Numbered from the stretch's first letter, positions 1-51,571 are shown. The stretch: 51,571 nucleotides of DNA from Anaeroplasma bactoclasticum (GCF_003550015.1 NZ_QXEV01000012.1:1-51571), one strand, 5' to 3'. Notes: generated by a model from the sequence alone, not told the origin. Numbers and translations: made by a program.

Positions 1-312
1 AAGAAACAACAGTTTTCTTTTGAAAAGATAAAGGTTAGAAGATATAAAAGAATTCAAGCCTTAAATACATTACTAACATATGTAATGTTTTTTAGCAATG
101 TCATAAATATGAAGGCTGTAGGAAAAGCAATAAGAAAAATCAAAAATCAAATAAGGGAAAAGGTGCTATTCTGGTTATATAGAATAAGCGATGGAATAAA
201 AGGGGTTATTTCATTTTTTAGCAAGGACTTAATTTCAATAATTTACCCTAAAAGAAATAAACGAAGACGAGATTTGTGGACTGTAATGGGAGTCAGATTT
301 GACATCTCCTAA
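1..312 (+). CDS. C-terminal part of a probable DDE transposase (5' end outside window)
   Basis: The reading frame is open from the first base, so this is the tail of a longer protein. An internal ATG at 85 is unlikely to be the real start because the most recognisable part lies before it. The first ~30 residues (KKQQFSFEKIKVRRYKRIQ, then ALNTLLTYVMFF) resemble the end of IS4-type transposases, where a KKQ..F..E..RVR....I..LN.LLT stretch follows the last catalytic glutamate. The remainder is basic and ends ..GVRFDIS. Terminal inverted repeats could not be delimited. The assignment rests on remembered family pattern only; an unrelated basic protein is possible. Confidence 0.45.
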   Translation, partial: KKQQFSFEKIKVRRYKRIQALNTLLTYVMFFSNVINMKAVGKAIRKIKNQIREKVLFWLYRISDGIKGVISFFSKDLISIIYPKRNKRRRDLWTVMGVRFDIS

Positions 313-375
313 AATTGACAAAATTTCGTATGAATTTAAAAATGGGGAAACTCAAAATAATATAACAAATGACTA

Positions 376-404
376 TTTATTAAATTATAAATTTAAAGTA
401 TAAT
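376..404 (+). promoter_or_regulatory. Putative sigma-A promoter for the first nuclease cassette
   Basis: A perfect TATAAT lies at 399-404, with a weak -35 (TTTATT, 376-381) 17 bases upstream. The context AAAGTATAAT is identical to that of the promoter before the paralogous gene at 3691. A TTGACA at 315-320 also exists but has no good -10 at the right distance. Confidence 0.55.
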
Positions 405-420
405 AATACTCCTAGGTTAA

Positions 421-439
421 AGGTACTTGATAAGTACTT
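421..439 (+). promoter_or_regulatory. Small hairpin in the 5' leader of the first nuclease gene
   Basis: GTACTT (423-428) and AAGTAC (432-437) form a perfect 6-bp stem with a 3-base loop, extendable by a G-U and an A-T pair. It sits between the promoter and the ribosome-binding site (AGGAG at 451-455). It could be an operator or a leader structure. No equivalent is seen before the second nuclease gene. Confidence 0.3.
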
Positions 440-464
440 TCTATAAAAAAAGGAGATATAAAAA

Positions 465-3365
465 ATGAAAAGAAAATGGAGAAATCTAGTTGGGATACCA
501 CTAATGGGAGTGGCACTTGCTTCAACCTTAGGTGTTACTAGCTATGCTGCAGATTATTATGGGGCAATTACTAATACCTCCAGTGGTACATCACTAGCAT
601 CAAGCCTACATACTCTAAGTGAGAGTAAGCATACAAATCAAATTGGCTATTCTGGTTTGTGGACTGCATATTACACTACAGATGTCTTACCTGGCACAGG
701 TATAATATGGGATACTTATTCTGAAAAGCTTTATACTGTTGGTGATGATCAAGATGAGGGGAGCCATGACGCAGAAGGACAAAAATATAATAGAGAACAT
801 ACTGTTCCTCAGTCCTGGTTTACTAAAGCATCTCCTATGGTTGCCGATACACATCATATTTTAGCTACAGATGCTTATGTAAATGGGCAAAGGTCTAATT
901 GGCCTTATGGCGAAGTAGGAAGCGCAAAATATACTTCCGGAAATGGTTCAAAGCTAGGATCTAGTAAACTATCTAGTTATTCAGGAAAAGTATTTGAGCC
1001 TATCGATGAATATAAAGGAGATATTGCAAGAGGCTATTTCTATATGGCAATCAGATATAGTGATAAGCTAGCGAATTGGGGAGATGGTGCAGAAGTTGCC
1101 TTCACCTCAAGCTATCCTTACCTAACAAGCTATGCCTTAAATCTATTTACGAAATGGTCGCATGAGGACCCTGTATCTGATAAGGAGATTATTCGTAATG
1201 ATGCGATAGAAGCTGTTCAAGGAAATAGAAATCCATTCATTGATCATCCAGAATGGATTGATACCATTTGGACAAATAGTTATACAGATTCAGCAAGTAA
1301 TACTAAATATTCGGCTTCTAATGTTGTAAGCGCAATTAATACTTTAACTCAATCATCTTCAAATGAGGATGTCTATAGTGCCTACGCAAAATATTGTAGA
1401 TTAAATACAAGTGATAAATCTTTAGTTACAAATGTATCAACATTATTTAGCTTAGTTGAATCTAAAGCTAATTCATCTATAGATTTGGATACATATTGGC
1501 CTGAAATTATTGCAAGAAATACTCATGACGTCACAGTAGATCAAACAAAAGTAGATAATGTTATCGCATTAATCAATGCCCTACCATCACCTGTAACAGC
1601 ATCTGATGCAACAGCAGTGAATCAAGCAAATACAGCATATAATGCTCTAAATAGTAGTGAAAAGGCATTAGTTACAAATTATGCTATTTTAGATGCAGCA
1701 CTTACTACTTTAGATAATTTATCCAAAACACCTTTTACATTAGTTACAAATCCTAGTGATTTATCTGTTGGTGATAGTGTTATAATTGCAGCTGCAAATT
1801 ATAATTATGCACTAGGACCAACATATAGTAATTATTATAGAGAGGCTGTATCTATTGAAAAGGCAGATAATATTATTCGTTTAGCTGAAGATTCTAGAGT
1901 TACTGTTTTAACATTAGCTCAAGGAACGACATCTAACACATTCGCATTTAATACAGGAGATGGATATTTAGTTCCAACTTCTGACCATAAGAGTTTGCTT
2001 ACGGAAACGACTATTAGTGTAAATAGTTCATATAATATTTCAATTTCTTCAGGTATTGCTACAATAGCATCAAGCGGCAGCTATACAAATGGAACTATGG
2101 CATTTTTAAAAAATAGTAAATATACCGAGTTTACAAGTAATAGTACTATAGATGATTCAGAGTATTTTTCACTTCAAATTTATAAGCACATAGTTGATGA
2201 CACTATTAATCAAGAAGAAGTAAATACTGTTATTAATTTAATTAATGCATTACCAGAAAACATTACATTATCTGATGAAGTAAGTATTGTTGCAGCAGAG
2301 AATGCATATGGTGCATTAAATAGTTCTGAAAAAGAATTAGTTACAAATTATTCTTTATTAACTCAAGCAAGAAGTAGCTTAAACACTTTACGTGTAAGTA
2401 TTACATCTTTTGAAAATTTAACTACTAAGACTTCAGCAAAGTTCTCTTACTCATCACAAGAAGAAACTATAACTGGAGTAGAAGGATATAATTTAGTTAC
2501 TGATGCAAGCACTCTTGCAGCTGGAGATAATATAATCATTGCTGCATCAAGTGAAGATAAGGCGTTAAGTACTACTCAAAACCCCAATAATCGAGGTTCC
2601 GTTTCAATAACTAAATCTGGAACTACATTAACATATGATAGTACTTCAACTCCTCAAATTATCACTTTAGAGGCTGGTACAAAGGCAAACACATTCGCAT
2701 TTAATGTTGGGGACGGATATTTATACGCTGCTAGTTCTAGTAGTAATTATTTAAAAACACAATCATCAAAGGATGACAATGCTTCCTGGGCAATTTCTAT
2801 AACTTCCTCAGGAGTGGCTACCATTACTGCTCAAGGCGCGAATACTAGAAACATATTAAAATATAATACTGCGAATAGTGGTATATTTGCTTGCTATAGT
2901 TCTGGGCAGATCGACGTTAAAATATATAAGTATTCTAGTGGAAGTACAACAACTACTACATATTCTGTATCCAATGCTTATATTCGTTTTGGTGGAGGAA
3001 TGGATAAGAGCTTATATGAGAATTTATTAGAATTAGATTCAAATGCTACCTTTGGCGTTGCATTATCTAAGAATGGAACAACATATTCTTATTACACATG
3101 TAATCCTGTATATGTTGAATCTATTGGAGCAACCACTTCAAATGTAAATGGCTCATATGTTCAGTATTCTGCATTAATTCCTGTATCCGAAGAAAATTAT
3201 TCCACAACAATTTATGCTAAATGTTATGTAGAAATTAATGGTACTAAGTATTTTATGGAAAGTGCATCCTATAGCTTACATACTCTAGCACAATACTATA
3301 TTAATAATGCATCAACCCTAGGAATTACAGATCCTACAGTTTTAGGTGCTTTAGGAGAGTTTTAA
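465..3365 (+). CDS. Secreted endonuclease I (EndA/NucM family) with helical and beta repeat domains
   Basis: This 966-residue protein is probably an extracellular DNase. A signal peptide covers residues 1-28 (basic start, hydrophobic core, likely cut after SYA). The endonuclease I domain covers about 30-265. It has the ββα-metal motif REHTVPQSWF at 110-119 (Glu111 metal ligand, His112 base by family analogy), DTHHILATDAYVN at 128-140 and FEPIDEYKGDIARGYFYMA at 177-195. Three helical repeats follow, with patterns like VI.LINALP and EK.LVTNY (about 265-335, 360-415 and 580-640). They alternate with two beta-rich domains containing LS.GD..IIAA and TFAFN.GDGYL. The conserved C-terminal domain (from about residue 830) ends in GALGEF. 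The ATG at 465 has AGGAG 9 bases upstream. Directly followed by a 39-residue peptide gene. A nutrient, DNA-scavenging or biofilm role is inference. Confidence 0.88.
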   Translation: MKRKWRNLVGIPLMGVALASTLGVTSYAADYYGAITNTSSGTSLASSLHTLSESKHTNQIGYSGLWTAYYTTDVLPGTGIIWDTYSEKLYTVGDDQDEGSHDAEGQKYNREHTVPQSWFTKASPMVADTHHILATDAYVNGQRSNWPYGEVGSAKYTSGNGSKLGSSKLSSYSGKVFEPIDEYKGDIARGYFYMAIRYSDKLANWGDGAEVAFTSSYPYLTSYALNLFTKWSHEDPVSDKEIIRNDAIEAVQGNRNPFIDHPEWIDTIWTNSYTDSASNTKYSASNVVSAINTLTQSSSNEDVYSAYAKYCRLNTSDKSLVTNVSTLFSLVESKANSSIDLDTYWPEIIARNTHDVTVDQTKVDNVIALINALPSPVTASDATAVNQANTAYNALNSSEKALVTNYAILDAALTTLDNLSKTPFTLVTNPSDLSVGDSVIIAAANYNYALGPTYSNYYREAVSIEKADNIIRLAEDSRVTVLTLAQGTTSNTFAFNTGDGYLVPTSDHKSLLTETTISVNSSYNISISSGIATIASSGSYTNGTMAFLKNSKYTEFTSNSTIDDSEYFSLQIYKHIVDDTINQEEVNTVINLINALPENITLSDEVSIVAAENAYGALNSSEKELVTNYSLLTQARSSLNTLRVSITSFENLTTKTSAKFSYSSQEETITGVEGYNLVTDASTLAAGDNIIIAASSEDKALSTTQNPNNRGSVSITKSGTTLTYDSTSTPQIITLEAGTKANTFAFNVGDGYLYAASSSSNYLKTQSSKDDNASWAISITSSGVATITAQGANTRNILKYNTANSGIFACYSSGQIDVKIYKYSSGSTTTTTYSVSNAYIRFGGGMDKSLYENLLELDSNATFGVALSKNGTTYSYYTCNPVYVESIGATTSNVNGSYVQYSALIPVSEENYSTTIYAKCYVEINGTKYFMESASYSLHTLAQYYINNASTLGITDPTVLGALGEF

Positions 3366-3485
3366 ATGAAAAAGTATAATAAACCAATAATTATAGAAGA
3401 AGAAATCAAAATTGTAGATGTTATTGCTGAAAGCTTTGGAACTAGCCAAGCAGGCGATAAGATAGTTAATTTCTTAGAGGATTAA
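3366..3485 (+). CDS. 39-residue peptide coupled to the nuclease gene
   Basis: The ATG follows the nuclease stop codon without a gap (TAAATG), which suggests translational coupling. The product begins MKKYNKPIIIEEE and ends DKIVNFLED. A near-identical peptide follows the second nuclease at 6944: both share KPIII, VDVIAESFG, SQAGD and IVNFLED. Conservation at the protein level despite third-position changes shows that it is translated. There is no signal peptide, no cysteine and no double-glycine motif. The MKKY.KP.I...E...DVIA pattern recalls RiPP leader-like peptides common in Firmicutes, but no modifying enzyme is present in this window. Function unknown. Confidence 0.8.
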   Translation: MKKYNKPIIIEEEIKIVDVIAESFGTSQAGDKIVNFLED

Positions 3486-3511
3486 GCATGCAACCGCATG
3501 CTTTTTCTTTT
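3484..3511 (+). terminator. Rho-independent terminator of cassette 1
   Basis: AAGCATGC / GCATGCTT form an 8-bp stem around AACC (3484-3503), followed by a T-rich tail, TTTTTCTTTTT. The same stem sequence closes cassette 2, so the whole unit, terminator included, was duplicated. Confidence 0.85.
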
Positions 3512-3604
3512 TAGTTAGATGCTGTTTTTCTAAAACGATTTAGACATATATTTTATTTTTGTTTAGTAAATTCACATTTTTATCAAAAATGTTTCTAATA
3601 ACAG

Positions 3605-3633
3605 TTGAATAATAGTGTTTTTCAAAGTATAAT
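3605..3633 (+). promoter_or_regulatory. Sigma-A promoter of the second nuclease cassette
   Basis: TTGAAT (3605-3610), a 17-base spacer, then TATAAT (3628-3633). The start of transcription would fall near 3640, leaving a ~50-base leader before the ATG at 3691. Confidence 0.75.
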
Positions 3634-3690
3634 GTGTTCGCTATAAGAAATAATAGACAAAGGGGTATTTGTCTAAAAGGAGAGTTAATA

Positions 3691-6600
3691 ATGGGCAAAA
3701 AAATAAAGAATTTAGTGGGGGTTTCACTATTTGGAATTGCACTAGCTTCAACTATTGGCGTTAGTGCGGCATCTACTGCAGATTATTACCAAAGTATTGA
3801 TGGTGGAGTTAGTGGAACTACTTTAGCTGATGCATTAAATACATTAGTTACAAGTACACATACTCACAAATTGTCTTATGACAATCTATGGAGTTTATAT
3901 GGAACTTCCGATGTTTATCCTGGAACAAATAAGATTTGGGATACTTATTCCGAGGTCTTATTTAATAAGGGTTCTGACCAAGCTGGTTCATATCAAAAAG
4001 AAGGCGATGCTTATAATAGAGAGCATACCGTTCCTCAGTCTTGGTTTAATGAAAACCTACCTATGAAAGGCGATGCATTCCATGTACTTGCTACAGATGG
4101 CTATGTAAATAATCGAAGAGGTAGCTATTTATATGGAGAAGTAAAAAATGCAACTTATACTTCAAAAAATGGTTCAAAGCTAGGATCAAGTAATCTATCT
4201 GGTTATTCTGGAACTGTATTTGAGCCAATTGATGAATACAAAGGAGATATCGCTAGAGGCTATTTTTATATGGCTATCCGCTATAAAGACCAGTGTGGTT
4301 CTTGGACTAGTGGTGCAAAGGATGTATTTAAGTCTACATATCCTTATCTATCCGATTATGCATTAGACTTATTTACAAAATGGTCTCATTTAGACCCTGT
4401 ATCTGATAAAGAGCTTATTCGTAATGATGCGATAGAAGCGGAACAGGGAAATAGAAATCCATTTATTGATCACCCAGAATGGGTAGATACTATTTGGAAT
4501 AATAGCTATGTAGATACTCCTACAAAAACAGCATATTCTGCTTTAGATGTAATAAATGCAGTAGATGCATTACAAACTTCTTCAACAGATGCAGATGTTT
4601 ATAATGCATATGCTAAATATTGTAGATTAAATACAAGTGATAAATTATTAGTAACAAACTCTGAGGCTTTATTCACAAAAGTAAAATCTAAGAGTGGTAC
4701 ATCTATGGATTTATCTAACTATTGGTCTGAAATTATTGAAAGAAATACAAATACTACAGTAGTTGATCAAGATAAGGTTGATAGTGTAATTGCAAGCATT
4801 GATAAGCTTCCTTTAACAATTACGATGGAAGATACTCAAAATGTACGTTCTGTACAGCAGGCTTATGCAGGCTTAAATTATACAGAAAGAACATTAGTAA
4901 CAAATTATTCTAAGCTTTCTAAAGCAATTGATACAATTAATGCACTAGAAAGCGAAGAAAGAGTTAATAATGTTATTGCAATGATTAATGCATTACCAGA
5001 TACAATTACATTAGATGATAAGGATGCTGTATATAATGCAGATAATGCATTTATGGCATTAAGCTTTGATGAAAGATGTAATGTTACAAATGCAGAAAAG
5101 CTTACTTTAGCACTTCAAATGATTTCTGCACTTGAATCAACTATTTATAAACAAATAAAGAACTTAGATGAATTAGAAGTTGGCGATAAGGTATTAATTG
5201 TTTGCCCTAAGAGCAGCTATGCCTTAGGTGGGCTTGTTTCTAAGTATTATAGAGCTGGTGTTGGCGTAACAATTAAGGATGATGAAATTGCTCTTCCTGA
5301 AAACAGTGAGGCTACTATTTTAACTGTAGAAGCAGGTCTTACTTCTGGCACTTACGCATTTAATACTGGTGATGGTTATTTAGTTCCTTCTAAAGAGGAT
5401 AAGTATAAAAATCTAGTTACAGAAGCAACTATTACTGAATATAGCTCTTATACAGTAACTATTAATGATGGTGTTGCAAATTTAGTATCTCCTAAAGCTA
5501 AAAATGGTATTATGGCTTATGATACTTCTCATTATGATTTTACAAGCTATGAAACAGTAACTGGTGATTATACACTTGCATTATTCAAATATACTACAGC
5601 TGGTATGACAGTTAATGAGGAAAAGGTAAATAAAGTAATTGATATGATTAATAATTTACCTAACCCATTATCCTATACAGATAGTGAATTAATTTCAGAA
5701 ATATTTACTGCATATGCTGCACTAAATACTTTAGAAAGAGCAGAAGTGACAAATTATGATGTGTTACGAAATGCAGATTTAGAAGTTATTGAATTAACTA
5801 AGATGCATTATGCAGAGCCTACAATTGAAGCAATTGATGCAATTCCATCGAATATCACATTATTAAATGAGGGTTGCTGTAAAGAAGCAAGAGAATCCTA
5901 TAATGGTATATCTCCTGATACTCAGGCATATGTAACAAATTATGATAAATTATTAGAGGCTGAAGCAGCATATGAAGCATTATTTGCTCCTGTTGATGCA
6001 TTTAGAAACGATAATATTAAATCATCTTTAATGTTTGATTATTCTGCTACAATTACTCAGTCTGGTGTAACAGCATATACTAAGGTTGAATCTCTATCAG
6101 ATATTGCTGATGGAGCAGAAGTCATCATTACTAACCAGGCACTAGATTCAGCATTTGGTGCAGTTGATAAGGGTATTTCAGCTGTAGAAAATGTAACTGC
6201 AAGCACTGATGGAACACAATTGACAAGCATTGGTTCAGCTGTTTCTCTAACTTTAGAACAAGGAAGTGCAGTTGATAAATTCTATTTCAAGAATTCCAAT
6301 GGATATTTAATTACTAGTGGTAAAAAGAACATTTCTTATGCTTTATCTAAGGATAGTGCACAAGAATGGACAATTAGTGTATATTCTGGTGTAGTTAGTA
6401 TGGTTTCTAATGAATTAATATTAAAGTACAATACAAGTTCACCAAGATTTACTACATATCCAAGCTCTTCAGGTAGTGTTGAAGAAGTTTGCTTCTTTAA
6501 GAAAACTGGTGGAGTTGAAGCTTCATATACAGTATCAAACGCATATATTCGTTTTGGCGAATTTATGGAAAGAAGCGTTTATGAAGAATTACTTACAAGA

Positions 6601-6942
6601 GGAACAAAGGTTACATTTGGTGTTGAACTTGCATTAGATCCATATGATCCAAATGGTGGATATAAAGAGTTTGAATTAAATCCTGTGTTTGTATCTAAGA
6701 TGGGTGCAAAAGAAGAAGATCCAAATGGAGCTTATGTTCAGTATGCAGTTCTTATCCCAGTAAGTGCAAAGAATTATAACACATGGATTTCTGCTAGAAG
6801 CTATGTATGTATTGATGGTGTTAAGTTCTATACAATGGGTACAGTTTATAGTATGCATTCTTTAGCTGAATACTATATTAAAAACGCTAGTGAATTAGGA
6901 ATTACAGATTCCGCAATTATTGGTGCGTTAGGAGAGTTCTAA
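3691..6942 (+). CDS. Secreted endonuclease I paralogue with repeat domains
   Basis: A 1083-residue paralogue of the protein at 465-3365. The ATG at 3691 is chosen over the GTG at 3634 because it has an AAAGGAGA ribosome-binding site at 3676-3683 and gives a clean signal peptide (residues 1 to about 26); the GTG overlaps the promoter. The nuclease motif REHTVPQSWF is at 110-119 (His112). The following block reads DAFHVLATDGYVN where the first copy has DTHH, so one of the two adjacent histidines is Phe here. More helical repeats (VI.MINALP.., LVTNY) are present than in the first copy, again with beta-rich domains (KVLIV.., YAFNTGDGYLV), and the C-terminal domain ends GALGEF. Followed after one base by a 39-residue peptide gene. 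Probably secreted and DNA-degrading; substrate and partner are unknown. Confidence 0.87.
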   Translation: MGKKIKNLVGVSLFGIALASTIGVSAASTADYYQSIDGGVSGTTLADALNTLVTSTHTHKLSYDNLWSLYGTSDVYPGTNKIWDTYSEVLFNKGSDQAGSYQKEGDAYNREHTVPQSWFNENLPMKGDAFHVLATDGYVNNRRGSYLYGEVKNATYTSKNGSKLGSSNLSGYSGTVFEPIDEYKGDIARGYFYMAIRYKDQCGSWTSGAKDVFKSTYPYLSDYALDLFTKWSHLDPVSDKELIRNDAIEAEQGNRNPFIDHPEWVDTIWNNSYVDTPTKTAYSALDVINAVDALQTSSTDADVYNAYAKYCRLNTSDKLLVTNSEALFTKVKSKSGTSMDLSNYWSEIIERNTNTTVVDQDKVDSVIASIDKLPLTITMEDTQNVRSVQQAYAGLNYTERTLVTNYSKLSKAIDTINALESEERVNNVIAMINALPDTITLDDKDAVYNADNAFMALSFDERCNVTNAEKLTLALQMISALESTIYKQIKNLDELEVGDKVLIVCPKSSYALGGLVSKYYRAGVGVTIKDDEIALPENSEATILTVEAGLTSGTYAFNTGDGYLVPSKEDKYKNLVTEATITEYSSYTVTINDGVANLVSPKAKNGIMAYDTSHYDFTSYETVTGDYTLALFKYTTAGMTVNEEKVNKVIDMINNLPNPLSYTDSELISEIFTAYAALNTLERAEVTNYDVLRNADLEVIELTKMHYAEPTIEAIDAIPSNITLLNEGCCKEARESYNGISPDTQAYVTNYDKLLEAEAAYEALFAPVDAFRNDNIKSSLMFDYSATITQSGVTAYTKVESLSDIADGAEVIITNQALDSAFGAVDKGISAVENVTASTDGTQLTSIGSAVSLTLEQGSAVDKFYFKNSNGYLITSGKKNISYALSKDSAQEWTISVYSGVVSMVSNELILKYNTSSPRFTTYPSSSGSVEEVCFFKKTGGVEASYTVSNAYIRFGEFMERSVYEELLTRGTKVTFGVELALDPYDPNGGYKEFELNPVFVSKMGAKEEDPNGAYVQYAVLIPVSAKNYNTWISARSYVCIDGVKFYTMGTVYSMHSLAEYYIKNASELGITDSAIIGALGEF

Positions 6943-6943
6943 T

Positions 6944-7063
6944 ATGAAAGAGTATATTAAGCCAATTATTATAGATGAAGAATTAAGTATTGTTGATGTT
7001 ATCGCTGAAAGCTTTGGATCTAGCCAAGCAGGCGATAGAATCGTTAATTTCTTAGAGGATTAA
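6944..7063 (+). CDS. 39-residue peptide coupled to the second nuclease gene
   Basis: Begins one base after the preceding stop codon (TAATATG). The product starts MKEYIKPIIIDEE and ends DRIVNFLED. About 30 of 39 residues match the peptide at 3366. Differences are conservative (K/E, N/I, E/D, T/S, K/R) and occur mostly with synonymous third-base changes, which argues for selection on the peptide. Same length, same position and same following terminator as the first copy. No homologue with known function recognised. Confidence 0.8.
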   Translation: MKEYIKPIIIDEELSIVDVIAESFGSSQAGDRIVNFLED

Positions 7064-7088
7064 GCATGCGACTCGCATGCTTTTTTCT
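7062..7088 (+). terminator. Rho-independent terminator of cassette 2
   Basis: AAGCATGCG (7062-7070), loop ACT, CGCATGCTT (7074-7082), then a run of T. The stem core GCATGC is shared with the terminator at 3484. Confidence 0.85.
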
Positions 7089-7093
7089 ATGCA

Positions 7094-7121
7094 TAAGAAA
7101 AGCCCTGATTTCAGGGCTTTT
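7094..7121 (-). terminator. Terminator of the minus-strand EAL gene
   Basis: AAAAGCCCTGA / TCAGGGCTTTT form an 11-bp stem with a 2-base inner loop (7098-7121). On the minus strand it ends in CTTTTCTTAT. It lies six bases after the stop of the gene at 7127-9478 and back-to-back with the plus-strand terminator. Confidence 0.75.
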
Positions 7122-7126
7122 GGTCA

Positions 7127-9478
7127 TTATTTATTTTCTGGTTTAGAGAATAATAATGCTTTGAATTCTTCTACAGGAAGAGGTTTAGCAAAATAGTAAC
7201 CTTGAACGATATCACATTCAGCATCCTTTAGGAATTCAACCTCATTTGCTTGTTCTACACCTTCTGCAACAACAAGCTTATTAAGCTTATGGCATAGCTT
7301 AATAATAGAAGATACAATGGTTTGATTTGCTTCATCAAATCCACCACGGAAGAATTTTGCATCAATCTTGATTACATCAAAATCTAATTGGTGAATCATA
7401 TTTAAAGAAGAATAACCAGTACCAAAGTCATCCATAGAAATATGGAAATCATTTTCGTGGAAAATCTTAATGAAACTTGTAAATGCTTCAACATTATCTA
7501 CTAATAATCCTTCAGTGATTTCGATTTCTATTAATTCATGAGGAATATTATATTTTTCAATAATTTCTTGGTATCTATCGATAAAAGATAAATCCTGGAA
7601 ATTTCTCTTAGAAAGGTTAAAGGATACAGGAACACATCTTTCTCCATTTGCCATCATTTTAGAAATAATCTTACATGTTTGTTCAAACATATATTCATCT
7701 AGTTTAACGATTCTACCATTTTGTTCGAATAATGGAATGAATTTGCCAGGAGAAATTAATCCTTTTATTGGGTCTCTCCATCTACATAAAGCCTCAGCTC
7801 CAGCCCAGTCATTTTTCTTTAAATCCCACTTAAGCTGTAAGAATACTTCAAATTCCTCATTCGCTAATGCTTCTTCAAATCTACCATTTAAATCATCTTG
7901 TTCCTTTTGCATTTTAACCATGTTATCATCATAGAAAGTATAAATAACATCTTTTTTTCTATTTTGATTTGCATGCTTTGCATGATCGAATTCTGTATGA
8001 AGGTCTAAGGAATATTGAGCGTCTGTCATTTTGATTCCATAAGAGAATGATAATTTTTGTTCATATTCATAGTGCTTATTTGTCAAGGAATAATTAAGAT
8101 CATTTAATTTATATAAAATGTCATCTTGATTACCTTCTAATAGAATCATGAATCCAACTCCATGTTGATATCCTGCAAGTTCGTTAGGTTCACCTTCCAT
8201 TTTGGATTGAAGAAGAGCTCCAACCTGTTTGATGATTATATCACCAGTTTCAGAACCAAAGCTTGCATTGATTCGTTTAAAGTTTTGAATGTTAACGTGA
8301 ACAAGACCAAACTGGTTTTTTGGATGTTGTAATAGGACTGCTTGAGTGTCATGGTAGAATGCATTTTCATGATGCAATCCTGTTTCAAAATCAAAGGATT
8401 CAATTTTTTTCTTCTTAACAAATTGAATCAGTATTAATAAAGTAAGTAATATGATTGAGGTAGCAGAAATAACTAAAGAGCTATAGAAGCATGAAACAGC
8501 AATTTTAGTTAATGTTTCTGTCTTGGTTATTAAATATGCTTTAGGAGCCATAAATATTAAATAAATTGGGTTATCTTCATCTCCATAGGAAAGAATTGCT
8601 TTATAGAACATACCATCTCTATCCTCTTTACCTGCATTAAATATAATAGCTTCATCATTTTCCATGAATTCTACGTATCTATTATAATCAGTAGAACTAA
8701 CCCAATAATCTCTCATAGCAATTGAAAGATTCGTAAATTCTGGCCATCCATAAGGACCTGTACCATCAAATCTCCATTTATGAAGCATTGAAGTATAATA
8801 AATAATATCTCCATTTTTTCTAACAATTAATGTTGTTGATTCTTGGTTATAAATAGGAGTTGATACTAGCTCATCAAAGTGTTCATAGCAGAATTTTCCA
8901 ATATAGCCAGTTATTTCTGGATGCGTAGTATTTAGTGGTGCAGGGATTAAGAAATAGACGGTTTCATTTTTTATGTTATCCCCTTGTTTAATATCAACAT
9001 CAGTATATAAACTATTATTTGTGATTGTATGGAAATCATCCTTTAAATCAAAAGAATAATCTGATCTAAAAATTGCTTTTCCGTTATAGATTATACCTGA
9101 ATCCTCTATGGAACGTGGAACATTTTTATTATCTAATAACTGATATAATTTTTCATCTACTATATCACCATTACTATCTGTTATATCGGCATTGTCAACA
9201 ATTGTAGAGAATGTCTCCATATCCAAAAAACTGCTTTTTAAATAATAACTAACTAATGAAGACCTTTGATATCCAGTATTCTTAATTCTTTCTTCAGCAA
9301 TAGAATCATATGTTAAGTGGGATACTCTATTGAACTCAATAGCAAATACTATTATTATTGCAATAATAATAGAAGAGAAAATAATTAAGAAAGCAATAAA
9401 TTTAGATTTAACTTGCTTCAATCTCTGATTTGTTGTCAAAAGCTTGTGCTGTCTTTGAAATAAAGGCGGTAGTGTCAT
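7127..9478 (-). CDS. Membrane-anchored sensor with degenerate GGDEF and EAL c-di-GMP phosphodiesterase domain
   Basis: 783 residues from the ATG at 9478, preceded by GAGAGGGGG on the minus strand; an upstream in-frame ATG at 9496 overlaps this ribosome-binding site. A membrane segment near residues 28-50 (IAFLIIFSSIIIAIIIVFAI) and a second near 330-355 bracket a ~280-residue extracellular sensor domain. The GGDEF-like domain has QHGVGF where GGDEF is expected, so cyclase activity is improbable. The EAL domain keeps the catalytic set: AEALCRW, FNLSKR, EIEITEG, DDFGTGYSSL, DVIKID, AEGVEQ and QGYYFAKP. A membrane c-di-GMP phosphodiesterase gated by an outside signal is likely. Transcribed alone, with a promoter at 9536-9564. 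Confidence 0.9.
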   Translation of the reverse strand: MTLPPLFQRQHKLLTTNQRLKQVKSKFIAFLIIFSSIIIAIIIVFAIEFNRVSHLTYDSIAEERIKNTGYQRSSLVSYYLKSSFLDMETFSTIVDNADITDSNGDIVDEKLYQLLDNKNVPRSIEDSGIIYNGKAIFRSDYSFDLKDDFHTITNNSLYTDVDIKQGDNIKNETVYFLIPAPLNTTHPEITGYIGKFCYEHFDELVSTPIYNQESTTLIVRKNGDIIYYTSMLHKWRFDGTGPYGWPEFTNLSIAMRDYWVSSTDYNRYVEFMENDEAIIFNAGKEDRDGMFYKAILSYGDEDNPIYLIFMAPKAYLITKTETLTKIAVSCFYSSLVISATSIILLTLLILIQFVKKKKIESFDFETGLHHENAFYHDTQAVLLQHPKNQFGLVHVNIQNFKRINASFGSETGDIIIKQVGALLQSKMEGEPNELAGYQHGVGFMILLEGNQDDILYKLNDLNYSLTNKHYEYEQKLSFSYGIKMTDAQYSLDLHTEFDHAKHANQNRKKDVIYTFYDDNMVKMQKEQDDLNGRFEEALANEEFEVFLQLKWDLKKNDWAGAEALCRWRDPIKGLISPGKFIPLFEQNGRIVKLDEYMFEQTCKIISKMMANGERCVPVSFNLSKRNFQDLSFIDRYQEIIEKYNIPHELIEIEITEGLLVDNVEAFTSFIKIFHENDFHISMDDFGTGYSSLNMIHQLDFDVIKIDAKFFRGGFDEANQTIVSSIIKLCHKLNKLVVAEGVEQANEVEFLKDAECDIVQGYYFAKPLPVEEFKALLFSKPENK

Positions 9479-9535
9479 AATATGACCCCCTCTCATAAAT
9501 ATATTAAAAAATAATAATCGTAATCTCTCACCTTG

Positions 9536-9564
9536 ATTATAAAGTTATTTTCCCTTAAAAGCAA
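9536..9564 (-). promoter_or_regulatory. Promoter of the EAL gene
   Basis: On the minus strand: TTGCTT (9564-9559), a 17-base spacer, TATAAT (9541-9536). It lies ~60 bases upstream of the ATG at 9478. Confidence 0.65.
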
Positions 9565-9710
9565 CAAAATTGAAAGTATTAAGAGGAAATAGGACATATA
9601 TTTGAACTGTGAATTCATTATTAAAATAATGTTTTATTTCTAAATCATATAAAAATAACAACTAACGTTAGGATTATTGAATAATTAAGTTTTATTTTTA
9701 TGATTAATTG

Positions 9711-9719
9711 TGATATTAT
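9711..9719 (+). promoter_or_regulatory. Possible extended -10 promoter for the small membrane protein
   Basis: TGATATTAT fits an extended -10 (TGN + TATTAT). The -35 position holds only TTTATT. It is located 32 bases before the ATG at 9751. The rest of the 9479-9750 gap shows nothing else recognisable. Confidence 0.35.
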
Positions 9720-9750
9720 AAGTAGTGTATTTTCGCTAGGAGGATTTAAA

Positions 9751-10104
9751 ATGACTGCAAGAAAATTATCCATCATTTTATCCATTGTTGGAGCTTTGAT
9801 GTTTATAGGTGGAACTATATATTTTATTATTGGATATGTAAATTGTAAAAATCAAATTGTTGGAATAGAAGATGCTGAACAAGTTACAAACATAGTTCAA
9901 CCTTTTATTTCTAATATGCTTATTTGGGTTTTAGGAAATTTCTTAATTGCAACATTTGTAAATGGTGTTGCTGCAATGAGCTATGCAATGTCGTTTACAT
10001 ATTTTAAGGGAGATGCTTTATTTATTGTAAAAATTATAGTTGTATTTATACCTTTAGTTATGTGTGGTGTTTATTTCTTAATTACTAAAAGCTTAATGCC
10101 ATAA
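9751..10104 (+). CDS. Small three-span membrane protein of unknown function
   Basis: 117 residues from the ATG at 9751, which is preceded by TAGGAGG (9738-9744); a longer in-frame version from 9700 lacks a ribosome-binding site. Hydrophobic segments lie at about residues 8-30 (IILSIVGALMFIGGTIYFII), 53-78 and 88-112. Short polar loops include NCKNQIVGIEDAEQ. No catalytic or binding motif is visible and I do not recognise the family. It stands alone between a divergent EAL gene and a convergent ispG, so context says little. Confidence 0.7.
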   Translation: MTARKLSIILSIVGALMFIGGTIYFIIGYVNCKNQIVGIEDAEQVTNIVQPFISNMLIWVLGNFLIATFVNGVAAMSYAMSFTYFKGDALFIVKIIVVFIPLVMCGVYFLITKSLMP

Positions 10105-10140
10105 AAAATGTCTGGTTCATAAATGGACCAGACTTTTTTT
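10104..10140. terminator. Bidirectional terminator between the small membrane protein gene and ispG
   Basis: GTCTGGT (10110-10116) and ACCAGAC (10127-10133) form the stem. TTTTTTT follows on the plus strand (10134-10140) and an A-run (10104-10109) supplies the T-tract for the minus-strand gene. Confidence 0.85.
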
Positions 10141-11178
10141 CTACATAGAATCTATTTCTTTTTTTAACTCCTCTAGAATATCTTCTTCCTTAATGGTACG
10201 AACGATTTCTCCCTTTTTAAATATTACTGCAGTGCCCTTTCCGCCTGCAATACCTAAATCCGCTTCCTTGCCTTCACCAATACCATTTACAACACAGCCC
10301 ATTACAGCAACATGAATTGGTTTATTTACAGTATATAGGTATTCTTCAACCTTTTTTGCTAAAGGAATTAAATCAATTTGTGTTCTACCACAGGTAGGAC
10401 AAGAGGTTAAAATTGGCATATTTTCAATTAAGCCTTCTTCATTTAGAATTACCTTTGCTGCTTTTACCTCATCAAGAGGATCTCCTGTTAGAGATACTCT
10501 TATAGTATTACCGATACCTAATTCTAATAATTTAGATAATCCAATAGAAGAAGTAATTAATCCTTTAAATGCAGTTCCTGCTTCTGTGATTCCTATATGT
10601 AAAGGATATGGGAATGTTTCACTTGCAAGCTTATATGCTTCTAAAGATAATTTAATATTAGAAGCCTTAATCGATAGGACAATATCATAAAATCCTAAAT
10701 CCTCTAATATTTCAATATGCTCTTTTGCGGCTTTAATCATATTGGAAGCATTCACTTCCCATCCCTTTGGTAAGGAACCAGCATTTACACCAATACGGAT
10801 AGGGATTTTTCTTTCTTTACATAATTCTACAATCTCTTTAATTTTATCCTTATCTCTAATATTACCAGGGTTTAATCTTATTTTATCGACGCCCTCTTTA
10901 ATAGCTATAATAGCTAGTTCTGGGTCAAAATGAATATCAGCGACCAATGGGATATGGATACCTTCTTTTATTTTATGGATAGAATAGGCATCCTCTTTAT
11001 CTAATACAGCAACTCTTATGATATCACATCCAAGCTTTTCAAGCGCTAGGATTTGATTTATAGTTGCTTCTACATCCTTTGTTTTTGTGTTACACATACT
11101 TTGAATAAGGATTGGATTATCTCCACCTAAATAACGATTTCCAACCTTTACCACTCTAGTTTGATTTCTTAAAAACAT
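10141..11178 (-). CDS. ispG: 4-hydroxy-3-methylbut-2-en-1-yl diphosphate synthase
   Basis: 345 residues. It is a [4Fe-4S] enzyme of the MEP isoprenoid pathway, converting MEcPP to HMBPP in the cytosol. Visible signatures are NPILIQSMCNT near the N-terminus, RLNPGNI, and the cluster ligands CPTCGRT (Cys260, Cys263), MGCVVNG (Cys295) and Glu302, whose spacing matches the known three-Cys-plus-Glu set. The ATG at 11178 is chosen because GGGTGAT precedes it; the longer version starting at 11205 has no ribosome-binding site. A TATAAT lies on the minus strand at 11202-11197 but lacks a clear -35. Monocistronic here. Its presence implies the MEP rather than the mevalonate pathway. Confidence 0.95.
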   Translation of the reverse strand: MFLRNQTRVVKVGNRYLGGDNPILIQSMCNTKTKDVEATINQILALEKLGCDIIRVAVLDKEDAYSIHKIKEGIHIPLVADIHFDPELAIIAIKEGVDKIRLNPGNIRDKDKIKEIVELCKERKIPIRIGVNAGSLPKGWEVNASNMIKAAKEHIEILEDLGFYDIVLSIKASNIKLSLEAYKLASETFPYPLHIGITEAGTAFKGLITSSIGLSKLLELGIGNTIRVSLTGDPLDEVKAAKVILNEEGLIENMPILTSCPTCGRTQIDLIPLAKKVEEYLYTVNKPIHVAVMGCVVNGIGEGKEADLGIAGGKGTAVIFKKGEIVRTIKEEDILEELKKEIDSM

Positions 11179-11272
11179 ACTTATCACCCAAAACATATTA
11201 TACATTAAAATTTGAAAAAAGACATTAGCGCTCTTTAATAAATTAAAAGCTTTAAAAATTTATAAAATCTTG

Positions 11273-11301
11273 TTGCAATCTAACTTGCCTTTTGATATAA
11301 T
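11273..11301 (+). promoter_or_regulatory. rpmG promoter with extended -10
   Basis: TTGCAA (11273-11278), 17-base spacer, TATAAT (11296-11301), with TGA immediately before the -10 (TGATATAAT). Confidence 0.8.
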
Positions 11302-11340
11302 ACGTTAGGAAGTTAATCTTTAGGTCTGGAGGGGAAAAAT

Positions 11341-11490
11341 ATGCGTGACTTAGTAAAGTTAATTTGTTCTGATTGCAAGAACGAGAATTATTATACAGAC
11401 AAGAACAAGAAGACAACTCCTGAAAGAATGGAGATTAAGAAATATTGTCCTCATTGCCGTAAGCATACTGTTCATAAAGAAAAGAAGTAA
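11341..11490 (+). CDS. rpmG: 50S ribosomal protein L33
   Basis: 49 residues, [12 protein letters not shown]...[16 protein letters not shown]. The two CxxC pairs (Cys9/Cys12, Cys36/Cys39) are the zinc ribbon of the C+ form of L33. The ATG at 11341 follows GGAGGGG (11328-11334). It has its own promoter and terminator. In many Firmicutes rpmG is followed by secE and nusG; here it stands alone, before nadA. Confidence 0.95.
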
Positions 11491-11510
11491 TAATAATTTA
11501 TATAGAGAAT

Positions 11511-11535
11511 AAGGCCTTAGGCCTTTTTTTCTTTT
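11511..11535 (+). terminator. rpmG terminator
   Basis: AAGGCC (11511-11516), loop TTA, GGCCTT (11520-11525), followed by TTTTTCTTTTT. Confidence 0.85.
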
Positions 11536-11568
11536 TCTCGATTAAAAACGTTTGTATTATTTTATTAG

Positions 11569-11597
11569 TTTTCAAAAGAACAATATTATACTATAAT
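11569..11597 (+). promoter_or_regulatory. Putative promoter of the nad operon
   Basis: TATAAT at 11592-11597, with only TTTTCA at the -35 position 17 bases upstream. No obvious NAD-repressor operator was recognised between it and the ATG at 11651. Confidence 0.4.
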
Positions 11598-11650
11598 AGA
11601 ATAACAATGAAATCTATAAATGAATTTATAGGATATTTGGAGGTTATAAA

Positions 11651-12568
11651 ATGACTAAAGAAGAAATGTATTTAGACATCAATAAATGGAAAAAAGAGAA
11701 GAATGCAATTATTCTAGCACATTATTACCAGGATGGTGATATTCAAGATATTGCAGATTATGTAGGTGATTCCCTAGCTTTAGCACAAAAGGCTTCAAAA
11801 ACTGATGCCAAAATCATCGTATTCTGTGGTGTACATTTTATGGCAGAAACTGCAAAGCTATTATCTCCTAAAAAGAAGGTATTGTTACCTGTAATGGAAG
11901 CTGGCTGTGTGATGGCAGATATGATGAATGAAAAGGATATTAAAAAGTATAGAGAAGAAAATCCTGATACGATTATTTTAATGTATGTAAATTCAACTGC
12001 TGCTTGTAAGCAATATGCAGATTGCTGCGTTACATCCTCTAATGCTTTAGGTATTATTGATTATTATGCTAAAGAAGGAAAGAAAATTCTATATGGGCCT
12101 GATAAGAATTTAGGATCCTATGCGATGAAAAATTCTAATGTTCAGCTTGATTTATGGAATGGCTTTTGTGGAATCCATAATGGAGTTAAGGTTTCTGATG
12201 TAGAAGATGCCATGAAGTTACATCCTAATGCAGAATTTATTGCTCATCCAGAATGTAATTTAGATGTACTTTCTAAAGCTTCTTATATAGGTTCAACAAA
12301 GCAATTGATTGAATATGTTACTAAAAGTGATAAAAAGGAATTCATTATTGGTACAGAAATGGGTGTAATTCATGAAATGGAGAAGAAAAATCCAGATAAG
12401 AAATTCTATTTAGTATCACCTAGATTAAAATGCTATGAAATGAAGCTTACTCGTTTAGAGGATTTATATAATTGTCTTAAGAATGAGACAAATGAAATTT
12501 TTATTGATGAAGAAGTAGCTAAAAAGGCTGTAAAGTGCGTCGATAAGATGCTTGAATTAAGTAAGTAG
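11651..12568 (+). CDS. nadA: Quinolinate synthase A
   Basis: 305 residues, the short NadA form. It condenses iminoaspartate with dihydroxyacetone phosphate to quinolinate on a [4Fe-4S] cluster. The three cluster cysteines are visible with family spacing: Cys86 (MEAGCVMAD), Cys173 (NGFCGIHNG) and Cys261 (RLKCYEMK). Other NadA signatures are LAHYYQDGDIQDIADYVGDS near the start, VNSTAACK, CVTSSNA and HPECN. The ATG at 11651 is preceded by TTGGAGG. The nadB-nadC fusion begins 9 bases after its stop, so de novo quinolinate and nicotinate mononucleotide synthesis is carried by two adjacent genes. Confidence 0.96.
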   Translation: MTKEEMYLDINKWKKEKNAIILAHYYQDGDIQDIADYVGDSLALAQKASKTDAKIIVFCGVHFMAETAKLLSPKKKVLLPVMEAGCVMADMMNEKDIKKYREENPDTIILMYVNSTAACKQYADCCVTSSNALGIIDYYAKEGKKILYGPDKNLGSYAMKNSNVQLDLWNGFCGIHNGVKVSDVEDAMKLHPNAEFIAHPECNLDVLSKASYIGSTKQLIEYVTKSDKKEFIIGTEMGVIHEMEKKNPDKKFYLVSPRLKCYEMKLTRLEDLYNCLKNETNEIFIDEEVAKKAVKCVDKMLELSK

Positions 12569-12576
12569 GTGTAAAG

Positions 12577-14922
12577 ATGAAAAAAACATTCGAATATGAT
12601 GTTGTAATATTAGGTGGAGGCTTAGCAGGTATTTATACTGCCTTAAACCTAAATAAGAATTTAAAAATAGCTATCCTTGTAAAGGATAAAATTGAAAAGG
12701 GATCTTCTAATTTAGCCCAAGGTGGAATTGCTGCTGAGGTTGAATTTGATCCAGATAAAATTGAAGAGCATTATGAGGATACCCTAAAGGCTGGCTCTTA
12801 TTTAAATGATAAGGCTGCAACTAGAGTATTAGTTGAAGAGGCTGGCTATAATATTAAGAATTTAATTAGCCTTGGTGTTAATTTTGATAGAGATTCTAAT
12901 GGCGAATTAGTTAAAACATTAGAGGGTGCTCATAGATCAAGAAGAATCTTACATGCTGGTGGAGATGCTACTGGTGCTAAGGTTATGGCAGATTTAAGAG
13001 AAACCCTAGCAAAACAAGAAAATATCACAGTATATGAAGATGAAATGGCCTTTGAAATTATTAAAAAGAATAAAAAGGCAATTGGTTTAATTGCGATTAA
13101 TCAAGCAAATGAGCCTGTTTATTTCTTCTGTCAAAAAATTGTTATCGCAACTGGTGGCGTTGGTGGAATTTATAAGAATTCTACGAATGAAAAATTCGCT
13201 GTTGGTGATGGTATTGCCTTAGCTTATAGAGCTGGTATTAATATTTCTAATATGGAATTTGTACAATTCCATCCTACAGGATTATATGAAGAAGAAAAGC
13301 AAGGCCAAAGATTCTTAATTAGTGAGGCTGTTCGTGGTGAGGGTGCAATATTAAAGAATATTGAAGGCGAACGCTTTATGGCTAAATACGATAAAGAGCG
13401 TATGGAGCTTGCTCCAAGAGATGTTGTAAGCCAAGCGATTTATAGAGAAATGTTTGATACATGGAGTGACCATGTATATTTAGACATTACTGCAAAGCCA
13501 AAGGAATTCTTAATGAAAAGATTCCCAACAATTTATGAGAAGTGCTTATCTATTGGTGTAGATATGTCTAAGGATTTAATTCCTGTTGCTCCAATTGAGC
13601 ATTTCCTATGTGGTGGTATTACAACAGATTTACTTGGTCACACTACCTTAGGTAATGTATATGCTGTAGGTGAATGTGCATCTACTGGTGTACATGGAGC
13701 AAATAGACTTGCATCGAATTCCTTACTTGAGTGCTTAGTTTATGGTAATAGAGTTGCTAAAGACATTAATGAAAATATAACAAATGGAACGAAGCTAGAT
13801 AAGGTATATCCTTTAATGAACGAAGACTTTAAGAAATATAATTTTAAAGCGATTCGTACAGAAATTAGAGAAATTATGGATAAGTATGTATCCATTGTAA
13901 GAACTAAGGAAGGCTTAGATATTGCAAAAAGAATCATTGAAAAGCATTATAAGAACTTAGTAACATTAGAGGTTATGTCTAGATATTATTATGAAACATT
14001 AAATATGGTAACTATTGCAATGATTATCATTAATGCTGCATTATCTAGACCTAAATCTATTGGTTGTCATTATATGATTAGCTCTAGCCTTGATATGATT
14101 AAGGTAGATAAGATTATTAAGGATGCGTTAGCTGAGGATATGCCAAATGGTGATGTTACAACAGATAATTTAATTCCAGACGGACATCAATCTAAGGCAA
14201 TGCTTATTGCTAAGGCAAATGGAGTTATTTCTGGTGTTGAAGTATTTAGAAGAGTATTTGAGCTTATTGGTGGAAGATGTAATATCAAATTCTATAAGAA
14301 AAATGGCGATAAGGTTTCAAGAATGGAAAAAATTGCTCTTTTAGAGGGTGATACAAAAACAATCCTTAAGGGTGAAAGAGTTGCTTTAAACCTAATCCAA
14401 AGAATGTGTGGTATTGCAACAGAAACATCTAAATATGTAGCTAAGGTTAAAGGTAATACAAAGATTTTAGATACAAGAAAAACTATGCCAGGACTACGCT
14501 ATTTAGATAAGCTTGCTGTAACTCATGGTGGAGGTACAAACCATAGATATTCCTTATCCGATATGGTAATGCTTAAGGATAACCATATTGATGCTGCAGG
14601 AGGAATTACTGAAGCAGTACGTCAAATTAAGCCAAAGGTAAATGTTAAAATTGAAGTAGAGGTTGAAACTTTAGATCAATTTAAGGAAGCATTAAATACA
14701 GAATGCGATATTATAATGCTTGATAACATGAGCCTAGATTTAATGGCAGAATGTGTTAAGCTAAATAACCATAAGAAGATGCTAGAGGCATCTGGTAATA
14801 TGAGCTTAGATAGAGTTGAAGAGGTATCCTTAACTGGTGTTGATTTTATCAGTGTAGGTGCAATTACTCATTCGGTTAAGGCATTAGACATTTCATTAAA
14901 ATTCCATGAAATTAAAGATTAA
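12577..14922 (+). CDS. nadB-nadC: Fused L-aspartate oxidase and nicotinate-nucleotide pyrophosphorylase
   Basis: 781 residues in one uninterrupted frame. Residues 1 to about 500 are NadB: FAD-binding GGGLAGIYTALNL at the N-terminus, SSNLAQGGIAA, HRSRRILHAGGDATG, FVQFHPTGLY, EAVRGEGAIL and the FAD site GECASTGVHGANRLASNSLLE. Residues from about 506 are NadC: LAEDMPNGDVTTD, TRKTMPGLRYLDKLAV, GGGTNHRYSLSDMVMLKDNH and IMLDNMS, ending in the phosphate-binding region VDFISVGAITHS. The chain would oxidise aspartate to iminoaspartate, hand it to NadA, and convert the resulting quinolinate with PRPP to NaMN. The two enzymes are normally separate proteins of ~520 and ~280 residues, so both domains are full length. 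Confidence 0.95.
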   Translation: MKKTFEYDVVILGGGLAGIYTALNLNKNLKIAILVKDKIEKGSSNLAQGGIAAEVEFDPDKIEEHYEDTLKAGSYLNDKAATRVLVEEAGYNIKNLISLGVNFDRDSNGELVKTLEGAHRSRRILHAGGDATGAKVMADLRETLAKQENITVYEDEMAFEIIKKNKKAIGLIAINQANEPVYFFCQKIVIATGGVGGIYKNSTNEKFAVGDGIALAYRAGINISNMEFVQFHPTGLYEEEKQGQRFLISEAVRGEGAILKNIEGERFMAKYDKERMELAPRDVVSQAIYREMFDTWSDHVYLDITAKPKEFLMKRFPTIYEKCLSIGVDMSKDLIPVAPIEHFLCGGITTDLLGHTTLGNVYAVGECASTGVHGANRLASNSLLECLVYGNRVAKDINENITNGTKLDKVYPLMNEDFKKYNFKAIRTEIREIMDKYVSIVRTKEGLDIAKRIIEKHYKNLVTLEVMSRYYYETLNMVTIAMIIINAALSRPKSIGCHYMISSSLDMIKVDKIIKDALAEDMPNGDVTTDNLIPDGHQSKAMLIAKANGVISGVEVFRRVFELIGGRCNIKFYKKNGDKVSRMEKIALLEGDTKTILKGERVALNLIQRMCGIATETSKYVAKVKGNTKILDTRKTMPGLRYLDKLAVTHGGGTNHRYSLSDMVMLKDNHIDAAGGITEAVRQIKPKVNVKIEVEVETLDQFKEALNTECDIIMLDNMSLDLMAECVKLNNHKKMLEASGNMSLDRVEEVSLTGVDFISVGAITHSVKALDISLKFHEIKD

Positions 14923-14925
14923 TAG

Positions 14926-14952
14926 AAAAGCCATCGAAAGATGGTTTTTTTT
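14926..14952 (+). terminator. Terminator of the nad operon
   Basis: AAAGCCATC, a GAAA tetraloop, then GATGGTTTT, followed by further T residues. It begins four bases after the nadB-nadC stop. Confidence 0.85.
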
Positions 14953-14984
14953 ATGTTATGATAAATAAAAAGAGGTGCATTTTT

Positions 14985-15599
14985 ATGATAGAAGTAATAA
15001 CTACAGGAAGCTTTTATACAAATAGCTATATTATTTCCAATGATAATAAGGAATGTATTATTGTAGATCCAGGTCTAGATTATAAGAATGCCTCAAAATA
15101 CATTAAAGAAAAATATAAGCCAGTTGCGATATTTATTACTCATGCGCATATGGACCATATCGATGGCATACAGTATTTTTTAGATTTACCAGTTTATATT
15201 CATAGGGTAGAAGAGGATTCCTTATATGATATGGAAAATTCCTTATATCCAATGCTTGCAAGAATTACTCCATATACAAAGGGAAGCTTAAATATACATT
15301 TAGTATCTGATTTAGATGAAATAAATTTAATTGGATATAAATTTAAGGTATTACATACCCCAGGTCATACCAAGGGCTCTATTTGTTTTTCCTTTGATAA
15401 ATGTTTATTTAGTGGAGATACATTATTTCAAGGCTCCTGTGGAAGATGTGATTTCCCAACAGGATCCTATAGTGAAATGCTAAAATCCTTAAATAGAATT
15501 ATAAATACATATCCTGGTGATACAAAGGTATATCCAGGACATGGAAATGAAACAACCATTGAAATAGAAAAGAAGTATAATCCATATATCCAAAGGTAG
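14985..15599 (+). CDS. Metallo-beta-lactamase-fold hydrolase (glyoxalase II-like)
   Basis: 204 residues from the ATG at 14985, which has AGAGGTG upstream; a longer frame from 14958 overlaps the preceding terminator. The zinc-binding motifs of the fold are complete: THAHMDHIDG (His53, His55, Asp57, His58), HTPGHTKGS, FSGDTLF and the terminal VYPGHGNETTIE. The length and the GRCDFPTGS segment match the YcbL/GloB-like subgroup, which hydrolyses thioesters such as S-lactoylglutathione or analogues. The actual substrate cannot be told from sequence. The HD-GYP gene starts 8 bases downstream, so both probably share a transcript. Confidence 0.88.
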   Translation: MIEVITTGSFYTNSYIISNDNKECIIVDPGLDYKNASKYIKEKYKPVAIFITHAHMDHIDGIQYFLDLPVYIHRVEEDSLYDMENSLYPMLARITPYTKGSLNIHLVSDLDEINLIGYKFKVLHTPGHTKGSICFSFDKCLFSGDTLFQGSCGRCDFPTGSYSEMLKSLNRIINTYPGDTKVYPGHGNETTIEIEKKYNPYIQR

Positions 15600-15607
15600 G
15601 GGACATT

Positions 15608-17416
15608 ATGAATTTTAAAGAAATAATGGAGAAGTATGAAGAGAATTATTTTAATATTAAAAAGCTTGATGAATTGTTAGATTCCTCTAGTGATTTTGAT
15701 TCTTGGCTATCCAATATGAGAACTAGAGCTTTAAAGCTTCAGGAGTTTTATTCTATAGATAATCAATTGCTAGATGAAATATGTAATTATAGCAAAGAAG
15801 AAATTTTAAATGAGGAAGAAGCTAAAGCACTAGAAGAAGGAATAGATAAGCTTTATGATGATTATGTAATGGATGCATCCTTCTTATATCCTATTTTGTT
15901 AAAGCTAATTCATTATTATGAAGAAAAAAACAACATAGAAAAGCTTATTGAGCTTTATTATGTTGCTTTCTATTTATTAAATGAAAGTGAAAGAAGAAGT
16001 GCTAATTTAGATGCTGATTTAACGTATCAATATAAGATATTAGCTTTAAAAGATCATTATCAGGAATTACCACTTATCTCTAGAAGAAAATTCTTTTTAG
16101 TTTATTATAATTTATCTAGTGTATGCTTAGGAATGAATTCTACTGTAACACCAGAAGAATCCATTAAATGGTATAAGGAGGCTCGTGATTTCTTTTATTC
16201 TGATTTAGTTCAGTCTATCGATAAGGATACCGATAGAATTGTTGAATTATTTGAAACGATTGAATATGACTGGATTGCAGTTATTGATAGGGCAAATGAA
16301 TTATCAAGTGAAGGTAGAGAAGAAGTATTTAAAGTAATTGATAAGCTATATAAAGAGGAACTTCTAAATGGGAATGAATTTGAGATGGATTCCTTTGTTT
16401 TTAGTTCTAATTTAGAAAAGGAAAGATTATTAAATCATATTACTCTAGAGGAATGTATCAATAGATATTTAGAGTATTATAGATATAATTTAAATACTTT
16501 TGATGGAGAATATAATCAAGAGAATTATTATACATTTATGGAAAGCCCCATCGCAATTGAAAGATGGCTATCACAAAGTTTAGATAATAGCTTTAGAAGA
16601 AAGGTATTCAATGAAATTAATGAAGCCTTTATGTCTAAGTATAAGCATTACTTTGGTGTTGTACCAACTCCATTTATTTATTCAGTACTTGCAGAATGGT
16701 GTGAATGCTCGATTAAATATTTAGTAGATTCTAAGGAAAAGGAAGAAGCTATATTTAATTTGATTGTCAAAAATCAAATTCCAACATATTTGCATTCTGT
16801 AATGGTTATGAAGCTATCTAAAAAGCTATTTGAGGTAGCATATAAGGAGAATAAGAGCTTATTTGATAATATCCCACTAGAATATGATGATTTGAGGGAA
16901 TTTGTCAAAAAGAGCGCCCTTTTACACGATATTGGTAAAGTTAAAATTACAAATGTTATCAACAAGCAAGGAAGAAGATTATCCGATATGGAATTTAAGG
17001 GTATTTCTTTGCATCCAGAATTTGGTATTGACTTAGTAAAGGATGATCCAGATTTAAGAAAATATATGGATATCATCTTATATCATCATAAATGGTATGA
17101 TGGTACAAAGGGGTATCCTAAAGGAGATATGAATACAAAATCCCCATATAGAATTATTATAGATATTGTATCTATTGCCGATTGTATGGATGCTGCAACA
17201 GATGACTTAGGTAGAAATTATAAAAGCTCTAAGGATGTATTAACAGTAATTGAAGAATTTATTAGTGATAGTGGTACTAGATATAATCCAGATTTAGTAA
17301 AAATATTATCTGAAAGTAAAGAATTAATTAAAGAATTTACTATAATTACAAAAGAAAAAAGAGCTCATTATATGTATGAAGCATATATGGAAGCTAGAGC
17401 TCTTATAAAGGAATAA
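15608..17416 (+). CDS. HD-GYP domain protein with a long helical N-terminus
   Basis: 602 residues. The first ~390 are almost entirely helical and charged, with no membrane segment; they look like a TPR-like or other solenoid sensor but I do not recognise them. The C-terminal part (about 395-560) is an HD-GYP domain: LLHDIGK with His440-Asp441, then HPEFGIDLV, HH at 493-494 and DGTKGYP with GYP at 502-504, then IADCMDAATDD. These are the metal-binding and GYP signatures of c-di-GMP phosphodiesterases. The protein is probably cytosolic. Ribosome-binding site AGGGGA. Co-transcribed with the MBL hydrolase. Activity on another cyclic nucleotide is possible. Confidence 0.85.
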   Translation: MNFKEIMEKYEENYFNIKKLDELLDSSSDFDSWLSNMRTRALKLQEFYSIDNQLLDEICNYSKEEILNEEEAKALEEGIDKLYDDYVMDASFLYPILLKLIHYYEEKNNIEKLIELYYVAFYLLNESERRSANLDADLTYQYKILALKDHYQELPLISRRKFFLVYYNLSSVCLGMNSTVTPEESIKWYKEARDFFYSDLVQSIDKDTDRIVELFETIEYDWIAVIDRANELSSEGREEVFKVIDKLYKEELLNGNEFEMDSFVFSSNLEKERLLNHITLEECINRYLEYYRYNLNTFDGEYNQENYYTFMESPIAIERWLSQSLDNSFRRKVFNEINEAFMSKYKHYFGVVPTPFIYSVLAEWCECSIKYLVDSKEKEEAIFNLIVKNQIPTYLHSVMVMKLSKKLFEVAYKENKSLFDNIPLEYDDLREFVKKSALLHDIGKVKITNVINKQGRRLSDMEFKGISLHPEFGIDLVKDDPDLRKYMDIILYHHKWYDGTKGYPKGDMNTKSPYRIIIDIVSIADCMDAATDDLGRNYKSSKDVLTVIEEFISDSGTRYNPDLVKILSESKELIKEFTIITKEKRAHYMYEAYMEARALIKE

Positions 17417-17424
17417 TGAAGATT

Positions 17425-17455
17425 TCCTGGTTTTAAATCAGGATTTTTTCTTTTA
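17425..17455 (+). terminator. Probable terminator after the HD-GYP gene
   Basis: TCCTG (17425-17429) pairs with CAGGA (17439-17443) across a 9-base loop, followed by TTTTTTCTTTT. The stem is short, so efficiency is uncertain. Confidence 0.55.
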
Positions 17456-17563
17456 ATATTTTATATAAAATCCGTATATTATTCACATTTTTATTATCTT
17501 TTCCTTTTTTCTTTTCTTAGATTATGATAAAATATTTACAAATTGTTTTTTTGGAGGATTACT

Positions 17564-18571
17564 ATGAAAAAGCTAATTTTACCTGAAAATTATAAATCCG
17601 AGCTTGGACTTTTGGATACTGAGATTGCAATTAAATTTGTCAAAGATACATTTGAAAGAGATTTAGCAGATAAATTAAATCTAACACGTGTTTCTGCGCC
17701 ACTATTTGTATTTCCAAAAACAGGCTTAAATGATAACCTAAATGGATATGAAAGAAGAGTTAATTTCGATATTAAGAATATTGATTCTGAAGTTGAAATT
17801 GTACAGTCCTTAGCAAAGTGGAAAAGAAATGCCTTAGCTAGATATGCCTTCTTACCTCATACAGGACTATATACGGATATGAATGCGATAAGAAGAGACG
17901 AGGATTTAGATACAATGCATTCTGCATATGTAGATCAGTGGGACTGGGAAAAGATTATTACTCGTGAAGATAGAAATGAAATATTCTTAAGAAAGACTGT
18001 TAAAGATATTTATTCTGTTATTTTAGAGCTTGAGCATAAGGTATCTAAGGTACACCCTCATTTATATAATGAATTACCAGAGGATATTTATTTTATTACT
18101 TCAGAAGAATTATTACAGATGTATCCTAATAAAACTCCTCAAGAAAGAGAATATTTAATTTGTAAAGAAAAGAAGGCAGTATTCATACTTGGCATTGGTG
18201 GTAAGCTTTCTAATGGTATGCCACACGATGGTAGAGCTGCAGACTATGATGATTGGGCTTTAAATGGTGATATTTTACTATATTATGATGTACTTGATAT
18301 CGCATTTGAAATTTCTTCTATGGGTATTCGTGTCGATGAAAAATCTATTCTTACTCAGCTAAAGGAAAAGAAGGAAGAATTTAAAATGGAAAACCCATAT
18401 GTACAGGATATCTTAAATTCTAGATTACCACTTACTATCGGTGGAGGTATTGGTCAGTCTAGATTATGTATGTTCATGCTAAGGAAGGCTCATATCGGTG
18501 AGGTTCAAGCATCCGTATGGGATGATAATGATTTAGAAGAATTAAGGAAACACAATATTATCTTATTGTAA
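17564..18571 (+). CDS. asnA: Aspartate--ammonia ligase
   Basis: 335 residues; ATP-dependent synthesis of asparagine from aspartate and ammonia, class II aminoacyl-tRNA-synthetase-like fold. Recognisable AsnA segments are RVSAPLFV, GLNDNLNGYERRVNFDI, EIVQSLAKWKR, GLYTDMNAIRRDED, HSAYVDQWDWEK, FILGIGGKLSNG, HDGRAADYDDW and the end LTIGGGIGQSRLCMF..., all in the expected order and at family length (~330). The ATG at 17564 follows TTGGAGG; the upstream in-frame start at 17543 has no ribosome-binding site. Single gene with its own terminator. No T-box or other tRNA-sensing leader is visible upstream. Confidence 0.97.
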   Translation: MKKLILPENYKSELGLLDTEIAIKFVKDTFERDLADKLNLTRVSAPLFVFPKTGLNDNLNGYERRVNFDIKNIDSEVEIVQSLAKWKRNALARYAFLPHTGLYTDMNAIRRDEDLDTMHSAYVDQWDWEKIITREDRNEIFLRKTVKDIYSVILELEHKVSKVHPHLYNELPEDIYFITSEELLQMYPNKTPQEREYLICKEKKAVFILGIGGKLSNGMPHDGRAADYDDWALNGDILLYYDVLDIAFEISSMGIRVDEKSILTQLKEKKEEFKMENPYVQDILNSRLPLTIGGGIGQSRLCMFMLRKAHIGEVQASVWDDNDLEELRKHNIILL

Positions 18572-18592
18572 TAAAAAAAGAAAAGAAACAAG

Positions 18593-18625
18593 GTGAAGCA
18601 TATGCAAAGTATGCTTCACTTTTTT
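18593..18625 (+). terminator. asnA terminator
   Basis: GTGAAGCATA (18593-18602) and TATGCTTCAC (18610-18619) form a 10-bp stem with a 7-base loop, followed by TTTTTT. Confidence 0.9.
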
Positions 18626-18669
18626 GTAAAAAAATCGATAAAACGATGAAGTTGTTGTGTGAAAATTGT

Positions 18670-18697
18670 TTGAATGGGCTTAAAACTATGTTATAAT
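18670..18697 (+). promoter_or_regulatory. Promoter of the AAA+/surface-protein operon
   Basis: TTGAAT (18670-18675), 16-base spacer, TATAAT (18692-18697), with TGT before the -10 giving an extended -10. No other convincing promoter was seen before the terminators at 39826, so the nine genes probably form one ~21 kb transcript. Confidence 0.7.
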
Positions 18698-18756
18698 AAA
18701 CTGATTGTTTCTAGGGATTATTTATTTTATAAATAATTTCATTGAGGAGGGTTAAT

Positions 18757-19767
18757 ATGCCAGAGAAAGACGAGCCTGTCGTTGTATCAAGCTATAAGAG
18801 GGATGAGGGACCAGAGCCTATATTTGTTGCGGAAGGAAAAGAAGCTGAGGATGAGCCAGTCATCCTAAAGTTTGACGTAGCTAAAAAGGAAGAAAAGAAG
18901 GGCTTCCATGTTAAGATGCCCAATCTTACACTAACCTCTGTTGCCTTAAGAAATATGGCAGAAGAAATTTCCAAATATTTAAAGAATTTTGGAATGGAAA
19001 TTAAAGAGGATGAATTAAAAGTATTCATCTCTAGCCTAACATCAAGGTTAATCGTAATCGATGATGCCGATTGCTTAGAATATACATCTAAAATAAGTGA
19101 ATATTTTTGTGATAATACATTCGTTTGTAAGGGCGCATATGATGCAGCCTTATTAAAATGCTGCTATAGCGCATGTAGAAATCCTTTAGTTGCACACTTT
19201 TTACTTTGGCCAATAAAGGATAAAGTACCAATGCCTGAATTTTTAATTCGTTATATAGAGCTTCCAGCATCTGGTATTGAAATGGTAATGAATGAATATA
19301 TCAATGATGCTTATGTTGGTAAGGCAAAGCTTCCAGATAACATCTTCGTTATTGCCTATGGAAATAGTAACTATTTAGATAAGAGACTAAATAGACAATA
19401 TACAATTTGGAATCCTAGACTTAAAAGAGTTGAAAAGGAAAATACAGGCTATAAAACAATTTCTATGAATTCATTTAAGAATATGCATAAGGTTATGGAT
19501 CCAATTAATGACCAGTTATGGACAAAAATGAGTGGTATAGAAGAAGTATTAGATTCTATGAGTGTTACTTTAGAAAACAAGGATTGTAATCATTTAGATG
19601 ACTTCTTAGTTACTTTAGTAAATCAAGGAATCAATAATGATAAGGCATTAAAGTATTTATGTGATTATCGCTTATTCCCTATGGTTTCTAAATATTTAGA
19701 CCTAGAGGAATTTAAAAGAAGGTTAACTGAAGCAGGAATATATGCTAAGGGAAGGGAGAACTTATAA
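18757..19767 (+). CDS. Probable catalytically dead AAA+ paralogue (pseudo-ATPase)
   Basis: 336 residues from the ATG at 18757, 6 bases after GAGGAGG; a longer frame from a TTG at 18742 starts before the ribosome-binding site. The acidic N-terminus (1-55) looks disordered and no membrane segment is seen. The region ISKYLKNFGMEIKEDELKVF lines up with the segment just before the Walker A motif of the two downstream ATPases (YSASALGLYYSEQDIRRF). KLPDNIFVIAYGNSN lines up with their KLPDN(M/I)WFIGT(V/A)NND. Where they have GMSGTGKTS this protein has DDADCLEYTS, and where they have ITILDEMN it has HFLLWPIK, so both nucleotide-binding motifs are lost. It may be a structural or regulatory member of a mixed ring. 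The stop overlaps the next ATG by one base. Homology is my reading of short alignments. Confidence 0.6.
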   Translation: MPEKDEPVVVSSYKRDEGPEPIFVAEGKEAEDEPVILKFDVAKKEEKKGFHVKMPNLTLTSVALRNMAEEISKYLKNFGMEIKEDELKVFISSLTSRLIVIDDADCLEYTSKISEYFCDNTFVCKGAYDAALLKCCYSACRNPLVAHFLLWPIKDKVPMPEFLIRYIELPASGIEMVMNEYINDAYVGKAKLPDNIFVIAYGNSNYLDKRLNRQYTIWNPRLKRVEKENTGYKTISMNSFKNMHKVMDPINDQLWTKMSGIEEVLDSMSVTLENKDCNHLDDFLVTLVNQGINNDKALKYLCDYRLFPMVSKYLDLEEFKRRLTEAGIYAKGRENL

Positions 19768-20978
19768 TGAATTTATTTCAAAACCCAGTATTTTTAACAA
19801 TTTTATTAGGCATTCTATTTGTTGGAATTTTAGCACTTGGAATCCTATTCTTTTTATATACAAAAAATCCAAAGGATGATTCTAAAAAAGAAGTTGGAGC
19901 ATCTAGATTTACCTCTTTAATTGATATTGATAAAGCAAATGAAAATAAAGAGCCTGAAGTATATAGCCCAATTACCTTTAAAGAGCTATGTGATAATTTT
20001 AGAAATTATTCCGCAAGTGCTTTAGGTCTATATTATTCTGAGCAAGATATCAGAAGATTCATTACAGGTCTTGCAACAAGCCATATTATGATTTTACAGG
20101 GTATGTCTGGTACAGGAAAAACTTCCTTAGCCTACGCATTTGGTAGATTTACAGAAAATGATTCATCCATTATTCCTGTTCAGCCAATGTGGAAGGAAAG
20201 AACAGACTTAATTGGTTATTACAATGAATTCACAAAGAAGTTTAATGAAACTCCATTCCTAGAATCCTTGTATAAAGCAAATTATTCTAAAGATATGTTT
20301 ATTACAATCCTAGATGAGATGAATATTGCAAGAGTTGAGTATTATTTTGCAGAATTCTTATCTTTACTTGAAATTCCAGATCCTGAATCTAGATATATTG
20401 ATGTAGTATCTGCCGCATTACCTGGAGATCCAATTAAGCTTAAGGAGGGTCAAATTAAATTACCAGATAATATGTGGTTTATCGGTACAGTTAATAACGA
20501 TGACTCTACTTTCTCTATTTCAGATAAGGTATATGACCGTGCGATGATTATGAATTTGGATAAGCGTGCTACTCCATTTGATGCACAAAACCCAGGTTCT
20601 ATGAAAATCTCTGCAGAGGATTTCTTAAATCTTGCAAAGGAAACTGGAAATAATTACCAAGTAAGAGAAGAATTAACAGACCTATTAACAAAGCTTGATA
20701 TTTATTTACAAGAGAATTTCTATATTTCCTTTGGTAACCGTATTAATCGCCAGATTAAGCAATACCTAGCTTGCTATATTGCTTGCGGTGGAGAGGAAAT
20801 GGAAGCACTCGATGATATCTTAGCTAAAAAGGTATTTAGAAAGCTAGGTAATGGTAGTGCTGCCTTAGTTAAAAAGGAAATTGATAGCTTATATGATAAG
20901 CTTGATGAATTATTTGGTTCAGGCTCTATGCCTGAGTGCCGTCATGCAATTGCCCGTATTTCTCAGACTGCAAGATAA
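19767..20978 (+). CDS. Membrane-anchored McrB-type AAA+ ATPase, copy 1
   Basis: 403 residues. A single N-terminal membrane span (about 8-32) and a ~35-residue linker precede an AAA_5/McrB-clade ATPase domain. Walker A is GMSGTGKTS (112-120), then PVQPMWKERTDLIGYYNEF, Walker B ITILDEMNIARVEYYFAEF (179-197), then the sensor region FIGTVNNDDSTF (238-249) and a candidate arginine finger in DKVYDRAM (Arg258). The DEMN.ARVEYYFAEFLS block is typical of McrB-like proteins rather than of MoxR. The ATPase faces the cytoplasm if the N-terminus is outside, which a short uncharged N-terminus allows. Overlaps the pseudo-ATPase gene by one base. McrB proteins are normally soluble, so the membrane anchor is unusual. 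Confidence 0.85.
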   Translation: MNLFQNPVFLTILLGILFVGILALGILFFLYTKNPKDDSKKEVGASRFTSLIDIDKANENKEPEVYSPITFKELCDNFRNYSASALGLYYSEQDIRRFITGLATSHIMILQGMSGTGKTSLAYAFGRFTENDSSIIPVQPMWKERTDLIGYYNEFTKKFNETPFLESLYKANYSKDMFITILDEMNIARVEYYFAEFLSLLEIPDPESRYIDVVSAALPGDPIKLKEGQIKLPDNMWFIGTVNNDDSTFSISDKVYDRAMIMNLDKRATPFDAQNPGSMKISAEDFLNLAKETGNNYQVREELTDLLTKLDIYLQENFYISFGNRINRQIKQYLACYIACGGEEMEALDDILAKKVFRKLGNGSAALVKKEIDSLYDKLDELFGSGSMPECRHAIARISQTAR

Positions 20979-21001
20979 ATTTTAGATTTTGAGGTGAAAC
21001 T

Positions 21002-22666
21002 ATGGACCAAATGAATAAGGTCTATTGGAAAATTTCAGATTATATCCAAAGCATAAAGGATATTAAGGAATTAGATCCTATTATTAAGGATTTAACAAGA
21101 TATAGTGATAAAGATATTTTCCAAAGAATTAAAAACGAAATAATAATTGAAGATGATTGGATTACCTTTACAGAATCTAAGATTAAATATGTAGAGGCTG
21201 CAGTATTTGAAAACCGTCAGTTTATTCGTGAAGAAGGAGAGGTATTACCAATTGAAAGAATCCGTAAGGTTTCTCCTTCCTCTGTTTCTCATTTAGCGAA
21301 GCATTCCGATTATATTGAAAAATATACAGAAGGAGAAGATATCACTCCATCTAAGCTTTATACCGTAAACAAGGATACAGATTATGGTGTATATGAAAAT
21401 AAATTCATTTATTTATTGCTTTTAACATTATCTGATTTTATCTTCCGTATCAGAGAAGATGTAATGTCTAGCGTTAAAGGTGAAAATGGAGTATTCCAAA
21501 TTAGAAGAAGAAATGAAATCTTAGGTGATGATATTGAGCTATCCTTAAGACTTGAATTTAGAAATGCTACTTTAGAAGAAAAGCTTACAGAGCATGAAGC
21601 TAAAAAGCTTACTCGTATGGAAGCCTTAAGAGAAAGAGTTGGAGCTCTACTTGCGACTCCTTTGATGCAAATTGTTTCAAAAGAGCCTGTAATTTCATCA
21701 AATATTACAAAAACAAATGTTTTAACAATGAATGAGAATTTCTCGAATTCATTAGAGCTATATGAGTATTTATTAAACTATGATAAAAAATGCTATCACG
21801 TGAATAAGGTTACTGAGGTAGTTCCTATTTCATCTAGTCTAGCATTCCCAATGCTTGGCCTTGAGCTTTTAGTTTCCTTACTAAAAGAATCAAAAACAGA
21901 TGATTATGAAATCAAGAAAAATGAAATCATCGCAGATGAAAAGAAAAAGGCAATTGATGAGCTTTCAAAAAGAATTGATAAGATTAAAGAAAAATATCAA
22001 GCAGATCCTTCAAGTTATGTTGCAATACTTGAGGATAAGATTAATTTACTTGAATCTGAAAATATGCAGATGCAGGTATTAAGAGATAATCTAGATAAGA
22101 TTGTCTTAGTAAAGGAAGGCTTAGATAAGGATAATAAAGCCTTAAGAATGGATATTGATAATCTTTTAAGTAAATTAAGAGATTTAGAGGCTAGATTAAA
22201 GGATGTTAATGCTAGTGAAGATTTAATCCGTACTCAGTATGAAGATAAGCTCAAAGAAAAGAATAAAGAAATTGAAGAATTAAAAGAAGCATTAGAAAAG
22301 AAAACAAATGAGCTTCAGGAAGCCTTAATTCAAAAACAAAATGCTATTTCTAAAACAGATAAGTTAAAAGAAGATTTATCCAATGAAAGAAAAAAATATG
22401 ATGAGCTTAAGAGAACATCTGATTTGGAAATTGAATCTAAGGATAAAGAAATTAATGAGCTTTTAGATTTCAAGAGATTAAATGAAGGAAGATTTAAAGG
22501 CATCCAGGCAATGGCTGGAGAAATAAATTCAGAAAATGCAGAAACCTCTAAGGAAGCATTTGATGAGCTTGAGAATGAATATAATGCATTCACAAGCTAT
22601 TATGAAGAGGTTTGGAAAAAAACAAAGAAAGAGATTATAAAAGAGATTAAGAGAAAGAAGGGATAA
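21002..22666 (+). CDS. DUF2357/McrC-like protein with a coiled-coil C-terminus
   Basis: 554 residues, cytosolic. The first ~290 contain DTDYGVYENKFIYLLLLTL (YENKF at 131-135), which matches the YENRF signature of DUF2357/McrC-type partners of McrB ATPases. LELYEYLLNYDKKCYHV (from about residue 250) sits where such proteins lead into their PD-(D/E)XK nuclease. From about residue 300 to 500 the sequence is instead heptad-rich coiled coil (KKAIDELSKRIDKIKEKYQ, EEKNKEIEELKEAL-like), ending in the basic KKEIIKEIKRKKG. No nuclease motif is visible. It lies between the two McrB-like ATPases, with gaps of 23 and 1 bases. It is probably the partner or assembly factor of the ATPase ring. The DUF2357 call rests on a short motif plus context. 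Confidence 0.6.
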   Translation: MDQMNKVYWKISDYIQSIKDIKELDPIIKDLTRYSDKDIFQRIKNEIIIEDDWITFTESKIKYVEAAVFENRQFIREEGEVLPIERIRKVSPSSVSHLAKHSDYIEKYTEGEDITPSKLYTVNKDTDYGVYENKFIYLLLLTLSDFIFRIREDVMSSVKGENGVFQIRRRNEILGDDIELSLRLEFRNATLEEKLTEHEAKKLTRMEALRERVGALLATPLMQIVSKEPVISSNITKTNVLTMNENFSNSLELYEYLLNYDKKCYHVNKVTEVVPISSSLAFPMLGLELLVSLLKESKTDDYEIKKNEIIADEKKKAIDELSKRIDKIKEKYQADPSSYVAILEDKINLLESENMQMQVLRDNLDKIVLVKEGLDKDNKALRMDIDNLLSKLRDLEARLKDVNASEDLIRTQYEDKLKEKNKEIEELKEALEKKTNELQEALIQKQNAISKTDKLKEDLSNERKKYDELKRTSDLEIESKDKEINELLDFKRLNEGRFKGIQAMAGEINSENAETSKEAFDELENEYNAFTSYYEEVWKKTKKEIIKEIKRKKG

Positions 22667-22667
22667 T

Positions 22668-23963
22668 ATGAAATCCTATAAAACATGGATATTTGTAACC
22701 TTTGGCTTAGTCATAGTAGTTGTAGGACTCTTAATTGGAGGAATCCTAAGCTTCTATTCGGCTGGTTATACTGTTGAAGGTTCATCAGGCATAGTTGTTA
22801 TGCTACTTTTATCCCTTGTTTTAGTTGGTCTTTTAACAGCAATTGTACTAGTAAGCTTACTAATGAAGGACCAAAAGAAAAGAGGTAAGGATGCCGCTCA
22901 TGCATTCCCTGCCTTAGAAAGAATTGATGATGAAATGAAAAAGAATCCTCCACTTCCTTATGATAAGGTAAGCTTAGAGGAATTCTGTAATGAGTTTAGA
23001 AATTTCTCTGCAGGAGAATTAGGTCTATATTATTCTATTGATGATATAAGAAGATTTATTGCAGGCTTAGCTGTATCTCATATTCTAATATTACAGGGTA
23101 TGTCTGGTACAGGTAAGACATCTTTGGCTTACGCATTTGGTAAATTTATTGAAAGAGATTCAACAATTATACCAATTCAGCCAATGTGGAAGGAAAGAAC
23201 AGATTTACTTGGATATTATAATGAATTCTCTAAAAGATTTAATGAGACTCAATTTTTAGAGACCATTTATCAAGCAAACTGGAGAAATGATATGTTTGTT
23301 ACAATTTTAGATGAGATGAATATCGCAAGAGTTGAGTATTATTTTGCGGAATTCTTATCCTTAATGGAAATCCCATCGAATTCTAGATATTTAGAGATTA
23401 TTTCATCTACATCAATTCATGACCCAGTTAAAATGAAGAATGGTCAAATTAAATTACCAGATAATATTTGGTTTATCGGTACAGCAAATAATGATGATTC
23501 AACATTTGCAATATCCGATAAGGTATATGACCGTTCTATGGTATTAAATTTAGACCATAAGGCAGAAGCATTTACTGTAGATAATTGGCGTCATATTCGT
23601 ATGAATGCTTATGACTTCCAAAAGATGGCAAGACAGGCTATGGCAGAATACCGCTTGAGATATAAATATAAGAATAAGCTTGAAAGATTAGATTTATATA
23701 TGCAGGATACATTTAGATTATCCTTCGGTAACCGTATTAATCGTCAGATTGAGGAATATACATCTGTATATGTTGCTTGCGGCGGAGATGAGCTTGAAGC
23801 ATTAGATGATATTTTATCTAAAAAGGTATTTAGAAAGCTTGTTGGTGGAAACTCCCTATATTTAAAGAGAAAATCTGGTGAGCTTTTAGATAAGCTTGAT
23901 GAATTATTTGGACAAAATAAAATGGTTTTGTGTAAGGAAATCATTTTAAGACTAGTGAGGTAA
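22668..23963 (+). CDS. Membrane-anchored McrB-type AAA+ ATPase, copy 2
   Basis: 431 residues. Two membrane spans (about 8-29 and 42-66) with a short outer loop, so the ATPase domain is cytosolic. Walker A is GMSGTGKTS (144-152), then PIQPMWKERTDLLGYYNEF, Walker B VTILDEMNIARVEYYFAEF (from 211), sensor region FIGTANNDDSTF, and a basic DKVYDRSM finger candidate. It is clearly a paralogue of the protein at 19767: the ATPase cores are nearly collinear (both end with LSFGNRINRQI.EY and KKVFRKL..), while the N-terminal membrane parts are unrelated. Two active copies plus the inactive first gene suggest a hetero-oligomer. Starts one base after the previous stop. Confidence 0.85.
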   Translation: MKSYKTWIFVTFGLVIVVVGLLIGGILSFYSAGYTVEGSSGIVVMLLLSLVLVGLLTAIVLVSLLMKDQKKRGKDAAHAFPALERIDDEMKKNPPLPYDKVSLEEFCNEFRNFSAGELGLYYSIDDIRRFIAGLAVSHILILQGMSGTGKTSLAYAFGKFIERDSTIIPIQPMWKERTDLLGYYNEFSKRFNETQFLETIYQANWRNDMFVTILDEMNIARVEYYFAEFLSLMEIPSNSRYLEIISSTSIHDPVKMKNGQIKLPDNIWFIGTANNDDSTFAISDKVYDRSMVLNLDHKAEAFTVDNWRHIRMNAYDFQKMARQAMAEYRLRYKYKNKLERLDLYMQDTFRLSFGNRINRQIEEYTSVYVACGGDELEALDDILSKKVFRKLVGGNSLYLKRKSGELLDKLDELFGQNKMVLCKEIILRLVR

Positions 23964-23966
23964 GCT

Positions 23967-26465
23967 ATGAGTAAGAAATTAATTGTTGGTATACTTGCTG
24001 GTGTGGCAGGATTTATTACCTTCATTGGTGTTGTATTCATGGTATTAACCTTAACTGGAAGTATATCATTACTTAAAAACTCAATTACGATTACATCAGA
24101 ATCCTATGAAAAGGAATATGATGGAGAAGGAATTGATGTCAATCGTTATGATGTACTTGGCAAGCTATATGAAGGAGATAGAGTTTCTATTGAATTTTAT
24201 GATACATCTTGTAATGTAGGTACTTACACAACCTATTTTGAAGCCAAGATATTGAATAAGGATGATAAGGATGTAACAGAATCCTATAATATCACAAAAA
24301 ATTATGGTACTGTTACCATCACCAAAAGAGAATTAACTTTAAGAGTAAAATCTGAAGAAGAAGAATATGATGGTAAAGAACTAAAAGCAACTGATTATGA
24401 AATTGTTGAAGGTAAGGGCTCTTTAGCTGAAGGAGACATCCTAGATGTTACATTAACTGGTTCTATTAAAGAAATTGGCGAAGCAAAGGCTTCCTTAGTT
24501 TATGCAATATACTCCATGAAAAATGGAGAGAAGATTAATGTAACTTCAAATTATAAGGTTCTTGCAGAAGATGGTATTTTAACGAAATCTGCAATTCCTC
24601 TTACAATTAAGAGCGATGGTGCAAGCTATGAATATGATGGTAAATATCATAGTGTTGATACATATACAACACCAAAGCTAAAGGTTAGTGAAGATGATAC
24701 AGATTCTACTCATACAGAGCATTTAGCTTTAGGTGATACTATTTCTTATACATCTTTAACTAATGAAAAGAATGTAGGAAATTATAGTAATGATTATGAA
24801 GTAGTAATCTTAGATAGTTTAGGTAATGATGTAACAAAGAATTATGCCATTACAATGCTTTATGGTGAGATATCTATTTTAAGAAGAGATATCATTGTTG
24901 CATCAGAAAACATTGAAAAGGAATATGATGATGAGACCTATGTTGCTCAAGGAAATTCTAATTACACTTTAGATGGTACTTTGGCGGATGGAGATTTACT
25001 TAAGGTAAATTTCACTCAAGTTGCAACTCAAGCTGGTTCTTATGATAATACCTTCTATACTGCAATTTATAATGCAGAAGGAGAAAATGTTTCAAACAAT
25101 TATAATGCAAAGAATATTTTTGGAACAATCACTATTAAGCCTCGTTTAATTGAAATTTCAACAAAAAGCGATGATAAGGTATATGATGGAACAGAGCTTA
25201 AAAATACTTCTGACCCAGAAGTTTCAATCTCTACTCCATTACTTATAGGTCATACATTATATGCAGTATTTAATGGTAGCATTGTTAATGCAGGAGAGAT
25301 ACAAAATTATTGCTCTATTACAATTAAAAATGCCCAAGGCCGTGATGTTACTAGAAATTATCAAATAACATTAAACCTTGGTACTTTAACAATATATAAA
25401 AGAGAATTAACTCTTCGTGCATCTAGCTATTCTAAGGCAGAAGATGGAAATCCAATTGTATCAAATTCTTGGTACATCGTAAATGGTAATATGGCAGATT
25501 ATGAGTATTTAGATGTAACTGTCACTCCTGAATTCCCACTTTCTACTGTAGGTACTGTAAGAAATATTTTAACATATCAAATTGTGAATAAGGATGGTCA
25601 AATCCTAACACAAGCTCAAAACAATTATGATATTAAAGTTTTAAATGGAATACTTTCTATTTATGAAGCACAAAATAAACCAGTTTATTTAGCTCCAAAG
25701 GATGTATATAGTAAGTATGTTGATGATGAAACAACGATTACTCCAACAGAGATTATTGGATTTGATTATTATGCTTCTTTAGGTTATTCAATTGAATATG
25801 TATTAACAGGAACTCAAACTGGTATTGGTACATCTGTATCAAGTATTATTAAGGATTCTATTCGTATTAAAGATAATTCAAATGTGGATGTAACAGCCCA
25901 GTTTACAATTGATGATGATCATTTATTTACTGGCTTATTACAAATTTATGAAAAAGAAATTACAATTATTACTCCATCTTTAACAGAAGAATATAATGGA
26001 TTAGCCCATTCTACTATTTTAGCTCCAACAATTTCAGGCGCAGATAATTTAGTTATCGATTATGAAGTAGTTGGAAGCCAAAAGAATGTTGGTACATCCA
26101 TGAATGAAATAAAGATTAATGGTGTATATGATATCACAGATACAGAACACCTAAATAATATAATGGATCATTATTATATCCATATTACTTTAGGTACACT
26201 TAAGATATCTCAAAAAGCAATTACTGTAAGTACATCATCTGTTACAAGCTCTATTCAAACAGAGTCTTATATATCTGGTGCAATTGATGAGACTACATTA
26301 GATTTATGTGATAATCATCATATTGAACAATCTATAGTTACACTAGATTATGTAGGATCAAAACAAAATGCTATTACAATCATCATCTTAGATGAGAATG
26401 GTGAAGATGTTACATATAATTATGATATTACATATAATTATGGAACATTATCTTTAACGAATTAA
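23967..26465 (+). CDS. Membrane-anchored extracellular protein of MBG/YDG-type repeats, 1
   Basis: 832 residues. A single N-terminal hydrophobic segment (about 4-32) acts as signal anchor. The rest is about nine repeats of 80-95 residues. Each opens with a YDG-like motif (KEYDGEGI, EEYDGKEL, YEYDGKYH, KEYDDETY, KVYDGTEL, EEYNGLAH and weaker ones), has an N.G.. turn and closes with YG..TI.KR (NYGTVTITKREL, LYGEISILRRDI, IFGTITIKPRLI, NLGTLTIYKREL). This is the pattern of the MBG/YDG immunoglobulin-like repeats of bacterial surface adhesins. No LPXTG, lipobox or C-terminal anchor. It would be a long outward stalk held by its N-terminus. Gap of 3 bases from the ATPase gene; the ribosome-binding site lies inside the ATPase 3' end. 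Confidence 0.8.
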   Translation: MSKKLIVGILAGVAGFITFIGVVFMVLTLTGSISLLKNSITITSESYEKEYDGEGIDVNRYDVLGKLYEGDRVSIEFYDTSCNVGTYTTYFEAKILNKDDKDVTESYNITKNYGTVTITKRELTLRVKSEEEEYDGKELKATDYEIVEGKGSLAEGDILDVTLTGSIKEIGEAKASLVYAIYSMKNGEKINVTSNYKVLAEDGILTKSAIPLTIKSDGASYEYDGKYHSVDTYTTPKLKVSEDDTDSTHTEHLALGDTISYTSLTNEKNVGNYSNDYEVVILDSLGNDVTKNYAITMLYGEISILRRDIIVASENIEKEYDDETYVAQGNSNYTLDGTLADGDLLKVNFTQVATQAGSYDNTFYTAIYNAEGENVSNNYNAKNIFGTITIKPRLIEISTKSDDKVYDGTELKNTSDPEVSISTPLLIGHTLYAVFNGSIVNAGEIQNYCSITIKNAQGRDVTRNYQITLNLGTLTIYKRELTLRASSYSKAEDGNPIVSNSWYIVNGNMADYEYLDVTVTPEFPLSTVGTVRNILTYQIVNKDGQILTQAQNNYDIKVLNGILSIYEAQNKPVYLAPKDVYSKYVDDETTITPTEIIGFDYYASLGYSIEYVLTGTQTGIGTSVSSIIKDSIRIKDNSNVDVTAQFTIDDDHLFTGLLQIYEKEITIITPSLTEEYNGLAHSTILAPTISGADNLVIDYEVVGSQKNVGTSMNEIKINGVYDITDTEHLNNIMDHYYIHITLGTLKISQKAITVSTSSVTSSIQTESYISGAIDETTLDLCDNHHIEQSIVTLDYVGSKQNAITIIILDENGEDVTYNYDITYNYGTLSLTN

Positions 26466-26486
26466 TTATAGAAAGGAGGATTCTCT

Positions 26487-28874
26487 ATGCGTTATGAAGA
26501 ATTTTATAATGAACAAGTAATAAAATATAAGAAAAGAAGAGCATTCTTAACAAAGAAATTACCCTTCATATTGATTGGATTAGTAATCCTCCTTTCTGCT
26601 ATTTTAGTACTATTCTTTACATCAGGAACACCATATGAATATGGTATTTCGGATTTAAAATTTGGTGATACTATTCAAAATACACCAAAATCCTTCTTAG
26701 CATCAGCAAGATATGAATTCTTAGTTGATGGAAAATATCAGGAGGAACAACCAACAAAGCCTGGTAGTTATAGCTATAGAATTGCATCTACCAATATTTT
26801 TGGAGTTACAAAGTATTCTTCCGATTATGAATTTGTAATTGAAAAGGGTAAGGCAACAATCTCTATTGAAGATACTACAGTTGATTATGGCTTTGAACCT
26901 AAAAAGATTACTTCAAATCTTCCATATGATAAAAAAATATCCTCTTATACTATTGAATATGAGGATAAGCATCAATTAAATACCAAAGCTTGGGTATCCG
27001 ATGTTACAATTATAGATTCTTTAGGAGTAGATATTACAGATTATTATGATTTAGAATTCCCTAAAACTGAAATAACATTTGTAAAAGTTCCTTTAGTTAT
27101 TACACTTAAGGATAAAGAAAAGGTATATGATGGTACACCTTTAGAATATGAAGGTGAAGAGGATTATACAATTAGAGGCTTAATCAATGGAGATGAAGAA
27201 GTACATCTAGAAGTAGAAGGAAGCCAAACCTTAGTTGGAGAAAGTGAATATAAGGTTACAAATGTTTCAATTAAGGATAAGGATGGCAATGCTTATGAAA
27301 CCTATGATTATGTATTTGAAAGTGGATTACTAACTGTTACAGAAAAGACAATTGAATTTGAAACAAAGGATTGTGCTACTACTTATAATGGAGAGGTACA
27401 GGAATTTGATGAATATCAATTATCTGAAGATATTCCAGATAGTGTTACAGTAGATCCAATTGAAGTGAATTTGGCTGGAAAATATAGCTATGAGCTTACT
27501 CCTAAATTTATAAATAGTGATGGAGTAGATGTATCTTACTGTTATATTGTTGAATATACATATGGCTTTATTGCTGTTAATAAGGCAAAAGCGAAGGTAA
27601 CGCTAGATGATATGGAAGTTGAATATTCTGGTAATACCATATTTGATGATACATACACATTAGATAGTGGAAATCTATTTGATAGTGAACTTAAGATAAA
27701 AGTTGATTCAAGTATAAGAGAAGTAGGTGTTGGCAAAATAACCTATAAGTCTTATACATTAACAAAGGATGGTATAGATGTATCTGATTCCTTTGATTTA
27801 GAAATTGAAAGTGGAAATATTGAAATTGTTAAAAAGGATTTAACAATTAAGCCAAAAAGTACAATAAAGGAATATGATGGACTTACCTTTGAAACAAATA
27901 AATATGAACAAGAAGGCTTAGTTTCATCAGATACTCTAGCATTTACATCGACTTGTAGTGCTACAGAAATAGGAATATCTGAGATAGTAATTGATTCATC
28001 AACAATTTCTATTATGCATAATGGAGAAGATGTATCTTACTGTTACAATATTACAGAAGATTTTGGTTTATTAACAATTACAAAAAGAAAGCTTAAAATA
28101 AAAGTATTTGGTACGGATATTACCTATGGAGATACGCCTGTATTCTCCTATGCGTGTGGAAAGAATGATGGCTTACTTGAAAATGATACAGTCTATATCG
28201 GTTCATATAATTATACAATGAATATTGGAATCAATGAGATTGATATCCAAGACTTTTCCATATTAGATGGTAGTAATCTTCATAATGATTTATATGATGT
28301 TACAATAGTTAAAGGAACATTTACTATATTTAAAAAGTCACTTAAGGTGTCCTTATCTTCAAAAAGTAAAATATATGATGGTAATGAGCTTGAAGTAAAT
28401 GATAGTGATTACTACATTTCTTCTGGTGAATTATTATCAACAGATTCCATTACCTTTATTCCATCTAACATTACTGCTTTAGATGTTGGAACAAGAATTG
28501 TTCCTGTTACAGTAGATAATGTATTTATAAAAAATGAAAATGATGAAGAAGTAACATCTTATTATAATATTGAATTTTCCTCTGGTAGTCTTACAATTAC
28601 TCCAAGGGTTGTAAATATTACTACAGGATCTATTACAAAGAGTTATGATTTTGGTGTCTTAACTTGTGATGAGGCAAGCGTTTCTGGTCTAGTTTCAGGA
28701 CAAGTAATTGAGATTGAAATCACTGGTGAATTATTCTATGTGGGTAGTGCATCTAATACAATTGGTAAAATTAGAGTTTATAGCTCTAGCTTTGAAAATG
28801 CAGTAGATTTAACAGAAAACTATACATTTAATATTCACGAAGGAACATTAACTTATACAGAAAGGAGTGCATAA
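26487..28874 (+). CDS. Membrane-anchored extracellular protein of MBG/YDG-type repeats, 2
   Basis: 795 residues. A ~24-residue basic cytosolic head (EQVIKYKKRRAFLTKKL) and a membrane span at about 25-47 (PFILIGLVILLSAILVLFF), then roughly eight repeats. Openers are KVYDGTPLEYE, TTYNGEVQEF, VEYSGNTIF, KEYDGLTFE, ITYGDTPVF, KIYDGNELEV and KSYDFGVL, and closers are of the ..GLLT(I/V)T.K type. Same architecture as the preceding protein but with different repeat sequences, so an old duplication. No sorting signal at the C-terminus (ends LTYTERSA). Strong ribosome-binding site (GAAAGGAGG). Extracellular orientation follows from the positive-inside rule. Ligand unknown. Confidence 0.8.
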   Translation: MRYEEFYNEQVIKYKKRRAFLTKKLPFILIGLVILLSAILVLFFTSGTPYEYGISDLKFGDTIQNTPKSFLASARYEFLVDGKYQEEQPTKPGSYSYRIASTNIFGVTKYSSDYEFVIEKGKATISIEDTTVDYGFEPKKITSNLPYDKKISSYTIEYEDKHQLNTKAWVSDVTIIDSLGVDITDYYDLEFPKTEITFVKVPLVITLKDKEKVYDGTPLEYEGEEDYTIRGLINGDEEVHLEVEGSQTLVGESEYKVTNVSIKDKDGNAYETYDYVFESGLLTVTEKTIEFETKDCATTYNGEVQEFDEYQLSEDIPDSVTVDPIEVNLAGKYSYELTPKFINSDGVDVSYCYIVEYTYGFIAVNKAKAKVTLDDMEVEYSGNTIFDDTYTLDSGNLFDSELKIKVDSSIREVGVGKITYKSYTLTKDGIDVSDSFDLEIESGNIEIVKKDLTIKPKSTIKEYDGLTFETNKYEQEGLVSSDTLAFTSTCSATEIGISEIVIDSSTISIMHNGEDVSYCYNITEDFGLLTITKRKLKIKVFGTDITYGDTPVFSYACGKNDGLLENDTVYIGSYNYTMNIGINEIDIQDFSILDGSNLHNDLYDVTIVKGTFTIFKKSLKVSLSSKSKIYDGNELEVNDSDYYISSGELLSTDSITFIPSNITALDVGTRIVPVTVDNVFIKNENDEEVTSYYNIEFSSGSLTITPRVVNITTGSITKSYDFGVLTCDEASVSGLVSGQVIEIEITGELFYVGSASNTIGKIRVYSSSFENAVDLTENYTFNIHEGTLTYTERSA

Positions 28875-28876
28875 GT

Positions 28877-31800
28877 ATGAAAAAGAGAATTATCATTATA
28901 TTTGGAATTTTAATTAGTTCTTTTCTAGCAATTGCTTTAGTATTAGGTAATATCATGAAGCCTAATTTTAAATCTTATCAAACACAGTTGAATGCAGTAA
29001 AGCTATATGATTCAGAAAATGAAACAAGTAATTTTGATTCTAGTGTTAAAAATTACGAAATAAAAGATAGTGATGATGTTTTAGCCTTCTTTAATATTGA
29101 TGATGATACTTCGGGAATGACTTTTACAGTCACAGCAGAAGAAGACATTGATATGCAAGGAAAGCCATTAAGCAAAATGGCTAAATTCTCTGGTACTTTA
29201 GATGGTAATTCTAAAAAGCTTTTGAATTTATCTTTTGTTGAAAGAAATGATGATTCTTATGCATTCATTGAAGAGCTTGATACTGATGCAGTTATTAAGA
29301 ATTTAACTATTGATGGTATCACTACTCCAACTCATCATAATAGTGTTGGTTATGGTGATAATGGTTATGTACATTTTATTCATAAGCTAGATAGTGGCGC
29401 TATGCTTTATAATAATACATTTTATCGAATCTATTTAGGATGCGGTTATAATGAGGGTAAAGTATATGCATATGGATATGATGATGCAGCTTTAGTTGGA
29501 GAAAATAATGGTTTAATTAGTAACTGTTATTTGGCTGAAGAAAAAGGCGCAGCAGAGAATCCTTCTCTTAGTGAAGTAAAAAATTATTTTTATGGATATA
29601 AACATGCATCTGTATTTGCATCCTATGGTAAGAATGGTTCATATATTGAAAGATGTGATGGCTATGGTGCTATCGTATATGGATATAAATATGTAGGTGG
29701 AATTGTTGCAGAACAAGATGGTAGCTATATTACTTCATGTTTAGCAGATTCCTTCTTTGTTGGTACAATTCCAAGTGAACTATTAATTAGTGGATTAACA
29801 GCTTTTATTCAAACCGAGTATCAGAAAGATACTTTAGAAAACTATGTCGGTGGATTAGTAGGAAAATCATTAAACTCCACTGTTGTTAATAATGTTTTCT
29901 TTAACCAAAATGGTTATTTATTATGTGGAGTAGCTGACGAAGACAAAGTTGCTGTTGTTTCATCTTCTTGTGGTACTACAAGAATTGGTGGTATGGTAGG
30001 TTACTCAAGCGGTGGTTCTATTGATTATAATTTGTTTGAAGGTTCTATTCAGCAAACATATGTTGAAGGAGTTTCAAAAGCAAATTCTATTAAAAATATC
30101 GTTAGAGGTGATGGTGCATCTTCAGAAACTAAGCATTGTAATGTAGTAGTTCGACCACTTGATGAAGCAGATGATAAATATTTTATTGATGTATCCGATG
30201 GAAGCACTCCTATAAGAACCTATACTGCCCATGAAGCACCATTATATCTTGCAAGTCCATCTTTAAATGGTGATGGTAGTACAACTATGGATTTTTATGA
30301 TATGCGCAATAGTGTTAATTTTGCTCATTGTCATGGATATACTCTTTCAACAATTTATGATGAAATGAATCCTAGTGAATATAAGGCTTATAAGGTTTAT
30401 TATGATAATGATGAACATGTAACTTATAGCTTTGAAGCATATTCTAATCAGGCATATAGGATTGATACTACTAATTTAAAACATGAGACTTATTATGATG
30501 ATTTTATAAATCAAGGTGATGATTTATTTAAAGCTGTAGAAAAAAGTAGTAATGGATATAGTGAAGCTAATATCTATAAGAGAATAACTATAGAAGATGA
30601 ACAAATAATATTTGAATTTACTGCCAATAGTAAGCTTTGGGATAAATACTATTTAGCATATTATGATGCAGCTGTTAAAAACAATGTTTATTACAATTCA
30701 ACATTTGACCCATATGAAATTTTAGAAGGCGCTTATTATTTCATTTGTGATAGCCAAGATCAATCTAAATTATCACGAATTGCTGGTGCTAATGAAATAT
30801 ATAGAAGTATTAACAATGTATGTGAAACATACGATAAAGATGGTAATAAAACAGATGATAAGGCATCTCATGTTTTATATGAAGGAAATACTGTAAGAAT
30901 TTCTAATCGTATTTGGGTTTCTGGGAAAAGACCAGTAAATTACAGTATTAATAGTAATTTAAATTTAACAAAGGAAACTGGTTACACCTTATCCTATTCT
31001 TATACTCGTTATGATGAGGGTGAGTCTCAATTTATACAGACAGCTATAAGTGATTTTCAGTCTATTGATACTCTATCTACAGAAATAGTAATAGGAGATA
31101 TGAATTTCACTGTATATTATATTTTTAACCAAAGTAATTTATCCTTCACTGGAACAATTCAAATGGATACTACAAATATAACTGATCCAGAGATTGTATT
31201 TGTAAATCAAAATGGACAAACGATTACTTCGGATTATTTAAGCTGTACAATACAATCCGATTTATCCTATACTATGTCTATCACTCCAGATTCTAGTTTG
31301 AATTTCTCTAATACTTTTGTAAGATTTACTTACTTAAATAATGATGTAGCAGAATATAAGAATCTTGCATCCTTAGATAGCTTTATTAAGTTTTTAGGTA
31401 ATAATGATAGCTTACATACTGTAATCTTAAATGTAAACTTTACGGCAGATGATAGTTTAGAAGCTGAGTTAGAAGAAGATTTTAAAACTATTATTTATTT
31501 CTATCCAATGCTAGGCTCTGCAGACCCTACAGATTATTATTACAGTGTAGTAGAAGAAAATGGTGGAGCACTAGTTGAAAGAATTTATAAATATGGATAT
31601 CCATTTAATCCATTAGCTGATTACACTTTAGCAGAAAATCAAACTTTCCGATTTGATTATAATACTTTGGGTGTAAGAGGATATTTATATGATAGAAGCA
31701 ATAGTACATTCTATTTAAATGTTAATAATGTATTACATAATGCTTTCTCATCATATAATTGGACTGTAAATATCATAATTAGCAAAACAAATAGACAATA

Positions 31801-34800
31801 TAAAATATTTGAATATTGGAATTGTGATTTAGTTGATTCCATGGGCGGTAAATATTTTGAAAAGCACGATTATGATTTCTTTGATTATCTTTTCTACTGT
31901 GAAGAAGCAGGATTATATGAGAATAATTATTGCTACACGGAAGCAGGAACAGATAGAATTCCTAAAGTTTTTGATAAGAAGAATTTATATTTATACAATG
32001 ATTTAGAAACAACAAAGAGATTCATGATTATTGAAATCAAGTATTATACAACATATGATCCTAATTATCCTGAAAATTCTATAGAATATACAGGAAATTT
32101 AGAGGATTTAGAACAAGATATTTATTGTGTATATACTCTAGCAATGTCAAAATCGGAATCTATGAATTATGAATATACATATTATGATGAAAGCTTTGGC
32201 TTCAAGTATGGTGAAGATTATGCTGCAAATACTTTTGAATTTGGATTTTGTTCAAGCTCTGAGGCTTATGGTGATGTAGTAGATGGAATTTTAATTAATC
32301 AAACAGATAGTGGTAATTATAAACACTTGTCCGTATATATTCCAGATGGTTTAGAACCATATTTATGGATTATACATTACGAAGATGAAACACACGAATC
32401 CGTTTCAAATTACTATTTTGCTCAAACTCTTGAATATATTGCGACACACGAGGATACCATTTTAGAGTTTAAAACATTCTATGTGACTACGGATGAAGAA
32501 TCAGCTGCCTATGATTATGTATTTGAATATGGATGTGGAGCTACATCTACAGGAGTTCTTGAAAAGAATAATGCATTTTTATCTTACACTTTAGCGAATA
32601 AACCATATGCTATTCGTTTTAATGTTGAAAGAGGATATGAAATTGCAAATACTACAGCTGAATATACCTTAACCAATAGTGTATATGAGGGTGTTTTAGA
32701 AGATGATATTCATCTAACTGTAGAAAAGAGTCTTGTTTACTACCGCATTAATTATTATTGGACTAGTGGATATCAAATTGAAGTAGAGTTTTCTAATGAG
32801 GAAGGTCCATTCTATGTTAATAATATAAGTAGTGACACGATTGCTGAGCATTGGTCTTCCTATTCTAACGAAGAATTAAGAGGATTCTATGCTTTATATA
32901 CAATAAATGACACATCAATTAAATACATATTAGAAGAAGGAACAATTCGACATTGTAAATATAATGATATTGAATTTGAGGGATTCTTGATTTATAAGAA
33001 TGTTTATACACAGTATAATATAGAGTCAAATGTTGGTGTTGATTATAGACAAACTCCAACGCCATCCGATTGTAGAGATTATTATGTTGTATTTACTATC
33101 GCAGCTCCAGAATCTGATGATAATAATTTAACATATTATCATTATAAGCAATATACTATGCCTAATAGCATCACATATGGTGAAAATACATATAATTATT
33201 CATCTGATGGATTCACATTTGATTTCTCTAAGGAAAAAATGGAATTCAATAAACCAACGGAATATGAAAATGTAAGAGTAATCTATGGTGTAGAAGAAAA
33301 TAGTATAGATTCAACTATAACATGTACGTATTTTTATGATGGTAATATGTATTTATGGGCTTTACTTGATGATTCCAAATTAGATGGCGAATCACCAAAG
33401 GTTCCTATTTTAGAAGATATTGATTCAGATTTCACAATTTATAGAATATGGTCATCGCAAAATAGTGTTACGGATGATATAGAGGCAACCATTAAGCTTA
33501 GAAATAATACCGAAGAAACCAAAACGATTGTATTTGATGCATATGCATATTATATTTCAGGATATACAATTTCTTTTGATCTATCTCATTATGATGAACT
33601 TGGTAAAAGTGCTCACGTTCATGAAATTTCTAATTATGCAGCAGGTGGTAGTACATTCTCTCTTGAGGTTACTCAAAATACATCTATAAATGTTACTTTG
33701 TCATATAAAGAATATACTATTAATTATTCATGGGATGTAGAAGGTAAATTCATTTTTGATGAGAATATAGAAGCTACAGAAATTAATAGTAGCTGGATTT
33801 ATGCAAATTATCAATTTGCTCAAGATAATGGATTTAGATATACTGTTGAAGATACAGAAGCATATTTAAATTATTATTTAAATGTAAATAAAATGTTTAT
33901 CTTTGAAAAAGATGATGTAAGACAAGATGTTCTTATTGCAGGTATACATTTCTATCAAGATAGTCTTCATACAACTGAATTTGATTCTAAGCCGCTTCAT
34001 CCTTTTGTAGGAAACGTCTATGTCATTATAGATTTAGCGTTTGCTTCTGATTCGCCTCTTACTTATTATTCAAAAGAAATTGGAACTATCAAATTAAATG
34101 GAGTAGAAGCAAATTATTCCTTTAAGTATTCAAGCTTAGAATACTATTTTGAAGAAACGAATGTAGGTTCAGCAGCAGTAAAGGATGGCACCTTATATTA
34201 TTTTGAACCAGATGAGGGATACTTATGGTTATTTGTAGATGATGAGGCAATTTGTCCTGTTAGCATAGATGATGAAGTATTAAATTATGATTATTATTCT
34301 ATAACTATAGGAGATAAAGATGGCGATGGCTTTGGCTATAACTATGATGTAAGTATAAATGGAATGATGACTACTGAGGGTGATTCTGGAGATACAAGAA
34401 TATATTATTTATCTAAAGGAGAATCCTTTATAGCACGCTTCCAATACGATGGTGAAGAAGGATATGAATATTCTCAAAAGGATAATTCTTTTGGAATTGA
34501 AAAGAATAAGATTGTTGTAGAGAATATTGATCAAGAATATACCTTCATGGTTGATTTTGGATATAAAAAGAGCTCCTATCGTGTATATTTCTATATTGAT
34601 AGAAGTGATATTACAAATGATCCTGATTTCAATTATGACGATGTATATTTAGATGATCCTACCTTTAATGCAGAAACATATACAACTTGTGAGTTTGAAT
34701 CAAGTTTCCCTGCATATCCAGAAATTTCTAAAGAAGGATATCGTTTGGCTGGCTATGTAATTTATTATGGCGAGAATATGATTGATATGTATGTTTCTCC

Positions 34801-37800
34801 AGAAAGTACAATTCCTTCTCATCATGTCATCGTATATGGGGATTGGGTTGAAGCAGGCAGAGCATCTTTTGAGATTACTTATTATGAATCAAATCGTGAA
34901 AAATTAGACTTTGAAGAAACAGAAATGTCTGCATCATCTGTCATGTTATATTATGTAGATAATGTAACAACAGAAAAAACATTAATGGAGCAGTTATCCT
35001 TTGATGCAAATAATATTGATACAATGCAATATAAGGTATCTGTATCTAAGGTAATGGATGGTGGCTATTTCTATAGATATCAATTCTATTTCTTCCCAGA
35101 TGATTCCGACAATGGTAATTTAGAGGTTTATTTAAAGCTTCCAAGGACAAGTGAATATATTTATTTTACTACATTAAATGAAGTTGGAAGTGGCGGACAA
35201 TTTGAATTACAGTATATTTCTGTTGCTACTCTAAATGCAGATCCAAGCGACGAGGAAACTCATATTGAGGTTACAGGTGAAGGATGGTATTTATTTGGTG
35301 ATGTTGTTACATTAACATTAGATATTGAAGAAGGGTATTATGCATATTTTACAGATGCAGAATTAGCTAGATTAGTAAATATTTATAATTCCAATACGAT
35401 TCGTATTGCCTCTATGCAAGAGATTTCTAATGAGCTTGGAAGCTTAGAAATTGCACTTTCTGTTGCAAGAAGACAATATCATATTTATTACTATTTAGAT
35501 GGTAATTTAGTTCATACAGATGATTATTACTGTGGCGATAGTGTTACTATTTGGGAGCCATCCAATGAGCAATTACAAGGCTATAGAAAATCGGAATGGA
35601 ATGATACATTAGATACTATGCCAGCAGCAAATGTAACTTTATATGCAAGTATTATTTATGGTATTACAAAGGAATATACAATTAACTTCAGTGGTACTGT
35701 TATAGAAGGAATGTTCTTTATTGCCGACAATAAAGAAGAAATTACAGCAAGAACAATTATCACAGAAGCTGTTGTACTAGATAATAATAGAATAGAAGTC
35801 ACATATAAAGAAAATCATGGATTCTTGTGGATGGTTGATCCAATCACTAAGACAGTTAGATATTTAAATGTTGACTTAGATTCTATTACAGAGATTAATT
35901 TAGTTAAATATACAATTCCAGATGGAATAGATCATTTATCTGTTTCCAATTTAGGCTATCATTTAACAAATTCTATCGTTGGTGTTGAGGTTACTAAAGA
36001 ACCAGGCTATACCTATGTTACAAGTGAAACTAAGGTTGGTAATATCTTATTAATTTCTTCTAAAGAGAATGATTATGAAATTGATTTACAAGAAGAAAAA
36101 TGTAAATATAATGTATATTATTTCATTAAGGATACTTTAGTTTACCAAGATGAATATTATTATGGCGATGACATTATCCTTTGGGAATATGATCCAACTC
36201 TTTATGATGGAGATTTCAATTTTGTATCTTGGAGTGCGATTCCATTTGAGGTAATGCCAGCAAGTGATGTTTTAGTTTATGGACAAGAAGGCGCAAGCTA
36301 TTCTTTAATTACAATGCCAAATGTTTCTATGCTTCATGAAAATGAAACATTAGGTAAGGCAGTATTTACTGGCGGTTTAGTCAAGATTGGAAATGAAATA
36401 ATTCCAGGTGAATTTAGATTTGAAGATTCAACACATGTTGTTAAAAAGGTAGAATCCGCAACAGAATCATTTGTTGTATTATTCCAACCAAATGATATAT
36501 CACTAGCTCCTTATAAGTTTGAAATGACTATTTTGGTATGTAATCCAAAATATGATGGAGATTTAGATGATATTTATTTAATTTCTAGAACAAATAATTC
36601 TATATCCTTACATATTAATGAAAAATATGAATTCTATTTTGAAAATGGTTCATACCAAGTAGGTAGAGATTTTGAAGTATCTAATCTAAAGGAAAATACA
36701 ACATATAAAATTACATATCGCTATAAGGCAGATGATGATTATTGTGCATCCGATGCATATGTATTTGAGGTTAGAACTCTAAGCTTTGATGAAATGCTAT
36801 ATATTAATTCACAAGCCTTAGGCTTAAGTGTAATTGATGCTGCTGTTAGCTATTTTGATAATCCAACAGTTCAAAGATATCTATCTTTATACCAAGAAAA
36901 ATTATCTAAAGATTATGCAGTTGAAATGGATGGAGTAGAAGCTCAAGAATTCGTTGAATTCTTAACTGAGGTTATTGGTTATTTAACTGAAATTGAGGAT
37001 GCAAGAATTCCTGTATCTCACCTAGATGCTAATCGTATTATGGATTATGCAAACAAGTGTATTGATGAGCTTTCTGATTTAGCATTCAATGGTAATGCAT
37101 CAACAAAGAATTTAGCTAGATATAAGAATTATGTCATCAATGTTTTAAATGTAAGTGATTCTATTATTTCTACATATAATATTTCCTTAAGTGATCTTAT
37201 AAATCAGAAGCAATCCATTAAGCTTACTGCATTAACTAATACAAATTCATTAGATATCCAAAATCAAACAAGCTTTGTAATTAATAAGGTTGATGAATTA
37301 TTAGAATACAATTATTCCAATTATTCTCATGTAGATTTAAATGAATTTAAGGATGAATATATTGGAAATACTGTAATTCTAATGAAGGATGTGAATAAGC
37401 AAGTACATCATACGGATAGTCAAATGGTAACACAGAATATCAGTAAGTGTGTAACTCTATTACAATCACAAACTTATGAGGATTATACATTTAACCGTGA
37501 GGAATATGATGCTATCTTCTTCAAGGCAGCAGAAGCTGCAGTAGTAGCTCATATGCAGGTTATTGTATTAAATGATTTAGATAGAATATATATTATTAAG
37601 ATTGAAAACTTAGATTTTACTAAGAGAATGTCCTTAAAGAATGTATATTTAGATTTAGTAGATCAATATTCTGATTTTGATACTTTCTACTTAGAATATA
37701 GAAAAATGATTGAAGCTGGCAATGATATGACTTATGATGATTGTATTTCTACATTCTCTAGCAATTTAGAGGCTAAGCTTGTCATACCAGTAAGTTCAAA

Positions 37801-37930
37801 CCTAACAAGTACAGAGGTAATTGTTGTATTTGTATTTGCATCTGCAGTGTTTGCGCTTGTATGCGTAATTGTTGCAAGACATATTATCATAAAGAGGAGG
37901 GCACATTATGCGACAGGATCTAGAGAATAA
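28877..37930 (+). CDS. Giant (3017-residue) bitopic surface protein with GLUG-like, InlB-like and helical parts
   Basis: An N-terminal membrane span (residues 5-27, preceded by MKKR) and a C-terminal span (about 2981-2999) followed by the basic tail RHIIIKRRAHYATGSRE enclose ~2950 extracellular residues. Near the start a beta-helix-like region has GLUG-type motifs: YVGGIVAEQDGS (~272), NYVGGLVGKS (~325) and RIGGMVGYSS (~369). The long middle is Tyr/Asp/Asn-rich beta sequence. It includes InlB/Listeria-Bacteroides-like units (YRVYFYID ~1901, YHIYYYLDGN ~2201, YNVYYFIKD ~2411, each followed by D.Y..GD..... and MPA..V..Y). A fibronectin-III-like stretch lies at about 2564-2635 and a helical segment at about 2637-2970. 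The protein would be clamped to the membrane at both ends. No enzyme motif recognised. The next gene starts inside its last codons. Confidence 0.75.
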   Translation: MKKRIIIIFGILISSFLAIALVLGNIMKPNFKSYQTQLNAVKLYDSENETSNFDSSVKNYEIKDSDDVLAFFNIDDDTSGMTFTVTAEEDIDMQGKPLSKMAKFSGTLDGNSKKLLNLSFVERNDDSYAFIEELDTDAVIKNLTIDGITTPTHHNSVGYGDNGYVHFIHKLDSGAMLYNNTFYRIYLGCGYNEGKVYAYGYDDAALVGENNGLISNCYLAEEKGAAENPSLSEVKNYFYGYKHASVFASYGKNGSYIERCDGYGAIVYGYKYVGGIVAEQDGSYITSCLADSFFVGTIPSELLISGLTAFIQTEYQKDTLENYVGGLVGKSLNSTVVNNVFFNQNGYLLCGVADEDKVAVVSSSCGTTRIGGMVGYSSGGSIDYNLFEGSIQQTYVEGVSKANSIKNIVRGDGASSETKHCNVVVRPLDEADDKYFIDVSDGSTPIRTYTAHEAPLYLASPSLNGDGSTTMDFYDMRNSVNFAHCHGYTLSTIYDEMNPSEYKAYKVYYDNDEHVTYSFEAYSNQAYRIDTTNLKHETYYDDFINQGDDLFKAVEKSSNGYSEANIYKRITIEDEQIIFEFTANSKLWDKYYLAYYDAAVKNNVYYNSTFDPYEILEGAYYFICDSQDQSKLSRIAGANEIYRSINNVCETYDKDGNKTDDKASHVLYEGNTVRISNRIWVSGKRPVNYSINSNLNLTKETGYTLSYSYTRYDEGESQFIQTAISDFQSIDTLSTEIVIGDMNFTVYYIFNQSNLSFTGTIQMDTTNITDPEIVFVNQNGQTITSDYLSCTIQSDLSYTMSITPDSSLNFSNTFVRFTYLNNDVAEYKNLASLDSFIKFLGNNDSLHTVILNVNFTADDSLEAELEEDFKTIIYFYPMLGSADPTDYYYSVVEENGGALVERIYKYGYPFNPLADYTLAENQTFRFDYNTLGVRGYLYDRSNSTFYLNVNNVLHNAFSSYNWTVNIIISKTNRQYKIFEYWNCDLVDSMGGKYFEKHDYDFFDYLFYCEEAGLYENNYCYTEAGTDRIPKVFDKKNLYLYNDLETTKRFMIIEIKYYTTYDPNYPENSIEYTGNLEDLEQDIYCVYTLAMSKSESMNYEYTYYDESFGFKYGEDYAANTFEFGFCSSSEAYGDVVDGILINQTDSGNYKHLSVYIPDGLEPYLWIIHYEDETHESVSNYYFAQTLEYIATHEDTILEFKTFYVTTDEESAAYDYVFEYGCGATSTGVLEKNNAFLSYTLANKPYAIRFNVERGYEIANTTAEYTLTNSVYEGVLEDDIHLTVEKSLVYYRINYYWTSGYQIEVEFSNEEGPFYVNNISSDTIAEHWSSYSNEELRGFYALYTINDTSIKYILEEGTIRHCKYNDIEFEGFLIYKNVYTQYNIESNVGVDYRQTPTPSDCRDYYVVFTIAAPESDDNNLTYYHYKQYTMPNSITYGENTYNYSSDGFTFDFSKEKMEFNKPTEYENVRVIYGVEENSIDSTITCTYFYDGNMYLWALLDDSKLDGESPKVPILEDIDSDFTIYRIWSSQNSVTDDIEATIKLRNNTEETKTIVFDAYAYYISGYTISFDLSHYDELGKSAHVHEISNYAAGGSTFSLEVTQNTSINVTLSYKEYTINYSWDVEGKFIFDENIEATEINSSWIYANYQFAQDNGFRYTVEDTEAYLNYYLNVNKMFIFEKDDVRQDVLIAGIHFYQDSLHTTEFDSKPLHPFVGNVYVIIDLAFASDSPLTYYSKEIGTIKLNGVEANYSFKYSSLEYYFEETNVGSAAVKDGTLYYFEPDEGYLWLFVDDEAICPVSIDDEVLNYDYYSITIGDKDGDGFGYNYDVSINGMMTTEGDSGDTRIYYLSKGESFIARFQYDGEEGYEYSQKDNSFGIEKNKIVVENIDQEYTFMVDFGYKKSSYRVYFYIDRSDITNDPDFNYDDVYLDDPTFNAETYTTCEFESSFPAYPEISKEGYRLAGYVIYYGENMIDMYVSPESTIPSHHVIVYGDWVEAGRASFEITYYESNREKLDFEETEMSASSVMLYYVDNVTTEKTLMEQLSFDANNIDTMQYKVSVSKVMDGGYFYRYQFYFFPDDSDNGNLEVYLKLPRTSEYIYFTTLNEVGSGGQFELQYISVATLNADPSDEETHIEVTGEGWYLFGDVVTLTLDIEEGYYAYFTDAELARLVNIYNSNTIRIASMQEISNELGSLEIALSVARRQYHIYYYLDGNLVHTDDYYCGDSVTIWEPSNEQLQGYRKSEWNDTLDTMPAANVTLYASIIYGITKEYTINFSGTVIEGMFFIADNKEEITARTIITEAVVLDNNRIEVTYKENHGFLWMVDPITKTVRYLNVDLDSITEINLVKYTIPDGIDHLSVSNLGYHLTNSIVGVEVTKEPGYTYVTSETKVGNILLISSKENDYEIDLQEEKCKYNVYYFIKDTLVYQDEYYYGDDIILWEYDPTLYDGDFNFVSWSAIPFEVMPASDVLVYGQEGASYSLITMPNVSMLHENETLGKAVFTGGLVKIGNEIIPGEFRFEDSTHVVKKVESATESFVVLFQPNDISLAPYKFEMTILVCNPKYDGDLDDIYLISRTNNSISLHINEKYEFYFENGSYQVGRDFEVSNLKENTTYKITYRYKADDDYCASDAYVFEVRTLSFDEMLYINSQALGLSVIDAAVSYFDNPTVQRYLSLYQEKLSKDYAVEMDGVEAQEFVEFLTEVIGYLTEIEDARIPVSHLDANRIMDYANKCIDELSDLAFNGNASTKNLARYKNYVINVLNVSDSIISTYNISLSDLINQKQSIKLTALTNTNSLDIQNQTSFVINKVDELLEYNYSNYSHVDLNEFKDEYIGNTVILMKDVNKQVHHTDSQMVTQNISKCVTLLQSQTYEDYTFNREEYDAIFFKAAEAAVVAHMQVIVLNDLDRIYIIKIENLDFTKRMSLKNVYLDLVDQYSDFDTFYLEYRKMIEAGNDMTYDDCISTFSSNLEAKLVIPVSSNLTSTEVIVVFVFASAVFALVCVIVARHIIIKRRAHYATGSRE

Positions 37931-38777
37931 TAGGGACCCTGAAGAGTTTAAAAGCTCGAAGGAATTTAATAAAGATCCCAAAGAGGAAAGATTCGCTAAG
38001 GAATACATAAGTGCAGCGGAATCTGATGATCTAAATAAGGAATATCCAGTAGAAACTAAGGTTCAAAGAATTAAACGTGATGCGGCATCTGGTGGTAAGC
38101 TTGCCACTGGTGCTGCAGTCGTTGGTGTTGCATCCTTAATTGTTATTGGTACATCTGGCTTAGTTAATATTAATATGGATGGAAAAATTGAAAAGCTTGA
38201 ATTCCAAGATAATCATATTGTTTATGAGGTAAATGTTTCTGATGTAGAAAAAGGAAATACAATGTATTTTGAAATCTATGAAGGAACAGCATCGAATGCA
38301 CTTACAACAAAAGAAATCATTACAGATGTAGAAGAAACTATAAATGGTCCATATAGTGGTATACTAGATACCTTAGATTTAAATATTGAAGAAAAGCTTA
38401 AAACAAAAGATTCTGTATCCTTTACATTTAGACTTTGTGGTAACACAGGGTTAGTTAATAGAACCTATGATTCTATGATTTTAGAGGTTAATCAATATGA
38501 ATCTGTATTTAGAAGTGTATCCTATATGAGTGATTTTGAAAATTCGGGATGCTTCCTATTTGAAATGGATTTCCAAGATGACTATGGAATATTTACAGAT
38601 TTTGATGCATTTATTAAAGATTCTGATGGAGTTATAAGTAAATGTAGCTTCACAGATAATTTACATGACCAGCAAAGAATAAGTATTATTCATTTAGCTG
38701 GTGGAGAAGCTTATTTTGAATTATCATTTAATAGTAATGGAACAAAAGAAACTTATTCTTATGTTGTTCAAATTTAG
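37908..38777 (+). CDS. Single-span membrane protein with charged cytosolic head and outer domain
   Basis: 289 residues. Overlaps the end of the giant gene by 23 bases in another frame, with AGAGGAGGG just before its ATG, so translation is probably coupled. Residues 1-62 are highly charged (EEFKSSKEFNKDPKEERF), then comes a Gly/Ala/Val-rich membrane span at about 66-88 (ATGAAVVGVASLIVIGTSGL). The remaining ~200 residues are beta-like and Asp/Asn-rich, without recognisable motifs. The positive RIKRD before the span indicates N-in, C-out. Not recognised as a known family. It is probably a component of the same envelope assembly. Confidence 0.75.
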   Translation: MRQDLENNRDPEEFKSSKEFNKDPKEERFAKEYISAAESDDLNKEYPVETKVQRIKRDAASGGKLATGAAVVGVASLIVIGTSGLVNINMDGKIEKLEFQDNHIVYEVNVSDVEKGNTMYFEIYEGTASNALTTKEIITDVEETINGPYSGILDTLDLNIEEKLKTKDSVSFTFRLCGNTGLVNRTYDSMILEVNQYESVFRSVSYMSDFENSGCFLFEMDFQDDYGIFTDFDAFIKDSDGVISKCSFTDNLHDQQRISIIHLAGGEAYFELSFNSNGTKETYSYVVQI

Positions 38778-38791
38778 GAGGAATATTTAAA

Positions 38792-39817
38792 ATGAAAAAC
38801 AAGAAATTAAAAATAAGCGTTGTAGAAATAGTTTTTTGGGTTATCGGTGCTGCATTACTTGCGGTAATATTCTTCCGTAAGAACATCTTCCCTGACGATT
38901 CTATTTTCTATAACCTATATGAAGACTTTGGTGCTACATTTACAGACCAAGCTACTCAGGTATTAGTTCGTATTATTAAGACAATCGTAATCATATTCGC
39001 ATTTATTGTTCCTTATAGAATTTTAAAATTTATCTTAGATTTACCTAAGAAGAAGAATCAGCGCTTAATGACTACAATTTCCTTACTTCAAAGTATTATT
39101 AAATACGCAAGCTTTATTTGTGTATTATTATTCACATTAGCTGCATGGGGTGTAGATCCTACTACATTACTTGCATCTGCAGGTATTGTAACTTTAATTG
39201 TAGGTTTAGGCTGCCAGTCTCTAATTGCAGATATCATTTCTGGATTATTCATTATTTTTGAAGGTGACTTCCAGGTTGGTGATACAGTTGTAATTGATGA
39301 TTGGAGAGGTGTAGTTCAGGCCATTGGTCTTCGTACAACAAAGATTGTTGATTTAGCTGGTAATGTTAAGATTGTAAATAATTCAAATATTACAGATATC
39401 GTAAATAACTCTAAGCAGCTATCTGTTGCGATTTGTAATATTGATATTGATTATGATGAATCTATTGAAAGAGTAGAATCTGTAATTGAAGCAAACTTAG
39501 ATTATATGAGAAAAAGAATTCCAACTATTGTTGAAGGTCCTTATTATAAGGGAATTGAAGCATTAGGTGAATCTGGAGTTACAATTAAGTTAGTTGCAAA
39601 ATGTAACGAGGATGATAAGTATCAGGTTCAAAGAGATTTAAATCGTGAAATTAAGATTATCTTTGATAAGAATAGAGTTATCTTCCCATTCCCACAGGTT
39701 GTTATTTCTGAGCGTGAAGAAAATAATGCTCAAAATGAATATAAGAATATGGATTCCTTCGTTGATGAGCAAAGAGAATTATCTCAAGGCTTTGAAGAAG
39801 GTGGAGGAGGAAACTAG
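38792..39817 (+). CDS. MscS-family mechanosensitive channel
   Basis: 341 residues. Hydrophobic segments at about 10-28, 63-80 and 103-125 lead to the pore helix region GIVTLIVGLGCQSLIADIIS, then the MscS beta-domain hallmark GLFIIFEGDFQVGDTVVID and GVVQAIGLRTTKI. The C-terminal alpha-beta vestibule ends in VIFPFPQVVI, as in small MscS proteins. The tail is acidic and Gly-rich (FEEGGGGN). Last gene of the operon, 14 bases after the previous one and with its own AGGAGG. Known MscS proteins release osmolytes when the membrane is stretched; here its tight linkage to surface proteins may reflect sensing of envelope tension, which is inference. Confidence 0.93.
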   Translation: MKNKKLKISVVEIVFWVIGAALLAVIFFRKNIFPDDSIFYNLYEDFGATFTDQATQVLVRIIKTIVIIFAFIVPYRILKFILDLPKKKNQRLMTTISLLQSIIKYASFICVLLFTLAAWGVDPTTLLASAGIVTLIVGLGCQSLIADIISGLFIIFEGDFQVGDTVVIDDWRGVVQAIGLRTTKIVDLAGNVKIVNNSNITDIVNNSKQLSVAICNIDIDYDESIERVESVIEANLDYMRKRIPTIVEGPYYKGIEALGESGVTIKLVAKCNEDDKYQVQRDLNREIKIIFDKNRVIFPFPQVVISEREENNAQNEYKNMDSFVDEQRELSQGFEEGGGGN

Positions 39818-39825
39818 TTTCCTAT

Positions 39826-39855
39826 GGAGTGTCATTGGACACTCCTTTTCTTTTT
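39826..39855 (+). terminator. First terminator of the AAA+/surface operon
   Basis: GGAGTGTC (39826-39833), loop ATTG, GACACTCC (39838-39845), then TTTTCTTTTT. Confidence 0.9.
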
Positions 39856-39866
39856 GCACAAAAAAG

Positions 39867-39894
39867 GAATCATCCTAGCGATGATTCTGTTTTT
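39867..39894 (+). terminator. Second, tandem terminator of the AAA+/surface operon
   Basis: GAATCATC (39867-39874), loop CTAGC, GATGATTC (39880-39887), then TGTTTTTC. A second stop directly after the first. Confidence 0.7.
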
Positions 39895-39980
39895 CATCTT
39901 TTTTGAAAAATTCCCCCGTTTTTGCTTCTAGATGTCTATTAACACTTGAGGTGAAAATATAATGAAACATATGAAAGGAA

Positions 39981-40009
39981 TTTAAAAAGTATCAAATCTG
40001 TAGTATAAT
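39981..40009 (+). promoter_or_regulatory. Putative promoter of the histidine kinase operon
   Basis: TATAAT at 40004-40009; the -35 position 17 bases upstream holds TTTAAA (39981-39986). Another TATAAT at 39958-39963 has no -35. Confidence 0.4.
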
Positions 40010-40082
40010 AAATAAAAGTATATTTTTGTATAAACTGGCTTAAAAAAGTATAGATATATTTTATAAGGAGGCGAATGACATT

Positions 40083-42617
40083 ATGATGAAAAGAATTTGG
40101 ATTATAATTGTTAACGTCTTTATTATGCTTATGATGATGCTTTTTGTCATTATATTTTCAAATGCTGAAACAAAAGAAAATACGAAAAGACAAATAGAGC
40201 ATTTTGAAAATACAACCATTTCTATGGAGCTTGTTACAGAGAATTATCTTGAAGGAGAGCAGCGTATATGTGATGTTTGGGCAAGATACATCAATAGCCA
40301 AGAAATGACTATGGAGGATGCCATATCCTTTATTCGAGTTTCCCATGTTTTAGCGAATGCATCCGCACATATCGTATTTGAGGATTCCTTAGTGGGCTTA
40401 TCTACAAGAGGTAGAGCATCAAGTCCAACGGATTATTCTGTTTCCTATGAAAGATTAGGCTTGTTAAATGATGATAGCTGGATTTATGGAATGGGAGAAT
40501 CCATTAATATATCTAGAGCGTATACGAATCCAGTAAATGGTGAGCAATCGATTGCGTTCTGTAATTTTATTAATCTTAAGGATGGCCTAGATATGAAAAG
40601 AGCGATCCTACTTAGAGTATTACCGATTTCTGAATTAAAAGAAAAATGGAGCTTCCCTCAGGAGGAATTTGTAAATGCGGAGCTATCCATTATTGATGGT
40701 GATGGAGATTATATTATTAAAGGACATTCCTTCAAGAATTCTAGCTTCTTTGAATTCTATAGATCCTATAATTCTATAGACCCACAGGAATCCGATAGCT
40801 TCTTTAAGGGAATAACATCGAAGACAGGCTCATTTATTATGCTTAATTCTCGTGGTGAGGAATGTATCCTTTCCTATACCCCATTTGCCCAAACTGGTGG
40901 ATGGACCTTACTTAGCTTTATGCCACTAAAGGATTTAAATGTAAATACAGAAAACTGGCTTTTAATAGGATTTGTTTCTATAGGCCTTATCATATTATTT
41001 GTCTTCGATTTAGTAGTTATGCTGTATTTTAATAAAAAGCTTCAAATTACTGCAAGAGAGGCAAGAACCGCAAGTAAGGCTAAAACAGATTTCCTATCGA
41101 CGATGTCGCATGATATTAGAACTCCAATGAATGCGATTATTGGTCTTACAACCATCGCACAAAAGAATATTGATGATAAAAAATCAGTTAGTGATGCCTT
41201 GCATAAGATTACTCTTGCAAGTAATCATTTGTTGACATTAATTAATGATATATTAGATATTTCTAAGGTGGAAAGTGGAAAATTGAATTTATCCCCACAA
41301 ACCTTCTCTATCGTTTTAACTGCTGAAAATTTAATGAATTTATCTCAGCCTTTAATTAAAGCAAAGAATATCGATTTTAGCTTCCATATCAGCCGTATAG
41401 AAAAGGAATATTTATATGCAGATCAGCTAAGATTAAATCAAATTTATATTAATATCCTATCGAATGCCATTAAATATACAGAGCCTTATGGAAAGGTTAG
41501 TGTAGATTTAAAGGAGGAGGAGTCAAATAAGGAGGGCTGTATTAAGCTTACCTATAGGGTTTCTGATACAGGTATAGGTATGAGCAAAAGCTTCATGGAG
41601 ACCATGTATCAGCCATTCTCCCGTCAAACCGATAGTAGAATCAACAGCATTCAGGGTACAGGTTTAGGTCTTGCCATCACAAAACAAATGGTAGACCTTA
41701 TGGAGGGCACAATTGAATGTGAAAGTGAAGAGGGTAAGGGTACAACATTCACTGTTGTATTAGATATTCCTTTATCCGATTATCAAAGAGGAGAAATGAA
41801 GCTTGAGGCATTAGATGTCTTAATTGCGGATGATGATGAGGTTTTATTAGAGACAGCTAAGGATACCCTATCCTCCTTAGGCTTAAACGTGGAGGAGGCA
41901 AGAAGTGGTCTTGAGGCAATCGGAATGATTAAGCATAGGCATGAGCTTGCAAAGGGCTATAATATTGTCATCATCGATTTAAAAATGCCTGATATTGATG
42001 GTATAGAAACTATAAGAAGAATAAGAGCGGAAATCGATTCCGATACACCAATTTTACTTATTTCTGCATATGAATGGCAGGATGTAGAAAGAGAGGCTAA
42101 GGAGGCTGGAGTAAACGGCTTCTTAAGTAAGCCATTATTTAAATCCACCTTATACGATAAAATTAATGAGATTTTAGGTACTGAGGCAAAGGCAGTTGAG
42201 CCTGATGGTGATTATTCCGATTTAGAGGGTGTAAATGTCTTAATTGCAGAGGATTATGATATCAACTGGGAAATTATTTCTGCCTTACTTTCTATGTATG
42301 GAATTACTGCAGAAAGAGCGGAAAATGGTAAGGTTTGCTTAGAAAAGATGAAGGCGGCAAAGCCTAATGAATATACATTAATCTTCATGGATATTCAAAT
42401 GCCAGAGATGAATGGACTTGATGCAACAAGAGAGATAAGAAAGCTTGAGGACAAATACCAATCCTCTATCCCAATCATCGCTATGACGGCAGATGCCTTC
42501 TCTGAAAATGTTACAGAATGCTTAAATGCTGGTATGAATGGACATATCGCAAAGCCTGTAGACATAAAGCTTGTAATTAAAGAAATAAGAAGAATAAAGG
42601 AGGAAGCAAAGAAATGA
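40083..42617 (+). CDS. Hybrid sensor histidine kinase with two receiver domains
   Basis: 844 residues. Membrane spans at about 4-25 and 294-318 enclose a ~265-residue extracellular sensor (Cache-like by position, not confirmed). HisKA: FLSTMSHDIRTPMNAIIGL with phospho-acceptor His343. HATPase_c: QIYINILSNAIKYT, SDTGIGM and GTGLGLAITK. Receiver 1 carries LIADDDE and phospho-acceptor Asp632 (IIDLKMPDIDG). Receiver 2 carries LIAEDYDIN and Asp770 (FMDIQMPEMNG). Both keep the conserved Lys (LSKP, IAKP). There is no Hpt domain in the chain; a separate Hpt gene lies at 45787. AAGGAGG lies at 40065-40071, with the ATG at 40083 or 40086. The stop overlaps the start of the solute-binding lipoprotein by four bases (ATGA). 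Confidence 0.94.
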   Translation: MMKRIWIIIVNVFIMLMMMLFVIIFSNAETKENTKRQIEHFENTTISMELVTENYLEGEQRICDVWARYINSQEMTMEDAISFIRVSHVLANASAHIVFEDSLVGLSTRGRASSPTDYSVSYERLGLLNDDSWIYGMGESINISRAYTNPVNGEQSIAFCNFINLKDGLDMKRAILLRVLPISELKEKWSFPQEEFVNAELSIIDGDGDYIIKGHSFKNSSFFEFYRSYNSIDPQESDSFFKGITSKTGSFIMLNSRGEECILSYTPFAQTGGWTLLSFMPLKDLNVNTENWLLIGFVSIGLIILFVFDLVVMLYFNKKLQITAREARTASKAKTDFLSTMSHDIRTPMNAIIGLTTIAQKNIDDKKSVSDALHKITLASNHLLTLINDILDISKVESGKLNLSPQTFSIVLTAENLMNLSQPLIKAKNIDFSFHISRIEKEYLYADQLRLNQIYINILSNAIKYTEPYGKVSVDLKEEESNKEGCIKLTYRVSDTGIGMSKSFMETMYQPFSRQTDSRINSIQGTGLGLAITKQMVDLMEGTIECESEEGKGTTFTVVLDIPLSDYQRGEMKLEALDVLIADDDEVLLETAKDTLSSLGLNVEEARSGLEAIGMIKHRHELAKGYNIVIIDLKMPDIDGIETIRRIRAEIDSDTPILLISAYEWQDVEREAKEAGVNGFLSKPLFKSTLYDKINEILGTEAKAVEPDGDYSDLEGVNVLIAEDYDINWEIISALLSMYGITAERAENGKVCLEKMKAAKPNEYTLIFMDIQMPEMNGLDATREIRKLEDKYQSSIPIIAMTADAFSENVTECLNAGMNGHIAKPVDIKLVIKEIRRIKEEAKK

Positions 42618-43918
42618 AAAAGGTAATGGGTTTGTTTTTGGGTGCTTTAATGGGTGTATCACTTTTATCCTGCGGACAGGGTAATTCTTCCCCAACTGAA
42701 GGCGAGCAAAGTGAGGAATTTGTTCCATCCTTAGATAGGAATAAGGAATGTGATATCGATATTGTAGGAAGCTATGATAATTTTGAAGCATTAGAGGCAG
42801 AATTTGATAAATTTAATGATTATTATCCTAATGTTCGCCTAAGCTATAGAAAGCTAGATGATTATAATAATACCTTAGCTACGGTATTAGATTCTTCCGA
42901 TAAGCCTAATATTTTCTTTTCCTACACATGGATGATGGGAAATGATAAATATAGCTCTGTAGTTTCTCATATGGAGGAACTTTCGAATAAAAATCTTAAA
43001 TTCAATTTAGATTGTATTCGTAAGGGACTTATTAATCAGGATTCTTCTGGTAATGTATATATGGTACCTGTTTTCTCTAGAACCTATGGCATGCTTGTCA
43101 ATAATGATTTATTTAAAAAGGAAGGTATTACAATACCATCGACATGGGATACCTTAGTTTCTACATCCTTATCCTTCAAGGATAAAGGATATGTAAGCCC
43201 AATTATGGGCTATAGCCTAACGCCTTCAAGCTGTTTTATGAATACGATTGCCTATCCACTATTTGTTGCAGCACTAGAAAAGAATCCTAGTGCTTTAGCA
43301 CTTGCGAATGATTTAAATCCATCTGCAGGAGAATATATGAGAGATTCTTTAAAGGCTGTTACAGATTTAGTAGATAAGGGCTGTATTAATTTAGAGGAAT
43401 GCGATAAGATTGAGGAAAATTATAAAAAGGTATTATTACGCTTCTTTGAGGGCGATGTACCAATGATGGTATGTACGGCAGATACAGTATCTGGCACTAA
43501 GAAAAGAGAAGCAGAATCTGAAGCATTTAAGGCTTCTCCATTTAATTATTCCTTCTATCCAATTCCTTTAACAAAGGATGGTGGCTATTTCATAGACAGT
43601 CCATCTGTTGAATTTTCTGTAAATAAGGATTGCAAGAATTTAGATATGACCAATGAATTCATGAAATTCTTAATTTCAAGCAAGGAGTTAAACGCTATGG
43701 CATCGATTAAGAGGCTTGTAACTCCAACAAAGGATATGCCACTAGATTCTGTATATGAGCCATTTGGTAGCATTCCCAAGGCAAGAATTATTTTCCCGGA
43801 GGTTATCGGTATAAAGGATCCTCTAACCGTTCAGCTTAGAATTGCATCTTACAAGGTAGGAAGAGGAGAAATGACGATTGATGAGGCTATAAGCAATTAC
43901 GGTAGCTTCAAGGATTAA
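42614..43918 (+). CDS. Extracellular solute-binding lipoprotein (ABC family 1 type)
   Basis: 434 residues. A lipoprotein signal peptide ends in the lipobox LLSC (Cys20), followed by a Ser/Glu-rich linker, so the mature protein is tethered outside. The body has the family-1 sugar-binding-protein look: DIDIVGSYDNFEALEAEF..FNDYYPNVRLSY near the start, NIFFSYTWM, VYMVPVFSRTYGMLVNNDLF, FKKEGI..PSTWDTLV and INLEECDKI..., ending in segments with REEM-like surface helices. No ABC permease or ATPase gene is adjacent. It is translated in overlap with the histidine kinase, so it may present a ligand to the kinase sensor domain instead of, or besides, feeding a transporter. Confidence 0.88.
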   Translation: MKKVMGLFLGALMGVSLLSCGQGNSSPTEGEQSEEFVPSLDRNKECDIDIVGSYDNFEALEAEFDKFNDYYPNVRLSYRKLDDYNNTLATVLDSSDKPNIFFSYTWMMGNDKYSSVVSHMEELSNKNLKFNLDCIRKGLINQDSSGNVYMVPVFSRTYGMLVNNDLFKKEGITIPSTWDTLVSTSLSFKDKGYVSPIMGYSLTPSSCFMNTIAYPLFVAALEKNPSALALANDLNPSAGEYMRDSLKAVTDLVDKGCINLEECDKIEENYKKVLLRFFEGDVPMMVCTADTVSGTKKREAESEAFKASPFNYSFYPIPLTKDGGYFIDSPSVEFSVNKDCKNLDMTNEFMKFLISSKELNAMASIKRLVTPTKDMPLDSVYEPFGSIPKARIIFPEVIGIKDPLTVQLRIASYKVGRGEMTIDEAISNYGSFKD

Positions 43919-43928
43919 GAAAGATAAG

Positions 43929-43963
43929 ACCATTCTTCTTTTGAGGAATGGTTTTTATTTTTG
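43929..43963 (+). terminator. Terminator after the kinase/solute-binding operon
   Basis: ACCATTC (43929-43935) and GAATGGT (43946-43952) with further TC/GA pairing inside, then TTTTATTTTTG. Confidence 0.85.
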
Positions 43964-44038
43964 TAACATTTTTGCATATTTTGTAAAAAAAATAACTATA
44001 AATTGAAGAATTTATAGCTCTAAATGGGTAAAATATTA

Positions 44039-44044
44039 TATAAT
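44039..44044 (+). promoter_or_regulatory. Possible -10 box of the response-regulator operon
   Basis: TATAAT in a very AT-rich context. No convincing -35 at 16-18 bases. Placed ~57 bases before the ATG at 44101. Confidence 0.3.
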
Positions 44045-44100
44045 AATATAAATATTAGAATTTATCTTTCAGGAAACTTAAGGAAATAGAGGTTCATTTT

Positions 44101-45786
44101 ATGAATAATAATATTATTAATAAGCTAAAAAGATATGTTTTAATTGCAGATGATGAATATATCAATCAAGAAATATTAAAGGAAATTTTATCTAGTGAAT
44201 ACGAGGTATTAATTGCAAATAATGGTTTAGAGGTAATGCGTACCCTAGAGGAAAGCCCAAAGCCAATTTCACTTATTTTACTGGATTTAAATATGCCATT
44301 TATGGATGGATTTACGGTAATCCGAAAAATAAAGGAAAGCGATGTATATAAGGATATCCCTATTATTGTAATTACAGGGGATAAGGATAGTGAGCTTGAG
44401 GCACTAACCCTAGGTGCAGTAGATTTTATTACTAAGCCATTTGATTTAAATGAAATTATTATGGCTAGAGTCAATCGTTCTATCGAATTATCTGAAAAAA
44501 GAATTATCGTAAGTACTGCAGAAAAGGATGAATTAACAGATTGCTACAACAAGCCTGTATTTATGGAATATGTGGAAAGAATTGATAAATACGGAAATGG
44601 TGAGGCAAAGGATATGGTTGTTTTAAATATCTCTCATTTCCATTTATATAATGAGCTTTATGGTAAAGAAGAGGGCGATAAGGCTTTAGTATATATTTCC
44701 AATATCCTAAAGGCTATCGCATTACAAAATGATGGTATTGTATCTAGAATACAAGCAGATTATTTTGCATTATATGTCAATCATTTAGAGGATTATGATA
44801 AGGTTATTGTTTTTATTCATAAGGAACTAAAGGAAAAATATAATGCATCAAACATTTCTGTTCGTTTAGGTATTTATTCTTCAAATAAAAAGGAAGAATC
44901 TGTTGATGCAATTATCGATAGAGCGAAGATGGTTTGTGATGAAATCAGAAGTGCAAACACAAAATTTTATAATATTTATAGCGAGGATTATCAGAAAAAC
45001 CAATTATTTAAGGAAAGATTAAATTACGATTTCCTAAAGGCAATTGAAAATCATGAATTCTGTGTATATTTCCAGCCTAAGATTAGCATTCAAGGAGATA
45101 ACTATAAATTGTCCTCTGCAGAGGCCTTAGTCCGCTGGATTCACCCAGAGCTAGGCTTTATTTCTCCAGGTATGTTCATTCCTTTATTTGAGGAGAATGG
45201 TAATATAAAAATATTAGATCAATATGTATGGAGGGAAACTGCAAGAAAGATGAGAGAATGGTATTTGAAATATAATATCATGCTTCCGGTTTCAATAAAT
45301 GTATCTAGAATTGATATGTTTGACCCAAAGATTGTAGATATCATAACCTCTATTGCAAAGGAAAATGAAATTGATCCAAAGGATTTATATTTAGAGATTA
45401 CAGAATCTGGCTATAATAATGAAACCAGTCAAATCATTGGAATTATTGATGAATTAAGAAGTAAAGGCTTTAAGATTGAAATTGATGATTTTGGTAGTGG
45501 CTATTCCTCCTTAAATACTTTAGCTACCCTATCCTTTGATGTTTTAAAACTAGATATGAAATTCGTTAAGGATATGTTTAAAAATGATAAGACATTAAAG
45601 ATGGTTGGAATTGTATCCGATATTGCAAAATATTTGAATGTAAAATTAATTGCTGAGGGTGTTGAAGAGAAGAATCAATTAGAAAAATTGAAGGAATTGA
45701 AATATGATATCATTCAGGGATATTATTTTTCAAAGCCTGTTTCAAGTACTGAATTTGAAAAATTCTTTGGAAAGGAATTTAAATAA
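44101..45786 (+). CDS. Response regulator with degenerate GGDEF and EAL phosphodiesterase output
   Basis: 561 residues, cytosolic. Receiver domain at about 12-130 with ADDE, phospho-acceptor Asp62 (LLDLNMPFMDG) and ITKP. The GGDEF-like domain (about 145-290) has QADYF where GGDEF should be, so it is probably not a cyclase; it may bind GTP or be structural. The EAL domain (about 310-555) is complete: FQPKISI, AEALVRW, INVSR, LEITESG, DDFGSGYSSL, DVLKLD, AEGVEEKNQ and QGYYFSKP, giving c-di-GMP hydrolysis. The Hpt gene starts directly at its stop. The pair very likely receives phosphate from the hybrid kinase at 40083. Confidence 0.93.
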   Translation: MNNNIINKLKRYVLIADDEYINQEILKEILSSEYEVLIANNGLEVMRTLEESPKPISLILLDLNMPFMDGFTVIRKIKESDVYKDIPIIVITGDKDSELEALTLGAVDFITKPFDLNEIIMARVNRSIELSEKRIIVSTAEKDELTDCYNKPVFMEYVERIDKYGNGEAKDMVVLNISHFHLYNELYGKEEGDKALVYISNILKAIALQNDGIVSRIQADYFALYVNHLEDYDKVIVFIHKELKEKYNASNISVRLGIYSSNKKEESVDAIIDRAKMVCDEIRSANTKFYNIYSEDYQKNQLFKERLNYDFLKAIENHEFCVYFQPKISIQGDNYKLSSAEALVRWIHPELGFISPGMFIPLFEENGNIKILDQYVWRETARKMREWYLKYNIMLPVSINVSRIDMFDPKIVDIITSIAKENEIDPKDLYLEITESGYNNETSQIIGIIDELRSKGFKIEIDDFGSGYSSLNTLATLSFDVLKLDMKFVKDMFKNDKTLKMVGIVSDIAKYLNVKLIAEGVEEKNQLEKLKELKYDIIQGYYFSKPVSSTEFEKFFGKEFK

Positions 45787-46125
45787 ATGCTAACTAAAGA
45801 AAAATTAAAGAATTATGGAGCGAATGTAGAAGAGGGTGTTTTAAGATGTGCTAAGAATGAAGCCTTGTATATAAGGCTTGTTGGCATGATACCAAACAAC
45901 CCTGGATTCAATAAATTATATGAAGCAATCAAGCTTAAGGATTATGAGAATGCCTTTAGTGCTTCTCATGGCTTAAAGGGGATTTTAGCGAATTTATCTT
46001 TAGATCCATTATTAAAGCCTATTGTAGATATAACAGAGCATTTAAGGAATAAAGAGGATATAGATTATACAAAATATGTTTCTTTAATTGAAGAAAAAAG
46101 AAAAGAATTAGAAGCATTATTATAG
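45787..46125 (+). CDS. Stand-alone histidine phosphotransfer (Hpt) protein
   Basis: 112 residues. The Hpt signature ASHGLKGILANLSL carries the phospho-acceptor His61, with the usual small residue and Lys-Gly two to four positions later, in an all-helical small protein. The ATG abuts the stop of the EAL response regulator, so the two are co-translated. By analogy with hybrid phosphorelays it would take phosphate from the receivers of the kinase at 40083 and hand it to the REC domain at 44101. Confidence 0.88.
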   Translation: MLTKEKLKNYGANVEEGVLRCAKNEALYIRLVGMIPNNPGFNKLYEAIKLKDYENAFSASHGLKGILANLSLDPLLKPIVDITEHLRNKEDIDYTKYVSLIEEKRKELEALL

Positions 46126-46172
46126 TGCTTTTTGAATAGGGATTTAATCTAAAAACAGAAAGGAAAATAATA

Positions 46173-46344
46173 ATGACAAATATAGAAAGAGTTTATAATT
46201 TTTTTAAATGAAGTATAATCCTATTCTTTAGCAACAGTAGAAGGGGATCAACCAAGAGTTAGAATATTTGGTACTATTCTTTGTTATGACGGAAAGCTAT
46301 ATATTCAAACTGGTAAAAAGACGGAAAGATTTCTAATCTTTTGA
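46173..46344 (+). pseudogene. Broken pyridoxamine 5'-phosphate oxidase-like gene
   Basis: A ribosome-binding site (AGAAAGGAAA) and ATG open a frame MTNIERVYNFFK that hits TGA at 46209. From 46219 another frame continues the family pattern: SYSLATVEGDQPRVR, then FGTI, YDGKLYIQTGKKTERF, and stops at 46342. Intact members of this FMN-binding family run ~130 residues and start exactly with such a sequence. A frameshift near 46210 and loss of the 3' half make this a remnant. Alternative: two sequencing errors, but the missing C-terminal half argues against that. Confidence 0.7.
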
Positions 46345-46361
46345 CATTCTATTTTTTATTA

Positions 46362-46389
46362 GGTATATTTTTAAAATATACCTTTTTTT
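46362..46389 (+). terminator. AT-rich terminator upstream of hrcA
   Basis: GGTATATT / AATATACC stem (46362-46382) followed by TTTTTTT. It separates the Hpt operon and pseudogene from the heat-shock promoter. Confidence 0.65.
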
Positions 46390-46412
46390 ACTTTAAAAAT
46401 TAATTATAAAGT

Positions 46413-46439
46413 TTGGCACTTTTTGATTGACAGTGCCAA
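46413..46439. promoter_or_regulatory. CIRCE operator 1 (HrcA binding site)
   Basis: TTGGCACTT, 9 bases, CAGTGCCAA. This fits the CIRCE layout TTAGCACTC-N9-GAGTGCTAA with compensating changes in both arms. It overlaps the -35 box. Confidence 0.88.
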
Positions 46440-46455
46440 AGATTAGTTTTATAAT
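46427..46455 (+). promoter_or_regulatory. Consensus sigma-A promoter of the hrcA-grpE-dnaK-dnaJ operon
   Basis: TTGACA (46427-46432), 17-base spacer, TATAAT (46450-46455): both hexamers match the consensus perfectly. The -35 lies within the first CIRCE. Confidence 0.92.
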
Positions 46456-46459
46456 ATAG

Positions 46460-46484
46460 TTGCACTTAGAGATTGAGAGTGCAA
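46460..46484. promoter_or_regulatory. CIRCE-like operator 2
   Basis: TTGCACTT, 9 bases, GAGTGCAA. The arms are one base shorter than in canonical CIRCE but symmetric. It lies between the -10 box and the hrcA start, around the expected transcription start. Confidence 0.75.
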
Positions 46485-46506
46485 ATGCTAAAAAGGAGTG
46501 TTGCTT

Positions 46507-47526
46507 GTGCTAACGGATAGACAAAAGCTTATTTTAAAAGCAATTATTGAAGAATACGTAACAACAAATGAGCCTGTAGGTTCAAAGAGTCTTACAGAGA
46601 AGCCTTATTTAACATATTCCAGTGCAACCATCCGCTATGAGATGCAGCATTTAGAGGAAACAGGATACCTAAAGAAAACTCATACCTCCTCAGGTAGAGT
46701 TCCATCGGAGATGGGCTATAGATATTATGTAGATCATTTAGTTATTAGAGATGAGGTTGTATCAGAATATTTCCAATATGTAGATGATATCTTAGATAAT
46801 AAATTAATTACTAAGGAAGAGGCTATCAAGAAGCTTACAAATTTCTTAAGTGATTTAACAGGATATTATACAGCAATTATTGGTACATCTTCTGAGCTTG
46901 CGAAGGTTTTAAAGATGGAAATTGTTCCACTTGAATCTACAAGCGAGGCAGTATTGTTGATTGTTACTTCAACAGGTGATGTTGAAAGCCACAAGATTTA
47001 TATTCCACAAGGATATAAGATGGATGATTTAATGAGAATCATCTCTATGTTTGATACAGCAATGTATGGAAGAAGCATTTATGAAATAAGAGATGTCTTA
47101 TCGAAAGAGGCTGCAAAGCCAAGAATAAGACAAATGGTAGATTTCCAAGATGATATCTTAAACTTCATGATTAAGAGCTTTGAAAATTTCTTAAAGGGTG
47201 AAACCTATGATGCTGGCTTGTCTAAATTATTTAGTCAACCAGAATTCCAAGATAGAGAAGTAATCCAAAAGGTTATTGCAGCAATTAATAGTGAAGTAAT
47301 GAAAAGCTTTACTACTCAGGAAATCCAAGGAATTAAGATTCATATTGGATCTGAGAATTTGTGTAATGGTCTTGAGGAATGTTCTATCATAACTATTCCA
47401 TATGCAATTAATGAAAATGAGATGGGAACTATATTATTTGTAGGTCCTACAAGAATGAATTATCGTGCTACTATTCCACTACTTGAATATGTAGCTAACA
47501 GCATGAAAAAATTAGATAAAAGGTAG
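46507..47526 (+). CDS. hrcA: Heat-inducible transcription repressor HrcA
   Basis: 339 residues. It represses class I heat-shock genes by binding CIRCE; two such sites lie directly upstream, so autoregulation is expected. The N-terminal winged helix is LTDRQKLILKAIIEEYVTT with EPVGSKSLTEK and SSATIRYEMQHLEETGYLKKTHTSSGRVPSEMGYRYYVD, the family hallmark. The C-terminal GAF-like part has HIGSEN and GTILFVGPTRMNYRATI. The GTG at 46507 is chosen over the GTG at 46498 and TTG at 46501 because AAAGGAG lies 8 bases before it and HrcA proteins typically begin with LT.RQ. First gene of the operon; the stop is 2 bases from the grpE ATG. Confidence 0.97.
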   Translation: MLTDRQKLILKAIIEEYVTTNEPVGSKSLTEKPYLTYSSATIRYEMQHLEETGYLKKTHTSSGRVPSEMGYRYYVDHLVIRDEVVSEYFQYVDDILDNKLITKEEAIKKLTNFLSDLTGYYTAIIGTSSELAKVLKMEIVPLESTSEAVLLIVTSTGDVESHKIYIPQGYKMDDLMRIISMFDTAMYGRSIYEIRDVLSKEAAKPRIRQMVDFQDDILNFMIKSFENFLKGETYDAGLSKLFSQPEFQDREVIQKVIAAINSEVMKSFTTQEIQGIKIHIGSENLCNGLEECSIITIPYAINENEMGTILFVGPTRMNYRATIPLLEYVANSMKKLDKR

Positions 47527-47528
47527 TG

Positions 47529-50014
<2,486 letters not shown>

Positions 50015-50037
50015 TATAATTTAAAGAGTTTAGATTG

Positions 50038-50061
50038 TTGAAGGGCCACTGTGCCCTTCAA
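50038..50061 (+). terminator. Intergenic hairpin between dnaK and dnaJ
   Basis: TTGAAGGGC (50038-50046) and GCCCTTCAA (50053-50061) form a 9-bp stem with a CACTGT loop. The following sequence (TTATCGTTATT) is only moderately T-rich, so it may be an attenuator or mRNA-stabilising hairpin that lowers dnaJ relative to dnaK. Confidence 0.65.
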
Positions 50062-50090
50062 TTATCGTTATTATATGAGGAGGTGTAGTT

Positions 50091-51215
50091 ATGGCAAATA
50101 AGCGTGACTACTATGAGGTCTTAGGATTACAAAAGGGAGCCTCAGATGATGAAATAAAAAAAGCATATCGTTCTTTAGCAAAAAAATACCATCCGGATTT
50201 AAATAAGGAACCAGGTGCCGAAGAAAAATTCAAGGAAATTAATGAGGCATATGAGACCTTATCTGATCCTCAGAAGCGTTCAAGATATGACCAATATGGC
50301 TTTGATGATCCAACCGCTGGATTTGGTGGCGCTCAAGCAGGAGGCTTTGGTGGCTTCGGTGGAGGCGGATTCGGAGGATTTGAGGATATTATCAATTCCT
50401 TCTTTGGTGGTGGAGGAAGAAGATCTTCTAATGCTCCTCACCAGGGTGCAGATGTAGAAAAACAAATGAATATTACCTTTGAGGAGGCAGTATTTGGCTG
50501 CACAAAGAGAATTCGTGTATCTGTAGAGGATGATTGTATCCAGTGTGGTGGTACTGGTGCTGCATCAAAAAGCGATATTAAAACATGTCCAAAGTGTAAT
50601 GGACGTGGTAGAGTTATTATGCGTCAACAGACAATATTCGGATATACAAATGTTGAGGCAGCCTGCCCTGATTGTGGTGGTAAGGGTAAAATTATTGGTA
50701 AGAAGTGTCCTGAATGTAATGGTAAGGGCCGTGTAAGAATCAATAAAGAGGTTGATGTTAATATTCCAGCAGGTATCCTATCTGGTATGTCTATTCGTGT
50801 ACCAGGTGCTGGAGAGGCTGGCTTTAACGGAGGACCTAATGGTGATTTATACCTTAAGATTTTTGCTGCAGACCATCCACAGTTTAAGCGTGATGGACAA
50901 GATATTTATCTTGAAATCCCACTATCCTTCAGTCAAGCCGCTTTAGGTGATAATATTGAAGTTCCAACTATTGATGGTAATGTATCTGTTAAAATTCCTG
51001 CAGGTACTCAGCCTGGTACAAAGCTTCGTCTAAGAGGTAGAGGTACTAAAAATCCAAAGGGTGGATCTTCACGTGGTGACCAATATATTATTTGTAATGT
51101 AGTAATTCCTACAAATCTTTCTAAAGAAGAATCTGATTTAATTAGTCAGCTTGCTCAATGTGAGAAAAAGGAAAAGAAATCTCCTTGGGAAAAATTTAAG
51201 AGCTTATTTAAGTAG
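50091..51215 (+). CDS. dnaJ: Hsp40 co-chaperone DnaJ
   Basis: 374 residues, full type I architecture. J domain (1-70) with YYEVLG and the HPD motif (KKYHPDLNK). Gly/Phe-rich region at about 75-115 ([15 protein letters not shown]). Cys-rich zinc domain with four CxxCxGxG units ([32 protein letters not shown]). C-terminal substrate-binding domain with [22 protein letters not shown] and [19 protein letters not shown]. The ATG follows GAGGAGGTG. It stimulates DnaK ATP hydrolysis and delivers clients. Last gene of the operon; the terminator and the group II intron follow. Confidence 0.98.
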
Positions 51216-51221
51216 TAAAAT

Positions 51222-51246
51222 GGCCTTTTCAAAGGCCTTTTTATTT
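51222..51246 (+). terminator. dnaJ terminator and intron target
   Basis: GGCCTTT (51222-51228), loop TC, AAAGGCC (51231-51237), then TTTTTATTT. The intron starts at the next base, which fits class C group II introns using terminators as targets. Confidence 0.88.
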
Positions 51247-51571
51247 GTGTGCCGGGCATGGCACTAATCTTACTGGTGAAAGTCCAGTCACGGGTATTTA
51301 CCGCCAAGTGTAGCGAACCTCAAGCCGTTAGGAGTAATCCTATGGGTGAAGGAAGAGGTGTAGCAAAATCCTTGAGCCTACGAACAGAAACTTGATGAGG
51401 CTAAATGGTAAGTGGATAAGGTTGCAAATCAAACTGAAGTCCTAATGGTAAACGTAAAACCAAAACAGTAAATCAAGAGGTTGTGGGATGAAAGATTAGT
51501 GAATTACCCCGGGAGGCCCTAACGCGTATTATATACGTGCGATAAAAAGCGAATAGTTAGGGAGTCAGCTG
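51247..51571 (+). mobile_element. 5' part of a group II intron, probably class IIC (continues beyond window)
   Basis: The sequence opens GTGTGCCGGGCATGGC, the conserved group II 5' end, and continues with recognisable domain I pieces: GGTGAAAGTCC, GCCGTTAGG-like helices, TGATGAGGCTAAATGG, GGATAAGGTTGCAAAT and AAGTCCTAATGG. It then reaches CCCCGGGAGGCCC and GGGAGTCAGC, which usually lie shortly before or at the intron-encoded reverse transcriptase gene. The order closely follows what I remember of the Oceanobacillus iheyensis IIC intron. The reverse transcriptase, domains V-VI and the 3' splice site lie outside the window. Oriented like dnaJ and inserted just past its terminator. Confidence 0.88.

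Follow-up and report, generated by a model that had tools for sequence, protein, structure and literature searches.

The established role of McrBC is that of an enzyme of DNA restriction, and McrB and McrC homologues that carry coiled coils make up the CoCoNuT systems. One paragraph of the CoCoNuT paper names a further class, CoCoPALM, in which McrB GTPases carrying a fused, FtsB-like membrane segment occur with coiled-coil McrC homologues and signal-peptidase partners; the class was linked with pilus-type partners and left uncharacterised there (PMC11090510). Our literature search found CoCoPALM mentioned only in that paper and its preprint, and found no paper on a subtype in which such an engine adjoins genes for surface stalks. 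PcdA of Staphylococcus aureus is a McrB-family protein that has turned into a division-plane, cytoskeleton-associated factor (PMC10602043). Here we describe an operon of Anaeroplasma bactoclasticum whose first six genes have, in our judgement, about an even chance of encoding a nuclease-free, membrane-tethered NTPase machine, derived from McrBC, that acts on surface stalks.

The operon lies within a 51,571-nucleotide stretch of DNA (the window), which is a complete contig (G000:C12) of the 2.2 Mb host genome. Publicly named relatives of the host are Anaeroplasma or Acholeplasmatales MAGs. As the first-pass annotation had reported, the + strand carries nine consecutive ORFs from 18757 to 39817, with spacings that range from overlaps of 1–23 bp to gaps of up to 23 bp, and the nine genes look like one operon (Table 1). 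The start of gene 1 was placed at the ATG at 18757, behind a GAGGAGG ribosome-binding site; a mechanical ORF list opens it at a TTG at 18742. Both flanking signals noted previously were found: a promoter-like site at 18670, a consensus match that is no proof of function by itself, and terminator-like hairpins at 39826 and 39866, in a region near 39.8 kb where five terminator-like sites were observed against a shuffled expectation of 1.3. Promoter-like sites between 18.4 and 29.5 kb did not exceed the shuffled expectation (50 observed, 66 expected), so those inside genes weigh neither way. Transmembrane (TM) segments throughout were called by hydropathy alone.

Table 1. Features of the nine-gene operon, in window coordinates.
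Feature	Coordinates	Strand	Evidence
Promoter-like site TTGAAT-16-TATAAT, TG-extended -10	18670..18697	+	Consensus match, best-placed in region
Gene 1: soluble pseudo-AAA+ subunit, 336 aa	18757..19767	+	Alignment, predicted fold
Gene 2: AAA1, McrB-clade AAA+ ATPase, one N-terminal TM anchor	19767..20978	+	Pfam, hydropathy, PDB profile search
Gene 3: McrC-like DUF2357 protein, long C-terminal coiled coil	21002..22666	+	Pfam, model
Gene 4: AAA2, McrB-clade AAA+ ATPase, two N-terminal TM segments	22668..23963	+	Pfam, hydropathy, PDB profile search
Gene 5: N-anchored MBG-type repeat stalk protein, 832 aa	23967..26465	+	Cross-locus homology, hydropathy
Gene 6: N-anchored MBG/YDG repeat stalk protein, 795 aa	26487..28874	+	Weak Pfam, cross-locus homology
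Gene 7: bitopic surface protein, 3017 aa, N- and C-terminal TM	28877..37930	+	Hydropathy
Gene 8: single-span protein, 289 aa	37908..38777	+	Hydropathy
Gene 9: MscS-type mechanosensitive channel	38792..39817	+	Strong Pfam match
Two tandem intrinsic terminator-like hairpins (39826, 39866)	39826..39888	+	Hairpin scan

The proposal that genes 2 and 4 encode McrB-clade AAA+ ATPases with membrane anchors was upheld by Pfam, PDB profile search and hydropathy. A family profile of AAA1 and AAA2 returned only McrB entries from the PDB at E<=0.01 (6hz4, 6ut6 and 7vsr), and the McrB-type NCBIfam model PRK11331 matched AAA2 at 3.6e-5, under the cut-off of that model. In 104/104 AAA1 and AAA2 sequences, the motor cores of the 52 operons in which both motors are complete, Walker A, Walker B and sensor-1 are intact. 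The anchors of the two proteins differ in kind: in nearly all of the 52 operons AAA1 has one N-terminal TM segment and AAA2 a two-TM hairpin, and by hydropathy these N-termini are membrane anchors, not DNA-reader domains. The sensor-1 loop, NNDD, aligns without gaps to the NTAD (NxxD) of McrB in the profile alignment, and fits both definitions of this motif, NxD followed by D as well as NxxD.

Gene 1, previously called a pseudo-ATPase, proved on alignment and predicted fold to be a dead AAA+ subunit; it aligns with AAA1 and AAA2 yet lacks the P-loop. Walker A, Walker B and sensor-1 are lost in all 51 aligned pseudo-subunits, which retain C-terminal landmarks such as GN and CGG..EALD. An AlphaFold monomer model of gene 1 (pLDDT 70, pTM 0.71) superposed on the AAA+ protein RavA over 232 residues at 3.9 Å (Z 13.1), and Foldseek with the same model returned MCM and McrB. 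The Clostridia form of the subunit is mostly about 1100 aa, and two such proteins have, by Pfam, a GH3_C domain, an Fn3-like region and TM segments ahead of the AAA part; the short soluble form is carried by the source operon and by one other genome (G010).

The McrC-like identity of the gene 3 product was also sustained, PF09823 (DUF2357) matching at 21224–21463 above the Pfam cut-off (24.1 bits, counting neighbouring pieces in frame). DUF2357 was found in 5 of 14 family members of this protein, in some more clearly than in gene 3. The rest of the protein is dominated by helix: the AlphaFold monomer model (pTM 0.39) has a continuous long helix at residues 336–505 and a C-terminal part of long helices, and database matches of coiled-coil type were weak. 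Foldseek of the model against the PDB gave no McrC match, the coiled coil dominating, and a PDB profile search with the gene 3 alignment gave only coiled-coil look-alikes. That no nuclease is visible was confirmed in two sets of proteins: Pfam found no HEPN, PD-(D/E)xK or other nuclease domain among the nine products, and none, including PD-(D/E)xK, in the 14 McrC-like members.

Set beside the described systems, the operon is closest to McrBC in its AAA+ domain, for which McrB is the sole PDB relative by sequence, and in its DUF2357 activator; it departs from the McrBC of E. coli and Thermococcus gammatolerans in having no detected nuclease or DNA-reader, and in having membrane anchors, two motors and a dead subunit. 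CoCoNuTs likewise join McrB and McrC homologues with coiled coils, but here the coiled coil is on the McrC side only and the partners are surface proteins. With CoCoPALM the operon shares a McrB NTPase with a membrane segment, a coiled-coil McrC homologue and a context of surface-structure genes. It differs in its two differently anchored motors and dedicated dead subunit, and in having MBG/YDG stalks in place of signal-peptidase and pilin-like genes. In the general Pfam scan of the nine products no FtsB/DivIC match came up. We treat the stalk operon as a relative of CoCoPALM without assigning it to that class, because Pfam found no signal-peptidase-family gene among the nine, such a gene being present with another engine (contig C20) of the same genome, and because NNDD fits the NxD variant of sensor-1 described for CoCoPALM and the NxxD form alike. 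The earlier description of the locus as undescribed thus holds for the stalk subtype, which is not in the CoCoPALM paragraph, and does not hold for the engine class, which had already been named (PMC11090510). PcdA offers a parallel as a McrB-family protein moved from restriction to cell-envelope or morphology work, but it has two EVE domains, its motifs are degraded and it lacks a McrC partner, whereas the source operon has no EVE domain and does have a McrC partner. The MoxR AAA+/VWA pairs RavA-ViaA and NorQ-NorD belong to the same broad AAA+ clade and have a dedicated partner, and RavA is the closest match to the gene 1 model; however, Pfam found no VWA match in the nine products, and the sequence relatives of the motors are McrB, not MoxR.

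Conservation was followed through a relatives search, neighbourhood retrieval and a scan of named genomes, and all carrier counts are lower bounds; many loci come from MAGs, and ORF calls are rough in GC-rich contigs. The conserved order is pseudo-AAA, AAA1, McrC-like, AAA2, MBG stalk, MBG stalk. A complete AAA1-McrC-AAA2 core was found in at least 58 operons from gut genomes of Bacilli and Clostridia, including those of a cultured isolate, Anaerocaecibacter muris CLA-AA-M11 (L078), and a genome closed into a single contig (G086). MBG stalk genes are likewise present in all of six additional tandem operons found in the host's phylum (6/6). A close AAA relative is present in 74 of 392 sampled genomes of that phylum, mostly of a kind with a single AAA gene, and presence of the module within the host's genus is patchy. 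The conserved unit therefore comprises six of the nine genes: the link between an anchored, nuclease-free McrB/DUF2357 engine and surface stalks stands across many genomes, and it does not extend to genes 7–9.

An MBG stalk gene lies directly 3′ of an AAA gene in at least 61 loci, and two stalk genes do so in at least 53. The MBG/YDG repeats assigned to these proteins are supported by homology across loci, Pfam support being weak for the product starting at 26487. Both stalk proteins have a single N-terminal TM segment and no C-terminal anchor. The second stalk begins in the cytosol with a sequence of the form MLYxxYxxKL...WRFR, and has a conserved G..V and CP...YG just past the membrane. Second stalks have the motif Y..[YF] within their first 12 residues in 50 of 53 cases, whereas the figure for first stalks is 2 of 61 and for ORFs 118 of 1692; the second-stalk tail of the source operon, MRYEEFYNEQ, is a weak version of it. 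With its conserved tail this segment is the leading candidate for where engine and stalk would touch, a putative docking site, and it offers a first tangible lead for the proposed link from inside the cell to outside.

A further property of the module concerns its two motors. Within about half of the genomes the motor domains of AAA1 and AAA2 are 98–100% identical in DNA while the anchors differ; between genomes the motor domains have about 50% protein identity. A tree of the 104 cores placed AAA1 and AAA2 of the same operon as exclusive sister pairs in 26 of 52 operons, 24 of these pairs at a tree distance of <=0.017. In the other 26, AAA1 is nearest to the AAA1 of other genomes and AAA2 to the AAA2 of other genomes. 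In 45 of 51 tests an anchor from a homogenised lineage matched the one found at its own position in other lineages. Recent independent tandem duplication was rejected as the origin of the identical motors because the anchors match by position across lineages and because AAA1 and AAA2 form separate groups in half of the operons; an assembly artefact is unlikely since the single-contig genome and the cultured isolate both show identical motors. The simplest reading of these patterns is an old duplication that was followed by repeated gene conversion confined to the motor domain. Near-identical motor DNA with distinct anchors suggests that the motors must stay interchangeable, as would be expected of subunits of one ring. 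A point against the machine proposed here is that in about half of the operons AAA1 and AAA2 are no longer alike; in the source operon, which is one of these, the motors have drifted apart to 74% DNA identity. The gene 3 model, with its pTM of 0.39 and no McrC match in the PDB, and the weak tail motif of the source operon count against it as well.

These observations can be assembled into a model. AAA1 and AAA2 share one kind of motor domain, each held by its own type of membrane anchor, and together with the dead AAA+ subunit they probably form a mixed ring on the cytosolic side of the membrane. By analogy with McrBC, the gene 3 product would take the role of McrC, its DUF2357 domain stimulating hydrolysis and its coiled coil replacing the nuclease as a lever or connector. 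The ring may engage the MBG/YDG stalk proteins through their TM segment and cytosolic tail, and NTP hydrolysis would then position, extend, assemble or reorient the stalks at the surface. The uses suggested in the first-pass annotation, namely adhesion, motility, envelope sensing or defence, are conjectural. The fuller version, a trans-envelope machine of an undescribed kind in which two interchangeable motors and a dead subunit move or reorganise stalks through the docking tail, is a tentative proposal that we hold somewhat less probable than its negation.

The McrBC ring and its activator appear to have been rebuilt, without the nuclease, into a stalk-tied membrane device across gut Bacilli and Clostridia. 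There is no ATP outside the membrane, and if the machine does move or control surface proteins it would represent a new route for bacterial work there. The cultured carrier A. muris CLA-AA-M11 makes the module testable, and twin motors homogenised by conversion, together with a dedicated dead subunit, offer testable rules of AAA+ ring composition.

The engine is also found with other partners. On contig C20 of the host genome a single-AAA engine is accompanied by a signal peptidase of S26 type and by TasA/SipW-like proteins, a label that rests on reading YAWF-type signal sequences. In relatives, the partners of a single-AAA engine are a cadherin-like giant and a protein whose sequence suggests a degenerate GGDEF/EAL protein. 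Genome G086 combines one twin-motor, stalk-type operon with two single-AAA loci that resemble the signal-peptidase and cadherin-giant kinds (L151 and L152, labelled by size and TM pattern). An economical view is that of a common engine with exchangeable surface modules.

Synteny would fit a machine that acts on stalks, one that assembles them, or a common regulon equally well. After action on stalks we rank an assembly chaperone, then defence, then morphogenesis. A real but minor share of the probability goes to the chaperone, in which the AAA+/DUF2357 complex, in the manner of MoxR- or pilus-linked ATPases, would insert, fold or release the MBG stalks and have no later mechanical role. Signal peptidases and pilin-like substrates go with the sister single-AAA systems, a context that gave others the name 'pilus assembly linked' (PMC11090510); however, Pfam found no signal peptidase in the source operon, the conserved cytosolic tail kept on an N-anchored stalk fits lasting contact better, and two permanent anchors plus a dead subunit exceed the needs of known MoxR chaperones. 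We consider it unlikely that the module serves anti-phage defence, the stalks or the dead subunit sensing attack, the engine transmitting the signal and a membrane effector, perhaps MscS, killing or stopping the cell. McrB ancestry, the patchy presence within the genus and the few restriction and mads genes that lie close to certain copies all point that way, as does the PADLOC candidate PDC-M26A, which matches AAA1 at 1.8e-50 and AAA2 at 6e-47 but is a candidate model covering the AAA part only; no PADLOC model was matched by the DUF2357 protein, the pseudo-subunit, gene 8 or MscS, and MscS lies outside the conserved module. A defence island was rejected as the setting, since 101 proteins sampled from around the module were mostly housekeeping-like, with a few mads and restriction genes among them.

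Less probable still is a morphogenesis or division-site scaffold with a history comparable to that of PcdA, the precedent for a McrB relative that became associated with the cytoskeleton (PMC10602043). No penicillin-binding transpeptidase was detected in the host genome, control genomes giving matches, and there is a single Mur-ligase-type match; the host is therefore probably wall-less, a conclusion that covers the host alone. Such a host must shape itself by other means, but the module is common in Clostridia too, both motors have intact catalytic motifs, unlike PcdA, and no division genes adjoin it among the scanned proteins of the source stretch. It is very improbable that the locus encodes restriction of the usual McrBC or CoCoNuT kind, with an overlooked nuclease and stalk genes as bystanders: McrB and DUF2357 domains are held in common, but none of the nine products or 14 McrC-like members yielded a nuclease domain by Pfam, the ATPases bear membrane anchors where DNA-reader domains would be, stalks of one type stand next to the engine in different bacterial classes, and the genome already holds a separate CoCoNuT-like locus on contig C5.

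The products of genes 7–9 are as the first-pass annotation had them, a 3017-residue bitopic protein and a single-span protein by hydropathy and an MscS channel by Pfam; genes 7 and 8 gave no Pfam or NCBIfam match. Among 60 genomes a gene 7 homologue was found only in G010, and relatives of the 289-aa protein were found, out of 100 genomes, in 2 besides that of the host, G010 and G026, in both beside MscS. Two contigs of G010, C41 and C102, are concerned: the C-terminus of the giant, the 289-aa protein and MscS share one and the core is on the other, so all nine genes are probably together in that genome. G026, which is 78% complete, has a giant, a single-span protein and MscS with no AAA match; with genes 7–9 occurring there without the core, a single conserved unit of nine genes was rejected. 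Genes 7–9 adjoin the core only in the source genome and, apparently, in G010, and this distribution suggests a second module that has become attached to the first. They may be an accessory set, with a giant stalk and a channel gated by tension brought into the operon within the lineage of the host.

The genome of the window carries a second engine on contig C20 (loci L045 and L139), consisting of a single AAA protein and a DUF2357 protein, which is accompanied by an S26/S24-type signal peptidase and several YAWF/TasA-SipW-like proteins; an ORF of >3900 aa was also found there. On contig C5 of the same genome, a small protein of 203 aa adjoins a CoCoNuT-like pair.

At loci L058, L063, L044 and others the pseudo-AAA+ subunit has a long form, in which a GH3_C and Fn3-like region precedes the pseudo-AAA+ part and the GH3 N-terminal domain is barely recognisable. 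This long form is possibly a double pseudo-enzyme. The additional genes that recur next to the module (loci L035-L040, L059, L063 and L078) encode a protein of ~235 aa with three TM segments, another with five, and LRR proteins of the BspA type. Elsewhere in the genus, MscS genes and giant membrane-anchored proteins repeatedly adjoin each other (L134 and L135 in genome G026, L136 in G016), and the AAA engine is not beside them at these loci.

Outside the operon, the two Endonuclease I-domain proteins of the window are neighbours, NadA adjoins the NadB-NadC type fusion, and signalling and solute-binding genes lie directly past the operon terminators.

Features outside the operon in the window and on contig C5
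Feature	Position	Details
Large N-anchored protein	window 465-3365	966 aa, Endonuclease I domain
Large N-anchored protein	window 3634-6942	1102 aa, Endonuclease I domain
NadB-NadC type fusion, single ORF	window 12577-14922	FAD domain of the L-aspartate oxidase type, joined to quinolinate phosphoribosyltransferase
Hybrid histidine kinase, solute-binding protein, receiver-GGDEF-EAL protein	window 40083-45786	
CoCoNuT-like pair (L140)	G000:C5:59143-65023	McrB relative with coiled coil, 796 aa; DUF2357 protein, 1161 aa
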